Assembly (NCBI RefSeq): GCF_009909205.1
Contig: NZ_JAAAPN010000015.1
Location: 1-64,000 of the forward strand
Source: Aquabacterium fontiphilum
Lineage (GTDB): Bacteria > Pseudomonadota > Gammaproteobacteria > Burkholderiales > Burkholderiaceae_C
Direction of reading: 5' to 3'
DNA length: 64,000 nucleotides
Within the stretch, counting starts at the first letter, position 1. The number at the start of each line of letters is the position of its first letter. The notes below the pieces were generated by a model. The model ran no database searches. It saw only the letters and a list, made by a program, of their open reading frames with translations, and was not told the origin of the DNA. Positions 1-64,000 of the stretch are shown here, in pieces. The translations under genes and the position numbers were made by a program.

Positions 1-1
1 G

Positions 2-43
2 GACAAGCGCAAAGCGGGCCAGATCAAGGCCAGGAACAACTGA
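2..43 (+). CDS. C-terminal end of an IS21-type helper ATPase (IstB-like), partial
   Basis: Only the last 13 codons are in the window (DKRKAGQIKARNN, stop TGA at 41-43). A basic tail just inside an IS21-type terminus fits the C-terminus of IstB, the ATPase that assists the IstA transposase. The identification rests mainly on the adjacent terminal repeats at 61-122, since the peptide is too short to classify alone. The rest of the element lies left of the window. Confidence 0.4.
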   Translation, partial: DKRKAGQIKARNN

Positions 44-60
44 TGTGATGAGCGCCCAGG

Positions 61-122
61 TGGGTCACTTTTACTCCGACGACAACATCGGAAAGTGGGT
101 CAGTTTTAAACCGACGTTGACA
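61..122. mobile_element. Right terminus of an IS21-family insertion sequence
   Basis: Two direct repeats, TGGGTCACTTTTACTCCGAC (61-80) and TGGGTCAGTTTTAAACCGAC (96-115), match at 17 of 20 positions, and the segment ends in TTGACA at 117-122. Multiple subterminal repeats with a TGTCA-type outer end are the usual organisation of IS21-family termini, where IstA binds. The end marks the left border of the rest of the window. The target duplication cannot be checked because the other end is outside. Confidence 0.6.
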
Positions 123-413
123 GCTACAGCAGGCGAGTAAGCGCCAACTGAAAGCCTTCGCAGGCGCGCCATCTCTGTGGCCCGGACCCCCTGCCGCAAA
201 AACGATCATTCAGCTGCCGACCATTCGATGCCTGCACGCGATCAGCTCTGTTCGCTGACTTAATGGGCCGGTGCCTGAAGATGATGCACGCTGATGCTCA
301 GGAGGCCGTTGCCTCGCCAGAGGCGGGCCAGCTTTGAACCGACGCCGCACGGAACACTGGCAGTTGTTGCAGGGCGGTGTTAAGGTGGGTGTCCTCCACT
401 GAAGGCACGCCCT
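123..413. other. Non-coding or unassigned spacer next to the IS end
   Basis: No reading frame with plausible protein character is seen on either strand. The stretch separates the IS21 terminus from the small gene at 414. A GAAGG motif at about 401-405 can serve as that gene's ribosome binding site. It may contain remains of the sequence into which the IS inserted. Confidence 0.3.
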
Positions 414-566
414 ATGGTCAAGCCCAATTACCAGTTTGAAAAGCGCCAGCGCGAACTGCAAAAGAAGCAGAAGAAGGTGGAGAAAGCTCAGCGCAAGGCA
501 TCGGCTGCCGGTGGGGACGAGACGCCCGATGACCGTTCGGCACCCGGCAACCCTCCCGCGAACTGA
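414..566 (+). CDS. Small lysine-rich conserved protein (KPNYxFEKRQRE type)
   Basis: A 50-residue protein starting MVKPNYQFEKRQRELQKKQK. The first 30 residues are a highly basic amphipathic helix, and the last 20 are a Gly/Pro/Asp-rich flexible tail. The opening KPNYxFEKRQRELxKKxK is a pattern I recall from very short hypothetical proteins widespread in betaproteobacteria; their role is unknown, and nucleic acid binding is only a guess from the charge. The start follows a GAAGG motif at about 12 bases. It lies between the IS end and a csbD-type gene, both small and on the same strand. It may be read with the downstream stress genes, although I see no promoter specific to it. Confidence 0.6.
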   Translation: MVKPNYQFEKRQRELQKKQKKVEKAQRKASAAGGDETPDDRSAPGNPPAN

Positions 567-574
567 GTGCCCGC

Positions 575-841
575 TCAACCATGAGCCGAGCGGTTCATGG
601 CCGCCCGCCAGCTCACCGTCATCAGCTCGACCTTGCCATCCGTCGTCGCAAGTTCTGCATTGAGCTTGTCCAGTTGACCCCGCTGTTGCTGCATCTGCCG
701 TTGAACCTGCTGTTGCAGGCCCCACAACCCGTCGTGCACCGCGAATGCAGCACGAATTGCGGCAATCAACACACTGGTGATGCCCCCCACTCGCACTGGT
801 TGTCGGTAAAGGCAACCTGACGCGGGCGTGAGGGGGAACAT
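575..841 (-). CDS. Possible small membrane-anchored coiled-coil protein
   Basis: An open frame of 88 codons on the minus strand. Residues 18-36 are hydrophobic and could form one membrane segment. Residues 40-66 are rich in Gln/Leu (WGLQQQVQRQMQQQ...) with coiled-coil spacing. That protein-like pattern is why it is listed. A later GTG at the VGGITSV stretch could be the true start. No clear ribosome binding site or sigma-54 promoter is visible, and I do not recognise a family. Overlapping open frames on the same stretch look like shadows. It could equally be non-coding. Confidence 0.27.
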   Translation of the reverse strand: MFPLTPASGCLYRQPVRVGGITSVLIAAIRAAFAVHDGLWGLQQQVQRQMQQQRGQLDKLNAELATTDGKVELMTVSWRAAMNRSAHG

Positions 842-848
842 GGATTGC
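834..848 (+). promoter_or_regulatory. Candidate sigma-54 promoter for the csbD-type gene
   Basis: GGGAACATGGATTGC has GG at -24 and GC at -12 with exactly 10 bases between. The TTGC half is perfect, while the -24 half has A for C. Predicted transcript start is near 860, giving a 43-base leader to the start at 903. Confidence 0.45.
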
Positions 849-902
849 AACTGAGCGAAGAGCCGGGAAAGTCCCCGGCAGCACGTGAAGAAGGAGCTAG
901 CG

Positions 903-1094
903 ATGAACCGAGACCAAGTGAAAGGCCGCGTTGACCAAGCCGTGGGCAAGGTAAAGGAAGAAACCGGTGACCTGCTGGATGACAAGTCGATGGAGCTGGA
1001 AGGCAAGGTCGACAAGAACATCGGCAAGGCGCAGGCGGAGGCGGGGGACGCTCGCGAGGACGTGAAGGACCTGCTGAACCGCAAGTCGCCGTAA
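903..1094 (+). CDS. CsbD-family stress response protein
   Basis: A 63-residue, highly charged soluble protein. It carries the CsbD hallmark of an N-terminal NRDQVKGRVDQAVGKVKEE stretch followed by a repeat of the K-G-K-x(5)-G-K pattern. CsbD proteins are small general-stress proteins of unknown biochemical function, induced by sigma-B in Bacillus and common in Proteobacteria. The start at 903 is chosen because a GAAGGAG ribosome binding site lies about 8 bases upstream; the GTG at 885 would remove that spacing. A candidate sigma-54 promoter sits at 834-848 and a hairpin terminator at 1163-1194, so it is probably a single-gene unit. It is cut off from the other stress genes by the replicon core. 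Confidence 0.85.
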   Translation: MNRDQVKGRVDQAVGKVKEETGDLLDDKSMELEGKVDKNIGKAQAEAGDAREDVKDLLNRKSP

Positions 1095-1162
1095 GAAGCT
1101 CAGCCGATCTGTGAGGGCGCATGCCGTCCTTCCATGGTCGTTTGCGAATCAGCCCACCTCAC

Positions 1163-1194
1163 GGGGCGGCACATGATGTGTCGCCCTATTTTTT
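1163..1194 (+). terminator. Rho-independent terminator after the csbD-type gene
   Basis: An inverted repeat (GGGCGGCACAT, then ATGTGTCGCCC, with overlapping centre) is followed by ATTTTTT. It lies 70 bases after the csbD-type stop codon and ahead of the recombinase. Confidence 0.75.
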
Positions 1195-1267
1195 GGTGCC
1201 TGACAAACATGATTACTGCAATAATCAATACGCAAAATTAATTCACCAAATGCGCGATTTGTAGACC

Positions 1268-3244
1268 ATGGCAGTGGCCGACAACCCGGTTTCCCTCACA
1301 CGCCGAAGAGGACGTCCAGTCGGCGCAGGCAGCCGCGTCCTTCAGACTGGCGATGGCGTGCTCGGCCTGCATCACCTCGCCTTTTTGCGCAGCTGGCTGC
1401 AGGGGCTGGACGTGAAATGGGCATGGGAGCGCTACATGGCCTTCGCACAAGCGTCCTCCGATCTGCGTCACATCGAGCACACCCGCCGGCAACTGTTGGC
1501 AACCGTGTTGCGGCTGGGCCATCAGCTGAACCTCACGCTACCGCCTGAGCGTCAGATCTCACGGGCCCTGAATGTCTTGAGCAAGGAGCCGGTCGTGGTG
1601 CCGGCCAAGGTGCAGCCTTCGCTGGATGAGTTCATTCAGCTTCAAGGGCTGGATCCCGACATGTACAGCGAGGCGGAGCTGCTGGAGCTTTACCAAGAGC
1701 ACTACGCCACGCCAGAGACCGATTCCAGCAGCGCCCATGTCCAAGCCTTGAACCAGGTGGGGGCCCTTTTGGCCACACCGCCCTCCCCTGCCGACCCTGT
1801 GAGCCGCTGGCTGGATGAAGGTCTGGCGGCCAAGCTACGGGGTGTGGGGGTGATCAGCGTGGCCAACCTGATTGACCTGATCAACCTGGACGGCTACCGA
1901 TGGTTTCGTCGGGTTCCCCGGTTGGGCGAGGTGCGGGCGGGCCGCATCGTTGCATGGCTCGACAGCCTAGAGGACGCACTGGGCTCAGCGATTGTCGAGA
2001 CGGCCCGCACGCCACCGCAGCGACTGCACGCCGCGCAAACTGCCGCACTGCGCATGATCGAAGACGCGCCACGTTTCGGTATCGTGCCGTTGGACGTGCT
2101 GTTGGTGCCCTCCTCCCTCAGCGGCGCCCACGGCGTCTTCCGCACACGGATGCCCAACACGCTCGGGGCGCATGACGACCTTGGTGCGGTGCGCGCGTGG
2201 CTGAACAAGTACCGCGAGCGCCCGCACACGCTGCGGTCCTATCGCAAAGAGGTCGAGCGCTTCTTGCTGTGGTGCCTTCATGAACAGCGCAAGCCACTGT
2301 CGTCGATCGATGCCAATGACTGCCAGGCCTACCGCGATTTTCTGCAGCACATCCCGGCACCCTGGTTGAACTCGCGGCGCCTGCCTCCGGGTCACGACGG
2401 CTGGCGACCGTTTCGCACGCAGTTGGAACCGGGTAGCCAGCGACTCGCGCTGGTCATCGTGCAGGCCATGTTCGAGGGGCTGCGCGATGCAGGCTACTTG
2501 GCTGCCAACCCGATGCGCGCCGTGATGACAGGCTTCAACCTGCCTGCAGCGCGCATCAATGTGGACAGGTCATTCACCGCACGTGAATGGGATTTTCTGA
2601 TGGCCTGTGCGGAGTCCGAGGCACCCTCCCCTCGTCAGCAACGGGTGCAGCTGCTGCTGGAGCTGCTCGTGGCCATGGGGCTGCGTGTTGATGAGCTGGC
2701 GAAGGCCAACCTGGCAGACCTGCATCGGGTGGAAGTACAAGGTGAGGCGGACGCGTGGCTGCTGGTCGTGACCGGCAAGCGCCGCAAGCAGCGAGAGGTC
2801 CCGATGCCCGACCACGTGGTGGCGTTGATCCACGCCCATCACGCTGCTTTCGACGCCATGGGAGCACCGCCCTCCCCTGCCCTCATCCGCGCGCTCGCCC
2901 GCCCGCCCCGCTGGGTGGCCACCGACGATGGCATCGAGTTGGACGCCCCGCCCCAACAAGGGCGCTTAGGGCCGGCCGGCATTTACACCTGCTTGAAACG
3001 CTTCTTCCAGCGCGCCGCGTTGCACTGCGCAAGCGCCGGACTGGATCCTGATCGACTGCGTCGCGGCTCCACCCATTGGTTGCGCCACACCTTTGGCCGA
3101 CAGGCAGCAGCGGATGCAGTGCCCGTGGAAATCATCCAGCAGGCGCTGGGGCACGCCTCGCTGGCCACCACCACGATTTACACCACGACGGAGCGTGACC
3201 GCATGATTCGAGCGCTGAGGGGCCGCAGCAAGCGGCGTGATTGA
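1268..3244 (+). CDS. Large tyrosine recombinase / phage-type integrase
   Basis: A 658-residue tyrosine recombinase. The C-terminal catalytic domain (about 440-658) has the expected residues: Arg473 in MGLRVDEL, Lys504 in TGKRRKQ, His603 and Arg606 in HWLRHTFG, His629 in LGHASL, and the nucleophile Tyr638 in TTIYTTT. A SAM-like core-binding domain with LRSYRKEVERFLLW is at about 310-420. The first 250 residues form the long N-terminal extension seen in the DUF3701-type integrases of Burkholderiales plasmids and islands. It probably resolves replicon multimers or integrates the element. It lies head to tail against parB, separated only by the parS-like sites. The upstream spacer (1200-1265) is notably AT-rich. 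The cognate recombination site is not identified. Confidence 0.9.
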   Translation: MAVADNPVSLTRRRGRPVGAGSRVLQTGDGVLGLHHLAFLRSWLQGLDVKWAWERYMAFAQASSDLRHIEHTRRQLLATVLRLGHQLNLTLPPERQISRALNVLSKEPVVVPAKVQPSLDEFIQLQGLDPDMYSEAELLELYQEHYATPETDSSSAHVQALNQVGALLATPPSPADPVSRWLDEGLAAKLRGVGVISVANLIDLINLDGYRWFRRVPRLGEVRAGRIVAWLDSLEDALGSAIVETARTPPQRLHAAQTAALRMIEDAPRFGIVPLDVLLVPSSLSGAHGVFRTRMPNTLGAHDDLGAVRAWLNKYRERPHTLRSYRKEVERFLLWCLHEQRKPLSSIDANDCQAYRDFLQHIPAPWLNSRRLPPGHDGWRPFRTQLEPGSQRLALVIVQAMFEGLRDAGYLAANPMRAVMTGFNLPAARINVDRSFTAREWDFLMACAESEAPSPRQQRVQLLLELLVAMGLRVDELAKANLADLHRVEVQGEADAWLLVVTGKRRKQREVPMPDHVVALIHAHHAAFDAMGAPPSPALIRALARPPRWVATDDGIELDAPPQQGRLGPAGIYTCLKRFFQRAALHCASAGLDPDRLRRGSTHWLRHTFGRQAAADAVPVEIIQQALGHASLATTTIYTTTERDRMIRALRGRSKRRD

Positions 3245-3246
3245 CT

Positions 3247-3346
3247 GTTGTACCGTACAACAAGAAAGGGGTGTTGTACGGTACAACACCCCTTACGATT
3301 GCATCCCACAGCGCCCTACTGTCATGACGCCGTTGTACCGTACAAC
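3247..3346. other. parS-like centromere cluster (three copies of a 15-bp palindrome)
   Basis: GTTGTACCGTACAAC occurs at 3247-3261 and 3332-3346, and its complement form GTTGTACGGTACAAC at 3273-3287. Each is a perfect 7+1+7 palindrome, with centres at 3254, 3280 and 3339. The middle copy is extended to 12+1+12 (3268-3292) and might also work as a hairpin terminator for the recombinase gene. The location, directly after the parB stop codon, and the palindromic form are as expected for ParB binding sites. That ParB binds here is inferred. Confidence 0.75.
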
Positions 3347-3349
3347 AAC

Positions 3350-4384
3350 TCAACGAAAAGCGTGGGCCAGCGCCTCCACCAGTTGGTCGCGCTGCTGCGC
3401 CGTGAGCTCACGAGAGAACAGCACCGAGGTCGCGCCCTCCTTCGAAGTGATGACCGTGGCCAACCCAAGCCCGTTCGGCAAAGAAATCTGAACCTGGCTG
3501 GGCTTGAGCTCCTCCGCCTGTGCAGACGACTCAAACGTCAGTTCAGAAAAGGTCTGCTTGGCATCCATGCCTCGACCGGCGGCGCGCTGCGCTGCAATGC
3601 GACGCGCCCGCTCGATGACACCGGCTGCATCACGCTCGAATGCCCGGGCCAACTTGGTCGACCAGTTGAATTGGATATCGGTCCGCCGAGGAAACGCGTC
3701 CAGCACCACCGCCGGCAAACGCGCAATCCGGCAAGCTTTGGAGACGTTGCCCGGGTCCTGGCCAATCGCGTCGGCCAGCGCCCGCAACCCATCGAAGAGC
3801 CCCCACCCCTCAAGATCCGATCCTTCGGTCAGCTGGTTTCGCGGTGTCATCGCCCGCAGGTACCAAACGCCCTGCTCATACGCCGAAAGCGACTTGCGCT
3901 CCCGGTTCTCGCGTTCCATCTCGACGAACTGGCGCTGTTCGTCCAGGCCCTCGTCGACGATGGCGCGCACCTTGAGCCCCAGCTCGGCGCAGGCCCGGTG
4001 ACGTCGGTGCCCGTACACGATCTGGTAACGCCCTGGCTGTGCGGGAAACGGCACGACCTTGATGGGCTGCACGTTTCCACCTGCCGCGCGCACCTCCTCC
4101 TTGAAGCGCGCGAAGTCGATGCCCTCAAAGTCGATCCGATTGGCAAAACGCGAGGGGACCACGGCTGCCGGATCCAGTTCGAGGACGGGTTTGGCGCCCG
4201 CCCAGGCCTGCACGCGCTTCTTGAGCTCCGCGTTCTCGGCCTCCAGCGTGCTCTTGCGCTCGCTCAGCATGTCACCCACGCTCGTGCGGGGACGGGGTGG
4301 GGCAGGGCGCGGTGCAGCCGGGCTGCCCAGATTGCTCAGATCGAGCGCCGCGGCCAGATCAGTGGTTCTCACCCGCTTGTTCAT
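3350..4384 (-). CDS. parB: ParB-family partition protein
   Basis: A 344-residue centromere-binding protein with CTPase-type ParB architecture. The N-terminal tail (1-40, RVRTTDLAAALDLSNL) probably contacts ParA. A short coiled-coil stretch follows (about 41-61). The ParB/Srx core has the QPIKV strand (about 106-110) and the arginine box GHRRHRA (125-131). A helix-turn-helix with LADAIGQDPGNVSKACRIARLP lies at about 202-223, followed by a C-terminal dimerisation region. The start MNKRVR is chosen because its ATG overlaps the parA stop as ATGA, indicating translational coupling; an in-frame ATG 7 codons upstream lies inside parA. Three parS-like palindromes begin 4 bases after its stop codon. 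With ParA it segregates the replicon. Confidence 0.93.
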   Translation of the reverse strand: MNKRVRTTDLAAALDLSNLGSPAAPRPAPPRPRTSVGDMLSERKSTLEAENAELKKRVQAWAGAKPVLELDPAAVVPSRFANRIDFEGIDFARFKEEVRAAGGNVQPIKVVPFPAQPGRYQIVYGHRRHRACAELGLKVRAIVDEGLDEQRQFVEMERENRERKSLSAYEQGVWYLRAMTPRNQLTEGSDLEGWGLFDGLRALADAIGQDPGNVSKACRIARLPAVVLDAFPRRTDIQFNWSTKLARAFERDAAGVIERARRIAAQRAAGRGMDAKQTFSELTFESSAQAEELKPSQVQISLPNGLGLATVITSKEGATSVLFSRELTAQQRDQLVEALAHAFR

Positions 4385-5559
4385 GCGGCTCTCCAGTTGT
4401 TCCACACGCCGACGATCTCGGACTCAACCTCGTCGACAAAGGCCTCATACGCGTCAAAAGCGCGCGCATAGGTGTCCGCATCCACCTGGCTCTTGGGCAG
4501 GTCATAGATCGTGCCAAAGCCCAAGCCAGCATTGGTCACCGTCTCGGATTCCGGCACCTCCGTGCTCAGCACACGCCCGGCATACACATCGCGGATCCAA
4601 CTGCGCACGGCGGCCCCGGCAGTGGCGTTCTTCGGCTTGACCCGGGACAGCACGATGTCCACGAACTCGAAGCGCTTCTCGTCGCCACGCAGGTCGCTGA
4701 GGCTGCGTGCAATGTCCAGATAGAGCGACCAGAACTGGCTGAGCGACGCGAAATCCAGGTTGCTGGCCTGCACCGGGATGACCAACCCGTCGGCGGCCAT
4801 CAGGGCATTGATGGTCATGTAAGACAGGCTGGGCGAGCTGTCGATGACGATGACGTCGTACACATCGCGCAGTGGATCCAGGCCCAAATCCAGCGCACGC
4901 CAGAACTCGAAAGAGGGGTCGTCCTTCTGCCGAGCCGGCAACTTGAACTCGGCGGCATACAGCCGGGTCATCGCCGGGATCAAGTCCAAATCTGGCCAGT
5001 ACGTCGGGCGTACGGCGTAGCTGGCATCCGACTGCTCGCCAGAGAACAGCGGCGACAGCGTGTGCTCCTCATCGATCTCCACCCCCGGCAACAGGCCACA
5101 CAGCGTGGTTAGGGATGCCTGCGGATCCACGTCGACCAACAATACCTTGTGGCCCCGCAGGCTCAGCCCTTGCGCCAGATGAGCCGCGGTGGTCGTCTTA
5201 GACACGCCGCCCTTGAAGTTGGCCACGGCCACAGTCACCGCGGGCTGGTCGGAAGGACGCAGGTTCTCGCTGCGAAACTTGCGCGTCCACTGCTGCAATT
5301 CGGCGGTGGACCAGATCTTGCGGCTGGAGCCCTCCGGTAGCGTTCCTTCAGGAACCTGGCCCTTTTTGGCGTGGTAAGACACCTTGGCCCGGTCCATCCC
5401 GACAAAATGCCCGAGCTGAGATGCGTTCCATACCGGGGCCTTCTTGACTGCGTCTGGAGAGAGCAGCGTGCCGCGGATCTTTTCCAGCGCCAGTTCGGCG
5501 CGTTGCGAGATCTGTTCGATCTCGGCCAGGCCGGCTGGGCCATGGGGTGTCAAGTTCAT
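4381..5559 (-). CDS. parA: ParA-family partition ATPase with N-terminal DNA-binding region
   Basis: A 392-residue P1/SopA-like (type Ia) ParA. The first 100 residues contain a helix-turn-helix-like segment (VWNASQLGHFVGMDRAKVSYHAKKG) of the kind used to repress the par promoter. The ATPase domain has the deviant Walker A KGGVSKTT (116-123) with the signature lysine, the A' motif VDVDPQ (142-147) and Walker B VIVID (236-240). The start MNLTPHG at 5559 is preferred over longer upstream frames, which run through the promoter region and the 14-bp palindrome at 5671. It is the first gene of the parA-parB operon and is divergent from rep across oriV. ParA moves ParB-parS complexes over the nucleoid. 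Confidence 0.93.
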   Translation of the reverse strand: MNLTPHGPAGLAEIEQISQRAELALEKIRGTLLSPDAVKKAPVWNASQLGHFVGMDRAKVSYHAKKGQVPEGTLPEGSSRKIWSTAELQQWTRKFRSENLRPSDQPAVTVAVANFKGGVSKTTTAAHLAQGLSLRGHKVLLVDVDPQASLTTLCGLLPGVEIDEEHTLSPLFSGEQSDASYAVRPTYWPDLDLIPAMTRLYAAEFKLPARQKDDPSFEFWRALDLGLDPLRDVYDVIVIDSSPSLSYMTINALMAADGLVIPVQASNLDFASLSQFWSLYLDIARSLSDLRGDEKRFEFVDIVLSRVKPKNATAGAAVRSWIRDVYAGRVLSTEVPESETVTNAGLGFGTIYDLPKSQVDADTYARAFDAYEAFVDEVESEIVGVWNNWRAA

Positions 5560-5670
5560 GCTGATGACCACACAACGGGGTGAATACCGCCGCGTATGGT
5601 ATCGACTTGACGTTTTCCCGGCAATGGGGCAATTTTTGTAGAAACGACCGAAGTTTGAAAAAACTACAGT

Positions 5671-5684
5671 CAATGTCGACATTG
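5671..5684. promoter_or_regulatory. Palindrome upstream of parA, candidate par operator
   Basis: CAATGTCGACATTG is a perfect 14-bp palindrome 112 bases before the parA start. A second, imperfect dyad ATACC-N9-GGTAT lies at 5584-5602, close to the start codon. Type Ia ParA proteins repress their own promoter, so either could be the operator; this is inferred from position only. Confidence 0.4.
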
Positions 5685-5814
5685 GCGTTTGGCGCTCGTG
5701 CTTTGCACCCCTGCCCCCGTCTGTCCAGATCTGCACCCTGTCTTGGAGAGGCTGATGCTCAAAACACCAAGGGATTCTAAAAGACTACTGATCAAATACA
5801 GAAGATTTAGGGCT

Positions 5815-5823
5815 TGTGGAAAA
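5815..5823 (-). promoter_or_regulatory. DnaA box (TTTTCCACA on the minus strand)
   Basis: TGTGGAAAA on the plus strand is the complement of TTTTCCACA, one mismatch from the TTATCCACA consensus. It lies within the AT-rich part of oriV. Confidence 0.55.
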
Positions 5824-5969
5824 GACGTAAATGTCTAATTTTATCAAGCACTTAACGCGCTCCATCTGTCCAGGCTCACACCGCAACTGTCCAGATTTGC
5901 ACACGCATCGTCCAATCCCGCACCCGCTTTGTCCGCTCTTGCACCATCTGTCCAGATTTGCACCGCGAC

Positions 5970-5978
5970 TTATCCACA
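5970..5978 (+). promoter_or_regulatory. DnaA box (perfect TTATCCACA)
   Basis: An exact match to the high-affinity DnaA box, located between the fourth and fifth good-quality iterons. It suggests that host DnaA assists Rep in opening the origin. Confidence 0.75.
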
Positions 5979-6096
5979 GCGGGCAGGCCGCCTGATCGTT
6001 TCATGATCGATGGCTCCGCTATGCCTCCGAATGCAACTGTCCAGCTTTGCACCGTCACACGGTCGGCACACTCAACTGTCCAGTTTTGCACCGATT

Positions 6097-6187
6097 CTGT
6101 CCAAAGGGTTATCTGTTTCTGGACAAAGCAAACCGTTCCAGCATCGGTAGAAATGTCCAGAAAGCTGGATGCCATCGGACAGATGGG
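6097..6187. promoter_or_regulatory. Inverted half-iterons in front of rep, candidate autoregulatory operator
   Basis: CTGTCCAAA at 6097 faces TTTCTGGACAAA near 6116, and ATGTCCAGA near 6151 faces CATCGGACAG near 6172. Inverted halves of the iteron overlapping the rep promoter are the usual site where Rep dimers repress their own gene. The pairing into two operators is my reading. Confidence 0.5.
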
Positions 6188-6202
6188 GTAGCATCACGCT
6201 TC

Positions 6203-7474
6203 ATGACCACCGATCTGGCGCCCCGCTCTTCATCCAAGCCGCTGTTTCAGCGGCCGCGCGCGCTGTCGGTGTTCGCGCCCAAGGACAAGGGCTGGACGGC
6301 TGACTTGCGCAAGCTGTATGCGTGTCTGCTGTTCGAAGCCCAACGGACCATACGCAACAAAGGTGCGCCCCCGCTGTCCACGGAGTTCTTCCTGGCGCCG
6401 TGGCTGGACACGCTGGAGGCCGCTGGCATCAGTGCGAACTCGCGGACCACGATGAAAACGCGCTTGAAGGCGCTTCAGCGCATCACGTTTGAGTACGAAA
6501 CATTCGATGAACAGACGCAGCAGTTCATCGCAGGTGAGGGGCCTTTGATTGGCGAGACCGCCTACTCGGAAGGGTTCATCCACTACCAGCTGCCCGTGAC
6601 GCTGGTGCGGGAGCTGGCCGAGCCGCGGCGATGGTCCATGCAGGATCTGCGCATGCTGGTGGGGCTCGAAAGCTATGCGGCGGTGGCGCTGTATGACCTG
6701 GCCTGTCTGTATCGCAACAACCCCGGTCAGCTGACGCATCGCGAGACGCCGGTGTGGTGGGTGCATGCGCTGTCGCCGGTTCGACGTTCGCGTGAGTGGC
6801 GCAAGTTCAAGGCCGAGAACGTCGTGCGCGCCATCGAAGAGATCAATGACAAGACCGATCTGGATCTGGAGCTCATCGAACACAAGGAAGGCAAGGCTGT
6901 GGTGGCCGTGCAGTTCCGTGTGCGCCAGAAGGCAGTCGGTGGAGGAACATCCTCGCCCCAGGGGCCGCTCGATGGCCGAGTTGTCCGCCGGCTGGCCGGG
7001 CTGGATGTGTCTGAACGGGCCGTGACCGCATTGTTGCAGGCCCACAGCACCGATGCCGTGTGCACGGCGCTGGATCAACTTCACCATCGGATGGCGCAGC
7101 GCCACCTCGTGCCTGTGGTGAACCAGCTCTCCTACCTCAAGAGCATGCTGACACCGGTCAAGGTGGCGCAGATGGAGGTGCTGGCCGAAGGGGATCACCC
7201 GCCCCAGTTCGACCCGGGCATGGCGGCGGACATCGCGGTCATGGCTGCCGAGCCGACCACCGGGTCCGGCATGATGCCGGTCGACCGCGTGGAGCGCACT
7301 GATCCGCTGGCGGGACTCAGCGAGGCGCAGCGGGCCGAGCTGCTTGGACGGCTGGAGACGCTGATGCGCGACAAACGCGTGCTGACCCCTGCTGCGCAAC
7401 GGCGCATCCGCGCGGGAGATGTCTCGTCTCCCTTGTTGCGTCTGCACCTGGCCGAGCTGCTCAAGCCCGAGTAG
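6203..7474 (+). CDS. Rep_3-type replication initiator protein
   Basis: A 423-residue initiator. It begins with a 30-residue basic arm, then a winged-helix WH1 domain (about 35-160, including NSRTTMKTRLKALQRITFEYE) and a second winged helix (about 165-290, with ALSPVRRSREWRKFKAENVVRAIEEIN). The C-terminal 130 residues are of unclear fold. Proteins of this design bind iterons as monomers and repress their own promoter as dimers. The start ATG at 6203 is chosen because it follows the inverted half-iterons; upstream in-frame codons run through the iterons. It is divergent from parA with oriV between them, a complete minimal replicon in about 4 kb. Confidence 0.88.
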   Translation: MTTDLAPRSSSKPLFQRPRALSVFAPKDKGWTADLRKLYACLLFEAQRTIRNKGAPPLSTEFFLAPWLDTLEAAGISANSRTTMKTRLKALQRITFEYETFDEQTQQFIAGEGPLIGETAYSEGFIHYQLPVTLVRELAEPRRWSMQDLRMLVGLESYAAVALYDLACLYRNNPGQLTHRETPVWWVHALSPVRRSREWRKFKAENVVRAIEEINDKTDLDLELIEHKEGKAVVAVQFRVRQKAVGGGTSSPQGPLDGRVVRRLAGLDVSERAVTALLQAHSTDAVCTALDQLHHRMAQRHLVPVVNQLSYLKSMLTPVKVAQMEVLAEGDHPPQFDPGMAADIAVMAAEPTTGSGMMPVDRVERTDPLAGLSEAQRAELLGRLETLMRDKRVLTPAAQRRIRAGDVSSPLLRLHLAELLKPE

Positions 7475-7480
7475 GGCCAC

Positions 7481-7663
7481 TCAGCCGCAAGGGGCCGACC
7501 ACTCGCGCAGCAGTTGGGCCACCAAAGGGTGGCCGCGCTGCTCGGCCAGATCGATCAAGGCTTTCACATTCCCGTCGTTGACGCGTTCACGGCCTCGGCC
7601 GGCGACCAGGTCACGCAGGATGTCGTCCAGTTCCGGATTGGTGGAAGGAGGGGAGGGCGGCAT
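7481..7663 (-). CDS. Small hypothetical protein
   Basis: A 60-residue soluble protein (MPPSPPSTNPELDDILRDLV...) with an acidic first half and a helical second half (NVKALIDLAEQRGHPLVAQLLREW). The C-terminal part resembles short helical repeats, but I do not recognise a family. The start at 7663 has a GGAGAGA ribosome binding site about 7 bases upstream; longer frames have none. It ends 6 bases after the rep stop codon, convergent with rep. A weak sigma-54-like site lies at 7701-7715. It could be a plasmid copy-number or maintenance accessory, but nothing in the sequence proves it. Confidence 0.6.
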   Translation of the reverse strand: MPPSPPSTNPELDDILRDLVAGRGRERVNDGNVKALIDLAEQRGHPLVAQLLREWSAPCG

Positions 7664-7700
7664 GGGAGATCTCTCCGTGAAGGGCGGTGCCGCTTTCGCG

Positions 7701-7715
7701 GCAAACAGCAGACCC
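7701..7715 (-). promoter_or_regulatory. Weak sigma-54-like promoter for the 7663 gene
   Basis: Minus strand GGGTCTGCTGTTTGC keeps GG-N10-GC and a perfect TTGC, but the -24 half matches poorly. Predicted transcript start near 7689, 26 bases before the start codon. Confidence 0.25.
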
Positions 7716-7728
7716 GCATCACTGGCCC

Positions 7729-7743
7729 TGGTACAGCGATTGC
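7729..7743 (+). promoter_or_regulatory. Candidate sigma-54 promoter for the GT9 gene at 7819
   Basis: TGGTACAGCGATTGC differs from TGGCACG-N4-TTGC at two fixed positions. It is one of only two sites in the window with T at the first position. Predicted transcript start near 7755; leader 64 bases. Confidence 0.5.
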
Positions 7744-7818
7744 CCTGCCGGGCCCATGACGCAACAGGCCATGTCAACGGGCGCACCACGTCAGACCCGC
7801 CTACAAGGATCCCGCCGC

Positions 7819-8919
7819 ATGGCCATCGACCGTCGCCTCGGCCCCGTGCGCCGATTGGCTGTGCTGCGCGCGCTCAGCCTCGGGGACCTGCTGTGCGCCA
7901 CGCCGGCGTTGCGCGCGTTGCGTGCCCGCTTTCCGCGGGCTCATCTGACGCTGGTGGGGCAGCCATGGATGTCAGAGTGGGCCAAGCGCATGCCTTTCGT
8001 GGACGACTGTGTGGCCATGCCAGCCCATCCACTCACAAGCGAGCAGATGAGTGTGGCCGATCCAGCATCGTGGGACAGCTTTGTGCATACCATGCAGCAG
8101 CGCCAGCTGGATCTTGCGGTTCAGTTGCATGGCAGTGGGCGCCTCAGCAATGGCGTGGTGGCCCAGTGGGGCGCGCGCCAAGTGCTGGCCTTTCATGAGC
8201 CGGGACAGCCTGTGCCACCCAATGTGATCGGGCAAACATGGCCCAAACGCGGCACGGAGGTCGGGCGCTTGCTGCAACTTGTGAGGGCTTTGGGGCTACC
8301 GGCTCACGCCGTGCCCCATGTACGCCTCTTTCACCCCGTAGAGGATGCGGACAGGCGCGCTGCGCTGGCGCTGTTGCAAGCGCATGGGCTGAGGCCGGGT
8401 CACACGACGGGCTGGATATGCGTGCATCCCGGCGCAAAATGGCCGTCACGGCGATGGCCTGTGCAGGCCTTTGCAGAAGTGGCTCGCGAACTGGCGCAGC
8501 GAGGCCACCAGATCGTGATCACGGGCACTGAGGGTGAGCATGATCTCGCCGCTGCTGTGCAAGCGCAGGTGCCGCAAGCCATCAACCTGGCAGGCTGCAC
8601 CAACCTCTGGACCTTGGGTGCACTCATCGATGGTGCGCGCCTGCTGGTGTGCAACGACACGGGGGTGTCCCATGTGGCGGCCGCCCGTCAGACGCCGAGT
8701 GTGGTCATCAGCAGCGGATCGGATGTGGCGCGCTGGGCGCCTGCCGATCCGGTTCGTCATCGTGTGCTGTGGTCGCACCGGCCTTGTCGCCCATGCGAAC
8801 ATCCCATCTGCCCTTACGAGCATGGCTGCGCCTACGACATCGCACCGGAGAAGGTCCTCCACGAGGCGTTGCAGCAGCTGGGCGACGCTCAGGCGTGCAG
8901 CAGATGGCGGCTCTCTTGA
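7819..8919 (+). CDS. GT9-family (ADP-heptose:LPS heptosyltransferase-like) glycosyltransferase
   Basis: A 366-residue GT-B enzyme of family GT9, cytoplasmic, expected to add a heptose from ADP-heptose to a lipid-linked acceptor. The N-terminal fold has LGDLLCATPALRALRARFP (21-39), typical of WaaC/WaaF relatives. The C-terminal donor domain has HPGAKWPSRRWP, in which HPGA followed by K-x(3)-RRW binds the donor, and CNDTGVSHVAAA. The start at 7819 has an AGGA motif 11 bases upstream; an in-frame ATG lies at 7756, right at the predicted transcript start. The 3' end overlaps the convergent egtD by 31 bases. It is the first cargo gene after the replicon core and a distant paralogue of the GT9 gene at 49667. 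Confidence 0.88.
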   Translation: MAIDRRLGPVRRLAVLRALSLGDLLCATPALRALRARFPRAHLTLVGQPWMSEWAKRMPFVDDCVAMPAHPLTSEQMSVADPASWDSFVHTMQQRQLDLAVQLHGSGRLSNGVVAQWGARQVLAFHEPGQPVPPNVIGQTWPKRGTEVGRLLQLVRALGLPAHAVPHVRLFHPVEDADRRAALALLQAHGLRPGHTTGWICVHPGAKWPSRRWPVQAFAEVARELAQRGHQIVITGTEGEHDLAAAVQAQVPQAINLAGCTNLWTLGALIDGARLLVCNDTGVSHVAAARQTPSVVISSGSDVARWAPADPVRHRVLWSHRPCRPCEHPICPYEHGCAYDIAPEKVLHEALQQLGDAQACSRWRLS

Positions 8920-9905
8920 GACTCCAGCCACTGCAGGGCAAACCAGCCCTGCACGTCCGTCCAGACCGGGCCTGGATGCCAGCCGCAACTGCTGGCCAGA
9001 TGCTGCAGTTCACTGATCGTGAACTTGCGCGAGGTTTCGGTGTGCAAGGTCTCGCCTTCATCGAACAGGAAGTCGTATCCGCACACCTGTACAACCTGTC
9101 GAGCCTGGCTGACAAGGTGCATCTCCACGCAGCGCTCATCCGGGCGGTAGCAGGCATGGTGGAAAAAACGCCCCACATCGAAGGTGGCGTTGAGTTCGCG
9201 ATTGGCCCGGGCCAGCAGGTTCAGATTGAAGGCGGCCGTGACCCCGGCCACGTCGTTGTAGGCCGCATGCAGCACGGAGGGATCCTTGACCAGATCGACA
9301 CCGATCAGCATGGCCCCACCCGGCATCATCTGGTGCACGTTGCACAAAAAGGCGCGGGCCTCATCCGGCTCGAAGTTGCCCAAGGATGAGCCGAGCAGCA
9401 TGCCCACGCGGCGGCCTCGAGGGCCGCTTCCCCGTCGCACTGCGGGCCACTTGAACGGGCGCATGAAATCGGCCTCGATGGGTTGTACCCGCAGCCAGGG
9501 ATGGTCCGTTTTCAGGCGACGCGCCTCGGACTTGAGGTGCTCACCCGAGATGTCGACCGGGCAGTAGCGCATGGGCGTCTGCAGGTGATCGAGCAAGACC
9601 CGCAGTTTGGTGCTGGGCCCCGCGCCGAACTCGATGAGCTCGGCATGCTGCCCGATGCAATGCGCAATCTCGCGGCCGAAGGCGCGCAGGATGCTGATCT
9701 CGGTTCGGGTGAGGTAATACTCTGGCAGTTCGCAGATGCGCGCAAACCACGCCGAGCCCTCCGCATCGTAGAGGTACTTGGGGGAGATGCGCCGAGGATG
9801 CCCGTCGAGTGCCATCGTGAAGGCATGAGCAAAGGCCGACAGCGACCCGGAGGACATCCCGCCTGCGCGAGGTGTGGAAGCGATGGATTGAGGAATTGCG
9901 CTCAT
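8889..9905 (-). CDS. egtD: L-histidine N-alpha-methyltransferase, ergothioneine synthesis
   Basis: A 338-residue SAM-dependent methyltransferase that trimethylates histidine to hercynine, the first step of ergothioneine synthesis. It shows the EgtD features: the ISPKYLYDAEGSAWFARICELPEYYLTRTE region (about 38-67) and the SAM-binding strand ELIEFGAGPSTKLRVLL. Its ATG overlaps the egtB stop as ATGA, so the pair is translationally coupled, egtB first. It ends inside the convergent GT9 gene. The product is a thiol antioxidant, in keeping with the manganese catalase on the other side of the shared promoter region. No egtC or egtE is seen nearby. Confidence 0.93.
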   Translation of the reverse strand: MSAIPQSIASTPRAGGMSSGSLSAFAHAFTMALDGHPRRISPKYLYDAEGSAWFARICELPEYYLTRTEISILRAFGREIAHCIGQHAELIEFGAGPSTKLRVLLDHLQTPMRYCPVDISGEHLKSEARRLKTDHPWLRVQPIEADFMRPFKWPAVRRGSGPRGRRVGMLLGSSLGNFEPDEARAFLCNVHQMMPGGAMLIGVDLVKDPSVLHAAYNDVAGVTAAFNLNLLARANRELNATFDVGRFFHHACYRPDERCVEMHLVSQARQVVQVCGYDFLFDEGETLHTETSRKFTISELQHLASSCGWHPGPVWTDVQGWFALQWLESQESRHLLHA

Positions 9906-11131
9906 CGGTCTTGTGCGAGTCGGATGCCTGAGAACTGCCAGCGGGCATCGGGTGGAAAGTAGTTGCGGTAAGTCGGGCGCCAAGTCCAGGAGGGCGTGGC
10001 GTGACTGGCGCCCCGCAGCACCATTTGTCCCACCATGAACTTGCCGTTGTATTCGCCCAGCGCACCTGCCCAGGGGCGGTAGCCGGGGTAGGGGCTGTAG
10101 GCCGATTGGGTCCATTCCCACGCCTGGCCCACGCCCTGATGGCCGTGGTGGATGTCGTGAACCTGCTGCCACGCTTCCCACTCGGCTTCAGTGGGTAATC
10201 GGGCACCAGCCCAGCGGGCATAGGCCTGGGCCTCATGCCAGCTCACGTGCTGCACCGGTGCCTGTGGGTCCAGCGGCTGCAGGCCCTGAAGCGTGAAAGC
10301 CCATCCAGAATCGCGCCAGTGGAGTGGGCCGGTCCAGTGCTGTTGCTCAATGGCGTCCCATCCATCGGATGACCACAGTTCGGGGCGGCAATAGGCGCCG
10401 TCGTCGATGAACTCCTGGAACGCTGCGTTGGTGACGGGGTATCGGGCGATGGCGCAGTTACCCAGGACGACGGCATGCCGAGGTCCTTCATGGTCAAACG
10501 CAAAGCCTGTTCCGTTGTGGCCGATGTGGTACGTCCCGCCCGGTACGTCGTCCCACCCTGGCTCGCAAGGCGGTGCCGGTGAGGTCGGCAGGGCAGGGTA
10601 GGCACATGGTGCAAGCGGGTTGTGCGACAAGGCAAACAACAGATCGGTCTGCAGCAGCTCCTGATGCTGTGCCTCGTGCTCCAGCCCCAGCGTCACCAGC
10701 CAGAGCAGTTGCTGCCAGTTTGCGGACGGGTGCGTGTCCATCAACGCGCCCATGGCTTGGTCCACGGCCTGTCGGTAGCGCAACACGGCGGGCAGGTCCG
10801 GGCGGGTCAGCAGACCACGCTGTGGACGCGGGTGACGTGGGCCCAGGCTGTGATAGTAGGAATTGAACAGGGTGCCGTAATGTGCGTCGACCACCACGTA
10901 ATCGGGGTCGAGGGCACGCAGCACCACCGTCTCAAAGAACCAGGTGGTGTGGGCCAGATGCCATTTGCCCGGACTGGTCTGGGGTGCAGCCTGGATGCAC
11001 AGATCTTCCGCGCTCAATGATGCGATGAGTGCCTCTGTGTGTGAACGCACCGCCTTGTAATGGGCGCGCAAGGCAGCGCGCGCCAGGGGCGCGTCTGTTG
11101 CGTTCACATCGTGGGCGAGGGGGCTGAGCAT
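9902..11131 (-). CDS. egtB: Ergothioneine biosynthesis sulfoxide synthase
   Basis: A 409-residue non-haem iron enzyme joining hercynine to a thiol donor (cysteine or gamma-glutamylcysteine) with O2. The N-terminal DinB-like domain carries the three-histidine iron site: His61 in WHLAHTTWFFE, and His152 and His156 in EHEAQHQELL. The C-terminal formylglycine-generating-enzyme-like domain (about 200-409) includes EWEAWQQVHD and GASHATPSWTWRPTYRNYF. Start at 11131 is a choice by homology; no strong ribosome binding site precedes it, but the predicted sigma-54 transcript begins at 11154, which rules out the longer frame starting at 11203. First gene of egtB-egtD, divergent from the manganese catalase. 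Confidence 0.92.
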   Translation of the reverse strand: MLSPLAHDVNATDAPLARAALRAHYKAVRSHTEALIASLSAEDLCIQAAPQTSPGKWHLAHTTWFFETVVLRALDPDYVVVDAHYGTLFNSYYHSLGPRHPRPQRGLLTRPDLPAVLRYRQAVDQAMGALMDTHPSANWQQLLWLVTLGLEHEAQHQELLQTDLLFALSHNPLAPCAYPALPTSPAPPCEPGWDDVPGGTYHIGHNGTGFAFDHEGPRHAVVLGNCAIARYPVTNAAFQEFIDDGAYCRPELWSSDGWDAIEQQHWTGPLHWRDSGWAFTLQGLQPLDPQAPVQHVSWHEAQAYARWAGARLPTEAEWEAWQQVHDIHHGHQGVGQAWEWTQSAYSPYPGYRPWAGALGEYNGKFMVGQMVLRGASHATPSWTWRPTYRNYFPPDARWQFSGIRLAQDR

Positions 11132-11165
11132 GAACCGGAGGGGAGTGCGACGTGCCGCCGAGGCG

Positions 11166-11180
11166 GCAATTGACGTGCCT
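11166..11180 (-). promoter_or_regulatory. Sigma-54 promoter for egtB-egtD
   Basis: Minus strand AGGCACGTCAATTGC matches TGGCACG-N4-TTGC everywhere except the first base. Predicted transcript start at 11154, 23 bases before the egtB start. Confidence 0.75.
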
Positions 11181-11214
11181 GCCTGCGGCGATGCGCCGGG
11201 CATCGCCTTTCAAC

Positions 11215-11229
11215 AGGTGCCCGGTTTGC
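11215..11229 (+). promoter_or_regulatory. Candidate sigma-54 promoter for the manganese catalase operon
   Basis: AGGTGCCCGGTTTGC keeps GG-N10-GC and TTGCT, but the -24 half is degenerate. Predicted transcript start near 11241, 55 bases before the catalase start. It lies back to back with the egtB promoter. Confidence 0.5.
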
Positions 11230-11295
11230 TCTGAGCAGACCATCCTGTTCTCCACCCCAGGCCGCTGAGCGGCCGTCAGCCCTTGAGGAGCCCCC

Positions 11296-12231
11296 ATGTT
11301 TGCCCACAACAAGCGTCTGCAGTACACCGTGCGTGTCAGTGAAACCAACCCGGGTCTGGCCAACCTGCTGCTGGAGCAGTTCGGGGGGCCCCAAGGCGAA
11401 CTGGCCGCAGCTTGTCGTTACTTCACCCAGGCGCTGTCCGAGGACGATGCAGGTCGCAAGGACATGCTGATGGACATCGCCACGGAAGAACTCAGCCATC
11501 TCGAGGTCATCGGCACCATGGTGGCGATGCTCAACAAGGGAGCCAAGGGACGTTTGGCCGAGTCGGTCAACGAGGAAGCCGAGGTCTATCGGGGCATTGC
11601 TGGCGCGGGCAATGACTCGCACGTCACCCAGCTGCTGTACGGCGCGGGGACGCCACTGGTCAACTCGGCGGGCGTGCCCTGGACGGCCGCCTACGTCGAC
11701 ACCATCGGCGACCCCACCGCGGATCTGCGCTCCAACATTGCTGCCGAGGCACGGGCCAAGATCATCTATGAGCGCTTGATCAATGCCACCAGCGATCCTG
11801 GTGTCAAGGACGCGCTGCGTTTTCTGATGACCCGCGAGATCGCGCACCAGATGTCATTCGAGAAGGCGCTCTACGCCATTCAGCCCAACTTCCCCCCTGG
11901 CAAGCTGCAGGGTGATGAGCGCTTCACCAAGGTCTATTTCAGCACCTCTCACGGTGATGCCGATGTGCGGGGGCCCTGGAACAGCGACGAGAACTTCCAG
12001 TACGTCGAGCGGCCCGAAGACCTGGCCCCGGTGGACGGCGGCAGCGGCATGGCAGAGGTAAGCCTGGCACAGGACGAGATGCGCCTGCTGGAGCAGCTCA
12101 GCGAACGCACCGCATCTGACACCACCATCAATCCGACCACTGGTGCGGAACTGGGCGCACAGGAAGGCGTGTTGCTCGGGCGCACGAACGGGCATGGCAA
12201 CGGCATGAGCGGCTCTCCGTCGTCGCTGTGA
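11296..12231 (+). CDS. Manganese-containing (non-haem) catalase
   Basis: A 311-residue dimanganese catalase degrading H2O2 in the cytoplasm. The four-helix bundle carries the expected ligands: Glu35 in GPQGELAAACRYF, Glu65 and His68 in ATEELSHLEVIG, a Glu in IAAEARAKIIYE, and a Glu/His pair in TREIAHQMSFEKAL. The C-terminal 80 residues are the usual extended arm with a Gly/Ser-rich end. A GAGGAG ribosome binding site precedes the ATG. The stop codon overlaps the GTG start of a ZIP metal transporter, so enzyme and likely metal supplier are co-translated. Divergent from the ergothioneine genes, it forms a peroxide-defence cluster. Confidence 0.95.
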   Translation: MFAHNKRLQYTVRVSETNPGLANLLLEQFGGPQGELAAACRYFTQALSEDDAGRKDMLMDIATEELSHLEVIGTMVAMLNKGAKGRLAESVNEEAEVYRGIAGAGNDSHVTQLLYGAGTPLVNSAGVPWTAAYVDTIGDPTADLRSNIAAEARAKIIYERLINATSDPGVKDALRFLMTREIAHQMSFEKALYAIQPNFPPGKLQGDERFTKVYFSTSHGDADVRGPWNSDENFQYVERPEDLAPVDGGSGMAEVSLAQDEMRLLEQLSERTASDTTINPTTGAELGAQEGVLLGRTNGHGNGMSGSPSSL

Positions 12232-13154
12232 GCGCGCCCGCGCCTTCCTCCTCCCCCGCGGCGGCCTTGCGCTATACGCTGCGGCGCACGGTGGGCCTGC
12301 TCATCGTGATGGGGGGCGTGGCAGCCATGGCGCACGCGATCTGGCACGACCTGATGGGACGAGAGCCCGCTGTGGCACAGGCTTGGGCTGCGGGCTGGAT
12401 GGCGGCTGCCGCCACCGCGCTGGGCACCTTGCCGGTCTGGTTCTCGTCTCCACCATCTGATCGCACCCGGGATGTGCTGATGGGCTTCGGGGCGGGTGTG
12501 ATGCTCGCCGCCAGCGTGTTCTCGCTGATTGTTCCTGCCCTGGATGCTGCGGCCGACCTGGGTCACCAAGGCTGGATGCGTGCCGGTCTGGTCGGGGCAG
12601 GGTTGCTGCTCGGTGCGGGGTTGTTGATGCTGATGGAGCGACTCATGCCCCATCAGCACTTCATCAAAGACGAGCCTGCGCGTGGCCGGGGGGGCAATGG
12701 AGCGCGGCCGCGCCAGCAGCGTCTATGGCTGTTCGTGATGGCCATCACTTTGCACAATCTTCCCGAAGGCGTGGCCATCGGGGTGGCTTATGGCGGCACC
12801 GATGCGGCACAGGCCTCGGCGTTGGCAACTGGGATTGCCATTCAGGACGTCCCGGAAGGGCTGGTAATTGCCACGGCGCTGGTGGCTGCGGGCATCCATC
12901 GGCTGCCGGCAGTGCTGCTGGGTGCGGCCTCTGGTGTGGTTGAACCCATTGGCGCCCTCGGCGCGGCCTGGATGATGGAGTGGTCGACGATGCTGCTGCC
13001 CTGGGGTCTGGCGGTGGCGGCGGGCGCCATGCTCTTCGTCATCAGTCACGAAATCATTCCCGAGACCCACCGCCAGGGGCATGAAGTCCAGGCCACCACC
13101 GGTCTGATGGTGGGCTTCGTCTTGATGATGATGCTCGATACCGCGTTGGTCTGA
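12228..13154 (+). CDS. ZIP-family divalent metal transporter
   Basis: A 308-residue inner-membrane protein with about eight hydrophobic segments. Metal-binding motifs sit in two adjacent helices, HNLPEGVAIGVAYG and QDVPEGLVIATAL, followed by SHEIIPETH, as in ZupT/GufA-type ZIP proteins that import Zn, Fe or Mn. The cytoplasmic loop before the fourth helix contains His and Arg residues (MPHQHFIKDEPARGRGG). The GTG start overlaps the catalase stop (GTGA), so translation is coupled. Supplying Mn(II) to the catalase is the natural hypothesis; the substrate cannot be read from sequence. Confidence 0.88.
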   Translation: MSAPAPSSSPAAALRYTLRRTVGLLIVMGGVAAMAHAIWHDLMGREPAVAQAWAAGWMAAAATALGTLPVWFSSPPSDRTRDVLMGFGAGVMLAASVFSLIVPALDAAADLGHQGWMRAGLVGAGLLLGAGLLMLMERLMPHQHFIKDEPARGRGGNGARPRQQRLWLFVMAITLHNLPEGVAIGVAYGGTDAAQASALATGIAIQDVPEGLVIATALVAAGIHRLPAVLLGAASGVVEPIGALGAAWMMEWSTMLLPWGLAVAAGAMLFVISHEIIPETHRQGHEVQATTGLMVGFVLMMMLDTALV

Positions 13155-13178
13155 GCCCGCGAAAGCGGGCCTGGGCCG

Positions 13179-13472
13179 TCAACGGCTGGGCTGAGTGAGC
13201 CGCGACACCACCACCCCGACGGCCACGGCAGTCAGCACGGATGCCAGCGGGTGGTCGCGCACGCAGTCTCGCAGCGCCTCCAGCCACTGATACTCCAGAT
13301 CGCCCAGTTCACGGGCCTTGTCTTCCAGGGTCTGAGCGGCTTGAGAAGCGGAGGTGTTGAGTTGATCCAGAGCGCCTTCTGCGGAGGAGGCAACCTGGTC
13401 GATGGCTTCATGGGCGGCCTGAGCTGTGCGTTGCACGAAGTCGCCGCCGGCGGTGTTCGGGTTGGTGGACAT
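13179..13472 (-). CDS. DUF883/ElaB-type membrane-anchored stress protein
   Basis: A 97-residue protein with a long Ala/Gln-rich amphipathic helix (TAQAAHEAIDQVASSAEGALDQ), then a charged stretch and a C-terminal membrane anchor DHPLASVLTAVAVGVVVSRL. This is the arrangement of the ElaB/YqjD/DUF883 family, inner-membrane proteins linked to ribosome association in stationary phase in E. coli. The start MSTNPN at 13472 fits the sigma-54 promoter 36 bases upstream. A related paralogue is at 58081. It is convergent with the ZIP gene. Confidence 0.82.
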   Translation of the reverse strand: MSTNPNTAGGDFVQRTAQAAHEAIDQVASSAEGALDQLNTSASQAAQTLEDKARELGDLEYQWLEALRDCVRDHPLASVLTAVAVGVVVSRLTQPSR

Positions 13473-13507
13473 GCCATGTTCCTCATGTGGTCTGATGGCT
13501 GCGCAGG

Positions 13508-13522
13508 GCAAACTGCATGCCG
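13508..13522 (-). promoter_or_regulatory. Sigma-54 promoter for the DUF883-type gene at 13472
   Basis: Minus strand CGGCATGCAGTTTGC matches the consensus except at the first base. Predicted transcript start 13496, 24 bases before the start codon. Confidence 0.72.
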
Positions 13523-13595
13523 ACCCGCCCAGAACGCCTCAGTCTCGGGGGGACAGGGCACGCGTGCCAGGGGTGCCGGCGGGGTCGGCCCACCT

Positions 13596-13610
13596 GGGCG
13601 CGTGGCTTGC
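13596..13610 (+). promoter_or_regulatory. Candidate sigma-54 promoter for the 13649 operon
   Basis: GGGCGCGTGGCTTGC has a perfect TTGC and a single internal change (G for A) in the -24 half. Predicted transcript start 13622, 27 bases before the start codon. Confidence 0.6.
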
Positions 13611-13648
13611 CTCGTGAGGGGCATGTCAACCAACCCTCGGAGATCGAC

Positions 13649-14080
13649 ATGCCTTCTTCGCCTTATCTTGCGGCCCCGCGGCATGACGCCGGATCGGTCG
13701 TGACGCTGTGGTGGGATCTGGCCTACAAGGCCGGCCAGATCATGTTCTCAAGTTTCCAAATCGGTGTGACCTGCATGGATCGGATGACCCGCCTGGCCAT
13801 CAGCTCAGCCGCACCTTGGACAGCGCCCATGCGCCTGGTAGCCAACGATCCGATGGCTGAGGAGCAGGTGGTGCCGCCTACTCCGCCCATGCCGGAGCCT
13901 GCCTCGCCGCCCATGCCATCGCCTACACCCGATCCCCTGCCGCCCGAGATCGATGACCCGCCGCCTGTGGAGGTGCCCAGCCCTGTTCATGAGCCGCCCG
14001 TGATGCCGACGCCGGTCGCTGCGGCGGCCCAGGCCGTGGCCAGCCAGCAGGACAGCCCTTATCTGACCCCACTTCCCTGA
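13649..14080 (+). CDS. Hypothetical protein with a proline-rich tail
   Basis: A 143-residue protein. Residues 1-70 (MPSSPYLAAPRHDAG...) include an amphipathic stretch VVTLWWDLAYKAGQIMFSSFQIGVTCMDRM that resembles the start of phasin-like or polyhydroxyalkanoate-associated small proteins, but the match is loose. Residues 75-125 are almost only Pro, Met, Glu and Val, with a repeated PPMPEPASPPMPSPTPDPLPPE pattern that would be extended. The start follows a GGAG site at 7 bases. It is followed 29 bases later by a PRC-barrel gene under the same promoter. No function can be assigned. Confidence 0.7.
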   Translation: MPSSPYLAAPRHDAGSVVTLWWDLAYKAGQIMFSSFQIGVTCMDRMTRLAISSAAPWTAPMRLVANDPMAEEQVVPPTPPMPEPASPPMPSPTPDPLPPEIDDPPPVEVPSPVHEPPVMPTPVAAAAQAVASQQDSPYLTPLP

Positions 14081-14109
14081 CCGACCTCATCCTATTTGCG
14101 GAGCACACC

Positions 14110-14520
14110 ATGAGCATCACTCAAACCCTGACAGGCTCTTCCCTGCTGGGCCCCGTGGAGGGCGGGCCCGGGCCGCGTCTGATGACCGCGGCCACGCTGA
14201 CGGGGGATCCCGTGGTCAACCTGGCGGGCGATACGCTGGGCAAGATCAGTGAGATCATGCTGGACGTACCGACGGGGCGGATTGCCTATGCCGTGATGTC
14301 CAGCGGCGGCTTCCTTGGCCTTGGCGACAGGCTGTTTGCACTGCCCTGGTCAGCGATGACGCTGGACACTGACCGCAAGTGTTTTGTCATCGACGCAGAC
14401 AAGGCGCGCTTCGACGATGCGCCAGGATTTGACAAAGATCAGTGGCCATCGGAGGCCGACTTTGAAGTCCTCAGACCTCGGGTGCACGCCTACTGGGGCG
14501 CCCGAGGTTACTGGGAGTGA
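14110..14520 (+). CDS. PRC-barrel domain protein
   Basis: A 136-residue soluble protein. A PRC-barrel spans about residues 26-110, with VVNLAGDTLGKISEIMLDVPTGRIAYAVMSSGGFLGLGDRLFALPW, the typical run of strands. PRC-barrels occur in RimM, the photosynthetic reaction centre and many stress proteins, where they act as binding modules. The tail is aromatic (VHAYWGARGYWE). It is second in a two-gene operon behind a sigma-54 promoter. A secreted relative with nearly the same GGFLG(L/I)GDRL core is at 53399. Confidence 0.88.
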   Translation: MSITQTLTGSSLLGPVEGGPGPRLMTAATLTGDPVVNLAGDTLGKISEIMLDVPTGRIAYAVMSSGGFLGLGDRLFALPWSAMTLDTDRKCFVIDADKARFDDAPGFDKDQWPSEADFEVLRPRVHAYWGARGYWE

Positions 14521-14523
14521 CGC

Positions 14524-15696
14524 TTATCGCGCACCAGGCCGCAGGATGACTTTGCGGCAATCGTCCTGCTTGCGGTCGAAGAGGCGATAGCCCTCCTCGG
14601 CCGCCTCCAAGTCCATGCGGTGCGAGACGATGATCTCTGGATGCAGGCGACCCGCCTCGATGTGACGCAGCAACTCCGGCATGAAATGCTGGACATGGGT
14701 TTGCCCCATGCGCATCGTCAGGCCTTTCTCGAAGGCATCGCCGAACAGAAAGCCGTGGATGAAGCCGGCATATACCCCAGGCACCGACAGGCAGCCGCCC
14801 CGGCGTGTCGCGGCGATGGCCTGACGCAGCGCATGCCCGCTGGATCCCTCGAGCTTCAGATTGGTCAGCACGGTTTCGACCGTGCTGCCCTTGGCTTCGA
14901 AGCCGACGGCATCGATGCTGGCGTCCACCCCACGGTAATCGGTCGATTCGATGATGAACTGTGCCGGATCGTCAATCAGGTCGAAGTTGACGGGGATGAC
15001 GTCCCATGTGTCCTGTGCAAACGCCAGCCGGTAGGCATGATGATCGACCATGAAAATGCGCTCCGCGCCCAACAACCGGGCACATGCGGCGGCCATGTAG
15101 CCAACAGGACCGGCACCGAAGATGGCCACACTGCTGCCGGGGCCCACTTCTGCCTGCCATACCGCCTGGTAGCCTGTGGGCAAGATGTCCGACAGGAAAA
15201 GCACGCGCTCGTCATCGAGTACATCGGGCACCTTGATCGGCCCGACATTGGCCTTGGGCACCCGGACATACTCTGCTTGCCCACCGGCATAGCCGCCGTA
15301 GAAGTGGGTGTAGCCAAACATGCCCGCCCCGGAACGCAGCCCCTTGGCGTTGAGCAGGGTACCGCGATCCGGATTCGTGTTCTCGCAGGATGCGAACAAG
15401 GTGCGTCGACAGAAGAAACAGTCGCCGCAAGAGATGGTGAAGGGCACGACAACCCGGTCACCCCGCTTGAGCGCGGTGACGGCGGGCCCGACATCCTCCA
15501 CCACCCCCATGAACTCATGACCCAGGATGTCGCCAGTCTTCATGCCCGGCACCTTGCCGCGGTAAAGGTGCAGATCCGACCCGCAGATGGCGGTGGCCGT
15601 GACGCGCAGGATGATGTCGTCTGCGGCCTGGATGACCGGGTCGGACACTGTCTCGACGCGGACATCGTGGGCTCCGTGGTACACAAGCGCTTTCAT
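14524..15696 (-). CDS. Zinc-dependent alcohol/formaldehyde dehydrogenase-like enzyme
   Basis: A 390-residue medium-chain dehydrogenase. The catalytic zinc site has Cys in [13 protein letters not shown] and the [12 protein letters not shown] motif. The structural zinc site has the cysteines of [15 protein letters not shown]. The Rossmann motif is [22 protein letters not shown]. The insert [16 protein letters not shown] and overall length match the glutathione-independent formaldehyde dehydrogenase branch, which oxidises aldehydes or alcohols with NAD. It may detoxify aldehydes formed under oxidative stress. It is convergent with the PRC-barrel gene (3-base gap) and divergent from asmA. A good sigma-54 promoter lies 40 bases upstream. 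Confidence 0.85.
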
Positions 15697-15735
15697 GCTG
15701 GTCTCCGGTAGGAAATGGATGGCGCGCTGTACGGG

Positions 15736-15750
15736 GCAGGCGGCATGCCA
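15736..15750 (-). promoter_or_regulatory. Sigma-54 promoter for the dehydrogenase gene
   Basis: Minus strand TGGCATGCCGCCTGC has a perfect -24 half including T at the first position; the -12 half reads CTGC. Predicted transcript start 15724, 28 bases before the start codon. Confidence 0.62.
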
Positions 15751-15764
15751 CATGGCGGCAGTGG

Positions 15765-15779
15765 CGGCATGCCGTTTGC
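15765..15779 (+). promoter_or_regulatory. Sigma-54 promoter for the AsmA-family gene
   Basis: CGGCATGCCGTTTGC matches the consensus except at the first base. Predicted transcript start 15791, 22 bases before the start. It is back to back with the dehydrogenase promoter, 14 bases apart. Confidence 0.75.
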
Positions 15780-15812
15780 AGAGCAGGGGCCTCTTCCCTG
15801 CAAGGTGTCGGT

Positions 15813-17822
15813 ATGAACGAACACGACCGTCTGCCCATGTGGCGGCGGGTTGCGCGCAAGCTTGGCTGGGTGATGCTGCTGTTGCTGACGTGCGTGCTGG
15901 CGGCAGCAGCAGTGGCCGAGCACCGAGGTTGGCCGTTTCTGCGGGATCCACTGTCGCAGGCACTCAGCGAGCGGCTGGGTCGTCCGGTTGTCATGGACGG
16001 CACCTTCAGGCTGCAGTTGAGGGGGCCCATTTCCCTGAAAGTCGATCGACTGACGGTGGCGCAGCCTGCGTGGATGGGTGCCTCAGGCGATCCCATGCTG
16101 CGCCTGGCGGACCTGTGGCTGGTATTGCCCTGGCGCGAGGCCTGGGCCGTGCTCAGCGGCCAGCCTTGGCAGCAGATGCGGCTGGCCCACGTGGGCGCCC
16201 GTCAGATGGACCTGGCGTTGTGGCGTGATGCCACTGGCCGTGCCAACTGGAGCCCCCGGGCCGACGGACAGTTGCTGCCAGCGCAGGCCGGGACGGACAG
16301 CTCGATCCTGCCGCGAGTAGATCGGCTTGTGGTGAACCAGGCCGTGTTGCAATGGCGCGATGCCATCTGGGCCCTGGAGCTTGACGCTCGCGCACGAACA
16401 CACGAAGGCGATGACGAGCACGGCGGCCCCGGTTTGCAGGCGTCGGGACAGGGGCGCTACCAGGGGCATCCTTTCACGGTCAGGTTGTCGTCCGCCGGGG
16501 TGCTGCCCCTCATGGATCGCCAGAAGCCGCAGGTGGCGGTGCCGGTATCAGTCACCGCGCAGCTCGGTGGTGGGCGCCTGTCTTTCGACGGCACCAGCGA
16601 AGATGTGCTGCAACTTGACGGGCTGGACGGACGCGTGGATGTGCGGGGCCGGTCGATGGCCCGACTGGGTGAGGCCATTGGTGTGACGTTGCCGACCACC
16701 GCACCCTTCGTCTTGCAAGGCCGCCTGCAGAAGCGGGGCGACCATTGGGCCCTGCGCGATAGCCATCTGCATGTGGGCGAGAGTCAGCTAGGAGGATGGT
16801 TTGAAGTGGACAAGCAGCCAGGGGTCGTGCCTGTTTTGCGCGGGGAGCTCACAGGCGCCCGGCTGGCGCTCAAGGATCTGGCGCCCAGCTTCGGTGCGGC
16901 AGCGCCAGGCAGCACCCAGACGCGCCGCCCGGGTGCGCGCATGCTGCCCGATCGGGAATTGGACGTGCCGTCCCTGCGGGCATTGGAGGCCAACGTGCGC
17001 GTCCGTCTGGCGCGCGTGTCTCTGGGGCAATGGTTTGAGCGTCCGCTTGCGCCGCTGCATGCCGATCTGCGCCTGCGTCAGGGGGTGCTGACGCTCAACG
17101 ACCTGCGGGCCAGCACGGCCGATGGCACGCTGGCTGGGCGCATCGCGCTGGACGGACGCCAGCCAACCTTGCGCTGGGACGCACGCCTGCAATGGCATGG
17201 CATCCGGCTGGAGCGTTGGCTTCAGGCAGACAATCCGCGAGCCCGGGGCGCTGATGCCTCCTACATCTCAGGGATGCTCTCCGGCCGTGGTGATCTGGCC
17301 GGACAGGGCAACTCCGTGGCCCAGCTCATGGCGTCGCTGGACGGCCAGGTGCTGACCTGGGTGGAGAAGGGACAGCTGTCGCGCTTGGTCACGGAAGTGG
17401 CCGGCCTGCATGTACTGGAGGCCTTGGGTCTGCTCATTCAGGGTGACGAGCCAGCACCGTTGCGTTGTGGTGTGGCCCGTTTTGATGTGCGCAATGGGGT
17501 GATGACACCCAAACCCGTGGTGGTGGATACCGGGCGCAGCACGATTCTGGTGTCGGGGCAGGTGTCGCTGGCCGATGAGCGGCTTGCGCTGACCGTGACC
17601 AGCACCCCCAGGCACTTCACCTTGATTTCGCTGCGTACCCCCATCGACGTGACAGGGACACTCTCTGATCCCCAGGTCCGCCTGCGCCCAGCCCCCATGG
17701 GCGTGCGCGCGTTGTCCGCCTTGGCGCTGGGCGCGGTGGCGCCGCTGGCAGCCCTGCTGCCCCTCATTGATCCAGGAGCCGAGCAGCCGGGATGCGAAGC
17801 GCTCCTCAAGGCGCCTTCTTGA
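15813..17822 (+). CDS. AsmA-family envelope protein
   Basis: A 669-residue protein with a single N-terminal membrane segment (about 15-34, [20 protein letters not shown]) and a large periplasmic part. The first domain follows the AsmA pattern ([33 protein letters not shown]). The C-terminal domain (about 430-650) contains the conserved segment with [23 protein letters not shown] and a final strand region [15 protein letters not shown]. AsmA-like proteins are bridge-type proteins that affect outer-membrane lipid assembly. It stands alone in its operon with a good sigma-54 promoter, so it probably remodels the envelope as part of the same response. Confidence 0.88.
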
Positions 17823-17842
17823 TGTGGCCTGGCTGGTGGGCT

Positions 17843-17857
17843 GGGAACAGGCCTTGC
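17843..17857 (+). promoter_or_regulatory. Candidate sigma-54 promoter for the 17915 gene
   Basis: GGGAACAGGCCTTGC has perfect TTGC and spacing, and the -24 half reads GGAACA, a variant shared with sites 834, 19633 and 32183. Predicted transcript start 17869, 46 bases before the start codon. Confidence 0.5.
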
Positions 17858-17914
17858 CCCGTTGCCAGGGCAAGGCAGCCCCTGCTGCCCAACCCATCAG
17901 GAAAGGGACACACC

Positions 17915-18409
17915 ATGGCTTCACAGGGAAGAAAGGAAACCGATCCGGCTGATGCCACCCGTCAGCCTGGCGAGGAAGGCAACTACTACACCGGTGGCAA
18001 TCGCGGCATGGCCCACATGAACGAGCCCGGCCAGCACCCCGGTCATCTGTCCGACGACCCGACGCGCTACGAAGGCGCGTTCGGCAGCCCCACCGATGAC
18101 AGCTGGTTTGATTCGGACTATCAGCGCTGGCGCGAAGAGCAGTTGCGCCGCTTCGATGATGACTACCGTCGATGGCGACAGGAGCGGTTTCAGCGCTTCT
18201 CAAGCGAGTTCACCCAATGGCGCCAAGGGCGTGAGGGCGGCTTCCAGGAGGGCGCCCTGGTCAGCGCTGGTGCCGTGGCCGCAGAAGCCAGCAGCGAGCA
18301 GACAGCCGCTGGCGCCGCCGCGCCGTTGTCCGAGCCTGCGCTGGCCGCTGCGACGGGGCCCCACGGGCCGGTGGTCAGCGAGGCCGACCCCACTTCAAAC
18401 GCCGGCTGA
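17915..18409 (+). CDS. Acidic protein with three 15-residue W/F/D repeats
   Basis: A 164-residue soluble protein. The first 65 residues are polar and Gly/Asn-rich. Residues 68-112 are three tandem 15-residue units: FDSDYQRWREEQLRR, FDDDYRRWRQERFQR and FSSEFTQWRQGREGG, sharing F-x-x-[DE]-[YF]-x-x-WR. The unit period fits a bundle of short helices. The tail is Ala/Glu-rich and probably disordered. I recall this repeat from uncharacterised proteins found next to CsbD, BON and PRC-barrel genes; no function is known. The start has a GGAAAGGGA ribosome binding site. Own candidate sigma-54 promoter upstream; BON lipoprotein gene downstream. Confidence 0.75.
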   Translation: MASQGRKETDPADATRQPGEEGNYYTGGNRGMAHMNEPGQHPGHLSDDPTRYEGAFGSPTDDSWFDSDYQRWREEQLRRFDDDYRRWRQERFQRFSSEFTQWRQGREGGFQEGALVSAGAVAAEASSEQTAAGAAAPLSEPALAAATGPHGPVVSEADPTSNAG

Positions 18410-18449
18410 AGCATGGCTATCCCGGTGATCACAAACTTTGTTACAGCGT

Positions 18450-18464
18450 GGGCCCGCCGTTTGC
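18450..18464 (+). promoter_or_regulatory. Candidate sigma-54 promoter for the BON lipoprotein gene
   Basis: GGGCCCGCCGTTTGC has one internal change (C for A) in the -24 half and a perfect TTGC. Predicted transcript start 18476; 65-base leader. Confidence 0.62.
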
Positions 18465-18540
18465 CACACGGGGTTCGGGCGCGGTCGTGGCCCTCAGTCA
18501 CGGTCGCGGTTCGTTTCACCGTCATAAAGGAGAACGCAAG

Positions 18541-18870
18541 ATGAAGAACCTGCTCGTTGCCACCGCTGTGGCCATTTCCGCCACCATGAGCCTGAGCGCC
18601 TGCGCTGTCACCAGCGGCCAAAGCACCGTCGGCGAGTATGTCGATGACACGACCATCACCACCCGCGTGAAGGCACGCTTCGCCGAAGATTCAACCGTGA
18701 GCGCCATGCGCATCAACGTCGAGACGCTCAAGGGTGAGGTGCAACTGTCTGGCTTCGCTGCGAATGCGGAGGAGAAGGCACGTGCGGCCGAGGTGGCCTC
18801 CAAGGTGCCTGGCGTGACCAAGGTGCGCAACAACATCTCGATCCGCCAGTCGGGTAGCGCCAACCAGTAA
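18541..18870 (+). CDS. BON-domain lipoprotein (OsmY-like)
   Basis: A 109-residue exported protein. The signal peptide ends in the lipobox LSAC (cysteine at about 21), so the mature protein is lipid-anchored. One BON domain follows (about 38-103: DDTTITTRVKARFAEDS ... GEVQLSGFAANAEEKARAAEVASKVPGVTKVRNNI). BON domains bind phospholipid surfaces and occur in OsmY and DolP, which protect the envelope during osmotic stress. It has an AAAGGAGA ribosome binding site and its own candidate sigma-54 promoter, and ends at a strong bidirectional hairpin shared with the convergent OmpA-type gene. Confidence 0.9.
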   Translation: MKNLLVATAVAISATMSLSACAVTSGQSTVGEYVDDTTITTRVKARFAEDSTVSAMRINVETLKGEVQLSGFAANAEEKARAAEVASKVPGVTKVRNNISIRQSGSANQ

Positions 18871-18913
18871 AGGCATGGGGGACTGCATTCGATGTGGTCC
18901 CCGGACATTGCTT

Positions 18914-18944
18914 AGCCCGGCTGGGTATGTGACCCAGCCGGGCT
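18914..18944. terminator. Bidirectional hairpin between the BON and OmpA-type genes
   Basis: Perfect 13-bp arms (AGCCCGGCTGGGT and ACCCAGCCGGGCT) are separated by 5 bases, exactly between two convergent genes. There is only a short T-containing tail on the plus side, so it is a hairpin-type terminator without a strong U tract. Confidence 0.75.
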
Positions 18945-18948
18945 TGCT

Positions 18949-19599
18949 TCATCCTGCCTGGCCCGTGTCACGCACGAAAATCTCGACGCGTCGATTGCGC
19001 GCCCGGCCATCGGCTGATGCGTTGCTGGCCACCGGCTCCCGGGCGCCACGCCCTGCTGTCTCGATTTGCTGGGCGGGCACCCCCCGGTCGACCAGATAGG
19101 TTCTGACCCGCTCGGCGCGTTCACTGGAAAGCCGATCGTTGATGGCGTCGCTGCCGGTGTTGTCAGTGTGGCCGATCACGCGCACGCGCATTCCCGGCTG
19201 GTTGCGCACGCCTTGCGCAAATTGATCGAGGACTTGTCGCAGTTCGGGTTTGATGTCTGCCCGACCCACATCAAATGAAATGTCGGCCGGCACATTGAGC
19301 TTGAGCTGGTTGTCTTCGGTACGAGACACTTCCACACCTGTGCCGCGCGTGCTCTGTTCCAGCTCGGCTTGCTGCTTTTCCAGGTGACGCGACCACACAT
19401 TGCCTGCGACGGCGCCCAGGGCGCCGCCGATTACCGCGCCTGGCAGCACCTTGCCGCCCGTGGCCTTGCCAACCACCGCGCCCGCGACTGCGCCAGCACC
19501 TGCGCCGGTGGCCACACGGCGATCCCGCTCCCCCATGTTCTCACACGCTGCCAGCAAGGGCAGGACGATACACAATGACACCAGGGTGGCTTTCTGCAT
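18949..19599 (-). CDS. OmpA-family lipoprotein with glycine-zipper segment
   Basis: A 216-residue exported lipoprotein. The signal peptide has the lipobox LLAAC (cysteine at about 19). A Gly/Ala-rich zipper segment follows (about 30-65, GAGAGAVAGAVVGKATGGKVLPGAVIGGALGAVAG in part). An OmpA-like peptidoglycan-binding domain spans about 100-210, with ISFDVGRADIKPELRQVLDQFA and GHTDNTGSDAINDRLSSERAERVRTYL. This is the YiaD-type design that ties the outer membrane to the cell wall. A candidate sigma-54 promoter lies 34 bases upstream of the start. Confidence 0.9.
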   Translation of the reverse strand: MQKATLVSLCIVLPLLAACENMGERDRRVATGAGAGAVAGAVVGKATGGKVLPGAVIGGALGAVAGNVWSRHLEKQQAELEQSTRGTGVEVSRTEDNQLKLNVPADISFDVGRADIKPELRQVLDQFAQGVRNQPGMRVRVIGHTDNTGSDAINDRLSSERAERVRTYLVDRGVPAQQIETAGRGAREPVASNASADGRARNRRVEIFVRDTGQAG

Positions 19600-19632
19600 G
19601 ATGAGCTCCAGTTGTTGTAGTGCCCCCGCGCG

Positions 19633-19647
19633 GCAAACCTTGTTCCC
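19633..19647 (-). promoter_or_regulatory. Candidate sigma-54 promoter for the OmpA-type lipoprotein gene
   Basis: Minus strand GGGAACAAGGTTTGC has perfect TTGC and spacing, with the GGAACA variant at -24. Predicted transcript start 19621, 22 bases before the start codon. Confidence 0.5.
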
Positions 19648-19657
19648 GTGTGGGCCT

Positions 19658-20896
19658 TCAATCCGACGCGCGGTCGCCCAATATCCAGAGCACGGCCAGC
19701 GCTGGGCCTGCTGCCCACAGTGACGACAGGAGTCCTTCGGAAGGCGCCCATCCCGCCCATGCCGCGACAAGCAACATGCTGATCGCGAGCGCCTGAAGGG
19801 TCCACCACCAACGTCTTCGCTGACGCATGCTGCCGATGGCAAGGGTCGCCGCCCCCAGGGCCAGCGCACCACCGAGCCAGTCCGCCAGGGTGCGGGGCAG
19901 GCCACTGGCTGCAGGCCATAGCCCCACCATCTGGCCGAGCCAGAATGCGGCCATGGCTGCCTGGAGCAGGGGGCGCTGCCACACCCACGCGGACAGCGAG
20001 CGCGCGCCCTCTGCTTCGCCGGTGGCGATGAACTGATCCAGGTCCTTGGCGGGGTGGCCCAGCAGGGTGCGTGTGATGCTGCCTTCCGTAGACGGACTGG
20101 TCTCGATGAGGCGCCAGGTGTCCTGGTTAAAAGGCCAACGCAGCCGAGATCCCAGGGCGGCCGTCGTGCGCACGACCCACGTGGGCACGCTCAGACTCGC
20201 GACTGGCCGCATGCGCATGGCCCGTCGCAGCGTGGCCAGGGCATCGTGCAGGCGCCATGGACGGGGGCCTGCCAGCCGAATGATGCGCCGGGCGTAAGCC
20301 TCGCTGGTGGCCAACCTGACCAGGCAGGCGACCAGATCCTGCAGGTGGATGGGTTGCAAGGTCTGCCTGCCGCCTGCGGGGACAGGCAACCGGGGCAAGC
20401 TGGCCAGCCCCATCAGCCATCGGATCATGGGGGCGTCCAGGGCAAACACCAACGACGGCTGGACGACCACGCCGTCCAGTGGCAGCTTCAGCAGGTTGGC
20501 TTCCGCCGCGGCCTTGCTCGCTAACAGCGCACTATGCGAGCTCGGGTCGGCCCCCAGGGAGGACAGGTGGATCACGCGGCGCACCCCGGCCAGCACGCAT
20601 GCCTTGAACAAGGCTCTTGGCGCTCTGACATGCACATTACGGAAGTGATGTGCCCGGCGCTCATGGCGCAGACCCACCGTGTTGATCACGACATCCACAC
20701 CGTAGAGCAAAGGCCACCAATCCATCACTTCGGTTGCATCGTGGAAGTCCACGCTGACCGTGCGCGTGCGGATGCTCAATGCCTTCAGGCGTGCCGACTC
20801 CCGGGCCACGCCAATCACTTCATGGCCTTGCGCCAGCAACGCCTCTACCAGACGGGAACCGATCAGGCCAGTTGCGCCAGTCACCAGGATGATCAT
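19658..20896 (-). CDS. NAD(P)-binding SDR-like protein with C-terminal membrane domain
   Basis: A 412-residue two-part protein. Residues 1-290 are an atypical SDR/NAD(P)H-binding domain, with TGATGLIGSRLVEALLAQGHEV (6-27), WWPLLYGVDVVINTVG and HLSSLGADPSSHS. The catalytic Tyr-x-x-x-Lys is not evident, as in NmrA-like and DUF2867-associated SDRs. Residues 300-412 carry about four hydrophobic helices of DoxX-like character. The cofactor fold suggests redox sensing or an oxidoreductase step at the membrane; the substrate is unknown. Divergent from the 20946 gene. I see no sigma-54 site in front of it on its own strand, so it may use another promoter. Confidence 0.75.
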   Translation of the reverse strand: MIILVTGATGLIGSRLVEALLAQGHEVIGVARESARLKALSIRTRTVSVDFHDATEVMDWWPLLYGVDVVINTVGLRHERRAHHFRNVHVRAPRALFKACVLAGVRRVIHLSSLGADPSSHSALLASKAAAEANLLKLPLDGVVVQPSLVFALDAPMIRWLMGLASLPRLPVPAGGRQTLQPIHLQDLVACLVRLATSEAYARRIIRLAGPRPWRLHDALATLRRAMRMRPVASLSVPTWVVRTTAALGSRLRWPFNQDTWRLIETSPSTEGSITRTLLGHPAKDLDQFIATGEAEGARSLSAWVWQRPLLQAAMAAFWLGQMVGLWPAASGLPRTLADWLGGALALGAATLAIGSMRQRRRWWWTLQALAISMLLVAAWAGWAPSEGLLSSLWAAGPALAVLWILGDRASD

Positions 20897-20918
20897 GTCA
20901 AGGATCCAGCCTTAAGGG

Positions 20919-20933
20919 CGGAATGCGGTTTGC
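20919..20933 (+). promoter_or_regulatory. Candidate sigma-54 promoter at the 5' edge of the 20946 gene
   Basis: CGGAATGCGGTTTGC has one internal change (A for C) and a perfect TTGC. Predicted transcript start 20945, one base before the assigned ATG; either the mRNA is almost leaderless or translation starts further in. Confidence 0.5.
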
Positions 20934-20945
20934 TCCAGCCCCCGA

Positions 20946-21575
20946 ATGATGAAGAACGCGCGTTCCCTGGCCACTGTGGCATTGGCAGCTGGCACTGCGG
21001 CGAGTTTGGCGTCGCTGTTTGCACTGATGGTCCACAGCCAACGCAGTCGTCACACGCCCTGGCAAATGATCAACGCCCCCAGCCACTGGGTACATGGGCA
21101 AGAGGCGTTGCGGCAGCGACAGTTGTCGGGCCAGCACACTTTGCTCGGCTTCGCGATTCACCACCTGAGCTCCTTGTGGTGGGCCGCTGTGTACACACGC
21201 ATCTGCCCTTGTCCCGCCGGTCAAGCCCAACCTTCCATGGCCCGCGCGGCCGTGGTGGCCCTGGGAGCGTGGGTGGTAGACACCTGGCTCGTTCCCCGGC
21301 GCCTGACGCCGGGCTTCGAGCGGCAGGCCACCCCGGCTGGCCTGCTTGTCATCTATGGAAGCTTCGGGGCGGGACTCTGGTTGGGCCACCTCTGTCATGC
21401 ACAGACGGAGGCTGGCCCGGCAGAGCGATGTTCAGCGCGCAGAGCCAGCGCCGGTCCCGGTCCCGGTCCCTGTCGTGCCGCTGCCAGCACCGGTGCCATC
21501 CGCGGGAGCGGTTCCCGTGCCGCTGCCGGTTCCACCAGTGCCAGTAGTGCCGGTGCCCCTTCCGGTTCCCGTTGA
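20946..21575 (+). CDS. Hypothetical membrane protein
   Basis: A 209-residue frame of which about 155 residues look like a real membrane protein. Hydrophobic segments are at 8-28, 78-90, 98-112 and 130-150 (TPAGLLVIYGSFGAGLWLGHL). The last 55 residues are Ser/Gly/Ala-rich and lie antisense to the repetitive end of the convergent gene at 21432, so the natural stop was probably lost or the tail is unstructured. I do not recognise the family; the conserved-looking stretch VVDTWLVPRRLTPGFERQ may be useful for searching. The start is uncertain because the predicted transcript begins one base before it. Confidence 0.6.
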   Translation: MMKNARSLATVALAAGTAASLASLFALMVHSQRSRHTPWQMINAPSHWVHGQEALRQRQLSGQHTLLGFAIHHLSSLWWAAVYTRICPCPAGQAQPSMARAAVVALGAWVVDTWLVPRRLTPGFERQATPAGLLVIYGSFGAGLWLGHLCHAQTEAGPAERCSARRASAGPGPGPCRAAASTGAIRGSGSRAAAGSTSASSAGAPSGSR

Positions 21576-21887
21576 CGGTCCAGTGTCACCCGTGCCACGG
21601 CGAGACGTGCCATTGGTTTCATCATCCTCGCGTGCGTCACCGCGTTGTCTCGTGTTGTTCTTGCGTTGGGTCTTCGTGTCGCGGTCGTTGCGCCGATCCG
21701 CAGCCCGATCGTCGGCGGGCATGTTGTTGCCCGGAACGGTATCTGGCGGGGTGGTGCTGCTGCGATTGGTGGTCTCCGGGGTCGGTGTGGTGCCGGGCAG
21801 GGTACGGTCCAGGCTCTGAGCGTGTGCACCGGCAGCAGCCAGCACCAGCACGCTGCTCAGCGTGGCGGTTCGAATGAAGGTTCGCAT
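21432..21887 (-). CDS. Secreted low-complexity protein with Gly/Thr-rich tail
   Basis: A 151-residue protein with a clear signal peptide (residues 1-23, ending AGAHAQ). The middle is Asp/Arg/Thr-rich (DDRAADRRNDRDTKTQRKNNTRQ). The last 50 residues are Gly-Thr repeats (GTGTGRGTGTTGTGG style), certainly disordered. No folded domain is apparent. It overlaps the convergent 20946 frame by 144 bases. A good sigma-54 promoter lies 70 bases upstream. It could be a periplasmic hydrophilin-like protectant; this is a guess from composition. Confidence 0.68.
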   Translation of the reverse strand: MRTFIRTATLSSVLVLAAAGAHAQSLDRTLPGTTPTPETTNRSSTTPPDTVPGNNMPADDRAADRRNDRDTKTQRKNNTRQRGDAREDDETNGTSRRGTGDTGPSTGTGRGTGTTGTGGTGSGTGTAPADGTGAGSGTTGTGTGTGAGSAR

Positions 21888-21956
21888 GATGTGTTCCTCA
21901 AGAGGGGTCAGTTGGATGGAGGCGTAGCCGTCATGACGACGGCGCATCAGAACACG

Positions 21957-21971
21957 GCAAGCGGTGTGCCG
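21957..21971 (-). promoter_or_regulatory. Sigma-54 promoter for the secreted low-complexity protein
   Basis: Minus strand CGGCACACCGCTTGC has a perfect TTGC and a near-perfect -24 half. Predicted transcript start 21945; 58-base leader. Confidence 0.68.
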
Positions 21972-21985
21972 TTCGCGCTGTGTAC

Positions 21986-22000
21986 GGGCATGCGGATTGC
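21986..22000 (+). promoter_or_regulatory. Sigma-54 promoter for the mechanosensitive channel gene
   Basis: GGGCATGCGGATTGC matches the consensus except at the first base. Predicted transcript start 22012, which excludes the upstream in-frame ATG at 21964 and supports the GTG start at 22036. Confidence 0.75.
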
Positions 22001-22035
22001 ACCCGGGAGGGCTCAGAACAAACAGGAGCATCTGG

Positions 22036-23196
22036 GTGAGGGCAGACTGGCACGCATGGGTGGCTGCATGGGACAGGGTGGATGCCGCATGGTGGGCCGT
22101 GCTCGCACTGGCCTGCGTGGCCGCGTTGCTGGGGTGGTTGGGCATTCGCCTGCTTGATGCCATCGGCCGGCGGTCTGCCAAGCGGGCGCCTGTGCTCAAT
22201 GTGCTGCGGCTGGCTACCCACCGCCCTGCCAATGTGCTGGCCCCGCTGTTGGCCGTGGCCGTGGTGATGTCCAGCGCGTCGGATCAACTCGATGGCATCA
22301 TCGGCGCAAGAAGGCTGATCACGGTATCGATCGTGGTGGTCATGACCTGGTTGCTGATGAAGGCGGTAGGGGCGGTCAGCGACATTGTCAGCGTGGTGCA
22401 CCCCGCCAGCGACACCGACAACCTGTCCGCCCGCAGATTGCAGACGCAAACCCAGGTGCTGACACGGGTGATGGCCGCCGTGATCGCCTTGCTGGGTGTG
22501 GCCATGGCCCTGATGACCTTTCCCCAGGTCCGACATGTGGGGGCCAGCTTGCTGGCATCGGCCGGTCTGGCTGGCATCGTCGCCGGTCTGGCTGCAAGGC
22601 CCCTGCTGGGCAACCTCATCGCTGGTCTGCAGATCGGTCTGACTCAGCCCATCCGACTCGATGACGTCGTCATCGTGCAAGGTGAGTGGGGGCGCATTGA
22701 AGAAATCAATGGCACATACGTCGTGGTCCGCCTGTGGGACGAGCGGCGACTGGTGGTCCCGTTGGAGTGGTGGACGCAGAATCCCTTCCAGAACTGGACG
22801 CGCACGAGTTCAAACATCCTGGGGACGGTGTTTCTCTGGGTGGATTACCGCATGCCCGTGGCACCGCTGCGCGCCGAGCTGCAACGCTTTTGCCATGATC
22901 AGCCGAACTGGGATGGTCGGGTGTGCGAACTGGTGGTGACCGAATCGACGGAGCGCGCCATGCAGTTGCGTTGTCTGATCAGCTCGCGTGATTCGGGGCA
23001 GAACTGGGCGCTGCGATGTGCCGTGCGTGAACACATGGTCAATCACATCCAGGCCACCATGCCGGACTACCTCCCGCAGATCCGCACCACCTGGGCGCCG
23101 AGCGAGACCTTGCAGCCTGGCTATCCTGCCGCCATGCCCCTTCCCCAGGGGCCAGCCGGAGGTCAGGGCGTCGCGCCATCGGGTGGTCTGCCCTGA
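22036..23196 (+). CDS. MscS-family mechanosensitive ion channel
   Basis: A 386-residue inner-membrane channel. Hydrophobic segments lie at about 17-40, 65-85, 95-115, 155-175 and 180-215. The pore-lining helix region ASLLASAGLAGIVAGLAARPLLGNLIAGLQIGLTQPIRLDD and the following beta domain with VVRLWDERRLVVPLEWWTQNPFQNW match the MscS core. These channels release solutes on hypo-osmotic shock. The GTG start at 22036 has GGAG 8 bases upstream and lies 24 bases after the predicted sigma-54 transcript start. The 3' end overlaps otsB by 34 bases, tail to tail. Pairing with trehalose synthesis gives an osmotic build-up and release set. Confidence 0.9.
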   Translation: MRADWHAWVAAWDRVDAAWWAVLALACVAALLGWLGIRLLDAIGRRSAKRAPVLNVLRLATHRPANVLAPLLAVAVVMSSASDQLDGIIGARRLITVSIVVVMTWLLMKAVGAVSDIVSVVHPASDTDNLSARRLQTQTQVLTRVMAAVIALLGVAMALMTFPQVRHVGASLLASAGLAGIVAGLAARPLLGNLIAGLQIGLTQPIRLDDVVIVQGEWGRIEEINGTYVVVRLWDERRLVVPLEWWTQNPFQNWTRTSSNILGTVFLWVDYRMPVAPLRAELQRFCHDQPNWDGRVCELVVTESTERAMQLRCLISSRDSGQNWALRCAVREHMVNHIQATMPDYLPQIRTTWAPSETLQPGYPAAMPLPQGPAGGQGVAPSGGLP

Positions 23197-24020
23197 CCAC
23201 CTCTTCTTCGCCCGGCGGGCAGCAGGCGCCGCATGCCGCTCTGCCTGGTCTGCGTGGAAGGCTGGTTTCGCAGCGCATGGAGGCGTTGCAGCAAGGCAGC
23301 GACGTCAGCGGTATGGCGTACGCGATAGCGAGCCTGGGACGGCCCTTCATCACCGACGCGAATGGTCAGCCAGCTGTCGGGTGCGCGGGTGAAGGCCAGT
23401 TCGTCGGTGACATCGTCACCCACGAACAGCAGATGATCGCATTGAGCATCGGTCATCAAAGCAGCCAAAGCCTCGCGCTTGGTGACCGCTCTGGGTGGCA
23501 GCACGTTCATGACGTGGATGCCCGGGATCAGGCGGGGTGAGGGCTGGAGCGTGGTCAGTGCCGTGCCCAAGAACTGAACCAGGGCATAGGGGTGTTCACA
23601 GTGGCGGTGGTGAACCGACAAGGTGGCCCCCTTGTTCTCGAGTCGCAGGCCGGCCAGCTCGGGGTTGCGTGAGATGGTTTCTTCGAGCTGGCGTTGCCAG
23701 AGCTGGCAGATCCGCGTCTGTACACCCAGATCGGGATCATGGCCCGGCATGCCCTCGTTGCCATGGTTGCCGACGATGTACCGTACCGACGCGGGCAGGC
23801 GGGCCAGCAGGCTGGCGCGTGAGCGCCCCGATACCACGGCCACCTGCGCCACTTCCGCAAGTCTGTCCAGGGCGCGCCAGGTGGGCGTGTCCATGTGGGC
23901 CTCATCGGGTTCGTCCACGATCGGCGCCAGCGTGCCGTCGAAGTCGAAGGCCATCAGGGTGTCGGAAAGCGCCCATCGCATGAGCACCGGCAGATGCTGG
24001 TGAGACAAGATCATCTTCAT
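23163..24020 (-). CDS. otsB: Trehalose-6-phosphate phosphatase
   Basis: A 285-residue HAD-superfamily phosphatase converting trehalose 6-phosphate to trehalose. Motif I is DFDGTLAPIVDEP (about 26-38) with the nucleophilic first Asp, motif II is VVSGRSR, VGNHGNEGM is typical of OtsB, and motif IV is GDDVTDELAF. The tail (about 255-285) is Arg/Gly-rich and overlaps the end of the channel gene. It follows otsA by 6 bases in the operon led by the gene at 26845. The trehalose product protects against osmotic, cold and desiccation stress. Confidence 0.93.
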   Translation of the reverse strand: MKMILSHQHLPVLMRWALSDTLMAFDFDGTLAPIVDEPDEAHMDTPTWRALDRLAEVAQVAVVSGRSRASLLARLPASVRYIVGNHGNEGMPGHDPDLGVQTRICQLWQRQLEETISRNPELAGLRLENKGATLSVHHRHCEHPYALVQFLGTALTTLQPSPRLIPGIHVMNVLPPRAVTKREALAALMTDAQCDHLLFVGDDVTDELAFTRAPDSWLTIRVGDEGPSQARYRVRHTADVAALLQRLHALRNQPSTQTRQSGMRRLLPAGRRRGGQGRPPDGATP

Positions 24021-24026
24021 GGCACG

Positions 24027-26405
24027 TCAGGCCTGTTTCGCGTGATCGATGGCCTGCTCCGTATCGGGGTTCGCGGTGTCGCCCCGACGGCGGCGCCACA
24101 CATCCAGCAAGGTGCGTCGGGATGGCCGACTTGCCACCTCGACGATGCGGTCCTGTATCCGCATGCGCTGGCGCTCGTCGGCGGCGTCCAGCAGCATGCT
24201 GCCGGCCCAGCGGTAGATGTTGAAATCGGCAATGCGCTGGCGCAGAGCCCGCATGCGTTCACGCTGCTCTGCCGGATGCATGGACAAAGCCTGAAGCAGG
24301 GCGCTGGCAGTGTGGTCGATGTGATAGGGGTTGACCAGCAGGGCTTCCTGAAGTTCGCCCGCCGCCCCGGCGAACCGGCTGAGGATCAGCACACCATCTT
24401 CCAGATCACGGGAAGCGATGTACTCCTTGGCCACCAGGTTCATGCCGTCGTGCAGGCTCGTCACCAGTGCCACATCGCACGCGCGGTAGTGTTCCTGGAC
24501 CGAAGCGCTGTCGTGTTGCTCAATGAGAAGAATGATCGCAGGGGCCGAGCCAGGCGCCTGAGCAGCAAAGCGTGCGTTGATGCGCTCGGCTTCCTGCCGC
24601 ACCTGCTGCTCCAGCCTCAGGTACTCGGGCAGAGAGGAGCGCGTTGGCGCGGCGATCTGGATCAGCGAGAAATGGCCTACCCAGTCAGGCTGCTTGGCAA
24701 GCATGCACTCCACCGACAGCATGCGCTCGAGAATGCCCTTGGTGTAATCCAGACGGTCCACGCCCAGCGCCAGGCGGTGCAGGGCAGCCAGGCCATGACG
24801 TTGGCGTATCGCATGCCGCGCGTGGGCCTTGCGTTCCGCGGCATCCACGCCAGGGCCCTCCCAGTGAATGGAGATGGGGTAGTCGCGTACCTTGGTACGG
24901 TGTCCCTGGTAGGTGACAGTGGCGTTCTCTCGCGTGATGCGCGATTCCAGAAACCGGTCAACCGTCTCGAGAAAATTCTGGCAGTGGTAGCGGGTGTGGA
25001 AGCCCAGGATGGTGCTGCCCAGCATGCCTTGCAGGATCTCGCGTGCCCAGGGGCAGATGCCGAACGACTCGGGGTTGGGCCATGGAATGTGCCAGAAGGT
25101 GATGATCGTGGCGCGTGGCAGGCGTTCGCGCAACATGCGGGGCAGAAGGGCGAAGTGGTAGTCCTGTACCAGGATCACGGGGTCGTCCGAGCGTGCTTCA
25201 GCCACGATGGCATCGGCAAACCGCGCATTGACGCGCTGGTACTGAAGCCAGTCTTCTTCACGAAAGACCGGTCGGACATGTGCGATGTGACAAAGGGGCC
25301 ACAACCCCTCATTGGCAAAGCCAAAGTAATAGCCGCGCTCCTCTTCGGGCGACAGCCACACGCGACGCAGCGTGTACGAGCCCTGCGGATCAGGCTCGCC
25401 CTGTTCTGCCGGCGGGACGCGGATGCGGGAGCGGGCGTCGACCACTTCGGCATCTGCGTCACCGCTGCCGTGTGCAATCCAGGTTCCTGAGCAGGCCCGC
25501 ATCACCGGTTCCACAGCGGTCACGAGACCACTGGCCGGACGCTGAACCCGGATGCTGCCGTCCGGTCGGCGCTGATGAATGTAAGGTTCGCGGTTGGAGA
25601 CCACCATGATCTCGTCGCCGGACAGGTGTTCCCGCAGCAGCAGCTTGAGCGTTTCCGGACGCCATTCGATCGTCGTTTCCTTGAGGATGCGCCGATCTTG
25701 GTGCACGCTGTTGAGCAGGCGATGCACATCGGCCACCAAGGGCTGCACCTCCGGCGTGGTCTGCGCTATCTCCGACGGTGCCCCGCCACTGCGCAACACG
25801 CTCTGGACGGCCTGCATCCAGCGCCGCCATGACCAGTGCGCCAGGCCGAGTGTGATGAGCGCCACGCTGATACCCAGCGCCCCGAGAACCCACAACAGGT
25901 AGCGCTGCGTTTCTTCGCCGCGCCGCCAGGCATAGGTGGGGTTGTGCAACACCAGAAGCTCTGCCTCGGGCAGGCCGGCGCCCGATACGCGCCCCATGGG
26001 CACCCGGTTGATGTGAACCGGGTGCGCCAGGTGGCTGGCATCTATCGCACAGCCATGTAAAGGAGGATAGCTCTGGCTCGCGGCAAACAGGTGGCCCTGT
26101 GCGTCACATACCGCCAGCGCATGAACCCGAGGATCCTCTACCAGGCGGTCAAGCTGAGCGGCCAGTGGCTGGGGCTCATGCGCCATCAAGGCCATGTCCA
26201 CAGGTTGTTGCAGGGCCTTGCCCATCAAGCGGGCACGTTCTCCGAGATCGTGCTCGGCCCAGCTGAGCAGCAAAGGCTGCACCATGTACATCACGCCCGC
26301 CCCCAGTACTGTCACGACCAGGGCGATCGGCAGGATGAACACCACCACCAGCCGCAGCAGACGCTGCAAGGCCGCCATGGGGTATGTCAGAGGCGGTGCG
26401 GCCAT
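24027..26405 (-). CDS. otsA: Membrane-anchored sensor-like region fused to trehalose-6-phosphate synthase
   Basis: A 792-residue fusion. Residues 1-265 look like a histidine-kinase input: membrane helix 1 (about 14-40), a periplasmic part (about 41-165), membrane helix 2 (about 168-192) and a HAMP-like helical linker. From about 265 to 755 comes a complete GT20 synthase joining UDP-glucose (or another NDP-glucose) and glucose 6-phosphate. It includes [52 protein letters not shown] and [10 protein letters not shown]. Ordinary OtsA is about 460-500 residues and soluble. The start could be 26405 or the ATG at 26378. It follows the 26420 gene and precedes otsB. Confidence 0.92.
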
Positions 26406-26419
26406 GCCGGTCGCTGCGC

Positions 26420-26845
26420 TTATTGAGGCTGGGCTGGCCCCTGGCGGGTCCCATCCAGCAGGTTGTGATCCGAAACCGGCCGGCTGTCCGGCGCGATCGA
26501 GCCCGGCTCTTTCGGAGCGAGCAGGTCGCTCGGCGTGGGCTCTTGCCCGGTCAGATTGGAGTCAGGCACAGGCGTGCTCCGGTCTCGAGCTGTTCCGGTT
26601 TCGTGGCGAGCGCCCGGGCCATGGCCGACGCTGCGCTCGCCCACGGCATCCAGCCACAAAGGCCAGTCATCCAGGCCCGTCTGAGGCAGGTGGGTATGGG
26701 GGCAGTACAACGGGGGGGGCATGTCCGCAGCAGGTGCCGGGCCGTCATCCTCGGAGGGCAGGGGCGGGAAAACCGGGGCATACGGAACGGCAAGCCATGG
26801 AGGCAAGCCGCGAGATCCGAGGGCGGGGCGCGAAGTGGTGAGCAT
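26420..26845 (-). CDS. Hypothetical proline-rich protein, first gene of the trehalose operon
   Basis: A 141-residue protein beginning MLTTSRPALGSRGLPPWLAVPYAP. The N-terminal half has aromatic and Pro residues (PPLYCPHTHLPQTGLDDWPLWLDAVGE) and the C-terminal half is polar and disordered. No family is recognised. The start has AGGA 7 bases upstream and lies 59 bases after the predicted sigma-54 transcript start, so it heads the operon with otsA (14-base gap) and otsB. Its position suggests a role tied to trehalose synthesis, but nothing in the sequence shows it. Confidence 0.62.
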   Translation of the reverse strand: MLTTSRPALGSRGLPPWLAVPYAPVFPPLPSEDDGPAPAADMPPPLYCPHTHLPQTGLDDWPLWLDAVGERSVGHGPGARHETGTARDRSTPVPDSNLTGQEPTPSDLLAPKEPGSIAPDSRPVSDHNLLDGTRQGPAQPQ

Positions 26846-26915
26846 GATCGGTCCTGGCTGGCGTCGTGATGTGGGCGGTACGGGGGCCGGTGGACGTCGG
26901 TCCCGGGTCAGATGG

Positions 26916-26930
26916 GCAAATGACATGCCC
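26916..26930 (-). promoter_or_regulatory. Sigma-54 promoter for the trehalose operon
   Basis: Minus strand GGGCATGTCATTTGC matches the consensus except at the first base. Predicted transcript start 26904. It is back to back with the promoter of the CBS gene. Confidence 0.75.
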
Positions 26931-26953
26931 GCACGGAGGGACGGGCGATACGG

Positions 26954-26968
26954 GGGCACAGGGCTTGC
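26954..26968 (+). promoter_or_regulatory. Sigma-54 promoter for the CBS-Hsp20 operon
   Basis: GGGCACAGGGCTTGC has a perfect TTGC, with A for G after the CAC. Predicted transcript start 26980; 45-base leader to 27025. Confidence 0.68.
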
Positions 26969-27024
26969 CGCATGGACTGGACCGTTCCCAACCGACTTCC
27001 ACATTTGCGATGAGGAGCATCCAT

Positions 27025-27495
27025 ATGACACAGGTATTCGAAGCGATGACACGGGGCGTGCGGACCATCGGCCCCAGCGACACCCTGATCGAGGCTGCAA
27101 AGGCCATGACCGACCTGGATGTCGGGGCTCTGCCGGTCTGTGATGGCGAGCGTCTGCTCGGCATGGTCACGGACCGCGACATCGTCATCCGAGGGGTGGC
27201 GCAGGGTTGTGCCAACGACCAGGCCTGCGTGTCCGACGTGATGACGGAGGACGTGCTGTGGTGCTATGAGGACCAGGACGTTGAATCCGTGCTGGACAAG
27301 ATGCGGGGCCAGCAGGTCCGCCGCGTGCCTGTGGTGGATCAGGACAAGCGTCTGGTCGGGATGCTGTCGCTGGGCGACGTGGCGGTCAAAGCCCAGGACG
27401 CCGACATGAACGACACACTGGAAGGCATCTCCGAGCCTGCGGAACCCATGCGGTCCGCGCCGGGCGCGACGCCTTCCGGATCCGCCCCACATTGA
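27025..27495 (+). CDS. Protein with two CBS domains
   Basis: A 156-residue protein that is essentially one CBS pair (Bateman module): repeat 1 at about 5-60 ([40 protein letters not shown]) and repeat 2 at about 72-130 ([23 protein letters not shown]). Such stand-alone modules bind adenine nucleotides and work as energy or stress sensors. The start at 27025 has GAGGAG upstream. It is the first gene in a run with hsp20 and two small genes. A paralogue with the same WCYxDQ(D/T) segment is at 45456. Confidence 0.9.
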
Positions 27496-27524
27496 CGGCA
27501 ACCATGTCGTCTGAGGAGATCACC

Positions 27525-28920
<1,396 letters not shown>

Positions 28921-28936
<16 letters not shown>

Positions 28937-30009
28937 TAGGGCGCGAACAAGTCGGCCGGGAAGGCCTGCCTGGCCATGCAGCTGGGCAGCAAGGGCGCCC
29001 ATTCCTCGCCGGCATGCGCGCTGTGTTGCCGGACCTCTTGAGCGGCCTGCATCAGTGCAGGCCATGTCAACGCGGCCGTACCGAACTGGCGAACGGCAAG
29101 ACCGCCGGCGATGTTCGCCCAGCGTACGGCCTCGCTCATCGATTCACCCAGGCTCAGCATGTAGGCCACCACCGCCATCACGGTGTCGCCCGCTCCACTG
29201 ACGTCAAACACTTCCTGTCGGTGGGCCGCCACGTGGTGAGGGCCATCGTCGTTGAACAGCGTCATGCCCAGCTCACCCTGGGTGACCAGCAGATGCTGGA
29301 GCTTCAGCTGGCGTCGCAGACGTTCGCCTCGCCGGTAGAACGGACTGGTACCCGGCTCGCAGGACCCGACCACGGCACACAGCTCCTTCAGGTTGGGCTT
29401 GATCAGGGTGGCGCCCTGATACCGTCGGTAATCGCTGCCCTTGGGATCGACCAGCGTGGGCATCCCTTGCCGGGTCGCCTCGCGCAGCAAGCGCGCGATG
29501 TCACTCAACGCGCCCTTGTCGTAGTCGGAGAAGACCACGAGATCGTAATCCGCCAGCAGGCGATCGAAGTGCTCGCCCAGCAGCACCACGCTGCTGCGCT
29601 GAGGGCGTGCCTCCACATCTGCCCGCAGCAACTGATGGCGCTGACTGACGCACCGGATTTTGCGGGTGGTTGTCAGGCCGGGCTCGATCACCGCGTGCAG
29701 TGTCAAGCCGCCGAGCTCCCTCAGGCCGTTGACCATGCATACCCCGGCCTCGTCCTGGCCCAGAATGGTCAGCAGCCCTACCTCGGCCCCCAGGCTGGCC
29801 AGATTCACCGCCACATTGGCCGCACCTCCGGGCTGTTCAGACTGTCCGTGGATCTGCAGGACGGGGACGGGCGCCTCGGGCGAAATGCGGTCGACCGTTC
29901 CATGCCAGTAGGAATCCAGCATGGCGTCGCCCACCACCAGCACCCTGGGTTGAGCACGACCCACGAAATGCACCCGCGGGGGCAGCGGCGGGACAGCGTC
30001 AACTGTCAT
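28921..30009 (-). CDS. rfaE1: D-glycero-beta-D-manno-heptose-7-phosphate kinase (HldE kinase-domain type)
   Basis: A 362-residue PfkB-family kinase. It has the RfaE1 opening RVLVVGDAMLDSYWHGTVDRISPEAPVPVL (about 22-51), the ribokinase GGAANVAVNLASLG motif and the catalytic DVSGAGDTVMAVVAYML. It phosphorylates heptose 7-phosphate at C1 in ADP-heptose synthesis. The nucleotidyltransferase domain of bifunctional HldE is absent. It overlaps the upstream four-helix cysteine-rich gene by 4 bases (ATGA) and sits in that sigma-54 operon. GmhB, the next enzyme of the path, is encoded at 50731. Confidence 0.9.
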
Positions 30010-30392
30010 GCCGCCTCGTCCTCTTCGTCGTCTTCCATCACATCACCCGCCATCTCCAGGCAGCTGTCAGCGCAGATGCGGCAGGCTTCGGCGCAGTCGT
30101 CCATGTCGCCCAGCGCCTCGCAACTGTCTGCGCAGGCCAGACAGACCTCGCCACATGCCTGGCAGATGACCCGATGCAGGGGCGCCCCCCGCAGCATGGC
30201 ATTGGCCGCGGTCTGACACAACTCTGCGCAGGTCAGCATGAGTGAAAGATGATCGCGTGAAGCGTGCTCACCACCCATCTCCAAACATTGCTGCATGGCG
30301 GTTCGCAAGCATTCGTCATGGCAACGCTGGCAGTCTTCGATGCACTGCAGCGCGTCATCGTCGCTCAATGTGGTGTCGTCGTCCAAGGGCAT
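30006..30392 (-). CDS. Cysteine-rich four-helix-bundle protein (DUF326 type, possible copper binder)
   Basis: A 128-residue acidic protein with about 17 cysteines in repeated C-x-x-C-x-x-x-C patterns (QCIEDCQRCHDECL, CAELCQTAA, CQACGEVCLACADSC, CAEACRICADSC). This is the DUF326/Csp-like design, in which cysteines line a four-helix bundle that can hold many Cu(I) ions or other soft metals. No signal peptide, so a cytosolic form. First gene before the heptose kinase (ATGA overlap). A near-perfect sigma-54 promoter lies 36 bases upstream. Confidence 0.85.
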   Translation of the reverse strand: MPLDDDTTLSDDDALQCIEDCQRCHDECLRTAMQQCLEMGGEHASRDHLSLMLTCAELCQTAANAMLRGAPLHRVICQACGEVCLACADSCEALGDMDDCAEACRICADSCLEMAGDVMEDDEEDEAA

Positions 30393-30427
30393 GGCGGGTT
30401 CTCCAGGTGGGCCTTGGCTGAAGGGCA

Positions 30428-30442
30428 GCAAACCGCATGCCC
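30428..30442 (-). promoter_or_regulatory. Sigma-54 promoter for the DUF326-heptose kinase operon
   Basis: Minus strand GGGCATGCGGTTTGC matches the consensus except at the first base. Predicted transcript start 30416; 24-base leader. It lies between rpoN and the operon it serves. Confidence 0.76.
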
Positions 30443-30458
30443 CGACGACGATTCGAGA

Positions 30459-31958
30459 TCAGGCCAGTCGACGACGGCGCTCGACTGGCGCGATGCGCAT
30501 GGCTTGACGGTACTTGGTCACAGTGCGGCGCGCTACGGTCAGGCCTTGCCGGGCCAGGCGCCGCGCAATCTCCGCATCCGACAGTGGCTCATGTGGCTTC
30601 TCCTGGTCGATCATCGTCTGGATCACGCCGCGGATGGCTGTGGCGGAGCATGCCCCGCCCGTTGCCGTGGGCATCGCGCGCGAGAAGAAGTACTTGAGTT
30701 CGAACACACCGACCGGTGTCGACATGTACTTGTTGTTCGTGACGCGGGATACCGTCGACTCATGCAATCCAACTTCTTCGGCGATCTCGCGCAGCCCCAA
30801 CGGCTTCATGGCCAGGGCCCCGTACTCAAGGAAGTTGCGTTGACGCTTGATGATGGCCTCTGTGACCTGCAGGATGGTGGCAAAGCGTTGCTCGACGTTG
30901 CGTATGGTCCAGCGGGCCTCCTGAAGGTGCGCGGCCAGTTCGGCATGTCGGCCTTCGCGATGGCGCTGGAACAGGTCGGCATACATCTGGTTGAGGCGCA
31001 CCCGCGGCACGATGGCATTGTTGAGCGACGCCACCCACTGGCCCCGCACCTTGCGGACGATGACATCCGGGGTAATGTAGGGAGCGGTGGGGGAGCCGTA
31101 GCGCCAGCCAGGACGGGGATCCAGGCGTCGGATGCGGTTGCAAGCCGCCTCGACCTGCTCGGCGCTGCGGCCCAGCTCGCGGGCCATCCCGCTGAGATCG
31201 TGGCGGGCCAGCCGTTCAAGATGATGGGAGACGATGAGGCGGGCCAACTCCCGTTCTTCGGGACATGCAATGGCGGGCAGTTGCAGCAAGAGGCTTTCGG
31301 CCACAGTTCGCGCGCCCACCCCTGCCGGGTCCAGCGACTGCACATGGTGAAGCGCGCGCTGCATCTCCTCAGGAGCGGCCATCGGGGCCAGCTCGCAGAG
31401 TTCGCGCAGTTCGTCGAGGTCTTCACGCAGATAGCCGTCTTCGTCCAGGGATTCCACGATCACCTTGGCCAGCAGACGTTCCCGCTCGCTGATGTTCATC
31501 ACGTTGAGCTGACCATGCAGATGATGACGCAGTGAGGTGTCGGCTGCCACCATGTCCATCACATTGGTCTCGCCGTCGCCGCTTCCCTGCCTGCCGCTGC
31601 CCTGGATTTGCCAGCTGTCCCGCTCGGCAAAGTCGTCTGTCAGAGGCGCGTCGGAGATCGCGTCGCTGCCGGGTGTGATCATGTCTTCGCTGGGCTGACT
31701 GGCCAGCCCATCGGCCACGGGATCCACCGTGTTGAGCGCCACCACGGGCGCCACGTCTTCGCCGTCGGCTGCGGTGGCGCTGCCTTGAGCGGACTCGTCC
31801 TCGTCAAGAGGCTCCAGAAAGGGGTTCTTGCCCAGTGCGGCGTGCACCTCCTGGGCAAAGTCCAGTGAAGACAGTTGCAATAGGCGGACAGCCTGCTGCA
31901 GGCGGGGGGTCAAGGTCTGTTGTTGCTTGTGCTCTGTCCTGACAGTGATCGATCTCAT
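30459..31958 (-). CDS. rpoN: Accessory sigma-54 factor
   Basis: A 499-residue RNA polymerase sigma-54. Region I (1-50) has LTPRLQQAVRLLQLSSLDFAQEV and a NPFLE end. An acidic region II follows (about 50-125), then the core-binding domain (about 130-260), the central helix-turn-helix (GLREIAEEVGLHESTVSRVTNNKY, about 390) and the C-terminal RpoN box ARRTVTKYR (about 475-483) that reads the -24 element. The usual box is ARRTVAKYR, so one residue differs. No lptA/lptB/hpf neighbours are present as in the housekeeping rpoN locus, hence a second copy. It has a good sigma-54 promoter of its own, implying positive autoregulation. Confidence 0.95.
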   Translation of the reverse strand: MRSITVRTEHKQQQTLTPRLQQAVRLLQLSSLDFAQEVHAALGKNPFLEPLDEDESAQGSATAADGEDVAPVVALNTVDPVADGLASQPSEDMITPGSDAISDAPLTDDFAERDSWQIQGSGRQGSGDGETNVMDMVAADTSLRHHLHGQLNVMNISERERLLAKVIVESLDEDGYLREDLDELRELCELAPMAAPEEMQRALHHVQSLDPAGVGARTVAESLLLQLPAIACPEERELARLIVSHHLERLARHDLSGMARELGRSAEQVEAACNRIRRLDPRPGWRYGSPTAPYITPDVIVRKVRGQWVASLNNAIVPRVRLNQMYADLFQRHREGRHAELAAHLQEARWTIRNVEQRFATILQVTEAIIKRQRNFLEYGALAMKPLGLREIAEEVGLHESTVSRVTNNKYMSTPVGVFELKYFFSRAMPTATGGACSATAIRGVIQTMIDQEKPHEPLSDAEIARRLARQGLTVARRTVTKYRQAMRIAPVERRRRLA

Positions 31959-32018
31959 CGGGGTCTCCGTTCAAGGGCGGATGAACGTCTCGGCTCACCA
32001 TGCGGACGGCAGCAGAAT

Positions 32019-32033
32019 GCAATGCCCGTGCCG
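32019..32033 (-). promoter_or_regulatory. Sigma-54 promoter in front of rpoN itself
   Basis: Minus strand CGGCACGGGCATTGC matches TGGCACG-N4-TTGC at all positions except the first. Predicted transcript start 32007; 49-base leader to the rpoN start. Confidence 0.72.
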
Positions 32034-32182
32034 GGTCGATTTGTGCTTGGAACACCGGACACGCGGGGCCTCTTCCCCTGGGAAAGGGGGCGCAGTACAA
32101 GCCGCGACGGTGGCGTTCGACCCTGTAAAAATGACAGCCCCCCTGTCGACATTACCGACCCTGGGGTGGCCCGGTTTGTCCA

Positions 32183-32197
32183 GGGAACACGGTTTGC
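32183..32197 (+). promoter_or_regulatory. Candidate sigma-54 promoter for the 32232 glycan operon
   Basis: GGGAACACGGTTTGC has perfect TTGC and spacing, with the GGAACA variant at -24. Predicted transcript start 32209; 23-base leader. Confidence 0.52.
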
Positions 32198-32231
32198 TCA
32201 ATGGGGGGCCACGCCCTTACAAGGAACTCCC

Positions 32232-33467
32232 ATGGCGCACCTGATCGTGTTTTCCCATTTGCGCTGGCACTTCGTGCACCAGCGTCCTCAGCATCTGCTG
32301 TCCCGTCTTGCGCCGCATCATCCGGTCATCTATGTAGAAGAGCCGGTCGAGACCCATGGCCTGCCGCACCTGGAAGTCATCGAGGTGATGCCTCATGTCA
32401 CCGTCCTGCGGCCTCACACCCCGGTTCACACGCCGGGCTTTCACGATGAGCAGTTCGAGTTGCTCGAGCCCCTGCTGGCACAGTACCTCGCCGAGCAGGA
32501 CATCGACGAAGCGGTGGCTTGGTTCTATACGCCAATGGCCCTGCCTCTGATGCAGGTGTTCAAGCCCCTGGCAGTCGTGTATGACTGCATGGATGAACTG
32601 TCCGCGTTCAAGGGGGCGCCGCGCGTGATGCGCCAGCAGGAGTACGCGCTGCTGCGGTCAGCCGATGTGGTCTTCACCGGCGGACTGAGCCTGTACGAAG
32701 CCAAACGAGAACTGCATCCTCATGTGCACTGTCTGCCCAGTGCGGTCGATGTGCGGCATTACGCGCCCACGTCGCTGCGGGAAGACGCGCCCGAGATGAC
32801 AGCTGCCATGGCGTTGCAGGGCAAGTTGCCACATCCCATGATTGGCTTCTTCGGGGTCATTGACGAGCGCATGAACCTGGAGTTGATCGCCTCGCTGGCA
32901 GATGCCCATCCCGAGTGGTCCATCGTGCTGGTGGGGCCGGTGGCGAAGATTGACCATGCCAGTCTGCCTCGTCGTGCCAACATTCACTGGCTGGGCATGC
33001 AGCCGTATGCCTTGCTGCCTTACCTGGTCAAGGACTGGGATCTGTGCATGATGCCGTTTGCCTTGAATGAGGCCACGCAATACATCAGTCCGACCAAGAC
33101 TTTGGAGTACCTCGCGGCCGAGAAGCCGGTGGTGAGCACATCCATTCGCGATGTCGTGGCGCTGTATGGCGACGTGGTTTATGTGGCCAAGAACCCCGGA
33201 CACTTCATCCAGGTGTGCGAAGGCGTGCTACAGCAAAGTGATGCAGAGCGGGCGCGCTACCTGTCGGAGGCCGCTTGCTGTGTCACGTGCTTCTCCTGGG
33301 ACGACACGGCCAAGGCCATGCGCGAACTGATCGAGGCGGCCATGCAGCGGCGGCAGCAAGCCTGGTCAGGCTCATCACGACGGCGTGCCATGCCGCCGGC
33401 CTCCTTGCGGGCCATGCGTGGCAATCCGCGCGGTGACGAAGGCAAGCTGGGCTTCACCGCGGGTTGA
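32232..33467 (+). CDS. GT-B glycosyltransferase
   Basis: A 411-residue cytoplasmic glycosyltransferase with a GT4/GT1-like double Rossmann fold. The N-terminal domain starts HLIVFSHLRWHFVHQRPQHLLSRLA, typical of a group often annotated as teichuronic acid or UDP-galactopyranose-mutase-linked transferases. The donor domain has IGFFGVIDERMNLELIASLA and the conserved E in NEATQYISPTKTLEYLAAEKPVVSTSIRD. The C-terminal 40 residues are basic and Ser/Arg-rich. The start has AAGGAA 6 bases upstream. First of three genes (with an amidohydrolase and a GT4) under a candidate sigma-54 promoter. Donor and acceptor unknown. Confidence 0.87.
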   Translation: MAHLIVFSHLRWHFVHQRPQHLLSRLAPHHPVIYVEEPVETHGLPHLEVIEVMPHVTVLRPHTPVHTPGFHDEQFELLEPLLAQYLAEQDIDEAVAWFYTPMALPLMQVFKPLAVVYDCMDELSAFKGAPRVMRQQEYALLRSADVVFTGGLSLYEAKRELHPHVHCLPSAVDVRHYAPTSLREDAPEMTAAMALQGKLPHPMIGFFGVIDERMNLELIASLADAHPEWSIVLVGPVAKIDHASLPRRANIHWLGMQPYALLPYLVKDWDLCMMPFALNEATQYISPTKTLEYLAAEKPVVSTSIRDVVALYGDVVYVAKNPGHFIQVCEGVLQQSDAERARYLSEAACCVTCFSWDDTAKAMRELIEAAMQRRQQAWSGSSRRRAMPPASLRAMRGNPRGDEGKLGFTAG

Positions 33468-33471
33468 GCAC

Positions 33472-34410
33472 ATGCTGATCGACGCGCACCTTCATTGCAC
33501 CGGCGAGGAAACCACAGACGATGTGCTGCGCACACTGGATGACGCGGGCGTGGATGTGGGTGTGCTCCTGGCGCCCTTCCTCAGTCACGGCTATAGCCTG
33601 GATGATGCCGACTCGCTCCGGCGTGCCAATGCACACCTGTCGCGCCTGGTGCGCGGGCACGAAGACCGCTTGATCGGGTTGTGCGTCATTGATCCTCGCG
33701 ATCCCCAGGCGCCAGGTGATCTGCGCCATGCCATCGAGACGCTCGGCCTGCATGGGGCCAAGATGGTTCCAACCGGTTGGTACCCGCATGACGATGCCGT
33801 GCAGCCGGTGTTTGAGGTGGCCAACGAACTGAAGCTGCCAGTGCTGTTTCACAGCGGCATTTTCATCGACGGAAAGTCGGGCCGGTTCTGCCGGCCCACT
33901 TTCTTTGAAGCGCTGCGGGCCTACCCGGACATGCGCATGACATTGGCACATCTGAGCTGGCCCTGGACGGATGAGGCGATCGCCGTGGGGCTCATCGACC
34001 TCATTCATGGCGTTGCGCCCGACGATGTGGCCTTCCGTTTTGATCTGTCATTTGGTGCACCACCCGCCTACCGCCTGGATGTGCTGCGCAAGGCTTTGAG
34101 CGTGCTGGGCTCCGGGTTGCTTCAATTCGGAAGTGACTGCTTTCTGCCCTGCCCGGGCGAGATGCTGCGTGAGCGTCGCGGCTGGCTGACCGCCTTGCTT
34201 GATGAACTGGAGGTGGATGTGCCCGCGCGCGAGCGCATCTGGCATGGGACGGCACGGGCCTGGCTGCGTGATGCACCCAACCTGCCCCGCCAGGATGATG
34301 AACGCCCCCTTCTGGCATCCCACCACGGCTGGTTGCTGCGAGCAGACCACCAGCCCGGTTTGCCGTCCGTCCCCCGCCACCGGATGCGATGGCGTCCGGT
34401 CTGCTGTTGA
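33472..34410 (+). CDS. Amidohydrolase_2-type TIM-barrel metal-dependent hydrolase
   Basis: A 312-residue enzyme with the metal-site signature DAHLHC at 4-9, a HSG motif after LKLPVLF, AHLSWPW, and the late Asp in LLQFGSDCF. This is the amidohydrolase_2 (uronate isomerase/ACMSD-like) family. The substrate is unknown; its place between two glycosyltransferases suggests a sugar-linked hydrolysis or decarboxylation. The last 40 residues are rich in Arg, His and Pro and may be read beyond the domain. It starts 4 bases after the upstream stop, so it is co-translated. Confidence 0.85.
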   Translation: MLIDAHLHCTGEETTDDVLRTLDDAGVDVGVLLAPFLSHGYSLDDADSLRRANAHLSRLVRGHEDRLIGLCVIDPRDPQAPGDLRHAIETLGLHGAKMVPTGWYPHDDAVQPVFEVANELKLPVLFHSGIFIDGKSGRFCRPTFFEALRAYPDMRMTLAHLSWPWTDEAIAVGLIDLIHGVAPDDVAFRFDLSFGAPPAYRLDVLRKALSVLGSGLLQFGSDCFLPCPGEMLRERRGWLTALLDELEVDVPARERIWHGTARAWLRDAPNLPRQDDERPLLASHHGWLLRADHQPGLPSVPRHRMRWRPVCC

Positions 34411-34431
34411 GCGTCCCACCTTTGAGGCACC

Positions 34432-35616
34432 ATGTCCAGCATCCCGGTTGCATCCCAGCGCATTCAGGTTCTTGAGGTCATCGGCAACGCCATCGTGGGT
34501 GGCATGGAGACCTATGTTCAAAGGCTGATCGAGCGCCTGCCGCCAGATCGGTTTCGGGTGGTGGCACTGTGCCCCTTCGAAAGCGTGTTCACCGACGCCT
34601 TGCGTGAACGGGAGGTGGATGTGGTGATTGCGCCCATGCCCGACGACCCGACCTGGACGAGCATCCATCTTGCCTGTGCCCTCATCAAGGCACACGCCAT
34701 CGACGTCTTGCATGCGCATCTGGCCAACGCGCACGTGCTGGCAGGCATCGTGGGCCGCATCACGGGCAAGCCGACGCTGGCCACCATACATGGACGCCAG
34801 CTCAATACCCTGGATCTGGAAGCTCACCGGACCACGGGAACGCATCTAAGCGTGGTTTGCCGTCAGACCTACTTTCACGCCATGGGCTTGGGGGTGCAGC
34901 CGGCGCAGTTGCATTGCATTCCCAATGGGGTGGATACCCAGCGCTTTCATCCCGGCGTGCAACGCCTTGCGTCCTGGCGCCAGGCATACGGCATCCCGGA
35001 CGATGCCCCTGTCGTCGGGTTCATCGGTCGTCTGTCACCCGAGAAGGGCCCGGAGGTGTTCGTGCGGGTCGCCCTGATGATGCGGCAGATGGTGCCGTCT
35101 GCGCACTTTGTGCTCGTGGGCGAAGGCCCCATGCAGGCCGAACTCGTCCAGCATGTACGGCAGTTCGATCTGGGCAAGCATGTTCATTTCGTAGGGTTGC
35201 AGCACGACATGCCGCAGGTGTACGCCCAGCTGGACGCGGTGTTATCGACCTCTCATACAGAGGCCATGCCGTTTGCGCTGATGGAGGCCATGGCTTGTGG
35301 CGTACCGGTGGTGGCGCCGCGCGTGGGGGGCGTGCCGGATCTGATTGCCCACGGCCAGACAGGCTGGCTCACGGCTCCTGGCGCTGACCATGAGGCAGCG
35401 CAGCTGCTGGCGCAGTTGCTTGGCGACCCCGAATTGCGTGGGCGCATGGGCCAGCAGGGGCGTGAACGCTGTGTGACGCGCTTCTCGCTGGACGTGTGTG
35501 CAGTCAACACCATGGCACTGCTGCAGCGCCTGGCACCCAGCAGGAGCGAGCAGCGCCGCATCAGTGCCGTGGTGTCACCGACCAAGATCGGGCGCTCCGC
35601 AGCGAGCACCGGATGA
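34432..35616 (+). CDS. GT4-family glycosyltransferase
   Basis: A 394-residue GT4 enzyme. The acceptor domain has EVIGNAIVGGMETYVQRLIERLP. The donor domain has VGFIGRLSPEKGPEVFVRVA, and the catalytic E-x(7)-E region is HTEAMPFALMEAMACGVPVVAPRVGGVPDLI. It is the third gene of the 32232 operon. It should transfer a sugar from a nucleotide donor in synthesis of an exopolysaccharide or glycolipid. The promoter for the next lipoprotein gene begins right at its stop codon. Confidence 0.9.
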   Translation: MSSIPVASQRIQVLEVIGNAIVGGMETYVQRLIERLPPDRFRVVALCPFESVFTDALREREVDVVIAPMPDDPTWTSIHLACALIKAHAIDVLHAHLANAHVLAGIVGRITGKPTLATIHGRQLNTLDLEAHRTTGTHLSVVCRQTYFHAMGLGVQPAQLHCIPNGVDTQRFHPGVQRLASWRQAYGIPDDAPVVGFIGRLSPEKGPEVFVRVALMMRQMVPSAHFVLVGEGPMQAELVQHVRQFDLGKHVHFVGLQHDMPQVYAQLDAVLSTSHTEAMPFALMEAMACGVPVVAPRVGGVPDLIAHGQTGWLTAPGADHEAAQLLAQLLGDPELRGRMGQQGRERCVTRFSLDVCAVNTMALLQRLAPSRSEQRRISAVVSPTKIGRSAASTG

Positions 35617-35618
35617 GG

Positions 35619-35633
35619 AGGCACAAAAGCTGC
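35619..35633 (+). promoter_or_regulatory. Candidate sigma-54 promoter for the 35672 operon
   Basis: AGGCACAAAAGCTGC has a near-perfect -24 half; the -12 half is CTGC. Predicted transcript start 35645; 27-base leader. Confidence 0.55.
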
Positions 35634-35671
35634 TCAGAGCGGGCAGTTTCCATCCACCAAAAGAGGGCACC

Positions 35672-36052
35672 ATGAAGGCGACACACACGAGCATTGGGCT
35701 TCGTTCCAGATGGTTGACGGCTGCGCTCGCAGTCTCTGTGCTGGCAGCCTGCGCCAGCACCCCCCCGCCGCGCGAGCGCCTGATGCTGGCACAGGCGTCT
35801 GTTGAGGCTGCCGCCTCTGCTGGCGCACCGCAATTCGCACCGGCGGAGTTCGAGCGTGCGCGCACAAAGCTCGAAGCAGCCAAGGTGGCCATGGCGCGCA
35901 GCGAATTCGGCAAGGCGCATGTCATGGCTGAGCAAGCCGATGCCGATGCCCTGGTGGCGCGTCACAAGGCGGGTGCCGAGCGTGCGCGCCAGGCGACCGA
36001 GGAAGTCAACGCCGGCCTGAAGGCACTCAGAGAACAGTCGATGCGCCGCTGA
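35672..36052 (+). CDS. DUF4398-type lipoprotein
   Basis: A 126-residue lipoprotein. The signal peptide ends at LAACAS (lipobox cysteine at about 27). The mature part is one long helical hairpin (ASVEAAASAGAPQFAPAEFERARTKLEAAKVAMARSEFGKAHVMAEQADADA), the DUF4398 pattern. DUF4398 proteins commonly precede OmpA-domain genes, as here, where the next gene also contains such a helical segment ahead of its OmpA domain. Likely periplasmic and attached to the outer membrane. First in an operon with the OmpA and AI-2E-type genes. Confidence 0.85.
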   Translation: MKATHTSIGLRSRWLTAALAVSVLAACASTPPPRERLMLAQASVEAAASAGAPQFAPAEFERARTKLEAAKVAMARSEFGKAHVMAEQADADALVARHKAGAERARQATEEVNAGLKALREQSMRR

Positions 36053-36099
36053 CAGGTGCATGCGGTCCCTGCTGGTCACCATTCAATCAAGGAGATCCC

Positions 36100-36924
36100 A
36101 TGACATCCTGGAAGCACCATGTGGCCTTGCTGGCCATTCCGCTGGCAGCCTGCCAGACCACCCCCCCTCACAATGAGGCGCTCAGAGAGGCGCGCCAAGC
36201 CTATGCGTCAGCCAGTCTGCATCCCCAGGCTGGCGAGGCCGGGGGCCTCGAACTGCGCCGGGCGCGGCAGTCTCTCGACGCCGCCGAGCGCGCCTGGGCG
36301 GATCGCCGAAACGACGAGGAGACCCGCCACCTCTCCTACCTGGCTTATCGGCAGGCACAGGCCGCGCATCTGGCAGCGGAACAGCGTCAGCAGGAGGTCC
36401 TGCTCAGACAGGCCAGTGTGGAGCGCGAGCGCATCCGTGCCGAAGGCCACGCCCTGGATGCGCAATCGGCACGCAACCGCGCGGATCGCTTGAGCGATCG
36501 GGCAGACCAGCTCGAGCAGGCATTGCAGCAGATGCAGGCCCGCAGCACTGACCGTGGCCTGGTGGTGACAGTGCGGGACGTGTTGTTCGACACCGCACAG
36601 CATCAGTTGCAGCCGGGTGCACGCCGTTCGGCCGCACAACTGGCCGCGATCCTGCAGCAGCATCCGCAGCGTCGCATTCGTGTTGAAGGTTTTGCCGACT
36701 CCCGGGGCAGCGAAACCTACAACCTGGCGCTGTCGCAACGCCGTGCCGAGGCCTTCCGCGATGCGCTGGTCGAGAATGGCGTGCCTGCAGATCGCATTGA
36801 CGTGCAAGGCTTGGGAGAAGCCTTCCCCGTCGCCACCAACGCCACAGCGGCCGGCCGGCAGCAAAATCGTCGGATCGAGGTGGTCTTCTCAGACGAGCAA
36901 GGCCAGGTCAAATCTCGTCCCTGA
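36100..36924 (+). CDS. OmpA-family lipoprotein with DUF4398-like helical region
   Basis: A 274-residue lipoprotein. The lipobox is LAAC (cysteine at about 18). Residues 22-150 are helical with a DUF4398-like repeat (EALREARQAYASASLHPQAGEAGGLELRRARQSLDAAERAWADR) and a coiled coil. Residues 155-268 are a peptidoglycan-binding OmpA domain (DVLFDTAQHQLQPGARRSAAQLAAIL, GFADSRGSETYNLALSQRRAEAFRDAL, NRRIEVVF). It joins the outer membrane to peptidoglycan. GGAG at 6 bases before the ATG. Confidence 0.9.
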   Translation: MTSWKHHVALLAIPLAACQTTPPHNEALREARQAYASASLHPQAGEAGGLELRRARQSLDAAERAWADRRNDEETRHLSYLAYRQAQAAHLAAEQRQQEVLLRQASVERERIRAEGHALDAQSARNRADRLSDRADQLEQALQQMQARSTDRGLVVTVRDVLFDTAQHQLQPGARRSAAQLAAILQQHPQRRIRVEGFADSRGSETYNLALSQRRAEAFRDALVENGVPADRIDVQGLGEAFPVATNATAAGRQQNRRIEVVFSDEQGQVKSRP

Positions 36925-36930
36925 CGGCGC

Positions 36931-38022
36931 GTGAACAACACCCCACGCCTCACCACCAGACTGCCCGCCTGGGCTCTTCTGGGTCTGCTGGTGATCGGTG
37001 GGGTGCTGTTGGTGCGGGAGGCGCAGACCTTTCTGATGCCCATCGTCTTTGCGGTGGCGCTGACGTTTGCGCTGGTCAGCCCTGTCCAACACCTCAACCG
37101 ACTCGGCGTGCCGGAGCCCTGCGCTGCCGGCGTGGTCCTGGTTACGCTGCTTCTTGTGTTGGGGTTGTTGAGCAGCATGCTGGTGGAGCCAGCGAACAAC
37201 TGGATCCGCAAGGCGCCCACCACCGTGCAGCAGGTAGTAGAGCAGCTGGACCGGGTGCGAGCGGCCATCCCTGTGATCGCGCCGCCGCGCAAGGCCCGCT
37301 CCGACGTGTCGGGTCCGGATCCGGTCAAGGACAAGATTGCCAGTGAGGGGGTCACTCTCACGGGGCGCGTGCTCAGTCAGATTCTTTCAGTGGGTTATCT
37401 GACGCTGGCGACGTTCATCCTGCTGTACTTCCTCCTGGCGTCAGAGCGCTGGTTGCTGGACCGCACGGTCGAGGCCTTGCCAGACAAAAGAGCCCGGGCG
37501 CGACTGCTGGGAGGCTTGCGTCGGGCGCAGCGCGACATTGCGCTCTATCTTGGCACCATGGCCCTCATCAACATTGGTCTGGGCACAGCCACCGCGCTGG
37601 CCATGATGTCGCTGGGTCTGCCCAACCCGATCCTGTGGGGAACGGTGGCGGCGGTCCTCAACTTCATTCCCTACTTTGGGCCGTTCCTGATCACCGTGAT
37701 GCTGCTGATGGCAGGGGTGATCGGCTTTCCGGATCGTGGCTTGATGGTGGTCGCACCGGCGGCAGCCTTTCTTGCCCTGCATGGCCTGGAGAGCAACTTC
37801 ATCAGCCCGATCGTGGTGGGGCGGCGGCTGGCACTCAGCCCCTTGTCGGTGTTCCTGTCCGTGTTGTTCTGGGGTTGGCTGTGGGGTATGGCTGGCGCCA
37901 TGCTGGCCGTTCCCATCTTATTGATGGTGCGCATTGCCTGCCGCCGCCATCCCCGTGGAAAGCTGCTGTGCGTCTACCTGGAGGGGCGCCCCAGTACAGG
38001 GACGCGACCGTGGCGTCCTTGA
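36931..38022 (+). CDS. AI-2E (PerM/YdiK) family transporter
   Basis: A 363-residue inner-membrane protein with eight hydrophobic segments, in the pattern of the AI-2 exporter/PerM family. A first pair is at 11-60, a periplasmic-side loop of about 80 residues follows, then a cluster including PNPILWGTVAAVLNFIPYFGPFLITVMLL and LESNFISPIVVGRRLALSPLSVFLSVLFWGWLWG. These proteins export small solutes; the substrate is rarely known. GTG start 6 bases after the OmpA stop. The Arg-rich C-terminal 25 residues lie before an inverted repeat at 38080-38109. Confidence 0.88.
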   Translation: MNNTPRLTTRLPAWALLGLLVIGGVLLVREAQTFLMPIVFAVALTFALVSPVQHLNRLGVPEPCAAGVVLVTLLLVLGLLSSMLVEPANNWIRKAPTTVQQVVEQLDRVRAAIPVIAPPRKARSDVSGPDPVKDKIASEGVTLTGRVLSQILSVGYLTLATFILLYFLLASERWLLDRTVEALPDKRARARLLGGLRRAQRDIALYLGTMALINIGLGTATALAMMSLGLPNPILWGTVAAVLNFIPYFGPFLITVMLLMAGVIGFPDRGLMVVAPAAAFLALHGLESNFISPIVVGRRLALSPLSVFLSVLFWGWLWGMAGAMLAVPILLMVRIACRRHPRGKLLCVYLEGRPSTGTRPWRP

Positions 38023-38079
38023 AAACCATGGGCCCGTGAAAGAGGCCACGAAAGCAGGCCCTTTTCCTGAAATGGGGGG

Positions 38080-38109
38080 GTCAACGTCCCAGCGGAAGGG
38101 GACGTTAAC
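38080..38109. repeat. Inverted repeat upstream of the ABC exporter gene
   Basis: Arms GTCAACGTCCC (38080-38090) and GGGACGTTAAC (38099-38109) pair at 10 of 11 positions with an 8-base loop. It lies 75 bases before the ABC start. There is no U tract, so it may be a regulator-binding dyad or a weak terminator. No sigma-54 site was found in this 161-base gap. Confidence 0.35.
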
Positions 38110-38183
38110 GCGGCATCCGGCCGATTCTCCTGGCCGGCGCCGACGCGGGGCGTGGACCGCGTGCCCAGCCCCGCCGCGCTCAC

Positions 38184-39968
38184 ATGAACCCTGCACCTGC
38201 TCCCACCCTCGGCCTGGCCGAGTTGTATCGCCATGTCTGGCGCCACGCTCAGGGGGTGCGCGCCCGCTGGGTGGGTGCCGCCAGCTTGTTGGTGCTGTCC
38301 CAGCTGATCAAGCTGCTGGCACCCTGGATGGCCGCGCAGGCCATCAACACGATTCAGCAGGGCGGTGCCCAGGCGCTTCAGCAGGCCGCCTGGTGGATCG
38401 GCGGCATTTTCGGGGTCTATGTGCTGTCATGGTCCACGCATGGCCCAGGCCGTGTGCTGGAGCGCTCGGTGGGCGTGAAGGTGCGGCAGAGCCTCTCAAA
38501 TGACCTGTTCCATCGGCTGTCGCATGCGCCGCTGGCTTGGCACGATCGCCATCATTCCGGTGAACTGCAGCATCGTGTGGCGCAGGCCAGTCACGCGCTG
38601 GGCGATTTTGCACAGAACCAGTACATCTACCTGCAAAACGCGGTCAACCTCTTCGGTCCACTGGTGGCACTGGCCACGCTGTCCACCCTTACCGGCGTTC
38701 ACGCAATGATCGGTTATCTGGTCGTGGCGCTGGTCATCTGGCGCTTCGACCTTCGGCTGACTGCGCTGGTCGCGCAGGAGAACCATGCTGATCGGCGCTA
38801 CGCCGCCACCTTGCTGGATTTCCTGAGCAACATCTCGACGCTGATGAGCCAGCGCTTTCAGGCGCACGCCCAGCGCTTGCTGGGGCGGCGTCTGCAAGCG
38901 GTGTTTGCGCCGTTGCAGCGCAATATCCTCATCACCGAGTTCAAATGGTGTGCTGTGGACCTGCTGAGCGTGGCACTGACCTGGTCATTGGTGGTGGCCT
39001 ATGCCTGGCATACGCGAGACGCTGGCGGCACTTTGCTGCTCGGCAGTGTCTTCATGGTCTATGAGTATGCGAATCGCGCCGGTGGCGTGATCGGTGCCAT
39101 GGCCGCCAACTTCCAGAACCTGGCGCGCATCCGAACCGACTACACCAGCTGTGACGTGATCCGCGAGGCGCCACGTGCGCCTCACGAAGCCGGCATGCCG
39201 CTGGATGACTGGCAGCGTCTGGATGTGGTGGATCTGCGTTACACCCGTCCAGATGGCGGCGGGCTGTCTGGTATCACCTTCCAGCTTGAGCGAGGCGACC
39301 GTGTGGCCATCGTGGGACCGAGTGGGGCAGGCAAAAGCACGCTGCTGCGCGTGCTGGCGGGCTTGTACGAACCCACCCATGGGCATATCGAGGTCGACGG
39401 CGTGGCGCCGTTGGGCATGCGGCATCTGGGCCGCGTGACGACGCTGATCCCGCAGGAGGCTGAAGTTTTCGAGGCCACGATGAAGGAGAACATCGCATTT
39501 GACCAGGATGTGCCTGATGCCCTTCTGGAGGAGGTGGCACGCATCAGCGCGCTGGATGACGTGCTCGCAGGGCAGCCGCTGCGTTGGGAGACGCCCGTGG
39601 TGGAACGTGGCGCCAATCTGTCTGGCGGACAGCGGCAGCGGCTCTGTCTTGCGCGTGGGGTGCTGGCCGCGCGCCACAGCGCAGTCGTGCTGCTGGACGA
39701 GCCTACCAGCGCGCTTGACCCGTTGACCGAGAATCAGGTGCTCAGCCAGATCATGGCGGCCTTCCCCGATGCCTGCGTGATGGCGTCTTTGCACCGCATG
39801 TCCTTGTTGACTCACTTCAACAAGGTGTTGCTGGTCGCTGAGGGCCGTGTGGTCGACATGGGCCCGATTGCCGAAGTCAGGGCCCGACAAGCCCTGTTCC
39901 GTGAACTGCTGGAGCACACGCCGACATCGACGGGACAGTCGGTGGTGTGCAGCGAAGCAATGGCCTGA
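38184..39968 (+). CDS. ABC exporter half-transporter (permease fused to ATPase)
   Basis: A 594-residue type IV ABC half-transporter working as a dimer in the inner membrane. The transmembrane domain (about 25-320) has six hydrophobic segments. The nucleotide-binding domain has Walker A GPSGAGKST (about 378-386), the Q-loop in LIPQEAEVFEATMKENIAF, signature LSGGQRQRL (about 479-487), Walker B VVLLDEPTSALD and the switch His in MASLHRMSLL. The substrate could be a lipid-linked glycan, given the surrounding transferases; this is inferred. It is the only gene in this part without a visible sigma-54 site. Confidence 0.9.
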   Translation: MNPAPAPTLGLAELYRHVWRHAQGVRARWVGAASLLVLSQLIKLLAPWMAAQAINTIQQGGAQALQQAAWWIGGIFGVYVLSWSTHGPGRVLERSVGVKVRQSLSNDLFHRLSHAPLAWHDRHHSGELQHRVAQASHALGDFAQNQYIYLQNAVNLFGPLVALATLSTLTGVHAMIGYLVVALVIWRFDLRLTALVAQENHADRRYAATLLDFLSNISTLMSQRFQAHAQRLLGRRLQAVFAPLQRNILITEFKWCAVDLLSVALTWSLVVAYAWHTRDAGGTLLLGSVFMVYEYANRAGGVIGAMAANFQNLARIRTDYTSCDVIREAPRAPHEAGMPLDDWQRLDVVDLRYTRPDGGGLSGITFQLERGDRVAIVGPSGAGKSTLLRVLAGLYEPTHGHIEVDGVAPLGMRHLGRVTTLIPQEAEVFEATMKENIAFDQDVPDALLEEVARISALDDVLAGQPLRWETPVVERGANLSGGQRQRLCLARGVLAARHSAVVLLDEPTSALDPLTENQVLSQIMAAFPDACVMASLHRMSLLTHFNKVLLVAEGRVVDMGPIAEVRARQALFRELLEHTPTSTGQSVVCSEAMA

Positions 39969-39999
39969 ATTAGGCCTCCCTGAATTTTTGTATCGGGTC

Positions 40000-40020
40000 G
40001 GATGCGCCCAGGGCGCATCC
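40000..40020. terminator. Hairpin between the ABC exporter and outer-membrane protein genes
   Basis: Perfect 10-bp arms GGATGCGCCC and GGGCGCATCC around one base, between convergent genes. No U tract follows on either side, so efficiency is uncertain. Confidence 0.55.
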
Positions 40021-40029
40021 AGACATCGG

Positions 40030-41019
40030 TCAGAAGCGGTACTGCACGCCGAGGGTGGTCAGCGAAACGTCGCGCTTGGAGTTGCCGGCAAAGCGCATTT
40101 CGTGGCGATCCCATTCGAGCACGAGGGCCCAGTTCGGCGTGGCGTTGAAGCGCAGGCCCGCCCCGTACGAAAGGCCGGCACCACTGTCCTTGCCGCCATC
40201 GACGTCAACCGCCAGCGTTCCCGTGGAGGTACGTGTCCAAGCGTAAGTGACACCGGCCTTGGCGTACACGCCAGCCACTTGGCCCAGCGGGGCTTGGGCG
40301 ATCACGCTCAGGTTGGCGCCATGCGCGCGCGTGCGGCCACCCGAGCGGCTCACGCTCCCGGTGTTCAGGTAGCCCAGTTCAAGACCGAGGTAGTCGTTGA
40401 ACATGCCACCGGTGTAGACCTTGAAGGCCTTGTCGCTGGTGTCATCACACGAGTAGGCCGACGAGCAGCGCACGTCGTCGAAGTCAGCTTGCCCCCAATG
40501 CAGGCCCACATAGCCGCGCGTGGTGTAGGGCAGCCACGAGTAGCTGCTGTCGCGGCTGCGGTAACCGGCCGCGGGCGGGTCGAAGGCCATCGGGGTCGTC
40601 GAGGTGCTGTCGTACACGCCCGACGTGCTGCCGTCTGTGCGCGCGCCAGCGCCGCTGTTCTGCAGCGTGCCGCTCATGCCCGAGGGGGCGCCGCTGGATG
40701 GGGTGCCCATGGTGCCGCTTTGGTCATAGGTGCTGCCCGAGGTGGCGCCGGTGGTGCCCGTGTTGCTCATGCCCGATGCTCCCCCCACGCTGCCGCCGAC
40801 GTTGCCGCCCGAGGTGCTGTTGGTGGTGGCTTCCGAGGCACCGGATGTGGTGCCCGATGGATTGCCGCCAGGCGTGGTCACGCCATATGGGGCGCCGGTC
40901 ATGTTGGGCTGACCACTGCCAGCTGACCCGCTGGACTGGGCCTGTGCCGTCGTGCAGACCATCAGGACGGCCCCGCTCAGCAAGGCGGAGGCTAGGGTTC
41001 GAGACGTCGTCGCGTGCAT
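40030..41019 (-). CDS. Outer-membrane beta-barrel protein with Gly/Ser/Thr-rich N-terminal linker
   Basis: A 329-residue exported protein. The signal peptide (1-28) ends TTAQAQ. Residues 29-145 are low complexity, mostly Gly, Ser and Thr with scattered Asn. Residues 155-329 are an eight-strand OmpA/OmpW-like barrel (GYVGLHWGQADFDDVRC, GLELGYLNTGSV, GVYAKAGVTYAW, LSYGAGLRFNATPNWALVLEWDR) ending in Phe, the outer-membrane insertion signal. Two cysteines flank CSSAYSC and may form a disulphide. The long disordered region before the barrel is unusual. GAGGAAA precedes the start. A near-perfect sigma-54 promoter lies 94 bases upstream. Confidence 0.85.
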   Translation of the reverse strand: MHATTSRTLASALLSGAVLMVCTTAQAQSSGSAGSGQPNMTGAPYGVTTPGGNPSGTTSGASEATTNSTSGGNVGGSVGGASGMSNTGTTGATSGSTYDQSGTMGTPSSGAPSGMSGTLQNSGAGARTDGSTSGVYDSTSTTPMAFDPPAAGYRSRDSSYSWLPYTTRGYVGLHWGQADFDDVRCSSAYSCDDTSDKAFKVYTGGMFNDYLGLELGYLNTGSVSRSGGRTRAHGANLSVIAQAPLGQVAGVYAKAGVTYAWTRTSTGTLAVDVDGGKDSGAGLSYGAGLRFNATPNWALVLEWDRHEMRFAGNSKRDVSLTTLGVQYRF

Positions 41020-41112
41020 GGTGGTTTCCTCTTGAAATGGTGATGACGCAGGACCCTGGGCAGGGCAGTCCGTGAGACACGCTGCAAGCCAAGGGACGGT
41101 GTCTGCCCCGAG

Positions 41113-41127
41113 GCAAACTGCGTGCCC
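41113..41127 (-). promoter_or_regulatory. Sigma-54 promoter for the outer-membrane barrel gene
   Basis: Minus strand GGGCACGCAGTTTGC matches the consensus except at the first base. Predicted transcript start 41101; 82-base leader. Confidence 0.76.
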
Positions 41128-41156
41128 CCCTCTTGAGGGAGGGGCGTTCTTCCGAC

Positions 41157-41171
41157 AGGAATGGCGCTTGC
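41157..41171 (+). promoter_or_regulatory. Candidate sigma-54 promoter for the 41209 glycosyltransferase operon
   Basis: AGGAATGGCGCTTGC has A for C at one internal -24 position and a perfect TTGC. Predicted transcript start 41183, which rules out the ATG at 41161 and supports the GTG at 41209. Confidence 0.55.
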
Positions 41172-41208
41172 CGTGCCCCCCGGCATCGATCACCCATGGG
41201 GACATGTT

Positions 41209-42366
41209 GTGCGAATCACTTATGTGACGGAAACCTATCCACCCGAGGTCAATGGTGTGGCCCTCACTGTTGCGCGCACCGTGTCGCATCTGAGGCAGGC
41301 GGGTCATGACGTGGACCTGATCCGGCCGCGGCAGCGCCACGAGCGGCGCCAGGCCGACGACCAGCAATGGATCACGCATGGCTTTCCGATTCCCATGTAT
41401 CCCGAACTGCGCTTTGGCTGGGTGCGGCACGCGGCGATGGTGGCTCGGTTGCAGCGTTCTCAGCCCGACGTGGTTCATGTTGCGACCCCTGGTCCCTTGG
41501 GCCGCACCGCGGTACTGGCGGCCAGGGCGCAGGGCCTGCCGGTCACAGTGGACTTCCGTACCAACTTCCATGAGTACAGTCGCTACTACCGACTGGGAGG
41601 GCTGTTGCCCGTGATCCGGCACCATCTGCGCCTGCTGGCCAGAGCGGCTGATCTGACGTTTGTGCCCACCGAGGGGCTGCGGCAGACCTTGCTGGAACAG
41701 GGCTTCGAGCGGCTGGAAGTGGTCGGACGCGGCGTGGACGCACAGGCCTTCTCCCCGCGTTGGCGTGACGGACGGCTGCGCGCGCAATGGGGAGCAGACG
41801 TCCATACGCCGGTTGTGCTGTATGTCGGGCGTCTGGCTGCCGAGAAGAACGTGGCGCTGGCTTTTCAGGCATGGGAGCGTGCACGTGCGCTTTGTCCTGA
41901 GACACGCATGGTGGTGGTGGGCGACGGGCCTTTGCGCGCGGGTCTGCAGCGGCGCTGGCCACAAGCCTGCTTCATGGGAACCCTGAGGGGGCCCGCCCTG
42001 GCGCGGGCGTACGCCAGCGCCGATGTGTTTGCATTTCCCAGCCTCAGCGAAACCTTCGGCAACGTGACATTGGAGGCGATGGCATCGGGCCTGTGCACGG
42101 TCGCCTTCAAGGCTGCCGCCGCGGGGGTGCTGATCGAGGATGGGCGAAATGGGCGCGTGGTTCCGCCGGAGCAGCCCGACGCGTTCCTGGACGCTGTCTG
42201 CCAAGCCTGCACGGCGCTGCCCTCATTGGGGCCGCTGCGCGCCGAGGCCCGGCAACGCGCAAGGATGTCGGACTGGAACGAGGTGATGCGCCGCTTCGCA
42301 GGACACCTGCAAGATCTTGTGCACCAGCGGGAGGTCGGTCATGCGCGCGATACCTGTCTGGTCTGA
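41209..42366 (+). CDS. GT4 glycosyltransferase, MgtA/PimB-like
   Basis: A 385-residue GT4 enzyme. The opening ITYVTETYPPEVNGVALTVARTVSHLRQAGHDVDLIRP is characteristic of GDP-mannose-dependent alpha-mannosyltransferases such as MgtA. The donor site contains VLYVGRLAAEKNVALAFQAWERA and the E-x(7)-E motif is SLSETFGNVTLEAMASG. GTG at 41209 has GGGGA 8 bases upstream and agrees with the sigma-54 promoter; the ATG at 41161 lies inside the -12 element. It overlaps the PAP2 gene by 26 bases. Confidence 0.88.
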   Translation: MRITYVTETYPPEVNGVALTVARTVSHLRQAGHDVDLIRPRQRHERRQADDQQWITHGFPIPMYPELRFGWVRHAAMVARLQRSQPDVVHVATPGPLGRTAVLAARAQGLPVTVDFRTNFHEYSRYYRLGGLLPVIRHHLRLLARAADLTFVPTEGLRQTLLEQGFERLEVVGRGVDAQAFSPRWRDGRLRAQWGADVHTPVVLYVGRLAAEKNVALAFQAWERARALCPETRMVVVGDGPLRAGLQRRWPQACFMGTLRGPALARAYASADVFAFPSLSETFGNVTLEAMASGLCTVAFKAAAAGVLIEDGRNGRVVPPEQPDAFLDAVCQACTALPSLGPLRAEARQRARMSDWNEVMRRFAGHLQDLVHQREVGHARDTCLV

Positions 42367-42886
42367 ACGCCTTGTCGCCAGAGGCCGGGCGCTGGACCGG
42401 CAGTGTGTGCTCTGGATTCAGGGTTGCCGAGCCAGTGTCTGGATGAGCTGGCCCTTGATCGCGGTAAGCAAGCTGGGAGATGGCGCGTTGTGGGTGGCCG
42501 TCATGCTGCTGCTGCCGTGGATTGACGGCCAAGCTGGCGTGGCCCGCATGGGACAGCTGCTGGCATTGGGGGCCATCAACGTCGGTTTGTACCTGTGGAT
42601 CAAACGGCGCATTGCCCGTCCGCGACCCTGTCATGCCTGCGAGGGGGTGCGCGCGTGGGCCCGGCCGCTGGACACATTCAGCTTTCCCAGCGGGCACACC
42701 TTGCATGCGGTGGCGTTCACCGTCGTGCTGTCTCATCACTACCCGATGCTGTCGGCCATGCTGTGGCTGTTCTGCCTGCTGGTGGCGGCCTCACGGGTGG
42801 TGCTGGGACTCCATTACCCGAGCGATGTGCTGTGCGCCGCAGGCTTGGCGGTTATGACAGCCGAACTCGTCCTGCGCTTCATATGA
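42341..42886 (+). CDS. PAP2-family membrane phosphatase
   Basis: A 181-residue membrane protein with about five hydrophobic segments and the three PAP2 motifs: K-x(6)-RP as KRRIARPRP (about 88-96), PSGH (about 117-120) and SR-x(5)-H-x(3)-D as SRVVLGLHYPSD (about 148-159). Members dephosphorylate lipid phosphates such as undecaprenyl pyrophosphate or phosphatidylglycerol phosphate. With the preceding mannosyltransferase-like gene it may act on a lipid-linked glycan. Convergent with the deacetylase gene. Confidence 0.9.
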   Translation: MRAIPVWSERLVARGRALDRQCVLWIQGCRASVWMSWPLIAVSKLGDGALWVAVMLLLPWIDGQAGVARMGQLLALGAINVGLYLWIKRRIARPRPCHACEGVRAWARPLDTFSFPSGHTLHAVAFTVVLSHHYPMLSAMLWLFCLLVAASRVVLGLHYPSDVLCAAGLAVMTAELVLRFI

Positions 42887-42900
42887 GCAGGCGCTGCCTG

Positions 42901-43707
42901 TCACATGGGCCGTCGGATATCCATGCATGTGATGGGGTCGGTCTCGGGAAAGACGCTGCTTCGTTCTGCGGCATGAGCCAGTTGCGTCACCGCATCGGCC
43001 AGCGTGCAGACCTCTCGGTCTGGCAGCAAGGTCGACAGGGTGCGCATCCATGCCCGGCGGATGGCCGGATGGTCGGCGTCATGCGGATGCAACTCGAGCC
43101 GGACCAGGCTTTGCTGCCTGATCCGGTGAGAGAGGTAAGCGTGGCGGGTCAGGGACAGTGAGCGTCGCAAGGACGATTCCGTGCTGTAGACCAGGCTGTC
43201 GGCGGGGTAGCGTCCCTGCCTGTCCAGTGTGTAGAGTGCGCGGCGTGTGCAGGTGTAGCGCAAGGGCTTCTTGCTGAGCGCAGACCACGCACCCGGGCTG
43301 AGCAACCAGGCTGGCGCAACAAAGCCATGCAGGGGCCAGCGACAGCGCTGAAACCAGCGGATGCCCGCGTCGATGGCCATGCTGGCTTCCCATTGGCCCA
43401 GATCGGAGAACTCCCCCTCGCCGCGCGTGTAGATGCGGCGGCGGATCCAGTCTCGCCAGTGACGCGGGTGTCCTGCGTCCAGATGGGTGTAGCCATGCAA
43501 GGCGACCTCGCAGCCGTGCTCGAGTTCTGTGCTGACAGCGTGCTCGAACTCGGGTGTGCTGGGACGAAGGTGGAAGCGCGGCACGGCCAGCAAGGTCATC
43601 GGAACATTCCCGATCTCCCGCACAGCGCGCATGACGCGCTGGCAGGCGGCCCAGTTCACGGGGGCGACATCGTGAATCACGATGCTCATCAGTGCAGGTG
43701 CTGTCAC
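42901..43707 (-). CDS. DUF2334-type polysaccharide deacetylase-like protein
   Basis: A 268-residue protein of the carbohydrate esterase 4-like fold. The metal-site motifs are IVIHDVAP (with the catalytic Asp, 8-15), the HGYTH pair after EVALHGYTHLD, and a later HPHD. DUF2334 proteins are thought to deacetylate surface polysaccharide such as poly-N-acetylglucosamine. No signal peptide is evident, so a cytoplasmic or inner-face action is possible. Its ATG overlaps the stop of the upstream GT4 gene (ATGA), so the two are co-translated. Confidence 0.82.
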   Translation of the reverse strand: MTAPALMSIVIHDVAPVNWAACQRVMRAVREIGNVPMTLLAVPRFHLRPSTPEFEHAVSTELEHGCEVALHGYTHLDAGHPRHWRDWIRRRIYTRGEGEFSDLGQWEASMAIDAGIRWFQRCRWPLHGFVAPAWLLSPGAWSALSKKPLRYTCTRRALYTLDRQGRYPADSLVYSTESSLRRSLSLTRHAYLSHRIRQQSLVRLELHPHDADHPAIRRAWMRTLSTLLPDREVCTLADAVTQLAHAAERSSVFPETDPITCMDIRRPM

Positions 43708-44789
43708 GGGGTGTTCTCCAGGAGGCTTTGGTATCGACCGAACAAGCGAGGTAGCACAGCGCCCCAGGCCTGCGCGCGCGCGCGCTCGACAGCGGCTTGC
43801 GACAGGGGCGCACGTGGCGCGTTCAGGACCTCGGTCACCGCGTGTGCAAACGAAACCGGGTGACCGTCTGACACGCTGTAGCCAACTTGCTCGTTCACCA
43901 GTTCACGCAGGCCTGCTGTACCGCGTGCGACCACCGGGCAGCCACAAGCCATGGCCTCCAGCACCGTGAGGCCACAGGTTTCCTGGTCACCTGCGTGCAC
44001 GAACACGTCGGCGCTGGCCATGGCGCGGGCCAGCGCCCTGCGGTCGTTGGTGAAGGGCAGCCTGAGTACACCGGGGCCTCGGGGCGGCACGGGTCCGTCA
44101 CCCATGGCCACCAGCACATGGTTCGGCCCCAGCGCGCGTACCGCTTCGCACAGCGTCTGAAGGTTCTTCTCAGGCGCGAAGCGTCCGGCGTACAACAACA
44201 CCCGCGTGTCGGGTGACAGGCCCAGTTCCGCCCGCCATGCGGCTGAGCGGTGAGCGGGTTGGAATACCGCAGTGTCGACGCCGAGGGGCTGGTGCTCGAC
44301 ATGTGGCAGACCCCAGTCACGCAACTGGGCCACCATGTCGTGGCTGGGTGCCAGCACCAGGTCGCACCGTGCGTACACCTTGCAGAGATAGCGTCTGGCC
44401 CAAGCCGCCGCTGGCGCACCGCCGAACCGGCGCGCCATGGAAACCACGTTCGCATGGCAAAAGGCCACCACCGGCACGCGGAGCTGTCTGGCGGCGTCCA
44501 GCGCAGACCAGGCCAACGTGAAGGGGTCACCGATTTCGAACAGATCTGGGCGCTGGCGGGCCAGTCGCGCGCCGTTGGCTCGGCGAGCCAGCGGCGCCCT
44601 GTAGCCCCCCGAGAAAGGCAGGGGCATGCCTGGCAAAGCGAGCATCCCGGCACCAGACACGCCGGGTGCGGCCACCGTGTGCTGCCAGTCGCGACAGGCT
44701 GATATCCAGTTGCGCTTGGCCAGCACGTAGCTGCGCACGCCGCCGCTGGTGCGCCCCCAGAACATGGTCACGTCCATCACATGCGGCAT
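43704..44789 (-). CDS. GT4 glycosyltransferase
   Basis: A 361-residue GT-B transferase. It has VTMFWGRTSGGVRSYVLAKRNW at the N-terminus, donor domain VLLYAGRFAPEKNLQTLCEAVRAL, and E-x(7)-E motif DQETCGLTVLEAMACGCPVVARGTAGLRELV. The start MPHVMD at 44789 is chosen because the sigma-54 promoter predicts a transcript starting at 44811; longer frames begin upstream of that. It pairs with the deacetylase-like gene. The acceptor is unknown. Confidence 0.88.
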   Translation of the reverse strand: MPHVMDVTMFWGRTSGGVRSYVLAKRNWISACRDWQHTVAAPGVSGAGMLALPGMPLPFSGGYRAPLARRANGARLARQRPDLFEIGDPFTLAWSALDAARQLRVPVVAFCHANVVSMARRFGGAPAAAWARRYLCKVYARCDLVLAPSHDMVAQLRDWGLPHVEHQPLGVDTAVFQPAHRSAAWRAELGLSPDTRVLLYAGRFAPEKNLQTLCEAVRALGPNHVLVAMGDGPVPPRGPGVLRLPFTNDRRALARAMASADVFVHAGDQETCGLTVLEAMACGCPVVARGTAGLRELVNEQVGYSVSDGHPVSFAHAVTEVLNAPRAPLSQAAVERARAQAWGAVLPRLFGRYQSLLENTP

Positions 44790-44822
44790 GCGCCAACCTC
44801 TGTGGAAAGTCGGATCCGGAGG

Positions 44823-44837
44823 GCAAATAGCGTGCCT
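44823..44837 (-). promoter_or_regulatory. Sigma-54 promoter for the GT4-deacetylase operon
   Basis: Minus strand AGGCACGCTATTTGC matches the consensus except at the first base. Predicted transcript start 44811; 22-base leader. Confidence 0.76.
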
Positions 44838-44851
44838 GCGGCAGGAGGCGC

Positions 44852-44866
44852 GGGAATGCCGTGTGC
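44852..44866 (+). promoter_or_regulatory. Weak candidate sigma-54 promoter for the 44921 gene
   Basis: GGGAATGCCGTGTGC keeps GG-N10-GC but has A for C at -24 and GTGC at -12. Predicted transcript start 44878; 43-base leader. Confidence 0.38.
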
Positions 44867-44920
44867 TGTTCACAGGGAGAGCCGCCCACTCGGGGTCGGC
44901 ATGATTGAAAGGAGCTGACG

Positions 44921-45373
44921 ATGAACAACGAAGACGTGATCGACGTTCTGAACGACCTGATCGAGAACTGCCGCGATGGTGAGTACGGCTTCCGGGCCTG
45001 TGCTGAACATACCCAGTCGACAGAGCTGCGTGAACTCTTTCAGTCGCGTGCCCGCGAATGCGGTGGCGCAGCCGTGGAACTTCAGGCGCTGGTTACCCAG
45101 TTCGGCGGTCGTCCGGAAGATGGCGGCACCGCGAGTGGCGCTATGCATCGCGGCTGGGTGGCCGTCAAGGGCACGCTGAGCGGTTACACCGATCTGGCGA
45201 TGCTGGAAGAGTGCGAGCGTGGCGAAGACGTGGCCAAGGCCCGCTATCAGAAAGCGCTGGGTGAGAGCTTGCCGCCATCGGTGCGATTGGTCGTGGAGCG
45301 CCAATTCCAGGGGGCGCAGCGCAATCATGACCAGATCCGTGCGCTTCGGGACCGTTTTCGCGCGGCCGCCTGA
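44921..45373 (+). CDS. PA2169/DUF2383 four-helix-bundle protein
   Basis: A 150-residue, fully helical soluble protein. NNEDVIDVLNDLIENCRDGEYGFRACAEHTQSTELRELFQSRA fits the ferritin-like DUF2383 (PA2169) family. Conserved Glu/His residues might bind metal, but the family has no proven role. It is often found with stress genes. GAAAGGAG precedes the ATG by about 8 bases. Followed 83 bases later by a CBS gene that has its own promoter. Confidence 0.87.
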   Translation: MNNEDVIDVLNDLIENCRDGEYGFRACAEHTQSTELRELFQSRARECGGAAVELQALVTQFGGRPEDGGTASGAMHRGWVAVKGTLSGYTDLAMLEECERGEDVAKARYQKALGESLPPSVRLVVERQFQGAQRNHDQIRALRDRFRAAA

Positions 45374-45403
45374 CGGACCAAAACACGGCTTGTAAAAAAG
45401 TGC

Positions 45404-45418
45404 AGGCCCACCGATTGC
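45404..45418 (+). promoter_or_regulatory. Candidate sigma-54 promoter for the second CBS gene
   Basis: AGGCCCACCGATTGC has C for A and A for G in the -24 half and a perfect TTGC. Predicted transcript start 45430; 26-base leader. Confidence 0.5.
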
Positions 45419-45455
45419 TCATGGGGAGGTTCAAACATCCTCATGAGGAATCGGC

Positions 45456-45893
45456 ATGCGACGTGTTTCAGAGGTCATGACCCATGGTGTGGAGGTCATT
45501 TCCCCTCAGGCTTCTCTTCAGGAAGCCGCTCAATTGATGGACCTGCTCAATGTGGGTGCCTTGCCCGTCTGTGAGGGGCGCAAACTCGTCGGCATGATCA
45601 CGGACCGGGACATCACCGTCCGTGCCATTGCCACCGGCCTGATCCCGAACGACACGGCGGTGTCGGAGGTGATGACCGAGCACACCCGCTGGTGTTATGA
45701 CGACCAAACGACCGACGAGGTGCTGCAACAAATGAGCGATGTGCAGATCCGCCGCATGCCGGTGCTCAATGATCAGGATGAACTGGTGGGCATTGTGTCC
45801 CTCGGCGATCTCGCCACGCGTGAGCCCGAAGGCATCGGCCAGCTGCTGCGCGACATTTCTTCCCCGTCAGAGCCCGACCGCAGTGCGCTGTAA
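45456..45893 (+). CDS. Protein with two CBS domains, second copy
   Basis: A 145-residue Bateman module: repeat 1 (VISPQASLQEAAQLMDLLNVGALPVCEGRKLVGMITDRDI) and repeat 2 (VQIRRMPVLNDQDELVGIVSLGDLA). It is clearly a paralogue of the 27025 protein, sharing VMTxxxxWCYxDQ and the tail (DIS/GIS)(SP/EP)S/AEP. Expected to bind adenine nucleotides and adjust a partner under stress; the partner is not known. Convergent with the end of the long glycan operon. Confidence 0.9.
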   Translation: MRRVSEVMTHGVEVISPQASLQEAAQLMDLLNVGALPVCEGRKLVGMITDRDITVRAIATGLIPNDTAVSEVMTEHTRWCYDDQTTDEVLQQMSDVQIRRMPVLNDQDELVGIVSLGDLATREPEGIGQLLRDISSPSEPDRSAL

Positions 45894-45905
45894 GAGCTGT
45901 TTCTC

Positions 45906-46859
45906 CTACTGGGCGACCTGGCGCAGCAACTGGGCCCAGTCCCCCACGAACCGGTCGATGTGAAATCGCGCAAGCGCGGTCTTTCGCGCAGCCTGGCCCA
46001 TGCGGTGAGCGGCCGCAGGGTCCTCCAGCAGCAGCTGCATGGCCTCCACCAGCGCATCGATGCGGGTGTCGATGTATCCATCATGACCCCGTGTGATCAC
46101 GGTACTCAATTCCGTGGTGGCCAGCCCGACGACCGGCATGCCCACCATCATGGCCTCGATCAGCGCCAGCCCCAGACTGGTGTAGCGGATGGGGTGAAAA
46201 AAGAACCGGTATGTCGCCATCAGCTCACCCAGCTGGCGTTGCGACACCTCGCCCAGCCCGCCGGGCATGGTGTGGGCATCCATGCCTGCCAATGCGAGGG
46301 GCACCGACTGGCGGACTTGCTCATACACGTCGGCCCCCAGCCGGCGGCCCCTTCGGCACAGGTGATTGACCACGACGAGCCCCTCTGGCCGCGTGCCGCT
46401 GTAGCGGGCCTCGTTGATGAGCTTGACGCCGTGCTCGATCACTGAAACAGGCGAGCGACCACTGTCCCACATCAGGGCATTGAACGGGGTCACATGCACG
46501 AGCACGGTGTCGGGGTCGTCTACCCAGTGGCGCGTGTTGGTCGGATGCTCCTGCGGGGGGTCGTGTTCAAGGTAGATCCGAGGCAGGCGCTGTTGCTCAG
46601 GGGACAGCAGCGTGTGCCGCTCGTGCTCATAGGCTTGGCGTGACTGGTACAGCACCACGTCAAACCGCATGCTGGCCAGCTGCTCAACCGGGGCATCGTG
46701 CACGTTGTCGCCCCAGGGTAACTGGCCGCTGCGGCCCGTGTGATGAGGCGAGCCGGTCGCATCGCGCACCAAGTAAAAATCGTGGGGCACCTGGGAGAGG
46801 TAGTACATGTAGTTGCCATGGACATGCCAAGTCAGGATGCGCAATCGCTTCATCTGCAC
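45906..46859 (-). CDS. Glycosyltransferase (GT4-like), last gene of the glycan operon
   Basis: A 317-residue protein, shorter than usual GT4. It starts LRILTWHVHGNYMYYLSQVPHDFYLVRD, a form seen in a subgroup whose N-terminal domain is reduced. The donor domain has VVNHLCRRGRRLGADVYEQV and the E-containing loop HPIRYTSLGLALIEAMMVGMPVVGLATTELSTVI. Start could be 46859 or the ATG at 46853. It follows the GT2 gene by 6 bases. Probably adds one sugar of the surface glycan. Confidence 0.83.
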   Translation of the reverse strand: MQMKRLRILTWHVHGNYMYYLSQVPHDFYLVRDATGSPHHTGRSGQLPWGDNVHDAPVEQLASMRFDVVLYQSRQAYEHERHTLLSPEQQRLPRIYLEHDPPQEHPTNTRHWVDDPDTVLVHVTPFNALMWDSGRSPVSVIEHGVKLINEARYSGTRPEGLVVVNHLCRRGRRLGADVYEQVRQSVPLALAGMDAHTMPGGLGEVSQRQLGELMATYRFFFHPIRYTSLGLALIEAMMVGMPVVGLATTELSTVITRGHDGYIDTRIDALVEAMQLLLEDPAAAHRMGQAARKTALARFHIDRFVGDWAQLLRQVAQ

Positions 46860-46865
46860 GCCTTG

Positions 46866-47837
46866 CTACCAGAACAGCACACGGAAACGCCATGCTCCGG
46901 CCAGCCGCCAGAAGATGGCCAGATATGGGATAACCAGTGAGGTGAGCACCATCTCGAGCACATGTCGCGGAGCGCGCGAGGTGCGTCGAAGTCGCTGCCA
47001 GGCGAAGTGCAAGCTCAACGCCAGTGCACTGCCAAGGAGGGTGGCCGCCCAGGCTTCCGAGCCTTGCGCCCACGCCACGATGGCGGCGACCGAGGCAAGG
47101 ACGATCAGGTAGTAGCGCAACGGTGCCATGCGCCGCATCTTCAGGCAGTAGAGCTGCGGATGCTTCTTGTAGAGCAGGGCATCGAAGAACATGTTGCGCT
47201 GCTGCCGCAGGCTGATCGCCCAAGGTGCGGGACGAACGGGGTGAACGACCAGGGCGTCGGGTGCCCAGCCGATGCTCTGGCCCGCCCGCAGCATGCGGAA
47301 CTGCAGGTCGGAGTCCTCCCGCCAGGCGCGGGTGAAACGTTCGTCGAAGCCCCCCAGCAGCGTCAGGACTTCACGCCGTACGAACGCATTGGCCGTCACG
47401 AACTCGGCTTGCTCCAGTCCCTTGGTCACAAGGTCGAAGTCGGTCGGATGCGGGCTCACCGGAACCGTGATGCGACCGGTGACGGCGGCCAGGTCCGGCT
47501 GGAGGGCCCTCAAGCCATGGGCCAGCCAGTTGTGCGCGGGCACGGTGTCATCGTCGGTGAAGGCAATGACGTCTGCGTGAGCCAGCCGCCAGCCTCGGTT
47601 GCGGGCGCCTGCGGGGCCACGGGTTCCCTGCGCCTGGGTATAGGTGAGGGCCGGACTGTCCGGATCGCTGCCCAATCGGCGTACCAGCGCCTCGGTCTGT
47701 GCGCATGCGCCGTCATCCACCACGATGATCTCGTACTCACCTGCCGCCAGGGACTGTTGCATCAGTGCGGCGAGGCAGCGCTGCAGCAACTGCGGTCGAC
47801 CGCAGGTGGGAATCACCACGGAAACAGCAGGCGACAT
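46866..47837 (-). CDS. GT2 glycosyltransferase
   Basis: A 323-residue GT-A transferase. It has SVVIPTCGRPQLLQRCLAALMQQ (5-27), the nucleotide-binding YEIIVVDDGA, the metal-binding D-x-D as FTDDDTVPA, and the acceptor-side WREDSDLQFRMLRAG. Two hydrophobic segments near the C-terminus (about 248-285 and 298-318) anchor it to the inner membrane. It starts 2 bases before the carbamoyltransferase stop region, in the same operon. Confidence 0.9.
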   Translation of the reverse strand: MSPAVSVVIPTCGRPQLLQRCLAALMQQSLAAGEYEIIVVDDGACAQTEALVRRLGSDPDSPALTYTQAQGTRGPAGARNRGWRLAHADVIAFTDDDTVPAHNWLAHGLRALQPDLAAVTGRITVPVSPHPTDFDLVTKGLEQAEFVTANAFVRREVLTLLGGFDERFTRAWREDSDLQFRMLRAGQSIGWAPDALVVHPVRPAPWAISLRQQRNMFFDALLYKKHPQLYCLKMRRMAPLRYYLIVLASVAAIVAWAQGSEAWAATLLGSALALSLHFAWQRLRRTSRAPRHVLEMVLTSLVIPYLAIFWRLAGAWRFRVLFW

Positions 47838-47838
47838 G

Positions 47839-49644
47839 TCAGATCAAGCGAGGTGATTTGTCCACCACAAAGTTACCCATCACCACCGCGTCAAGGGGGG
47901 TGGTGTAGAACGCCTCCAGGGCGTCGCGTGGGCTGCACACCATGGGCTGGCCTCGGACGTTGAAAGAGGTGTTCACCAGCACGGGCACGCCGGTGCGTTC
48001 ACCAAAGGCGCGAAGCAGGGCGTGCAGGGCCGGCTGGCGTTCAGCGTTCACCGTCTGGACACGGGCGGTGCGGTCAATGTGACAGGCAGCGGGAATGCGC
48101 TCGGCGGCCGCAGGCAGCACGTCATAGATAAAAAGCATGAAGGGCGACTCCCCCCCATTGGCGTCAGCTGGACTGAACCAGTCCGACAGACATTCCTGCG
48201 GCACCACCGGTGCAACAGGCCGGAAATCTTCGCGGTCCTTGAGTTCGTTGAGTCGCCGCTGCATGTCGCCGTGCAGTGGCGAGGCCAGGATGGAGCGGGC
48301 GCCCAGGGCGCGTGGACCAAACTCCATGCGTCCCTGAAACCAGCCAATGATCTGATCCTGCGCCAGGAGGGCTGCCACCTCACGAGCCGGATCCTGCAGC
48401 TTGCGATACGGCAGGCCAGCCCAGCGCAACAGGGACTCGATGTGCTCGTCGTCATAGGCTGGCCCCAGGCAGGCGTCGTCCATCTGCCACTGGCGGGTGG
48501 CCAGCGTCAGGGGCTGCCCCACTGGCGCCACGGTTTCAGGTTGCTGGACGGTGTCAAAGGCGCGCTGACGCATACGCGCGTCGACCCACAGGGCCGCCCC
48601 CAGCGCGGTACCAGCATCCCCCGCGGCCGGCTGCACCCAGACGGCGTCGAAGATCCCGCTGTCACGCAGGCGCGCATTCATCACACAGTTCAGCGCCACG
48701 CCGCCCGCCATGGCCAGATGGCGTGCACCGCTGGCTTCTCGCAGCCAGCGCGCCAGCGCCAGTACGGTGTCTTCGAGCACGTCCTGCAGCGAGGCGGCCA
48801 GATCCAGGTGTGCCTCAGACAGCGTGTCTCCGGGTCGGCGACGTGGTCCGGTCAAGGCTTCCAGATCCAGCGGGCCCAAGTTGAACTGGCCGTTTCCCTC
48901 GACCCGCAAAGCGGCCTGTAGCGCGTCGCGGAACCGGGGCTGGCCAAGCGCGGCCAGGGCCATGACCTTGTACTCATCGGAGGAGTGCAGAAAGCCCAGG
49001 TGCTGCGTGACACGCTCATACAACAGGCCCAGCGAGTGGGGCATGTTGACTTGACCCAAGGCCGTGTAGCGGCCAGCCTCGGCCACGCCGTAACTGGTCG
49101 TTGCCAGCTCGCCGCGACCATCAAGTGTCATGACGGCGCAATGAGCAAACGGCGAGGCCAAGAAGGCGCTGGCCTGGTGGCACAGATGGTGGTCCACAGG
49201 ATGCCAGGTCCACGGAGCGGGGCGGGGCAGATCCTGCCACCGGTGACGCAGATGATGGGGCACCCCATCGCACAGCTGCCGCGGCGCGTTGACCATATAG
49301 GCTGCAAACAGCGGGTCCCAGACGTTATCCCATTCGCCGGCATCCTGGGCCGAAGGCTCAAGGGGCAGCTGGATCATCCGGGCTCCTTGTAGCCGGTCGC
49401 GCAGAATGTGGTCGGGGTTGTAGCTGTAGGCCACGTGGTCCACGTCTGCCAGCGTGGCGCCAGCTTGCCGCAGGCAGTCGTCGATGGCGTGAAACGGGAG
49501 TTCCCAGGCACTGAAGGGAACGGGGCGTTTGGCGTGCTTGATGCGCGTGTAGCGCTCCTCTTCCGAAGCCGCAATCACCACCCCGTCCAGGACGATGGCA
49601 GCGGCAGAGTCGTGAAAGGCAGCGTTGATGCCCAGGGTGATCAT
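47839..49644 (-). CDS. NodU/CmcH-family carbamoyltransferase
   Basis: A 601-residue carbamoyltransferase. The N-terminal Kae1-like domain has LGINAAFHDSAAAIVLDGVVIAASEEERYTRIKHAKRPVP and the metal motif HHLCHQASAF. The C-terminal YrdC-like domain has GRMEFGPRALGARSILASP and NTSFNVRGQPMVCSP. It makes carbamoyl adenylate and carbamoylates a hydroxyl, as in NodU (Nod factor) and CmcH. Here it most likely decorates a sugar of the surface glycan made by its neighbours. Operon position: fifth of eight genes after the PRC-barrel gene. Confidence 0.93.
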   Translation of the reverse strand: MITLGINAAFHDSAAAIVLDGVVIAASEEERYTRIKHAKRPVPFSAWELPFHAIDDCLRQAGATLADVDHVAYSYNPDHILRDRLQGARMIQLPLEPSAQDAGEWDNVWDPLFAAYMVNAPRQLCDGVPHHLRHRWQDLPRPAPWTWHPVDHHLCHQASAFLASPFAHCAVMTLDGRGELATTSYGVAEAGRYTALGQVNMPHSLGLLYERVTQHLGFLHSSDEYKVMALAALGQPRFRDALQAALRVEGNGQFNLGPLDLEALTGPRRRPGDTLSEAHLDLAASLQDVLEDTVLALARWLREASGARHLAMAGGVALNCVMNARLRDSGIFDAVWVQPAAGDAGTALGAALWVDARMRQRAFDTVQQPETVAPVGQPLTLATRQWQMDDACLGPAYDDEHIESLLRWAGLPYRKLQDPAREVAALLAQDQIIGWFQGRMEFGPRALGARSILASPLHGDMQRRLNELKDREDFRPVAPVVPQECLSDWFSPADANGGESPFMLFIYDVLPAAAERIPAACHIDRTARVQTVNAERQPALHALLRAFGERTGVPVLVNTSFNVRGQPMVCSPRDALEAFYTTPLDAVVMGNFVVDKSPRLI

Positions 49645-49666
49645 GGCAGTGCGGGTTCGAAGAGGG

Positions 49667-50734
49667 TCAGGCAGGCAGGAGCGCCAGGCAGGCGGCCAGC
49701 ACGGTTTCGTGCGGCACGCCGGTCAGACAGGTCGGACTGCCCTGCGGACAACTGCTTTGCAGACAGTTCCGACAAGGCACGTCGTGGGAGAGCACGCGTG
49801 CGCGCGCTTTCCAGGGCGTGTGCTGGGGATTGGTCAGTGCATACAGGTCCACAACCGGCGTGTCGAGCGCGGTAGCCAGATGGACAGGACCTGTGTTGTT
49901 GCTGACGAGCAGAGCGGCCTCGCTCAGCACTCCCCCCAGCTCGCCAAGACTCAGCTCGCCACACAGGTTCAGTGATGGCGCGCGCATGACGTGGCGAGCT
50001 TGCGCCACCAACCCGGCTTCGGCTGGGGAGCCGGTGAACACGGTGCGTACGGCCCGGCGATGCCAAAGCTGGTCGGCCACCAGCCCAAAGCGCTCTGCCG
50101 GGTAACGACGAGAAGGCGCCGAGGCGCCAGGATGCATCACCACGTAAGGCGTGCCGTCGGCCAGACCCAGCGCCCGCAACCGGCTGCGGGCGCGCACCTC
50201 GTCGAGCTCGTCGAGCTCGAACCGCAGGCGGTCGTGAGGAGGGTGCCACCCCACCTGGGCCACCAGCGCCAGCTGTCGGGCGACTTCATGCCGCGGACCC
50301 GTCTGGATGTCGTCGGTCTCTCGTACCCAGTCTGTCAACAGGTGATAGGGCTGCTCTCGGCTGTGCGCCAGCCGCAGCGAAATGCCGGCCATCAGACACA
50401 GCATGGCCGCGGGAAGGGCGCTTTGTGTGCAGGTGGTGAAAATGACCGCAGCATCGAACCCGCCCGCCTTCAGGCGGTCTGCGCAAGCGGAAAGCGCGTC
50501 CGGTTCTGCATGCTTCATCCATGGGGCTCGAAATGGAATCACCTCGTCGACCAGCCCGGACCGTTCGGCCGCCTCAGCACCCGACGGTGAGCAAAGCATG
50601 CTGAGGCTTGCCTGAGGTTGGCTGGCCCGGATGGCGGCCAGCGCTGGCGTGGTCATGAGCACATCGCCCAGATGATCGAGCCGGATGGCGAGGATGCGCC
50701 TCAGCCCCTGCCAGCGCGAGGGAACAGCACTCAT
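49667..50734 (-). CDS. GT9-family heptosyltransferase-like enzyme
   Basis: A 355-residue GT9 enzyme. It has ILAIRLDHLGDVLMTTPALAAIRASQP (about 14-40), HPGASAPSRRYPAERF and SNNTGPVHLATALDTPVVDLY, the core of ADP-heptose transferases. The ATG overlaps the gmhB stop (ATGA). Pairing a heptose transferase with GmhB in one operon supports heptose as a component of the glycan. It is a distant relative of the 7819 enzyme. Confidence 0.9.
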   Translation of the reverse strand: MSAVPSRWQGLRRILAIRLDHLGDVLMTTPALAAIRASQPQASLSMLCSPSGAEAAERSGLVDEVIPFRAPWMKHAEPDALSACADRLKAGGFDAAVIFTTCTQSALPAAMLCLMAGISLRLAHSREQPYHLLTDWVRETDDIQTGPRHEVARQLALVAQVGWHPPHDRLRFELDELDEVRARSRLRALGLADGTPYVVMHPGASAPSRRYPAERFGLVADQLWHRRAVRTVFTGSPAEAGLVAQARHVMRAPSLNLCGELSLGELGGVLSEAALLVSNNTGPVHLATALDTPVVDLYALTNPQHTPWKARARVLSHDVPCRNCLQSSCPQGSPTCLTGVPHETVLAACLALLPA

Positions 50735-51345
50735 GATGCTGCCACGCAGCTTGGTGGTGTGGGCGCTTCCGCTGGCTGCCGTGTTCCGAGTATCCAGGAA
50801 GCGGCATCCATCAGATCGGCTGCACGGTGCACGGGCCGCCTCAGGGGGCTGAGGCGCCATTCCGTCTCGTGCCCGACGTCGAGCAAAATGGACTGACAGC
50901 CGGCGCGGTGGCCCGCTTCGACATCGTCCAGGATGTCGCCCACCATCCATGACCGCTTGAGATCGATGTGATGAGTGGCCGCCGCCTGACGCAGGAGACC
51001 TGGCGCGGGTTTGCGACACAGGCAACCCGGTGCCTGCCTGGGCGAAGGCGCATGCGGACACGCCAACACATCGGTCAGCTGAACGCCGACCTCTTCCTCG
51101 ACCTTGCGCATCAACGCGTGGCGCAGCGCCATCCAGGCACGGCGGTCGAAGTAGCCCAAGGCCATACCGGGCTGGTTGCTCACCACCACCAGCAAATGCC
51201 CTGCTGCGGCCCATGAACGCAAGGCCTCGGGTGCGCGAGGGGTGAAACGCAACAGCGCCGGATCCACGTTGTACGGGACGTTCTCGACCAGGGTCCCATC
51301 CTTGTCGAGGAAGACAGCAGTACGCGAAGGCGTGTTCATGGCCAT
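50731..51345 (-). CDS. gmhB: D-glycero-D-manno-heptose-1,7-bisphosphate 7-phosphatase
   Basis: A 204-residue HAD phosphatase. Motif I is FLDKDGTL (about 12-19), VVVSNQPGMALG follows, and the zinc-holding loop CPHAPSPRQAPGCLCRKPAPG is typical of GmhB/HisB-N. Motif IV is VGDILDDVEAG. It removes the 7-phosphate made by RfaE1-type kinase action, a step toward ADP-heptose; the kinase is at 28921. The start may be 51345 or 51339. It overlaps the SDR gene upstream by 10 bases. Confidence 0.88.
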   Translation of the reverse strand: MAMNTPSRTAVFLDKDGTLVENVPYNVDPALLRFTPRAPEALRSWAAAGHLLVVVSNQPGMALGYFDRRAWMALRHALMRKVEEEVGVQLTDVLACPHAPSPRQAPGCLCRKPAPGLLRQAAATHHIDLKRSWMVGDILDDVEAGHRAGCQSILLDVGHETEWRLSPLRRPVHRAADLMDAASWILGTRQPAEAPTPPSCVAAS

Positions 51346-52058
51346 GAGGACTCCTGTCGAGGCAACACCATCAGTTCAGGAATGGCGGACTCCACTGGCA
51401 TCGTCAGGGCAAAGGCGATGGCGCGGGCCACGTTGCCCGGGTCCTGCAACCGCGCGAGGTCCAGGCCTTCGAAGCGATCCAGCAGAAAAGGGGTGCGCAT
51501 GCCGCCGACGACGACGCTCATCACGCGGATGCCATCGGCACGCAGCTCCGCATGAAGGGCGTGAGACAGCCCTGTGAGTCCCCATTTGCTTGCGTGGTAC
51601 GCGCTGGCATTGGGCCAGGCACGCTTGGCAGCAGTCGACGCAATGTTGACAATCTGCCCACGACGCGCCCGCAAGGCCGGCAAGGCCAGCTTGCTGAGCA
51701 TGAAAGGTGCAGTCAGATTGACGGCGACGACATCGTCCCAGTTTTCGAGTGTCAGTGCGTCGATGGCGGCAGTGACGTCGGTGCCCGCGTTGTTGACCAG
51801 GACATCCAGGCCGCCGAAAAGTCCGGTGATGTCGGCCATCGCTGCCATCACCGCTTCACGGTCTCGGAGGTCAATCACCAGGTCGCGGGTGCGGTGACCC
51901 TGCGGGTCAGCGCGTTCGCGTACGGCCGCCAGCCTGTCGGCCTGACGATCCACCATGATCACCTGCATCCCTGCTTCGAGCAGCACCGCGGTGAGGGCCG
52001 CGCCCAAGCCGCTTGCGGCGCCGGTTATGAGCGCCACCTTGCCTTCAAGCGTGACCAT
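51336..52058 (-). CDS. Short-chain dehydrogenase/reductase
   Basis: A 240-residue classical SDR. It has cofactor motif TGAASGLG (about 12-19), NNAG (about 87-90), catalytic Ser in NIASTAAKRAWPNASAYHASKWGLTG and the Tyr-x-x-x-Lys pair in YHASK. The acidic residue in VDRQADRL favours NAD(H). The substrate is not deducible; a nucleotide-sugar or polyol step would suit the operon. The start at 52058 lies 14 bases inside the upstream GT4 gene, implying coupling. Confidence 0.9.
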   Translation of the reverse strand: MVTLEGKVALITGAASGLGAALTAVLLEAGMQVIMVDRQADRLAAVRERADPQGHRTRDLVIDLRDREAVMAAMADITGLFGGLDVLVNNAGTDVTAAIDALTLENWDDVVAVNLTAPFMLSKLALPALRARRGQIVNIASTAAKRAWPNASAYHASKWGLTGLSHALHAELRADGIRVMSVVVGGMRTPFLLDRFEGLDLARLQDPGNVARAIAFALTMPVESAIPELMVLPRQESSWP

Positions 52059-53382
52059 GCAATCCTTCCATCGGGATAACCCGAGCGGTGTGAGGGGGCG
52101 CGGTGTCGGGCAACATGTGGCCCAGCCCCCAGCTGTTGAAATGCGGTATGTATTGCACACTCCGGTAAATCCGGTCGAGTTCCTGTACCACCTGTTCCCA
52201 GGTGAATGAGCGGCGCACATGGCAGCGCCCCGCTCGACCCATGGCGTCGGCCAGGCTGGGATTCGCATGGAGTTGCGTCAGCCGCTCGGCCAGAGCCTGA
52301 GGATGGCGTGGCGGAACCAGATAGCCCGTCACCCCCTCCACCACCGTGTACTGGATGCCGCCCACTGCGCTGCCAATGACCGGGCGTCCACAGGCCATGG
52401 CTTCCAGCGGAGTGATGCCAAACGGCTCGTACCAGGGCGTGGTGACAAACACATCGGCAGCGGCGTAGTACAGCGGCAGCGTGTCCCGTGAGCGCTGGCC
52501 GGTGAAGGTGACCTGCGTGTGCACTCCCAGGCACCGGGCCAGCCGGCGCAGCCGTCCGATCTCCGGCGTGAGATGCTCGTCGGGTGAAGGATGGTTACCG
52601 CCCACCACGAGCAGGCGCGCGGGGACGCGTGCATCCAACAGCGCCAGCGCGCGGATCACGTTGTCTACCCCCTTGCGTGGCACCATTCGCCCCAGCTGCA
52701 AAATGATGAACTCATCTGCTCGCAGACCGAGGGCAGCGCGGGCGCGCTGGCGGTCCATGGGTCGGAAGTCCGTCGTGTCCACCCCGCATGGCACCATGCT
52801 CAGGCGTCGTGCATCGGTGTGGTACAGGCGAACCATGTCTTCGTGGTCCTGCGGGCATTCTGCGATCACACAGTCCGATGACTGCATCACCTGGCGCTCA
52901 ATCTCGATGCGTTCGGCCGGGAATGCGTCAGCCAGGCCCTGATGCTCGCGCCGCACCAAGCCAAGGGCGTGGAAGGTCGTCACCAGAGGAATGTCAAATG
53001 CCTCTTTGAGGCGCATGCCGGCCATGCCCGACATGAAAAAGTTGGCATGCGTCACGTCATAACCCCCGTTATGACGGGTCAGCCGTTCCGCTGCGCTGAT
53101 GAACTCGGGCATGTGTGGCAGCAGCGCCTCTTTGGGCAGGGGCTGTGCCGGACCGGCAGGCAGATGGACCACCCGCACACCACGGGTGAGGTCCACGCTG
53201 CCGGGCAGATCAGGGTGGTCGCGCCGCGTGAGCACGTCCACCTGATGTCCCATGCGGGCCAGCATGAGGGCCACCTTGGCCACATAGACGTTCTGACCAC
53301 CGGCATCCACGCCGCCCACTGCGGCGAGCGGGGATGCATGCTCGCTGATCAAGGCCACTTTCAGATTCTGTGGGTCCCTCAT
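52045..53382 (-). CDS. GT4 glycosyltransferase, sucrose-phosphate-synthase/MshA-like
   Basis: A 445-residue GT4 enzyme. The loop AAVGGVDAGGQNVYVAKVALMLARMGHQVDVLTRR is the sugar-phosphate acceptor signature seen in MshA and sucrose-phosphate synthases. It also has LQLGRMVPRKGVDNVIRALALL and EPFGITPLEAMACGRPVIGSAVGGI. It could make a phosphorylated disaccharide or act on a lipid acceptor. The last 45 residues go beyond the usual fold and include YIPHFNSWGLGHMLPD. It starts 17 bases after the PRC-barrel stop, so it is read from that sigma-54 promoter. Confidence 0.9.
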   Translation of the reverse strand: MRDPQNLKVALISEHASPLAAVGGVDAGGQNVYVAKVALMLARMGHQVDVLTRRDHPDLPGSVDLTRGVRVVHLPAGPAQPLPKEALLPHMPEFISAAERLTRHNGGYDVTHANFFMSGMAGMRLKEAFDIPLVTTFHALGLVRREHQGLADAFPAERIEIERQVMQSSDCVIAECPQDHEDMVRLYHTDARRLSMVPCGVDTTDFRPMDRQRARAALGLRADEFIILQLGRMVPRKGVDNVIRALALLDARVPARLLVVGGNHPSPDEHLTPEIGRLRRLARCLGVHTQVTFTGQRSRDTLPLYYAAADVFVTTPWYEPFGITPLEAMACGRPVIGSAVGGIQYTVVEGVTGYLVPPRHPQALAERLTQLHANPSLADAMGRAGRCHVRRSFTWEQVVQELDRIYRSVQYIPHFNSWGLGHMLPDTAPPHTARVIPMEGLHGHA

Positions 53383-53398
53383 GGTTTGGCCTCAGTCG

Positions 53399-53977
53399 TC
53401 AGCGCGACTGCCCACCCGTGGTGGCTGTACCGGTGTTCGTGCCCGTGTTGTTCGGCGAACCTGACTGGCTGGCACTGCCGGCTTGGCCTGCGCCCACTCC
53501 GTAGAAGCGGCGGTTCTCCGTGCTCCACTTCTCGTCGATCACGTTCGGCCAATTGTTCGGCTCGAAGCTGGGGGCGTCCTTCAGACGGTTCTTGTCGATG
53601 TCCAGCAGACGGTAGTCCCGGCCAGGCACGTTCTGGACGGCGGACCACGGCACTGCATGCAGGCGATCACCGATGCCCAGGAAGCCACCCGTCGAAACCA
53701 CGGCGTAAGTGATGGCGCCATTGCGGTCCACCACGATGTCTTTGATGTCGCCGATCTTCTCGCCCCGCGCATTGCGCAGGTCGGTGCCCATGATCTTGCT
53801 CACACGGTAGATGCGCTGCCAGTCATCAGCGCCCCCGCGGGCCGTGGGCGTTGCTGTTCCGGCTGCGGTGCCGCCGGTGTTGGCTGCGCCTGTGCCGCCA
53901 GTTTGTGCCCAGGCGCCGGAGGCAGCCAGCGACACGGCCACTGCGGCAAGAATCTGTCGGGTCGATTGAGTCTTCAT
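53399..53977 (-). CDS. Secreted PRC-barrel protein heading the glycan operon
   Basis: A 192-residue exported protein. The signal peptide (1-24) ends GAWAQ. A Gly/Thr-rich linker follows, then a PRC-barrel (about 55-140: SKIMGTDLRNARGEKIGDIKDIVVDRNGAITYAVVSTGGFLGIGDRLHAVPW) and a Gly/Ser/Asn/Thr-rich tail. Its barrel core closely resembles the cytosolic 14110 protein. AGGAG precedes the ATG. It is the first gene after a near-perfect sigma-54 promoter; the next seven genes follow with gaps below 25 bases, so its promoter probably serves them all. Confidence 0.88.
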   Translation of the reverse strand: MKTQSTRQILAAVAVSLAASGAWAQTGGTGAANTGGTAAGTATPTARGGADDWQRIYRVSKIMGTDLRNARGEKIGDIKDIVVDRNGAITYAVVSTGGFLGIGDRLHAVPWSAVQNVPGRDYRLLDIDKNRLKDAPSFEPNNWPNVIDEKWSTENRRFYGVGAGQAGSASQSGSPNNTGTNTGTATTGGQSR

Positions 53978-54017
53978 CGGATGCTCCTGGTGTTGTTGAA
54001 CACGATGGCCTTGTCGG

Positions 54018-54032
54018 GCAAGCCACGTGCCC
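54018..54032 (-). promoter_or_regulatory. Sigma-54 promoter for the PRC-barrel/glycan operon (53977 to 45906)
   Basis: Minus strand GGGCACGTGGCTTGC matches the consensus except at the first base. Predicted transcript start 54006; 29-base leader. It drives about 8 kb of tightly packed genes. Confidence 0.77.
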
Positions 54033-54178
54033 AGCGATCGGCCATGGCCTGTGGCGGGGGCATCCCGGTGGTTTGCCCATCGTTCCAACATGTAAGCGCT
54101 TGCAAAAGCAACGATCGCTCACGACTTGCCTCAGAAGTCCGGTACGCTGTGAGCCCTCTTGGGCTTCAAGGAGAACAG

Positions 54179-57160
54179 GTGCAGGCACTTCCCGGTCAGC
54201 AGCGCGGTCGCTTGTGGCCCGCGGCCAGCCTGCGCGTATATCTCATCGCCGTCATCGTGCTGGCGACGGTCCCGCTTGCAGGCTTGATCACGTGGTTGAT
54301 GGCCGAGGCGCTCAACGAAGCCCATCAGAAGCTGGTCGATGACCTCCAGCGCTCCGCCGCGGCCATTGCCCAGACCCTGGAGCGCGATCAGCAGTCGACC
54401 ATCGATGCCTTGATGATCCTGGCGCAGACCGAGTCGCTGCGTCAGCATGATCTTCAGTCCTTTCATCGCACCTTGCGGCAGATCCCGCCTGTGCGCCCCA
54501 CCTTGCGACACGTCTTTCTGGCAGACGAGGCCGGCCAGACCAAGCTCTCCAATGACAAGGCTTGGGGCGAGACTCCGCCTTACGGCTTGAGCGCTGCAGA
54601 GCGGCGTGTGATGCGAGACACGCGACGCGCGTTGATCAGCCGCATTGCGCGACGGCCGTCGGACGGGAAGTGGAGCATGCGCATCGCGGTCCCGGTCATC
54701 GTTGAAGACGTGCCCCAGTACTTTCTCGTGGCTGAGATCGACGCGGCCACCTGGCAGACCCTGTTGCCCGCCACACGTCATCCTGCCAATGGCTACATCA
54801 CCTTGTTCGACCAAGATGCCCGCGTGGTCGCCCGTACCTTGAACCCGGAGCGGTTCTTGGGGCATCTGCTGCCTGAGGAAGGGCGCCGCCGCATGGGTGA
54901 TGACATCGCGGGTCATCAGAAGGCACCTCTGATGGAGGGGGGGCTGACGTATGTGGCCTGGCATCGTCTGTCTGGTTCGGGCTGGGGCGTAGGGGTGGGG
55001 GTGGTGGCCAGTGAGCAGGACACCGCGCGTCAGCAGCCGCTGTTGCTGGCCGCTGTGGCCGGTTTGCTGTCTTTGCTGGCCGCTGGTTTGCTGGCCTTGC
55101 TGGTGGCACGCAAGGTGTCGCGTCCCTTGCGCCATCTGGCGGAGGGGCATCTGTCGACCGATGAACCGATTGCAGTCAAGGAGATCGGGCTTTTGCAGGC
55201 AGCGCTGGTCGACGCGGAGCAGCACCGACAACAGGCCAATGAGCATCTGGCGGCCAAGGCCACCGAGTTCGAGACGCTCTTCAACAGCACACCGATCGGC
55301 CTGTCCATCACACTGGATCGAACCGCACAGCAGGTCTGGCGCAACCCCGCCAAGGAGGCCATGCTGGGGGCCGAGCGCAAGGCGGTCATGTACGTGGCAG
55401 GGCGGGAGCTGACACCGGCCGAGCACCCCCTTCAACGCGCCGCCCGCGGTGAGGCCGTCCGCAATCTGGAGCTGGAGGTGCGGCAGGCCGATGGCACTTC
55501 TCTGCAGGTGCTGGCGCAGGCGGTTCCGCTGCTGGATGCCGGGGGGCAGCCACGGGGTGCCGTGGCGGCGTATGTGGACATCACTGAGCGCATGGCGGCG
55601 CAGCGGCGGCTGATCGAGGCGGAGCGGCGCCTGCGCGAAAGCCAGCAACTGGTGGAGTTGGCGCAGGAAGCCGGCCAGGTCGGGTTCTTTGACTACGCGG
55701 TGTTCAATCACACCGTGGTCTCCACCTCGGGGTTGAACCGCTTGTTCGGACAACCTCCAGAGCAGACCTTGCTCACGTGGTCGGAGTGGATTCGCTTCAT
55801 TCACCCGCAGGATCTGCCCAGAGTCGAGCAGGCGCTCAACGAAGCCTGGAAGGAAGAGCGCGATCACATCAGCTTTCTGATCCGCACCACCCCTGAGGTC
55901 CAGCCTGGGCGCTGGCTTGCCTGCCGGATGGTGGTGCTTTATGGGGAGCATGGTCAGCCGCAACGCGTGATCGGTGTGATGGTCGACATGACCATCCAGC
56001 ATGCTGCTGAACAGCAGCGGGCCCGTTTGATCGAGCAGGAGCAACATGCGCGCATGGAAGCCGAGAAGGCCAACCGCGCGAAGGATGAGTTCCTGGCCAT
56101 GCTGGGGCATGAACTGCGCAATCCGCTGGGTGCCATCTCGGGAGCGGTCGAGGTGCTTAACCGCATCGGCGCGCAGGATGCACCGGCCGTTCGGGTGCGG
56201 CAGATCATCACGCGGCAGACACGTCATCTGGCCCGTTTGATGGACGACCTGCTGGATGTGGCCCGGGTGATTGCTGGCAAGATCGTGTTGAGCCCCCAGC
56301 CAGTCGACCTGGGGCAACTGGTCGAACGGCTGCTGCATACCTTGAAAATGGCCGGCACCATCCAGAATCAGCCACTGGTGTTGCGGCTGGCGCCGGCCTG
56401 GGTACAGGCCGATGCGGTCCGGCTCGAGCAGATTGTCAACAACCTGCTGACCAATGCGGTCAAGTACGGCGGCGAGGGGAAACCCATCGAGATCATTGTC
56501 GAGCCGCGTGGCGCCGATGTGGCCCTCATGGTCCGTGACCACGGTGAAGGTATCCCCGCCTCACTGCTGCCCCACATCTTTGACATCTTCGTGCAAGGGG
56601 AACGCACGCTGGACCGACGGCAAGGGGGGCTGGGTATCGGGCTGACGCTGGTCAAACGGCTGGTGGACCTGCATCAGGGCCGCATCGAGGTGCACAGTGA
56701 CGCCCAAGGCAGTGTGTTCACCGTGACCCTGCCTGCTGTGGCGCCGCCCGAGCATGTGCCCTTCACGCCTCTGCCCGTGGTCAGCCCGCCCAGGCGCGTG
56801 GTGATCGTGGAGGACAACGAGGACGCGCTTGAGGCCCTGCGCTTCATGCTGGAGCTTCGTGGTCACACGGTATGGCTTGAGACGGATGGGCTGTCTGGTC
56901 AGGAGCGCATTCTGGAGGTGCAACCGGATCTCGCGCTGGTGGATCTGGGGCTGCCCACGCTGACCGGCTTCGAGGTGGCCAAGGCCTGCCGCGCGGCCGG
57001 GTTCGGCGGGCGCCTTGTTGCCCTGTCGGGGTATGGGCAGGCCCGCGATGTTGAACAGGCCCAGCAGGCGGGCTTCCACGCCCATTTGGTCAAGCCCATC
57101 GACCCGATGGCACTGGAGCGCGAACTGGTGCTCAGCGGCGCCTCAGATCTGCCTCATTGA
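54179..57160 (+). CDS. Hybrid sensor histidine kinase
   Basis: A 993-residue membrane kinase. Domains in order: membrane helix (about 18-42); periplasmic sensor (43-283, with a CACHE-like region); membrane helix (about 284-308); two PAS-like domains (about 360-470 and 485-615); HisKA with phospho-accepting His644 in MLGHELRNPLGAI; HATPase with NNLLTNAVKYGG and GGLGIGLTLVKRLV; and a C-terminal receiver with Asp922 in LALVDLGLPTLTGFEVA. The GTG start at 54179 has AAGGAGA 7 bases upstream; a longer frame overlaps the divergent PRC gene. No sigma-54 site precedes it, so it is probably made constitutively as the input of the system. Confidence 0.92.
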   Translation: MQALPGQQRGRLWPAASLRVYLIAVIVLATVPLAGLITWLMAEALNEAHQKLVDDLQRSAAAIAQTLERDQQSTIDALMILAQTESLRQHDLQSFHRTLRQIPPVRPTLRHVFLADEAGQTKLSNDKAWGETPPYGLSAAERRVMRDTRRALISRIARRPSDGKWSMRIAVPVIVEDVPQYFLVAEIDAATWQTLLPATRHPANGYITLFDQDARVVARTLNPERFLGHLLPEEGRRRMGDDIAGHQKAPLMEGGLTYVAWHRLSGSGWGVGVGVVASEQDTARQQPLLLAAVAGLLSLLAAGLLALLVARKVSRPLRHLAEGHLSTDEPIAVKEIGLLQAALVDAEQHRQQANEHLAAKATEFETLFNSTPIGLSITLDRTAQQVWRNPAKEAMLGAERKAVMYVAGRELTPAEHPLQRAARGEAVRNLELEVRQADGTSLQVLAQAVPLLDAGGQPRGAVAAYVDITERMAAQRRLIEAERRLRESQQLVELAQEAGQVGFFDYAVFNHTVVSTSGLNRLFGQPPEQTLLTWSEWIRFIHPQDLPRVEQALNEAWKEERDHISFLIRTTPEVQPGRWLACRMVVLYGEHGQPQRVIGVMVDMTIQHAAEQQRARLIEQEQHARMEAEKANRAKDEFLAMLGHELRNPLGAISGAVEVLNRIGAQDAPAVRVRQIITRQTRHLARLMDDLLDVARVIAGKIVLSPQPVDLGQLVERLLHTLKMAGTIQNQPLVLRLAPAWVQADAVRLEQIVNNLLTNAVKYGGEGKPIEIIVEPRGADVALMVRDHGEGIPASLLPHIFDIFVQGERTLDRRQGGLGIGLTLVKRLVDLHQGRIEVHSDAQGSVFTVTLPAVAPPEHVPFTPLPVVSPPRRVVIVEDNEDALEALRFMLELRGHTVWLETDGLSGQERILEVQPDLALVDLGLPTLTGFEVAKACRAAGFGGRLVALSGYGQARDVEQAQQAGFHAHLVKPIDPMALERELVLSGASDLPH

Positions 57161-57531
57161 GCGTCGGGTTGCTGCCCCATGAGACGCTGACGTGCCTGCG
57201 CCACCTCCTGCTCCTCTTCATCCGCATCGGTATCGGTATCGAAAAGGTCTGGCTCGGGGGGCGGTGGTGCCAGGTCGGGTGTGGTGGCGATGTGATCGGG
57301 CAGGATGTCACCGGCTTCGCGCACATGCTGCCCGTCGGCGGCACCCAGGAGCTCACCTGTGCCGGTGGAGTCAGTGTCTGCGGTCATGCCGTGCAGGCTG
57401 CCATCCACATCGACGCCAGCGATGTCGCTGGCGCTGTCGGACGTGTCGCTTGGACCCAATGCGCCGGTGCCATGACCTGGCCGCACGGGTTGGCTGTCCT
57501 CATCCAATCCAAGCAGAGGGCTGTGTGCCAT
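57154..57531 (-). CDS. Hypothetical acidic protein
   Basis: A 125-residue, strongly acidic and Pro-rich protein (MAHSPLLGLDEDSQPVRPGHGTG...) with a final helical stretch EEEQEVAQARQRLMGQQ. Most of it appears disordered. No family recognised. The start has CAGGAG and lies 25 bases after a predicted sigma-54 transcript start, which supports it as a real gene. It overlaps the 3' end of the kinase gene by 7 bases. Confidence 0.65.
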   Translation of the reverse strand: MAHSPLLGLDEDSQPVRPGHGTGALGPSDTSDSASDIAGVDVDGSLHGMTADTDSTGTGELLGAADGQHVREAGDILPDHIATTPDLAPPPPEPDLFDTDTDADEEEQEVAQARQRLMGQQPDAQ

Positions 57532-57567
57532 GGTGAGCTCCTGAGGTGAACATGGTCTCCTTCATGG

Positions 57568-57582
57568 GCAAGCCATGTGCCC
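57568..57582 (-). promoter_or_regulatory. Sigma-54 promoter for the 57531 gene
   Basis: Minus strand GGGCACATGGCTTGC has a perfect TTGC and one change after CAC. Predicted transcript start 57556; 25-base leader. It is nearly identical to the site at 54018. Confidence 0.7.
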
Positions 57583-57603
57583 TGGCGGGCGAGGCAGGGG
57601 CGC

Positions 57604-58077
57604 TCAACGCAGCACGCTGATGCTGCCATCCGACTCCATGTAGGCCCGCTTGACCTGTCGCAGGTCCTCAATGCCCTGAGACCGTAGCTTGGCCTGAAGT
57701 TCTTCCACAGTGAGCAGCTCCTGCTGGAGGTTGCCATACAGCACGCGGCCATGCTTGACCAGCAGCAGCGGTGGAGGGCTGACCAGGCGTCGAAACGATG
57801 GGAAGCGGTAGCTGGCCCAGTCGAGCGTGTAGTTCCACCCGACTATGGTGCTGATCAGCAGCATGCCTTCCGTGATGGTCTTGTATTCCCCGGCCATGGC
57901 GTTCTGTGCCGCATCGGCGATCAGAACCAGCAGCAGCACGTCTGCGATGGTCACCGAGCCGATGTCACGCCGTAGTACGAAGCGAAAGATCAGGAACAAG
58001 AACCAGTAAATGGCCGTGCCGCGCAGAACGATCTCGCCTGGCGACATCGTTATGTCAAACAGCCCGGCCACACTCAT
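57604..58077 (-). CDS. YetF/DUF421-family membrane protein
   Basis: A 157-residue membrane protein with three hydrophobic helices (about 18-35, 42-62, 70-88), followed by the small YetF cytoplasmic domain (RRLVSPPPLLLVKHGRVLYGNLQQELLTVEELQAKLRSQGIEDLRQVKRAYMESDGSISV). The domain is complete. The family is associated with sporulation and stress in Bacillus and is common near PRC-barrel and DUF883 genes. No biochemical role is established. It follows the DUF883-like gene by 3 bases and ends before the 57531 promoter. Confidence 0.9.
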   Translation of the reverse strand: MSVAGLFDITMSPGEIVLRGTAIYWFLFLIFRFVLRRDIGSVTIADVLLLVLIADAAQNAMAGEYKTITEGMLLISTIVGWNYTLDWASYRFPSFRRLVSPPPLLLVKHGRVLYGNLQQELLTVEELQAKLRSQGIEDLRQVKRAYMESDGSISVLR

Positions 58078-58080
58078 GCG

Positions 58081-58362
58081 TCAGCGGCGCAGAAGCTGGC
58101 GCACCACCATGCCGGCTGCAAGGGCCAGGCCCAGGCTTTTCAGGGGGTGCGTCCGCACATAGCTCTGCGTCTCGTTGACCCAGCGACGGCCTTGGGGCTC
58201 CAGGCGCTGTGCAGCGTGCTGCAGGTTGTCCACCATGCGATGCGCCCCGCTTTGCAGGTCGTCGACCACGGCATGCGCGCGGCTGCCTGCCTCACGACTC
58301 AAGGGGCTGCGCATGGCGTCGGTCATGTCGGAAAGAGGGGAAGTCGAATGCAACTTGGTCAT
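58081..58362 (-). CDS. DUF883/ElaB-like membrane-anchored protein
   Basis: A 93-residue protein. A helical region (AVVDDLQSGAHRMVDNLQHAAQRLEPQGRRWVNETQSYV) is followed by the C-terminal anchor THPLKSLGLALAAGMVVRQLLRR. It resembles the 13179 protein in layout. The ATG overlaps the isochorismatase stop (ATGA). Middle gene of an isochorismatase-DUF883-YetF operon. Likely an inner-membrane stress protein. Confidence 0.82.
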   Translation of the reverse strand: MTKLHSTSPLSDMTDAMRSPLSREAGSRAHAVVDDLQSGAHRMVDNLQHAAQRLEPQGRRWVNETQSYVRTHPLKSLGLALAAGMVVRQLLRR

Positions 58363-58994
58363 GTGGCTCTCCTGATGGCAAGGGGAGCCAGATTGAGCAA
58401 CTCGTGTGCCTGCCATGCCGTGGAGGCGCGCACATCGGCCTTGAAGACCCGTTGCATGTAGGCCAGCGCCTGCGCATGACGCTCAAGCGATTCAGCCGCG
58501 GCACAATCTTGCGGCACCCACAACCCGAAGCCACGAAGGTAGGCGTCTGCGGCGCTCATCTGGACGCACATGTCGGTGGACAGCCCGCCGATGATGAGGC
58601 GCTGGCAACCCAGGTGATCCAGCAGCAGATCAAGAGGGGTGCCATAAAACGCCGAGTGCCGCGGCTTGAGGATGACGTAGTCCGGCTCCTGGGGCGCCAG
58701 CAGGCGTACCAGCTCCGCGGCCACGCCCCCTTTCTGAACACATTGCGCTTTCACGTCACGAAACTCGCTGTGCCACGCGCCATAATGGTCATTGGCGTAC
58801 ACCGTGACCACCTGGTGAGACGCCAGCCTGTGCTTGAGCGCCGCAAGACGCGACGCCATGTGCAGGGCCGATTCCTCCAGATGTGGCGCCTCTGGGAAGG
58901 TCAGAGGATTGATCACATCGACCAAGAGCAGTACCAGCGGACTGGTGTCCGAGGTGGCCTGGGCTATCGGCGTGTCGGGACGATGAACATGCAT
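58359..58994 (-). CDS. Isochorismatase-like cysteine hydrolase
   Basis: A 211-residue enzyme with the complete triad Asp26 (VLLLVDVINPL), Lys110 (VILKPRHSAFYGTPLD) and Cys143 (GGLSTDMCVQMSAADA). The family includes nicotinamidase, isochorismatase and N-carbamoyl hydrolases; residues do not settle the substrate. The start at 58994 is uncertain because the sigma-54 site at 59008-59022 predicts a transcript beginning at 58996, two bases before the ATG. Divergent from the NtrC-type regulator gene. Confidence 0.88.
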   Translation of the reverse strand: MHVHRPDTPIAQATSDTSPLVLLLVDVINPLTFPEAPHLEESALHMASRLAALKHRLASHQVVTVYANDHYGAWHSEFRDVKAQCVQKGGVAAELVRLLAPQEPDYVILKPRHSAFYGTPLDLLLDHLGCQRLIIGGLSTDMCVQMSAADAYLRGFGLWVPQDCAAAESLERHAQALAYMQRVFKADVRASTAWQAHELLNLAPLAIRRAT

Positions 58995-59007
58995 GTCCCG
59001 ATACGCA

Positions 59008-59022
59008 GCAAGCTGGATGCCG
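59008..59022 (-). promoter_or_regulatory. Candidate sigma-54 promoter for the isochorismatase operon
   Basis: Minus strand CGGCATCCAGCTTGC has a perfect TTGC and one change (C for G) at the end of the -24 half. Predicted transcript start 58996, nearly at the assigned start codon. Confidence 0.52.
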
Positions 59023-59103
59023 ACCGGCAGAGACGAATCGTTACGTATGGTCTCGCCAGTTGGATTAGGGTAAGCACCCCATCCCAAACAGGAGAGTCTG
59101 ACC

Positions 59104-60489
59104 ATGAGCCATGCCCTGATCGTTGAGGATGACCGCGAAGCGGCCGAGATGATGGCCGCATTGATCGCCACAGAGAACTTCACCGTGGCGACCGCCCACA
59201 GCCTCCGCGAAGCGCGTGCGCAGCTGTCGTTGAACCAACCTGACCTTGTCCTGCTGGATCTGATGCTGCCTGACGGCAGCGGCATGGATCTGCTGGACGA
59301 CGGGCAGATGCTGGCCAACTCCGAAGTTGTGTTGATCACCGGCCACGCCAGCCTGGAAACATCCATCCAGGCTTTGCGTCATGGGGCTGCTGATTACCTG
59401 ATCAAACCGGTCAACATCAAGCAGCTGCAGGGCATTCTGTCGCGCGTGATGCGCCCGTCCGAGCTGCAGGCTGAACTGGTGTCCTTGCGCGAGAACGTCG
59501 AGGCACATGGCCATTTCGGTCATCTGTGGGGCCGGTCTTCGGCCATGCAGCGTGTCTATGAGCAACTGGCCAAGGTGGCCATCACCTCGGTGACGGTGTT
59601 CGTCACTGGCGAGAGCGGCAGCGGCAAGGAAGTGGTGGCGCGTACCGTGCACGATCTCAGCCGCCGACGCAAGCATCCCTTCCTGGCCGTCAACTGCGGG
59701 GCCATTTCGCCGAACCTGATTGAAAGCGAGATCTTCGGCCACGAGAAGGGCAGCTTCACGGGTGCCGAACGCACGCACCAGGGCTTTTTCGAGCGTGCCC
59801 ACGGCGGCACATTGTTCCTGGACGAAGTTACCGAGATGCCGCTGGAACTGCAGGTCAAGCTGCTGCGTGTGTTGGAAACCGGGATGTTCATGCGTGTGGG
59901 TTCGACCCAGCCGCGAGAGGCCGACGTGCGCATCATCGCGGCCACCAACCGTGATCCGATGCAGGCCGTGGCGCAAGGCAAGTTGCGTGAGGACCTGCTG
60001 TACCGGCTCAATGTGTTCCCGCTGTCATTGCCGCCCTTGCGCGATCGGCTGGAAGACATTCCGTTGCTGGCCGAGCATTTCCTGCAAGACATCTGCCAGC
60101 GCGAAGGCAAGCAGCGTCATTTCTCGGCGACGGCTCTGGAGGCCATGCAGCACTATCGCTGGCCAGGCAATGTGCGCGAGTTGCGCAACGTGGTGCAGCG
60201 CGCCTATGTGATGGCCAATGGCAGCGAGATCGGCCCGGACTGGATGCCTTGCGGCAGCGCGCCAGAGCCAGTGGTGGTGTCCAGTGGTACGCCGTCGCTG
60301 ACTTTGAAGATCGGCTCATCCATGGCGGAGGCGGAGCGCGCCTTGATCCTGGCCACGCTGCAGCATTTCGACAACCACAAGGAACGCACGGCGGCAGTGC
60401 TGGGCATCAGCCTCAAGACGCTGTACAACCGCTTGAAGGAGTACGCCAACGAGGTCGGCGCTGGCAGCAGCGAGTCTTCAGCGGCGTGA
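59104..60489 (+). CDS. NtrC-type sigma-54-dependent response regulator
   Basis: A 461-residue enhancer-binding activator. Receiver domain 1-120: acidic pocket Glu8/Asp9, phospho-acceptor Asp52 in LLDLMLPDG, and Lys101 in LIKPVN. AAA+ domain 140-380: Walker A GESGSGKE (169-176), sigma-54 contact loop GSFTGA (216-221) in place of the usual GAFTGA, Walker B GGTLFLDE (234-241), and the arginine-containing sensor regions. C-terminal Fis-type helix-turn-helix (HKERTAAVLGISLKTLYNRLKEY). AGGAGAG precedes the start. It carries no -24/-12 site of its own. It is the obvious activator of the island's sigma-54 promoters, presumably phosphorylated by a kinase in this region. Confidence 0.95.
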   Translation: MSHALIVEDDREAAEMMAALIATENFTVATAHSLREARAQLSLNQPDLVLLDLMLPDGSGMDLLDDGQMLANSEVVLITGHASLETSIQALRHGAADYLIKPVNIKQLQGILSRVMRPSELQAELVSLRENVEAHGHFGHLWGRSSAMQRVYEQLAKVAITSVTVFVTGESGSGKEVVARTVHDLSRRRKHPFLAVNCGAISPNLIESEIFGHEKGSFTGAERTHQGFFERAHGGTLFLDEVTEMPLELQVKLLRVLETGMFMRVGSTQPREADVRIIAATNRDPMQAVAQGKLREDLLYRLNVFPLSLPPLRDRLEDIPLLAEHFLQDICQREGKQRHFSATALEAMQHYRWPGNVRELRNVVQRAYVMANGSEIGPDWMPCGSAPEPVVVSSGTPSLTLKIGSSMAEAERALILATLQHFDNHKERTAAVLGISLKTLYNRLKEYANEVGAGSSESSAA

Positions 60490-60563
60490 TCGTCCGTGTG
60501 CCGACCGGCAAGCCGGTCGGCATTGCCTCAGCGAGGCCGCCTCAGCCTGACTTGGCGCAAGGC

Positions 60564-61016
60564 TCAGGGCGCAGGGTAGTGTCCGTCCAGCGAGAACATG
60601 TGACGCAGACGCTGCAGCACAAAGCCCGCATCAATCGGCTTGAGCCAGCGCTCCTGGACGGACGTGTCCGCAATCGACACCTGGTCATCGGCCGTCACCA
60701 GGATGGCGGGGATGCTGCCGAGGCCCGGCCGAGTGCGCAGCTGATCAAGCAGCTGCAAGCCATTGCCATCCGGCAGGGTGTAATCCAGCAGGAGCAAGTC
60801 GGGAGGGCAACGCGTGGCTTGGCGCCAGCCCGCTGCCGCCGTCTCGGCCACTTCGACATCGAAGGCCGGATGCAGTCGCAGCAGTTCGGCCATCACCATG
60901 GCATTGATCGGGTTGTCCTCGACGTACAGCACGCGCACCCGTCGTGGCGGGATCGGGTGATGCATCGGCACATGCGGTTGAGGTTGGGGGTGGGCGGACA
61001 TGACAGCAGCGAGCAT
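60564..61016 (-). CDS. Single-domain response regulator
   Basis: A 150-residue protein: a 25-residue Pro/His-rich leader, then one receiver domain with VLYVEDNPINAMVMAELL, phospho-acceptor Asp in LLLLDYTLPDGNG, and the conserved Lys in RWLKPID. No output domain, so it works by contacting another protein or as a phosphate sink. The start at 61016 has GGGAG 9 bases upstream; the ATG at 61001 is an alternative. A near-perfect sigma-54 promoter lies 35 bases upstream, so the system makes this receiver when active, as expected for feedback. Confidence 0.88.
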   Translation of the reverse strand: MLAAVMSAHPQPQPHVPMHHPIPPRRVRVLYVEDNPINAMVMAELLRLHPAFDVEVAETAAAGWRQATRCPPDLLLLDYTLPDGNGLQLLDQLRTRPGLGSIPAILVTADDQVSIADTSVQERWLKPIDAGFVLQRLRHMFSLDGHYPAP

Positions 61017-61050
61017 GAGACGGGACTCCCGAAAATCAGACACTGAGAGA

Positions 61051-61065
61051 GCAAACCGCATGCCT
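61051..61065 (-). promoter_or_regulatory. Sigma-54 promoter for the single-domain receiver
   Basis: Minus strand AGGCATGCGGTTTGC matches the consensus except at the first base. Predicted transcript start 61039; 23-base leader. Confidence 0.77.
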
Positions 61066-61091
61066 GCGCATCGCGCTGCTGTACATGAGGT

Positions 61092-61106
61092 CGGCATGCG
61101 CTTCGC
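61092..61106 (+). promoter_or_regulatory. Weak candidate sigma-54 promoter for fumC
   Basis: CGGCATGCGCTTCGC has a perfect -24 half but TCGC at -12. Predicted transcript start 61118; 21-base leader. Confidence 0.42.
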
Positions 61107-61138
61107 CACAGTGAGCCCACAGTCTCAAGGAGCATGCA

Positions 61139-62599
61139 ATGTCCGCCAGAACCGAATGGGATTCACTGGGCAGCGTGGAGGTGCCCGCCGACCGGCTCTG
61201 GGGCGCCCAGACACAACGGGCCCTCCACCACTTTGCGGTGTCCACCGAGTGCCTGCCTGCGGAGTTCCTGCATGCGCTGGCGTTGGTCAAGCAGGTTTGC
61301 GCTCAGGTCAACGGCGAACTGGGCGTGCTGGCGCCGACGCTGGCGCAGGCCATCTCGGATGCCGCCGACGAGGTGATGCAGGGGCACCATCCGGAGCAGT
61401 TTCCGCTCCGGATCTGGCAGTCTGGCTCCGGCACCCAAACCAATATGAACATGAACGAGGTGTTGGCTCGCTTGGCGTCGCATCGATTGGGCGAGCAGGC
61501 GCAGGACGCGCCTCATGTTCATCCGAACGACCATGTCAATCGCAGTCAGTCATCCAACGACATCATTCCCACGGCGCTTCAGGTGAGTTGCGTGACGGCC
61601 GTGCAGCGCCTGCTCCCGGCGCTGGTGCGTCTGCGCGCGGAGATCGTGGCCAAAGCCCGCTTGTATGCCGATCTGATCAAGGTGGGGCGCACGCATCTGC
61701 AAGACGCCGTGCCCATGACGGTGGAGCAGGAATGGATGGCATTTGAGGCCCAGCTGGCCCTGTGCAGCGACGCGATCGAACGGGCTTTGCTGCCAGTGCT
61801 GGCCTTGCCGGTGGGCGGTACGGCCGTGGGCACCGGGCTGAATGCACCGCCCACGTTCGGCCACCTGGTGTGCGCGCGCCTGGCCGCCCAGGTGGGGTGG
61901 CCCTTTCGAGAGGCTGACAACAAGTTCGCCTGGATTGCGGCCCACGACGCCTTGGTGGGGTTGCATGGCAGTCTGCGCCAACTGGCGGTGGTGCTGATGA
62001 AACTGGCCAACGATCTGCGTTGGCTGGGTTCAGGGCCCCGCTGTGGTCTGGGCGAGCTGACGCTGCCGGCCAACGAGCCAGGCAGCTCCATCATGCCGGG
62101 CAAGGTCAACCCCAGTCAGTGCGAGATGATGATGATGGTGTGCACCCAGGTGATGGGTAACGACGTCACAGCGGGGCTGTGTGGCGCCCAGGGCAACCTT
62201 CAACTCAACACATTCAAGCCCTTGCTGGCCCACACCCTGTTGCAGAGCCTGCGCTTGCTGACCGACGCCTGCATGAGCTTCGAGGCGCATTGCCTGCAGG
62301 GGGCCCGCGTGGATGCACAGCGTACGCACGGGTACGTCGAGCGCTCGCTGATGACCGTGACAGCCCTGGTGCCACACGTGGGCTATGACCATGCTGCCCG
62401 AATTGCCCAGCTTGCCTATCGCGAGGGTCTGACGCTTTCGGAGGCGGCCCGGGCCATGGGTGTGGACCCCGAGGATGTGGCGCGCTGGACCAAGGCGGAT
62501 CAGCTGGTGCCCGGCTGGCGGGCGCGTCGCTCAGAGCCACCAGGGCCGGTGTCCTCAGGTGGAACCGAGCCCCCACCCGATGACCGCGCCGGGTCGTAG
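61139..62599 (+). CDS. fumC: Class II (iron-independent) fumarase
   Basis: A 486-residue fumarate hydratase interconverting fumarate and malate. It starts RTEWDSLGSVEVPADRLWGAQTQRALHHF and has GSGTQTNMNMNEVLA, the B-site-like segment HPNDHVNRSQSSND, KVGRTHLQDAVPMT, and the catalytic Ser loop GSSIMPGKVNPSQCE. Class II fumarases lack an Fe-S cluster and replace class I enzymes under oxidative or iron stress, which fits the island. The C-terminal 25 residues are Pro/Gly/Ser-rich and overlap the convergent 62500 gene by 100 bases. AAGGAG precedes the start. Confidence 0.93.
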   Translation: MSARTEWDSLGSVEVPADRLWGAQTQRALHHFAVSTECLPAEFLHALALVKQVCAQVNGELGVLAPTLAQAISDAADEVMQGHHPEQFPLRIWQSGSGTQTNMNMNEVLARLASHRLGEQAQDAPHVHPNDHVNRSQSSNDIIPTALQVSCVTAVQRLLPALVRLRAEIVAKARLYADLIKVGRTHLQDAVPMTVEQEWMAFEAQLALCSDAIERALLPVLALPVGGTAVGTGLNAPPTFGHLVCARLAAQVGWPFREADNKFAWIAAHDALVGLHGSLRQLAVVLMKLANDLRWLGSGPRCGLGELTLPANEPGSSIMPGKVNPSQCEMMMMVCTQVMGNDVTAGLCGAQGNLQLNTFKPLLAHTLLQSLRLLTDACMSFEAHCLQGARVDAQRTHGYVERSLMTVTALVPHVGYDHAARIAQLAYREGLTLSEAARAMGVDPEDVARWTKADQLVPGWRARRSEPPGPVSSGGTEPPPDDRAGS

Positions 62600-62823
62600 G
62601 GTTCAAGGCCAGGCTCATGTGGCCGGTCTGGCACGAAGTCACCGTAGGAGCCGCTGCCATCGGTGCGCGTCCCACCACTGAGAGCGCCTCGTTGGGGATC
62701 ATCCGGGCATGCGTCGTCGGGCTGACCGCCGTGGCGCTCCGTGGTCGGGTGCGGCTGGGTCTGCGCAGGCTGGTTGCCGGCAGCGCGGCGATCGGTGAAG
62801 CGTGGTGGGGGATTCTGGAACAT
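62500..62823 (-). CDS. Hypothetical disordered protein overlapping the end of fumC
   Basis: A 107-residue polar protein (MFQNPPPRFTDRRAAGNQPAQ...) rich in Pro, Gly, Asp and Arg, with no folded domain visible. Evidence that it is real: an AGGAG ribosome binding site 7 bases before the ATG and a near-perfect sigma-54 promoter placing the transcript start 25 bases upstream. It may be a hydrophilin-like desiccation protectant, judged only by composition. The first 224 bases lie outside fumC. Confidence 0.62.
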   Translation of the reverse strand: MFQNPPPRFTDRRAAGNQPAQTQPHPTTERHGGQPDDACPDDPQRGALSGGTRTDGSGSYGDFVPDRPHEPGLEPYDPARSSGGGSVPPEDTGPGGSERRARQPGTS

Positions 62824-62859
62824 GGGAGCGCTCCTGTCGGGCCGAATGCGCTGCATGCG

Positions 62860-62874
62860 GCAAGCGCCATGCCG
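62860..62874 (-). promoter_or_regulatory. Sigma-54 promoter for the 62823 gene
   Basis: Minus strand CGGCATGGCGCTTGC matches the consensus except at the first base. Predicted transcript start 62848; 25-base leader. It lies between the gene and the hybrid kinase stop. Confidence 0.74.
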
Positions 62875-62893
62875 ATGTACCGATGCCAGAACT

Positions 62894-64000
62894 TCAGACA
62901 GACTTCAGCGGGGCCAGGCGCAGCAGTGGCGCGATCTGCTCCCATTGAACCGGCTTGACCAGCAGATGGTGCACCCCTGCGTGCTGCGCCCGCTCCCGGT
63001 CTTCTGGTTGACCCCAGCCCGTGACGGCCACGAGTACCGTGTGTCGCGTGGCGGCATGACCCCGCAGACGGGAGGCGAGCTGGTAGCCATTGAGTTCGGG
63101 CATGCCGATGTCGAGGAAGGCGACGTCAGGCGGCGCTGCGCATGCAGCCTCATACGCCTGACGGCCGTTGTACGCGCGCATGACCTGGTGGCCATGGGCC
63201 TCCAGCAGGGCGGCCAAGCTATTGACAAAGTCGATGTTGTCGTCTGCCACCAGCACGCGCAGTGGCGTCTGCTCTGCCACATCGGCGGGTTCGGCGGAGG
63301 GGACCATCAACGCTGCACTCACCCCTTGCTGCAGCGGCAGCCTTACCGTGAAGGTGGCGCCGCATCCGGGCCCATCGCTCTGAACCTGGATCTGGCCACC
63401 GTGCAGTTCCACCAGCTGACGGGTCAGCGTCAGGCCCAGGCCCAGCCCGGAGTTGTTGCGCTCCAGAGACTGGTCAAGCTGCACGAACAGATCGAAGATG
63501 GCCGATTGCAGGTGTGGCGGAATGCCCATGCCGTTGTCCCGCACGCTGACGTTGACCCACTCGTCCGCGGTCAGGACCTGCACGGCGATGTGGCCCCCTG
63601 GCGGCGTGTACTTGGCCGCGTTGGTCAGCAGATTGGCAAACACCTGTGTCAGACGGACGGCATCTCCCTCGACCGATACGGGTGCGGCTGGATAGTCGCG
63701 CTGCAGGGTATGGGCGCGACGCTGGATCAGTGGCGCAGCCACCTCTTCGGCACTGTGGAGCACCGCGATCAGATCCACAGGATGGATCTTCAGCAGCAGC
63801 TTGCCCGTGCTGATGCGCGACACGTCGAGCAAGTCGTCGATCAGGCGCACCATCTGTTGCAGCTGCCGACCCAGCATGTCGATGGCGTTGCGGCGAGCAG
63901 CGACCGAGCCATCGTCGAGCCGCTTGAGGATCTCGACGGCTGTGCTGATGGGCGCAAGTGGGTTGCGCAGCTCGTGCGCCAGCGTGGCCAGAAAGGCATC
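62894..64000 (-). CDS. Second hybrid histidine kinase, C-terminal part (runs off the window)
   Basis: About 369 residues are visible; the reading frame is open to the window edge. HisKA is intact with the H-box LAHELRNPLAPI near the edge. The HATPase domain has NLLTNAAKYTPPGG, VRDNGMGIP and NSGLGLGLTLTRQLVELHGG. A C-terminal receiver has LVADDNIDFVNS, phospho-acceptor Asp in VAFLDIGMPELNGYQLA, and Lys in LLVKPVQ. The input domains lie outside. The last 12 residues (QIAPLLRLAPLKSV) end the protein. It may phosphorylate the single-domain receiver or the NtrC-type regulator. Confidence 0.9.
   Translation of the reverse strand, partial: DAFLATLAHELRNPLAPISTAVEILKRLDDGSVAARRNAIDMLGRQLQQMVRLIDDLLDVSRISTGKLLLKIHPVDLIAVLHSAEEVAAPLIQRRAHTLQRDYPAAPVSVEGDAVRLTQVFANLLTNAAKYTPPGGHIAVQVLTADEWVNVSVRDNGMGIPPHLQSAIFDLFVQLDQSLERNNSGLGLGLTLTRQLVELHGGQIQVQSDGPGCGATFTVRLPLQQGVSAALMVPSAEPADVAEQTPLRVLVADDNIDFVNSLAALLEAHGHQVMRAYNGRQAYEAACAAPPDVAFLDIGMPELNGYQLASRLRGHAATRHTVLVAVTGWGQPEDRERAQHAGVHHLLVKPVQWEQIAPLLRLAPLKSV

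Follow-up and report, generated by a model that had tools for sequence, protein, structure and literature searches.

Gene content of the locus

The window, that is, the whole stretch of 64,000 nucleotides analysed here, is part of a 99-kb contig representing 2.7% of the genome of Aquabacterium fontiphilum. The replicon is a plasmid-like DNA molecule of this Burkholderiales bacterium. It carries plasmid hallmarks, namely a replication initiator and partition genes (Rep3_C, ParA, ParB); comparison of the contig ends for circular closure revealed no overlap, and no RpoN2 orthologue of at least 60% was found among 203 matching PLSDB plasmid records. The original prediction was that a self-contained general stress regulon is run from this replicon by its own rpoN, an NtrC-type regulator and a hybrid kinase. 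All three genes are present:

3350–5571 (−): parB and parA partition genes (Pfam)
6203–7474 (+): plasmid replication initiator, Rep3 C-terminal winged helix
30459–31958 (−): rpoN2, second sigma-54, with AID, core-binding and DNA-binding domains (Pfam, separate clade)
54179–57160 (+): hybrid histidine kinase (Cache, PAS, HisKA, HATPase, REC)
59104–60489 (+): NtrC-type activator (REC, AAA+ with GSFTGA loop, Fis-type HTH; Pfam)
60564–61016 (−): single-domain response regulator (Pfam), with its own site at 61051–61064
62894–64000 (−): second hybrid histidine kinase, extending to 64795 of the contig

Density and orientation of promoter-like sites

The window was scanned with a sigma-54 matrix built on a literature consensus (threshold ≥12.5). 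At this threshold 25 of 38 matches were intergenic, corresponding to 1.66 matches per kb-strand between genes and 0.115 within them. When position −11 was left unweighted, the intergenic enrichment was 20-fold in the window (20 intergenic, 8 coding) and 2.5-fold on the chromosome, of which 400 kb gave 19 intergenic and 78 coding matches; this control was made up of 20 hand-picked stretches, several of them around listed sites, and is if anything too rich. The 32 sites counted originally (28 with TTGC, 19 with GGCAY) compare with 32 (≥12) or 44 (≥11.5) sites that lie 12–130 nt upstream of a start codon and point towards it; among the 44, TTGC is present in 30 and GGCAY in 22. The excess of GGCAY-N5-TTGC over chance, first put at 16 against about one, was borne out: 17 occur in the window, where 0.5–2.2 are expected. 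The lower figure comes from a reversed-pattern control; the upper one follows from the 142 occurrences in the genome, since the 125 outside the window predict 2.2 per 64 kb. The longer form SGGCAYGN4TTGCC has 8 of its 21 genomic sites on the 99-kb contig. The following sites and putative target genes were identified in the window:

835–848 (+): promoter-like site, CsbD-like gene 903–1094
11166–11179 (−): predicted promoter, egtB-egtD (11131–8889)
13508–13521 (−): predicted promoter, DUF883-type gene 13179–13472 (Pfam match below cut-off)
13597–13610 (+): promoter-like site, 13649–14520 (second gene PRC barrel)
15736–15749 (−): promoter-like site, zinc dehydrogenase 14524–15696
15766–15779 (+): predicted promoter, AsmA-family gene 15813–17822
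17844–17857 (+): promoter-like site, gene 17915–18409
18451–18464 (+): promoter-like site, BON gene 18541–18870
19633–19646 (−): promoter-like site, OmpA gene 18949–19599
21957–21970 (−): site towards small ORF 21432–21887 (hand-set start)
21987–22000 (+): predicted promoter, MscS-type channel 22036–23196
26916–26929 (−): predicted promoter, otsA-otsB operon, via weak ORF 26420–26845
26955–26968 (+): predicted promoter, CBS/Hsp20 operon 27025–28936
30428–30441 (−): predicted promoter, 30006–30392 and PfkB kinase 28921–30009
32184–32197 (+): promoter-like site, glycosyltransferase operon 32232–35616
35620–35633 (+): promoter-like site, DUF4398/OmpA/AI-2E operon 35672–38022
41113–41126 (−): predicted promoter, OmpA-barrel gene 40030–41019
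41158–41171 (+): promoter-like site, glycosyltransferase 41206–42366 (hand-set start)
44823–44836 (−): predicted promoter, glycosyltransferase/DUF2334 operon 44789–42901
44853–44866 (+): weak site (11.5), DUF2383 gene 44921–45373
45405–45418 (+): promoter-like site, CBS gene 45456–45893
54018–54031 (−): predicted promoter, PRC-barrel gene 53399–53959 (hand-set start)
57568–57581 (−): predicted promoter, gene 57154–57531
58118–58131 (−): promoter-like site, DUF421 gene 57604–58077
58397–58410 (−): predicted promoter, DUF883-type gene 58081–58362 (Pfam match below cut-off)
59008–59021 (−): site 14 nt upstream of isochorismatase-type gene 58359–58994
61051–61064 (−): predicted promoter, response regulator 60564–61016
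61093–61106 (+): promoter-like site, fumarase C 61139–62599
62860–62873 (−): site towards small ORF 62500–62823 (hand-set start)

Judged by its gene families, this content is of the general stress and envelope protection type. The Mn catalase gene (11296), originally listed among the targets, has no site of at least 11.5 within 130 nt. Sites lying 12–130 nt upstream of a start codon and pointing towards it (near class) reach 5.6 per kb against 0.53 per kb elsewhere, with a slight bias towards the near class from six hand-added gene starts (five with sites in view) and from the removal of one start and of four gene calls that were weak or overlong. The sites mostly point at the next gene: in the window and the rest of the contig (≥12.5), 6 run with the flanking genes and 2 against them, 20 lie in divergent gaps and 1 in a convergent gap. 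In 80 relatives, the corresponding numbers are 208, 52, 237 and 16, and the best-scoring sites in tandem gaps follow the genes in 88 cases and oppose them in 10. Start codons follow at a median distance of 37 nt in the window; for relatives the median is 50 nt. Thus, GG-N10-GC sites with TTGC were found upstream of genes and co-directed with them, as sigma-54 promoters are.

Two promoter classes in the same locus

The consensus assumed at the outset, TGGCACG-N4-TTGC, does not describe these sites, because none of the 17 GGCAY-N5-TTGC in the window is preceded by T. A T at −26 is also found in only 30 of 338 regulon promoters and in 3 of 26 listed matches of G013, an RpoN2-bearing genome, whereas five genomes lacking RpoN2 have it in 20 of 40 sites. 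The regulon promoter consensus is GGCAYG-N4-TTGCC, with −26 not T (G in 177/338, compared with 2/67 rpoN2 promoters) and −11 mostly C. Across the relatives' loci and the contig, the latter base occurs in 279 of 338 regulon promoters (83%), in 1 of 67 rpoN2 promoters (1.5%) and in 138 of 303 coding matches (46%), the background at both positions in coding matches being rich in C and G. In the window, −11 is C in 10 of 15 scored regulon promoters, T in 3 and A in 2; it is C in 4 of ten chromosomal promoter-like sites. With one search pattern, −11 C was found in 53 of 92 listed matches in five RpoN2-bearing genomes and in 8 of 40 in five RpoN2-lacking ones (P = 6e-5). The P-values given here overstate independence, since the loci are related by descent and the rpoN2 promoters are orthologues of one another. 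The signal is strongest in G013, the first genome compared; the other four gave 14/22, 8/17, 8/18 and 4/9. Passages of a report on the related Aquincola describe a mapped RpoN1-dependent promoter, TGGCAC/CTGCTT, with T at both −26 and −11 (PMC9850573). By sequence, the window's predicted promoters form a diverged class and do not follow the canonical sigma-54 spelling.

The gene for RpoN2 itself is preceded by a site of another kind:

32019–32032 (−): predicted −24/−12 promoter of rpoN2, followed by A at −11
32122–32138 (no strand): upstream dyad of rpoN2, candidate enhancer, best copy (matrix score 15.2)
32142–32158 (no strand): second, weaker copy of the dyad (matrix score 8.5)

This promoter is found in 75 of 80 readable loci, the window included, with G at −11 in 40, A in 27, T in 6 and C in 2. 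Since T occupies −26 in only 19 of 67, it is not cleanly canonical. One locus holds both predicted promoter classes, an arrangement that is preserved in relatives. The enriched word CGGTAAAT led to the dyad; two others, CGGTACTT and TTGGTGAC, were discarded as mostly rpoN2's own RpoN-box codons ahead of the next promoter. The dyad is 17 bp long (CGGYAA-N3-TTRCCG) and lies 90–126 bp before the −24 GG of the rpoN2 promoter in the window. It was detected before rpoN2 in 60 of 80 loci versus 5 of 80 shuffled ones with a matrix fitted on the same set, and in 25–31 of 40 versus 2–7 with held-out halves (mean 28.5 versus 4 of 40). On the chromosome the matrix (≥10) matches 0.31 times per kb in intergenic and 0.09 in coding sequence, so that single matches prove little. 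A further candidate enhancer upstream of regulon promoters, GGCA-N7-TGCC (59/338 versus 3), proved to be the promoter spelling itself, contributed by divergent promoters.

RpoN2 and its putative partners

RpoN2 exceeds the cut-offs of all three sigma-54 Pfam families (PF00309, 52.6; PF04963, 194.9; PF04552, 206.3 bits). NCBIfam NF009118 (PRK12469) is its best model (563 bits, cut-off 396) and is not discriminating, because rpoN1 also scores 515. The island's rpoN is not the only sigma-54 gene: the host carries an ordinary rpoN1 on another contig. RpoN2 belongs to a clade of its own (86 sequences, against 41 others) with support 1.0, which falls to 0.89 once sister paralogues join the tree. RpoN2 proteins differ from the others in the RpoN box (T481 in 86/86 and Q485 in 85/86, against A in 41/41 and E in 39/41), after the HTH (N408 in 86/86 against T in 38/41) and in region I (R19 in 86/86 against Q in 41/41). 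T481/Q485 was considered as a sufficient cause of −11 C; the pair is shared by a Burkholderia paralogue whose neighbouring sites have −11 G and therefore cannot explain −11 C alone.

Within the genus, an orthologue of the activator occurs in all 16 RpoN2-bearing genomes and in none of 21 RpoN2-lacking ones. Its GSFTGA loop is present in the window's protein, and 33 of 35 orthologue entries have it as well (2 unread; six loci entered twice); as a peculiarity of this activator it was discarded, another activator of the same genome having it too. A survey of the wider order, scoring at most 5 candidates per genome, found homologues of 51–63% in genomes with a single detected rpoN, namely G058, G094, G148, G169, G180, G186, G269 and G325. 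The activator gene is preceded by a site in 7 of 32 loci, the window not among them. The proposed partnership with the kinase at 54179 fared less well and is putative at best: near rpoN2 in relatives the kinase has weak matches, seen in 10 of 80 loci at a median identity of 33% with an over-long query start. Of 33 loci, 10 have next to the activator a kinase 33–41% identical to that at 62894.

The pattern promoter+RBS+ATG has a median of 14.5 occurrences in the 16 RpoN2-bearing genomes and 7 in the 21 RpoN2-lacking ones (P = 1.1e-5), with overlapping counts (7 in G003 and 6 in G031, with RpoN2; 15 in G019, without). The canonical promoter pattern showed no excess in the former over the latter.

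Which sigma factor reads which class

We consider it probable (about two chances in three) that the island's sigma-54 system is a private one in which RpoN1 would activate rpoN2, and RpoN2 in turn a stress and envelope regulon. RpoN2, together with the NtrC-type activator and its GSFTGA loop, would transcribe some 20–30 stress, envelope and glycan operons by reading −24/−12 promoters of the derived, −11 C spelling. In the first step, an enhancer-bound activator acting on RpoN1 holoenzyme would switch on rpoN2. Because rpoN2 lies behind a different −24/−12 promoter, with G or A at −11 and the upstream dyad, such activation through RpoN1 holoenzyme is most likely. The gene content, the density and orientation of the sites, the two promoter classes, the RpoN2 clade, the co-occurrence of the activator and the dyad are seen in the sequence; we infer which sigma factor reads which class, that the activator binds the dyad and that a stress response is the output. 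Of the original proposal, the RpoN-plus-activator unit, the dense promoters on one replicon and the stress and envelope gene content stand; its promoters have diverged, that of rpoN2 belongs to the other class, and 'general stress' derives from gene families only. Sigma-54 normally needs an enhancer, placed some 80–150 bp upstream of the promoter, yet the dyad was found upstream of 65 of 308 regulon promoters against 39 of 308 in a downstream control, which is not convincing and weighs against this reading.

Positive autoregulation, in which rpoN2 is transcribed by RpoN2 together with the regulon and −11 G or A only tunes strength, is unlikely. It would accommodate the 48 of 67 rpoN2 promoters without the canonical −26 T. 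In addition, RpoN2 but not RpoN1 was found in G031 and G014, where, if this is real, rpoN2 would depend on RpoN2 itself for its transcription. However, these are possibly assembly gaps, as G014 is 92% complete and many assemblies have rpoN1 3–5 kb away from the start of a contig, and the scarcity of C at −11 of rpoN2 promoters suggests that the regulon spelling is avoided there.

A single sigma-54 pool, with RpoN1 and RpoN2 reading all sites, specificity coming from the activator alone and spelling reflecting GC content or promoter strength, seems quite improbable. The C/G-rich background of coding matches speaks for it, as do gel shifts in which, according to sections of PMC13207237, RpoNc and RpoNp of Bradyrhizobium bind most of the same promoters. 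Against it stand the −11 C proportions of regulon promoters, coding matches and rpoN2 promoters from the same loci, and the absence of an excess of such promoters from RpoN2-lacking genomes. That the sites are operators of a dimeric DNA-binding protein is very improbable indeed: −11 C does create an imperfect palindrome, GGCA-N7-TGCC, and both strands of some sites score, but its half-sites are unequal (YG versus A), tandem-gap sites of the relatives follow the genes, and the spacing to start codons is promoter-like.

Beyond the private sigma-54 system lies a more tentative reading, possible but short of an even chance: a transferable, orthogonal sigma-54 stress response. RpoN2 would have changed the spelling of its promoters at −11, N408 and R19 being the residues that may read this base, and rpoN2 would be kept behind an RpoN1-type, enhancer-controlled promoter, so that a sigma-54-to-sigma-54 cascade would control an insulated stress regulon passed among Burkholderiales on an island or plasmid.

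Comparison with known systems

Sigma-54 is usually one shared factor whose targets are told apart only by activators. In the RpoN2 system, paralogue, activator, promoter spelling and target genes occur together, as if about 20–30 stress and cell-envelope operons were under their own private switch. Culturable environmental relatives with this system include Azohydromonas australica DSM 1124 (L087) and Rubrivivax gelatinosus DSM 1709 (L114). It allows a change of sigma-54 promoter taste to be tested at the level of single bases and residues. A second testable question is whether general stress responses can be run by a sigma-54 cascade, a task otherwise given, to our knowledge, to sigma-70-type factors. 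SigmaB and EcfG-type general stress regulons, which use sigma-70-family factors with anti-sigma switches, have a similar gene list (CsbD, DUF883, PRC, BON, Hsp20, Mn catalase, trehalose synthesis); neither such a factor nor such a switch was among the Pfam matches of the scanned window proteins. The matches listed from open-licence literature included no paper on the regulon of the RpoN2 clade and no transferable sigma-54-run stress regulon of similar size.

Plasmid paralogues of Burkholderia stagnalis (L253) and Comamonadaceae OTU4NAUVB1 (L255) are sisters of the RpoN2 clade which share the RpoN box ARRTVTKYRQ but do not have N at position 408. L255 has an activator homologue (60% identity) one small gene away from its rpoN paralogue. 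Near L253, all 5 intergenic sites carry −11 G; near a further sister, L050, the base is G in 8, A in 2 and T in 1 of 11. By its description in part of PMC4371752, RpoN2 of Ralstonia solanacearum is likewise a second rpoN on a Burkholderiales megaplasmid (44% identity to its RpoN1), but is dispensable for the traits in that paper's title. RpoNp of Bradyrhizobium sp. DOA9 is, in sections of PMC13207237, a megaplasmid-borne second RpoN tied to stress adaptation, with a set of predicted sites in which C replaces T before the −24 GG; it differs in that its 22 predicted sites may be usable by either RpoN and the second change precedes the −12 GC instead of falling at −11. A plasmid RpoN of B. guangxiense is 34% identical and lies outside the RpoN2 clade.

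That RpoN paralogues can be distinguished at −11 is already known from Cereibacter (Rhodobacter) sphaeroides. Sections of PMC11999139 and PMC3162934 describe several sigma-54 copies, those studied each having its own activator and gene set (RpoN1/NifA, RpoN2/FleQ, RpoN3/AprX), and position −11 separates RpoN1 from RpoN2 promoters. In these accounts the targets are nif genes, flagella and one repressor, whereas the Aquabacterium island holds stress and envelope genes and an rpoN2 of a Burkholderiales clade, which lies behind another promoter class.

Two sigma-54 factors in the host genome

The host genome has two rpoN genes, one on contig C11, which encodes the ordinary sigma-54 (RpoN1), and one in the window (30459–31958), which encodes the paralogue RpoN2. 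In a tree of 127 RpoN proteins, the 86 of RpoN2 type stood apart from the other 41 (support 1.0), and they still grouped together when six sequences were added (support 0.89). The nearest sisters of this clade are a Comamonadaceae plasmid paralogue, a Burkholderia paralogue (locus L253) and the protein of locus L050. RpoN2 was found in 16 of 37 genomes of the genus, probably Aquabacterium (two of the 21 lacking it, 82% and 71% complete, gave no rpoN at all), and 7 genomes, host included, matched it in an even draw of 300 from the order (E ≤ 2.1e-135, at least 51% identity). The 80 named relatives of rpoN2 are nearly all from Burkholderiales (Aquabacterium, Azohydromonas, Caldimonas, Rhizobacter, Roseateles, Rubrivivax, Hydrogenophaga and others), or from MAGs labelled Burkholderiales or by phylum. 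The strains Rhizobacter sp. Root1221 and OV335 carry two RpoN2-type loci apiece (L095 and L159; L123 and L152), and four rpoN paralogues are stated for Aquincola RN12 (PMC9850573). In genomes G031 and G014, RpoN2 was found and ordinary RpoN was not; this absence may be an assembly gap, because rpoN1 lies 3–5 kb from a contig start in many assemblies.

The contig carrying the window as its bases 1–64000, C15 (99,229 bases; the genome is 3.65 Mb in 37 contigs), is probably a plasmid, since it encodes a Rep3-type initiator, ParA, ParB and a tyrosine recombinase; no overlap between its two ends was found. A large tyrosine recombinase containing DUF3701 (window 1358–3244) adjoins the replication and partition genes. 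The contigs with rpoN2 in some relatives are long, reaching 3.9 Mb in genome G013.

Density, orientation and content of the promoter sites

The whole genome has 142 matches to GGCAY-N5-TTGC, 17 of them in the window; the expectation per 64 kb is 2.2 from the rest of the genome and 0.5 from the reversed pattern. Scanning the window with a literature consensus gave 25 intergenic and 13 coding matches at a score of at least 12.5 (1.66 versus 0.115 per kb-strand). Leaving -11 out of the score gave intergenic/coding ratios of 20 for the window, 24 for C15 64–99 kb, 11 for the loci of the 80 relatives and 2.5 for 400 kb of chromosome. In tandem gaps, sites lying with and against the gene direction numbered 208:52 in the relatives (88:10 for the best-scoring sites) and 6:2 in the window and remaining contig. 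The 32 sites of the original prediction (28 with TTGC, 19 with GGCAY) agree with our rescan, which gave 32 at a score of at least 12, and 30 TTGC and 22 GGCAY among 44 at 11.5 or above. Its TGGCACG spelling did not hold, T being found at -26 in 0 of 17 window sites; outside the window the genome has 32 matches to TGGCAY-N5-TTGC, of which two are on the rest of C15.

Behind the sites are genes for ergothioneine and trehalose synthesis, MscS, AsmA, OmpA, BON, PRC, CBS, Hsp20, DUF883-type, DUF2383, DUF421, fumarase C, CsbD and many glycosyltransferases, a gene set that would suit a general stress and envelope regulon. The Mn catalase (11296), also claimed as a member, has no site scoring at least 11.5 within 130 nt. 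About 1 kb of the window (20896–22036) contains -24/-12 sites and two scanned ORFs, neither with a Pfam match.

Spelling of the regulon promoters

Across the 80 named loci and this contig, regulon promoters carry C at -11 in 279/338 and T at -26 in 30/338, versus 138/303 and 37/303 for coding matches of the same loci; judged by these base counts, -11 C appears to have been gained and the -26 preference lost, down to background. By locus, -11 C is the majority in 63 of 78, even in 5 and the minority in 10. It makes the promoter an imperfect palindrome, with promoter-level scores on either strand (window 15735–15749, 21956–21970 and 26955–26969).

Among the matches listed for one search pattern, -11 C was found in 53/92 from five RpoN2-bearing genomes and 8/40 from five RpoN2-lacking ones, some of these 40 being the same orthologous site. 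The listed matches of the individual RpoN2-bearing genomes gave 19/26 (G013), 14/22 (G022), 8/17 (G000), 8/18 (G025) and 4/9 (G001). T at -26, read among RpoN2-bearing genomes for G013 only, was present in 3/26 listed matches versus 20/40 in RpoN2-lacking genomes. Promoter-plus-RBS-plus-ATG matches had a median of 14.5 in RpoN2-bearing versus 7 in RpoN2-lacking genomes (P = 1.1e-5), with overlapping counts (7 in G003 and 6 in G031, RpoN2-bearing; 15 in G019, RpoN2-lacking); the canonical promoter pattern showed no excess in RpoN2-bearing over RpoN2-lacking genomes. Eight of the 21 SGGCAYGN4TTGCC sites of the genome are on C15, and the other 13 come close to the count in RpoN2-lacking genomes (median 9), which argues that the regulon is largely confined to C15.

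Fixed differences separating the RpoN2 clade from the rest are R19 for Q in region I, N408 for T after the HTH, and T481 and Q485 in the RpoN box. In PDB 7qv9 chain M, position 386 aligns with N408; contacts to DNA downstream of and around -12 are described for region I and the HTH (PMC7057263). The Burkholderia paralogue carries the same RpoN-box changes as RpoN2 and lacks N408, and N408 is not unique to the clade (the same TNN occurs in a Bradyrhizobium plasmid RpoN). Sites around the sister paralogues mostly carry -11 G (5/5 intergenic sites near L253, 8/11 near L050), which suggests that this is an older spelling; -11 C is for this reason probably a derived trait of the RpoN2 clade, and N408 and R19 are candidate residues for reading it.

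The promoter of rpoN2 and its upstream dyad

Of 80 readable loci, the window among them, 75 have a promoter site for rpoN2 itself; its -11 base is G in 40, A in 27, T in 6 and C in 2. Under a stricter filter, -11 C was present in 1/67 of these sites versus 279/338 regulon promoters (P = 2e-39, a value that ignores kinship, rpoN2 promoters being orthologous and not independent). These orthologous promoters drift among G, A and T at -11, avoiding C, and have C (36), T (19), A (10) or G (2) at -26. By spelling, the promoter of rpoN2 falls into a class separate from that of the regulon promoters. A mapped-start RpoN1-dependent promoter reported for a related Aquincola (TGGCAC and CTGCTT; PMC9850573) agrees with an RpoN1 class having T at -26 and a base other than C at -11. 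Two promoter classes in one locus suggest a sigma-54 cascade.

A 17-bp dyad, CGGYAA-N3-TTRCCG, is present upstream of the rpoN2 promoter (median -222 from the start codon). It scored at least 8 in 60/80 loci versus 5/80 shuffled with a matrix fitted on the same loci, and was found in 25–31 of 40 versus 2–7 shuffled on held-out halves, which relatives may still span. The window has two copies by matrix score:

32122, rpoN2 upstream dyad, first copy
32142, rpoN2 upstream dyad, second copy

The dyad is scarce before regulon promoters (65/308 vs 39 control). Dyad-like matches (scores 12.3 and 11.8) at window 5626–5670, about 55–100 bp upstream of parA, may be sites for partition or replication, not enhancers.

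Activator and kinases

An orthologue of the NtrC-type activator (59104–60489) with at least 67% identity was present in 16/16 RpoN2-bearing versus 0/21 other genomes of the genus (P = 8e-11). Within fetched flanks of up to 10 kb around rpoN2, a match spanning half or more of the activator was found in 33 of 80 named loci (median identity 68%). In the seven RpoN2-matching genomes of the order, the activator match is at least 57% in six, and partial with 51% in the remaining one. Homologues of 51–63% also occur in wider-order genomes where a single rpoN was found, which suggests that the activator family predates its pairing with RpoN2. The hybrid histidine kinase at 54179, which the original prediction had paired with the activator, is without neighbourhood support of the kind seen for the kinase at 62894: kinases 33–41% identical to the latter have their match centre 1.3–1.4 kb from that of the activator in 10 of 33 loci.

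Comparison with known systems

On the sequence comparisons, we favour a private sigma-54 system, in which RpoN2 and the activator would read -11C regulon promoters and rpoN2 itself would stand behind an RpoN1-type promoter (probability about 0.66). A more tentative reading, to which we give somewhat less than even odds, is that of a transferable, orthogonal sigma-54 stress response with a respelled -11 and a sigma-54-to-sigma-54 cascade. Confidence in both was lowered slightly (from 0.68 for the former, and by as much for the latter) since four of the five RpoN2-bearing genomes show a weaker -11 contrast than G013, the first one compared. Among the literature matches listed, we found no description of a stress regulon of the RpoN2 clade, nor of two promoter classes in one locus suggesting such a cascade. 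The system resembles the specialised RpoN paralogues reported for C. sphaeroides in being distinguished at -11 (PMC11999139, PMC3162934), and has in common with a Bradyrhizobium plasmid RpoN a proposed stress role and an altered -26 (proposed in PMC13207237).
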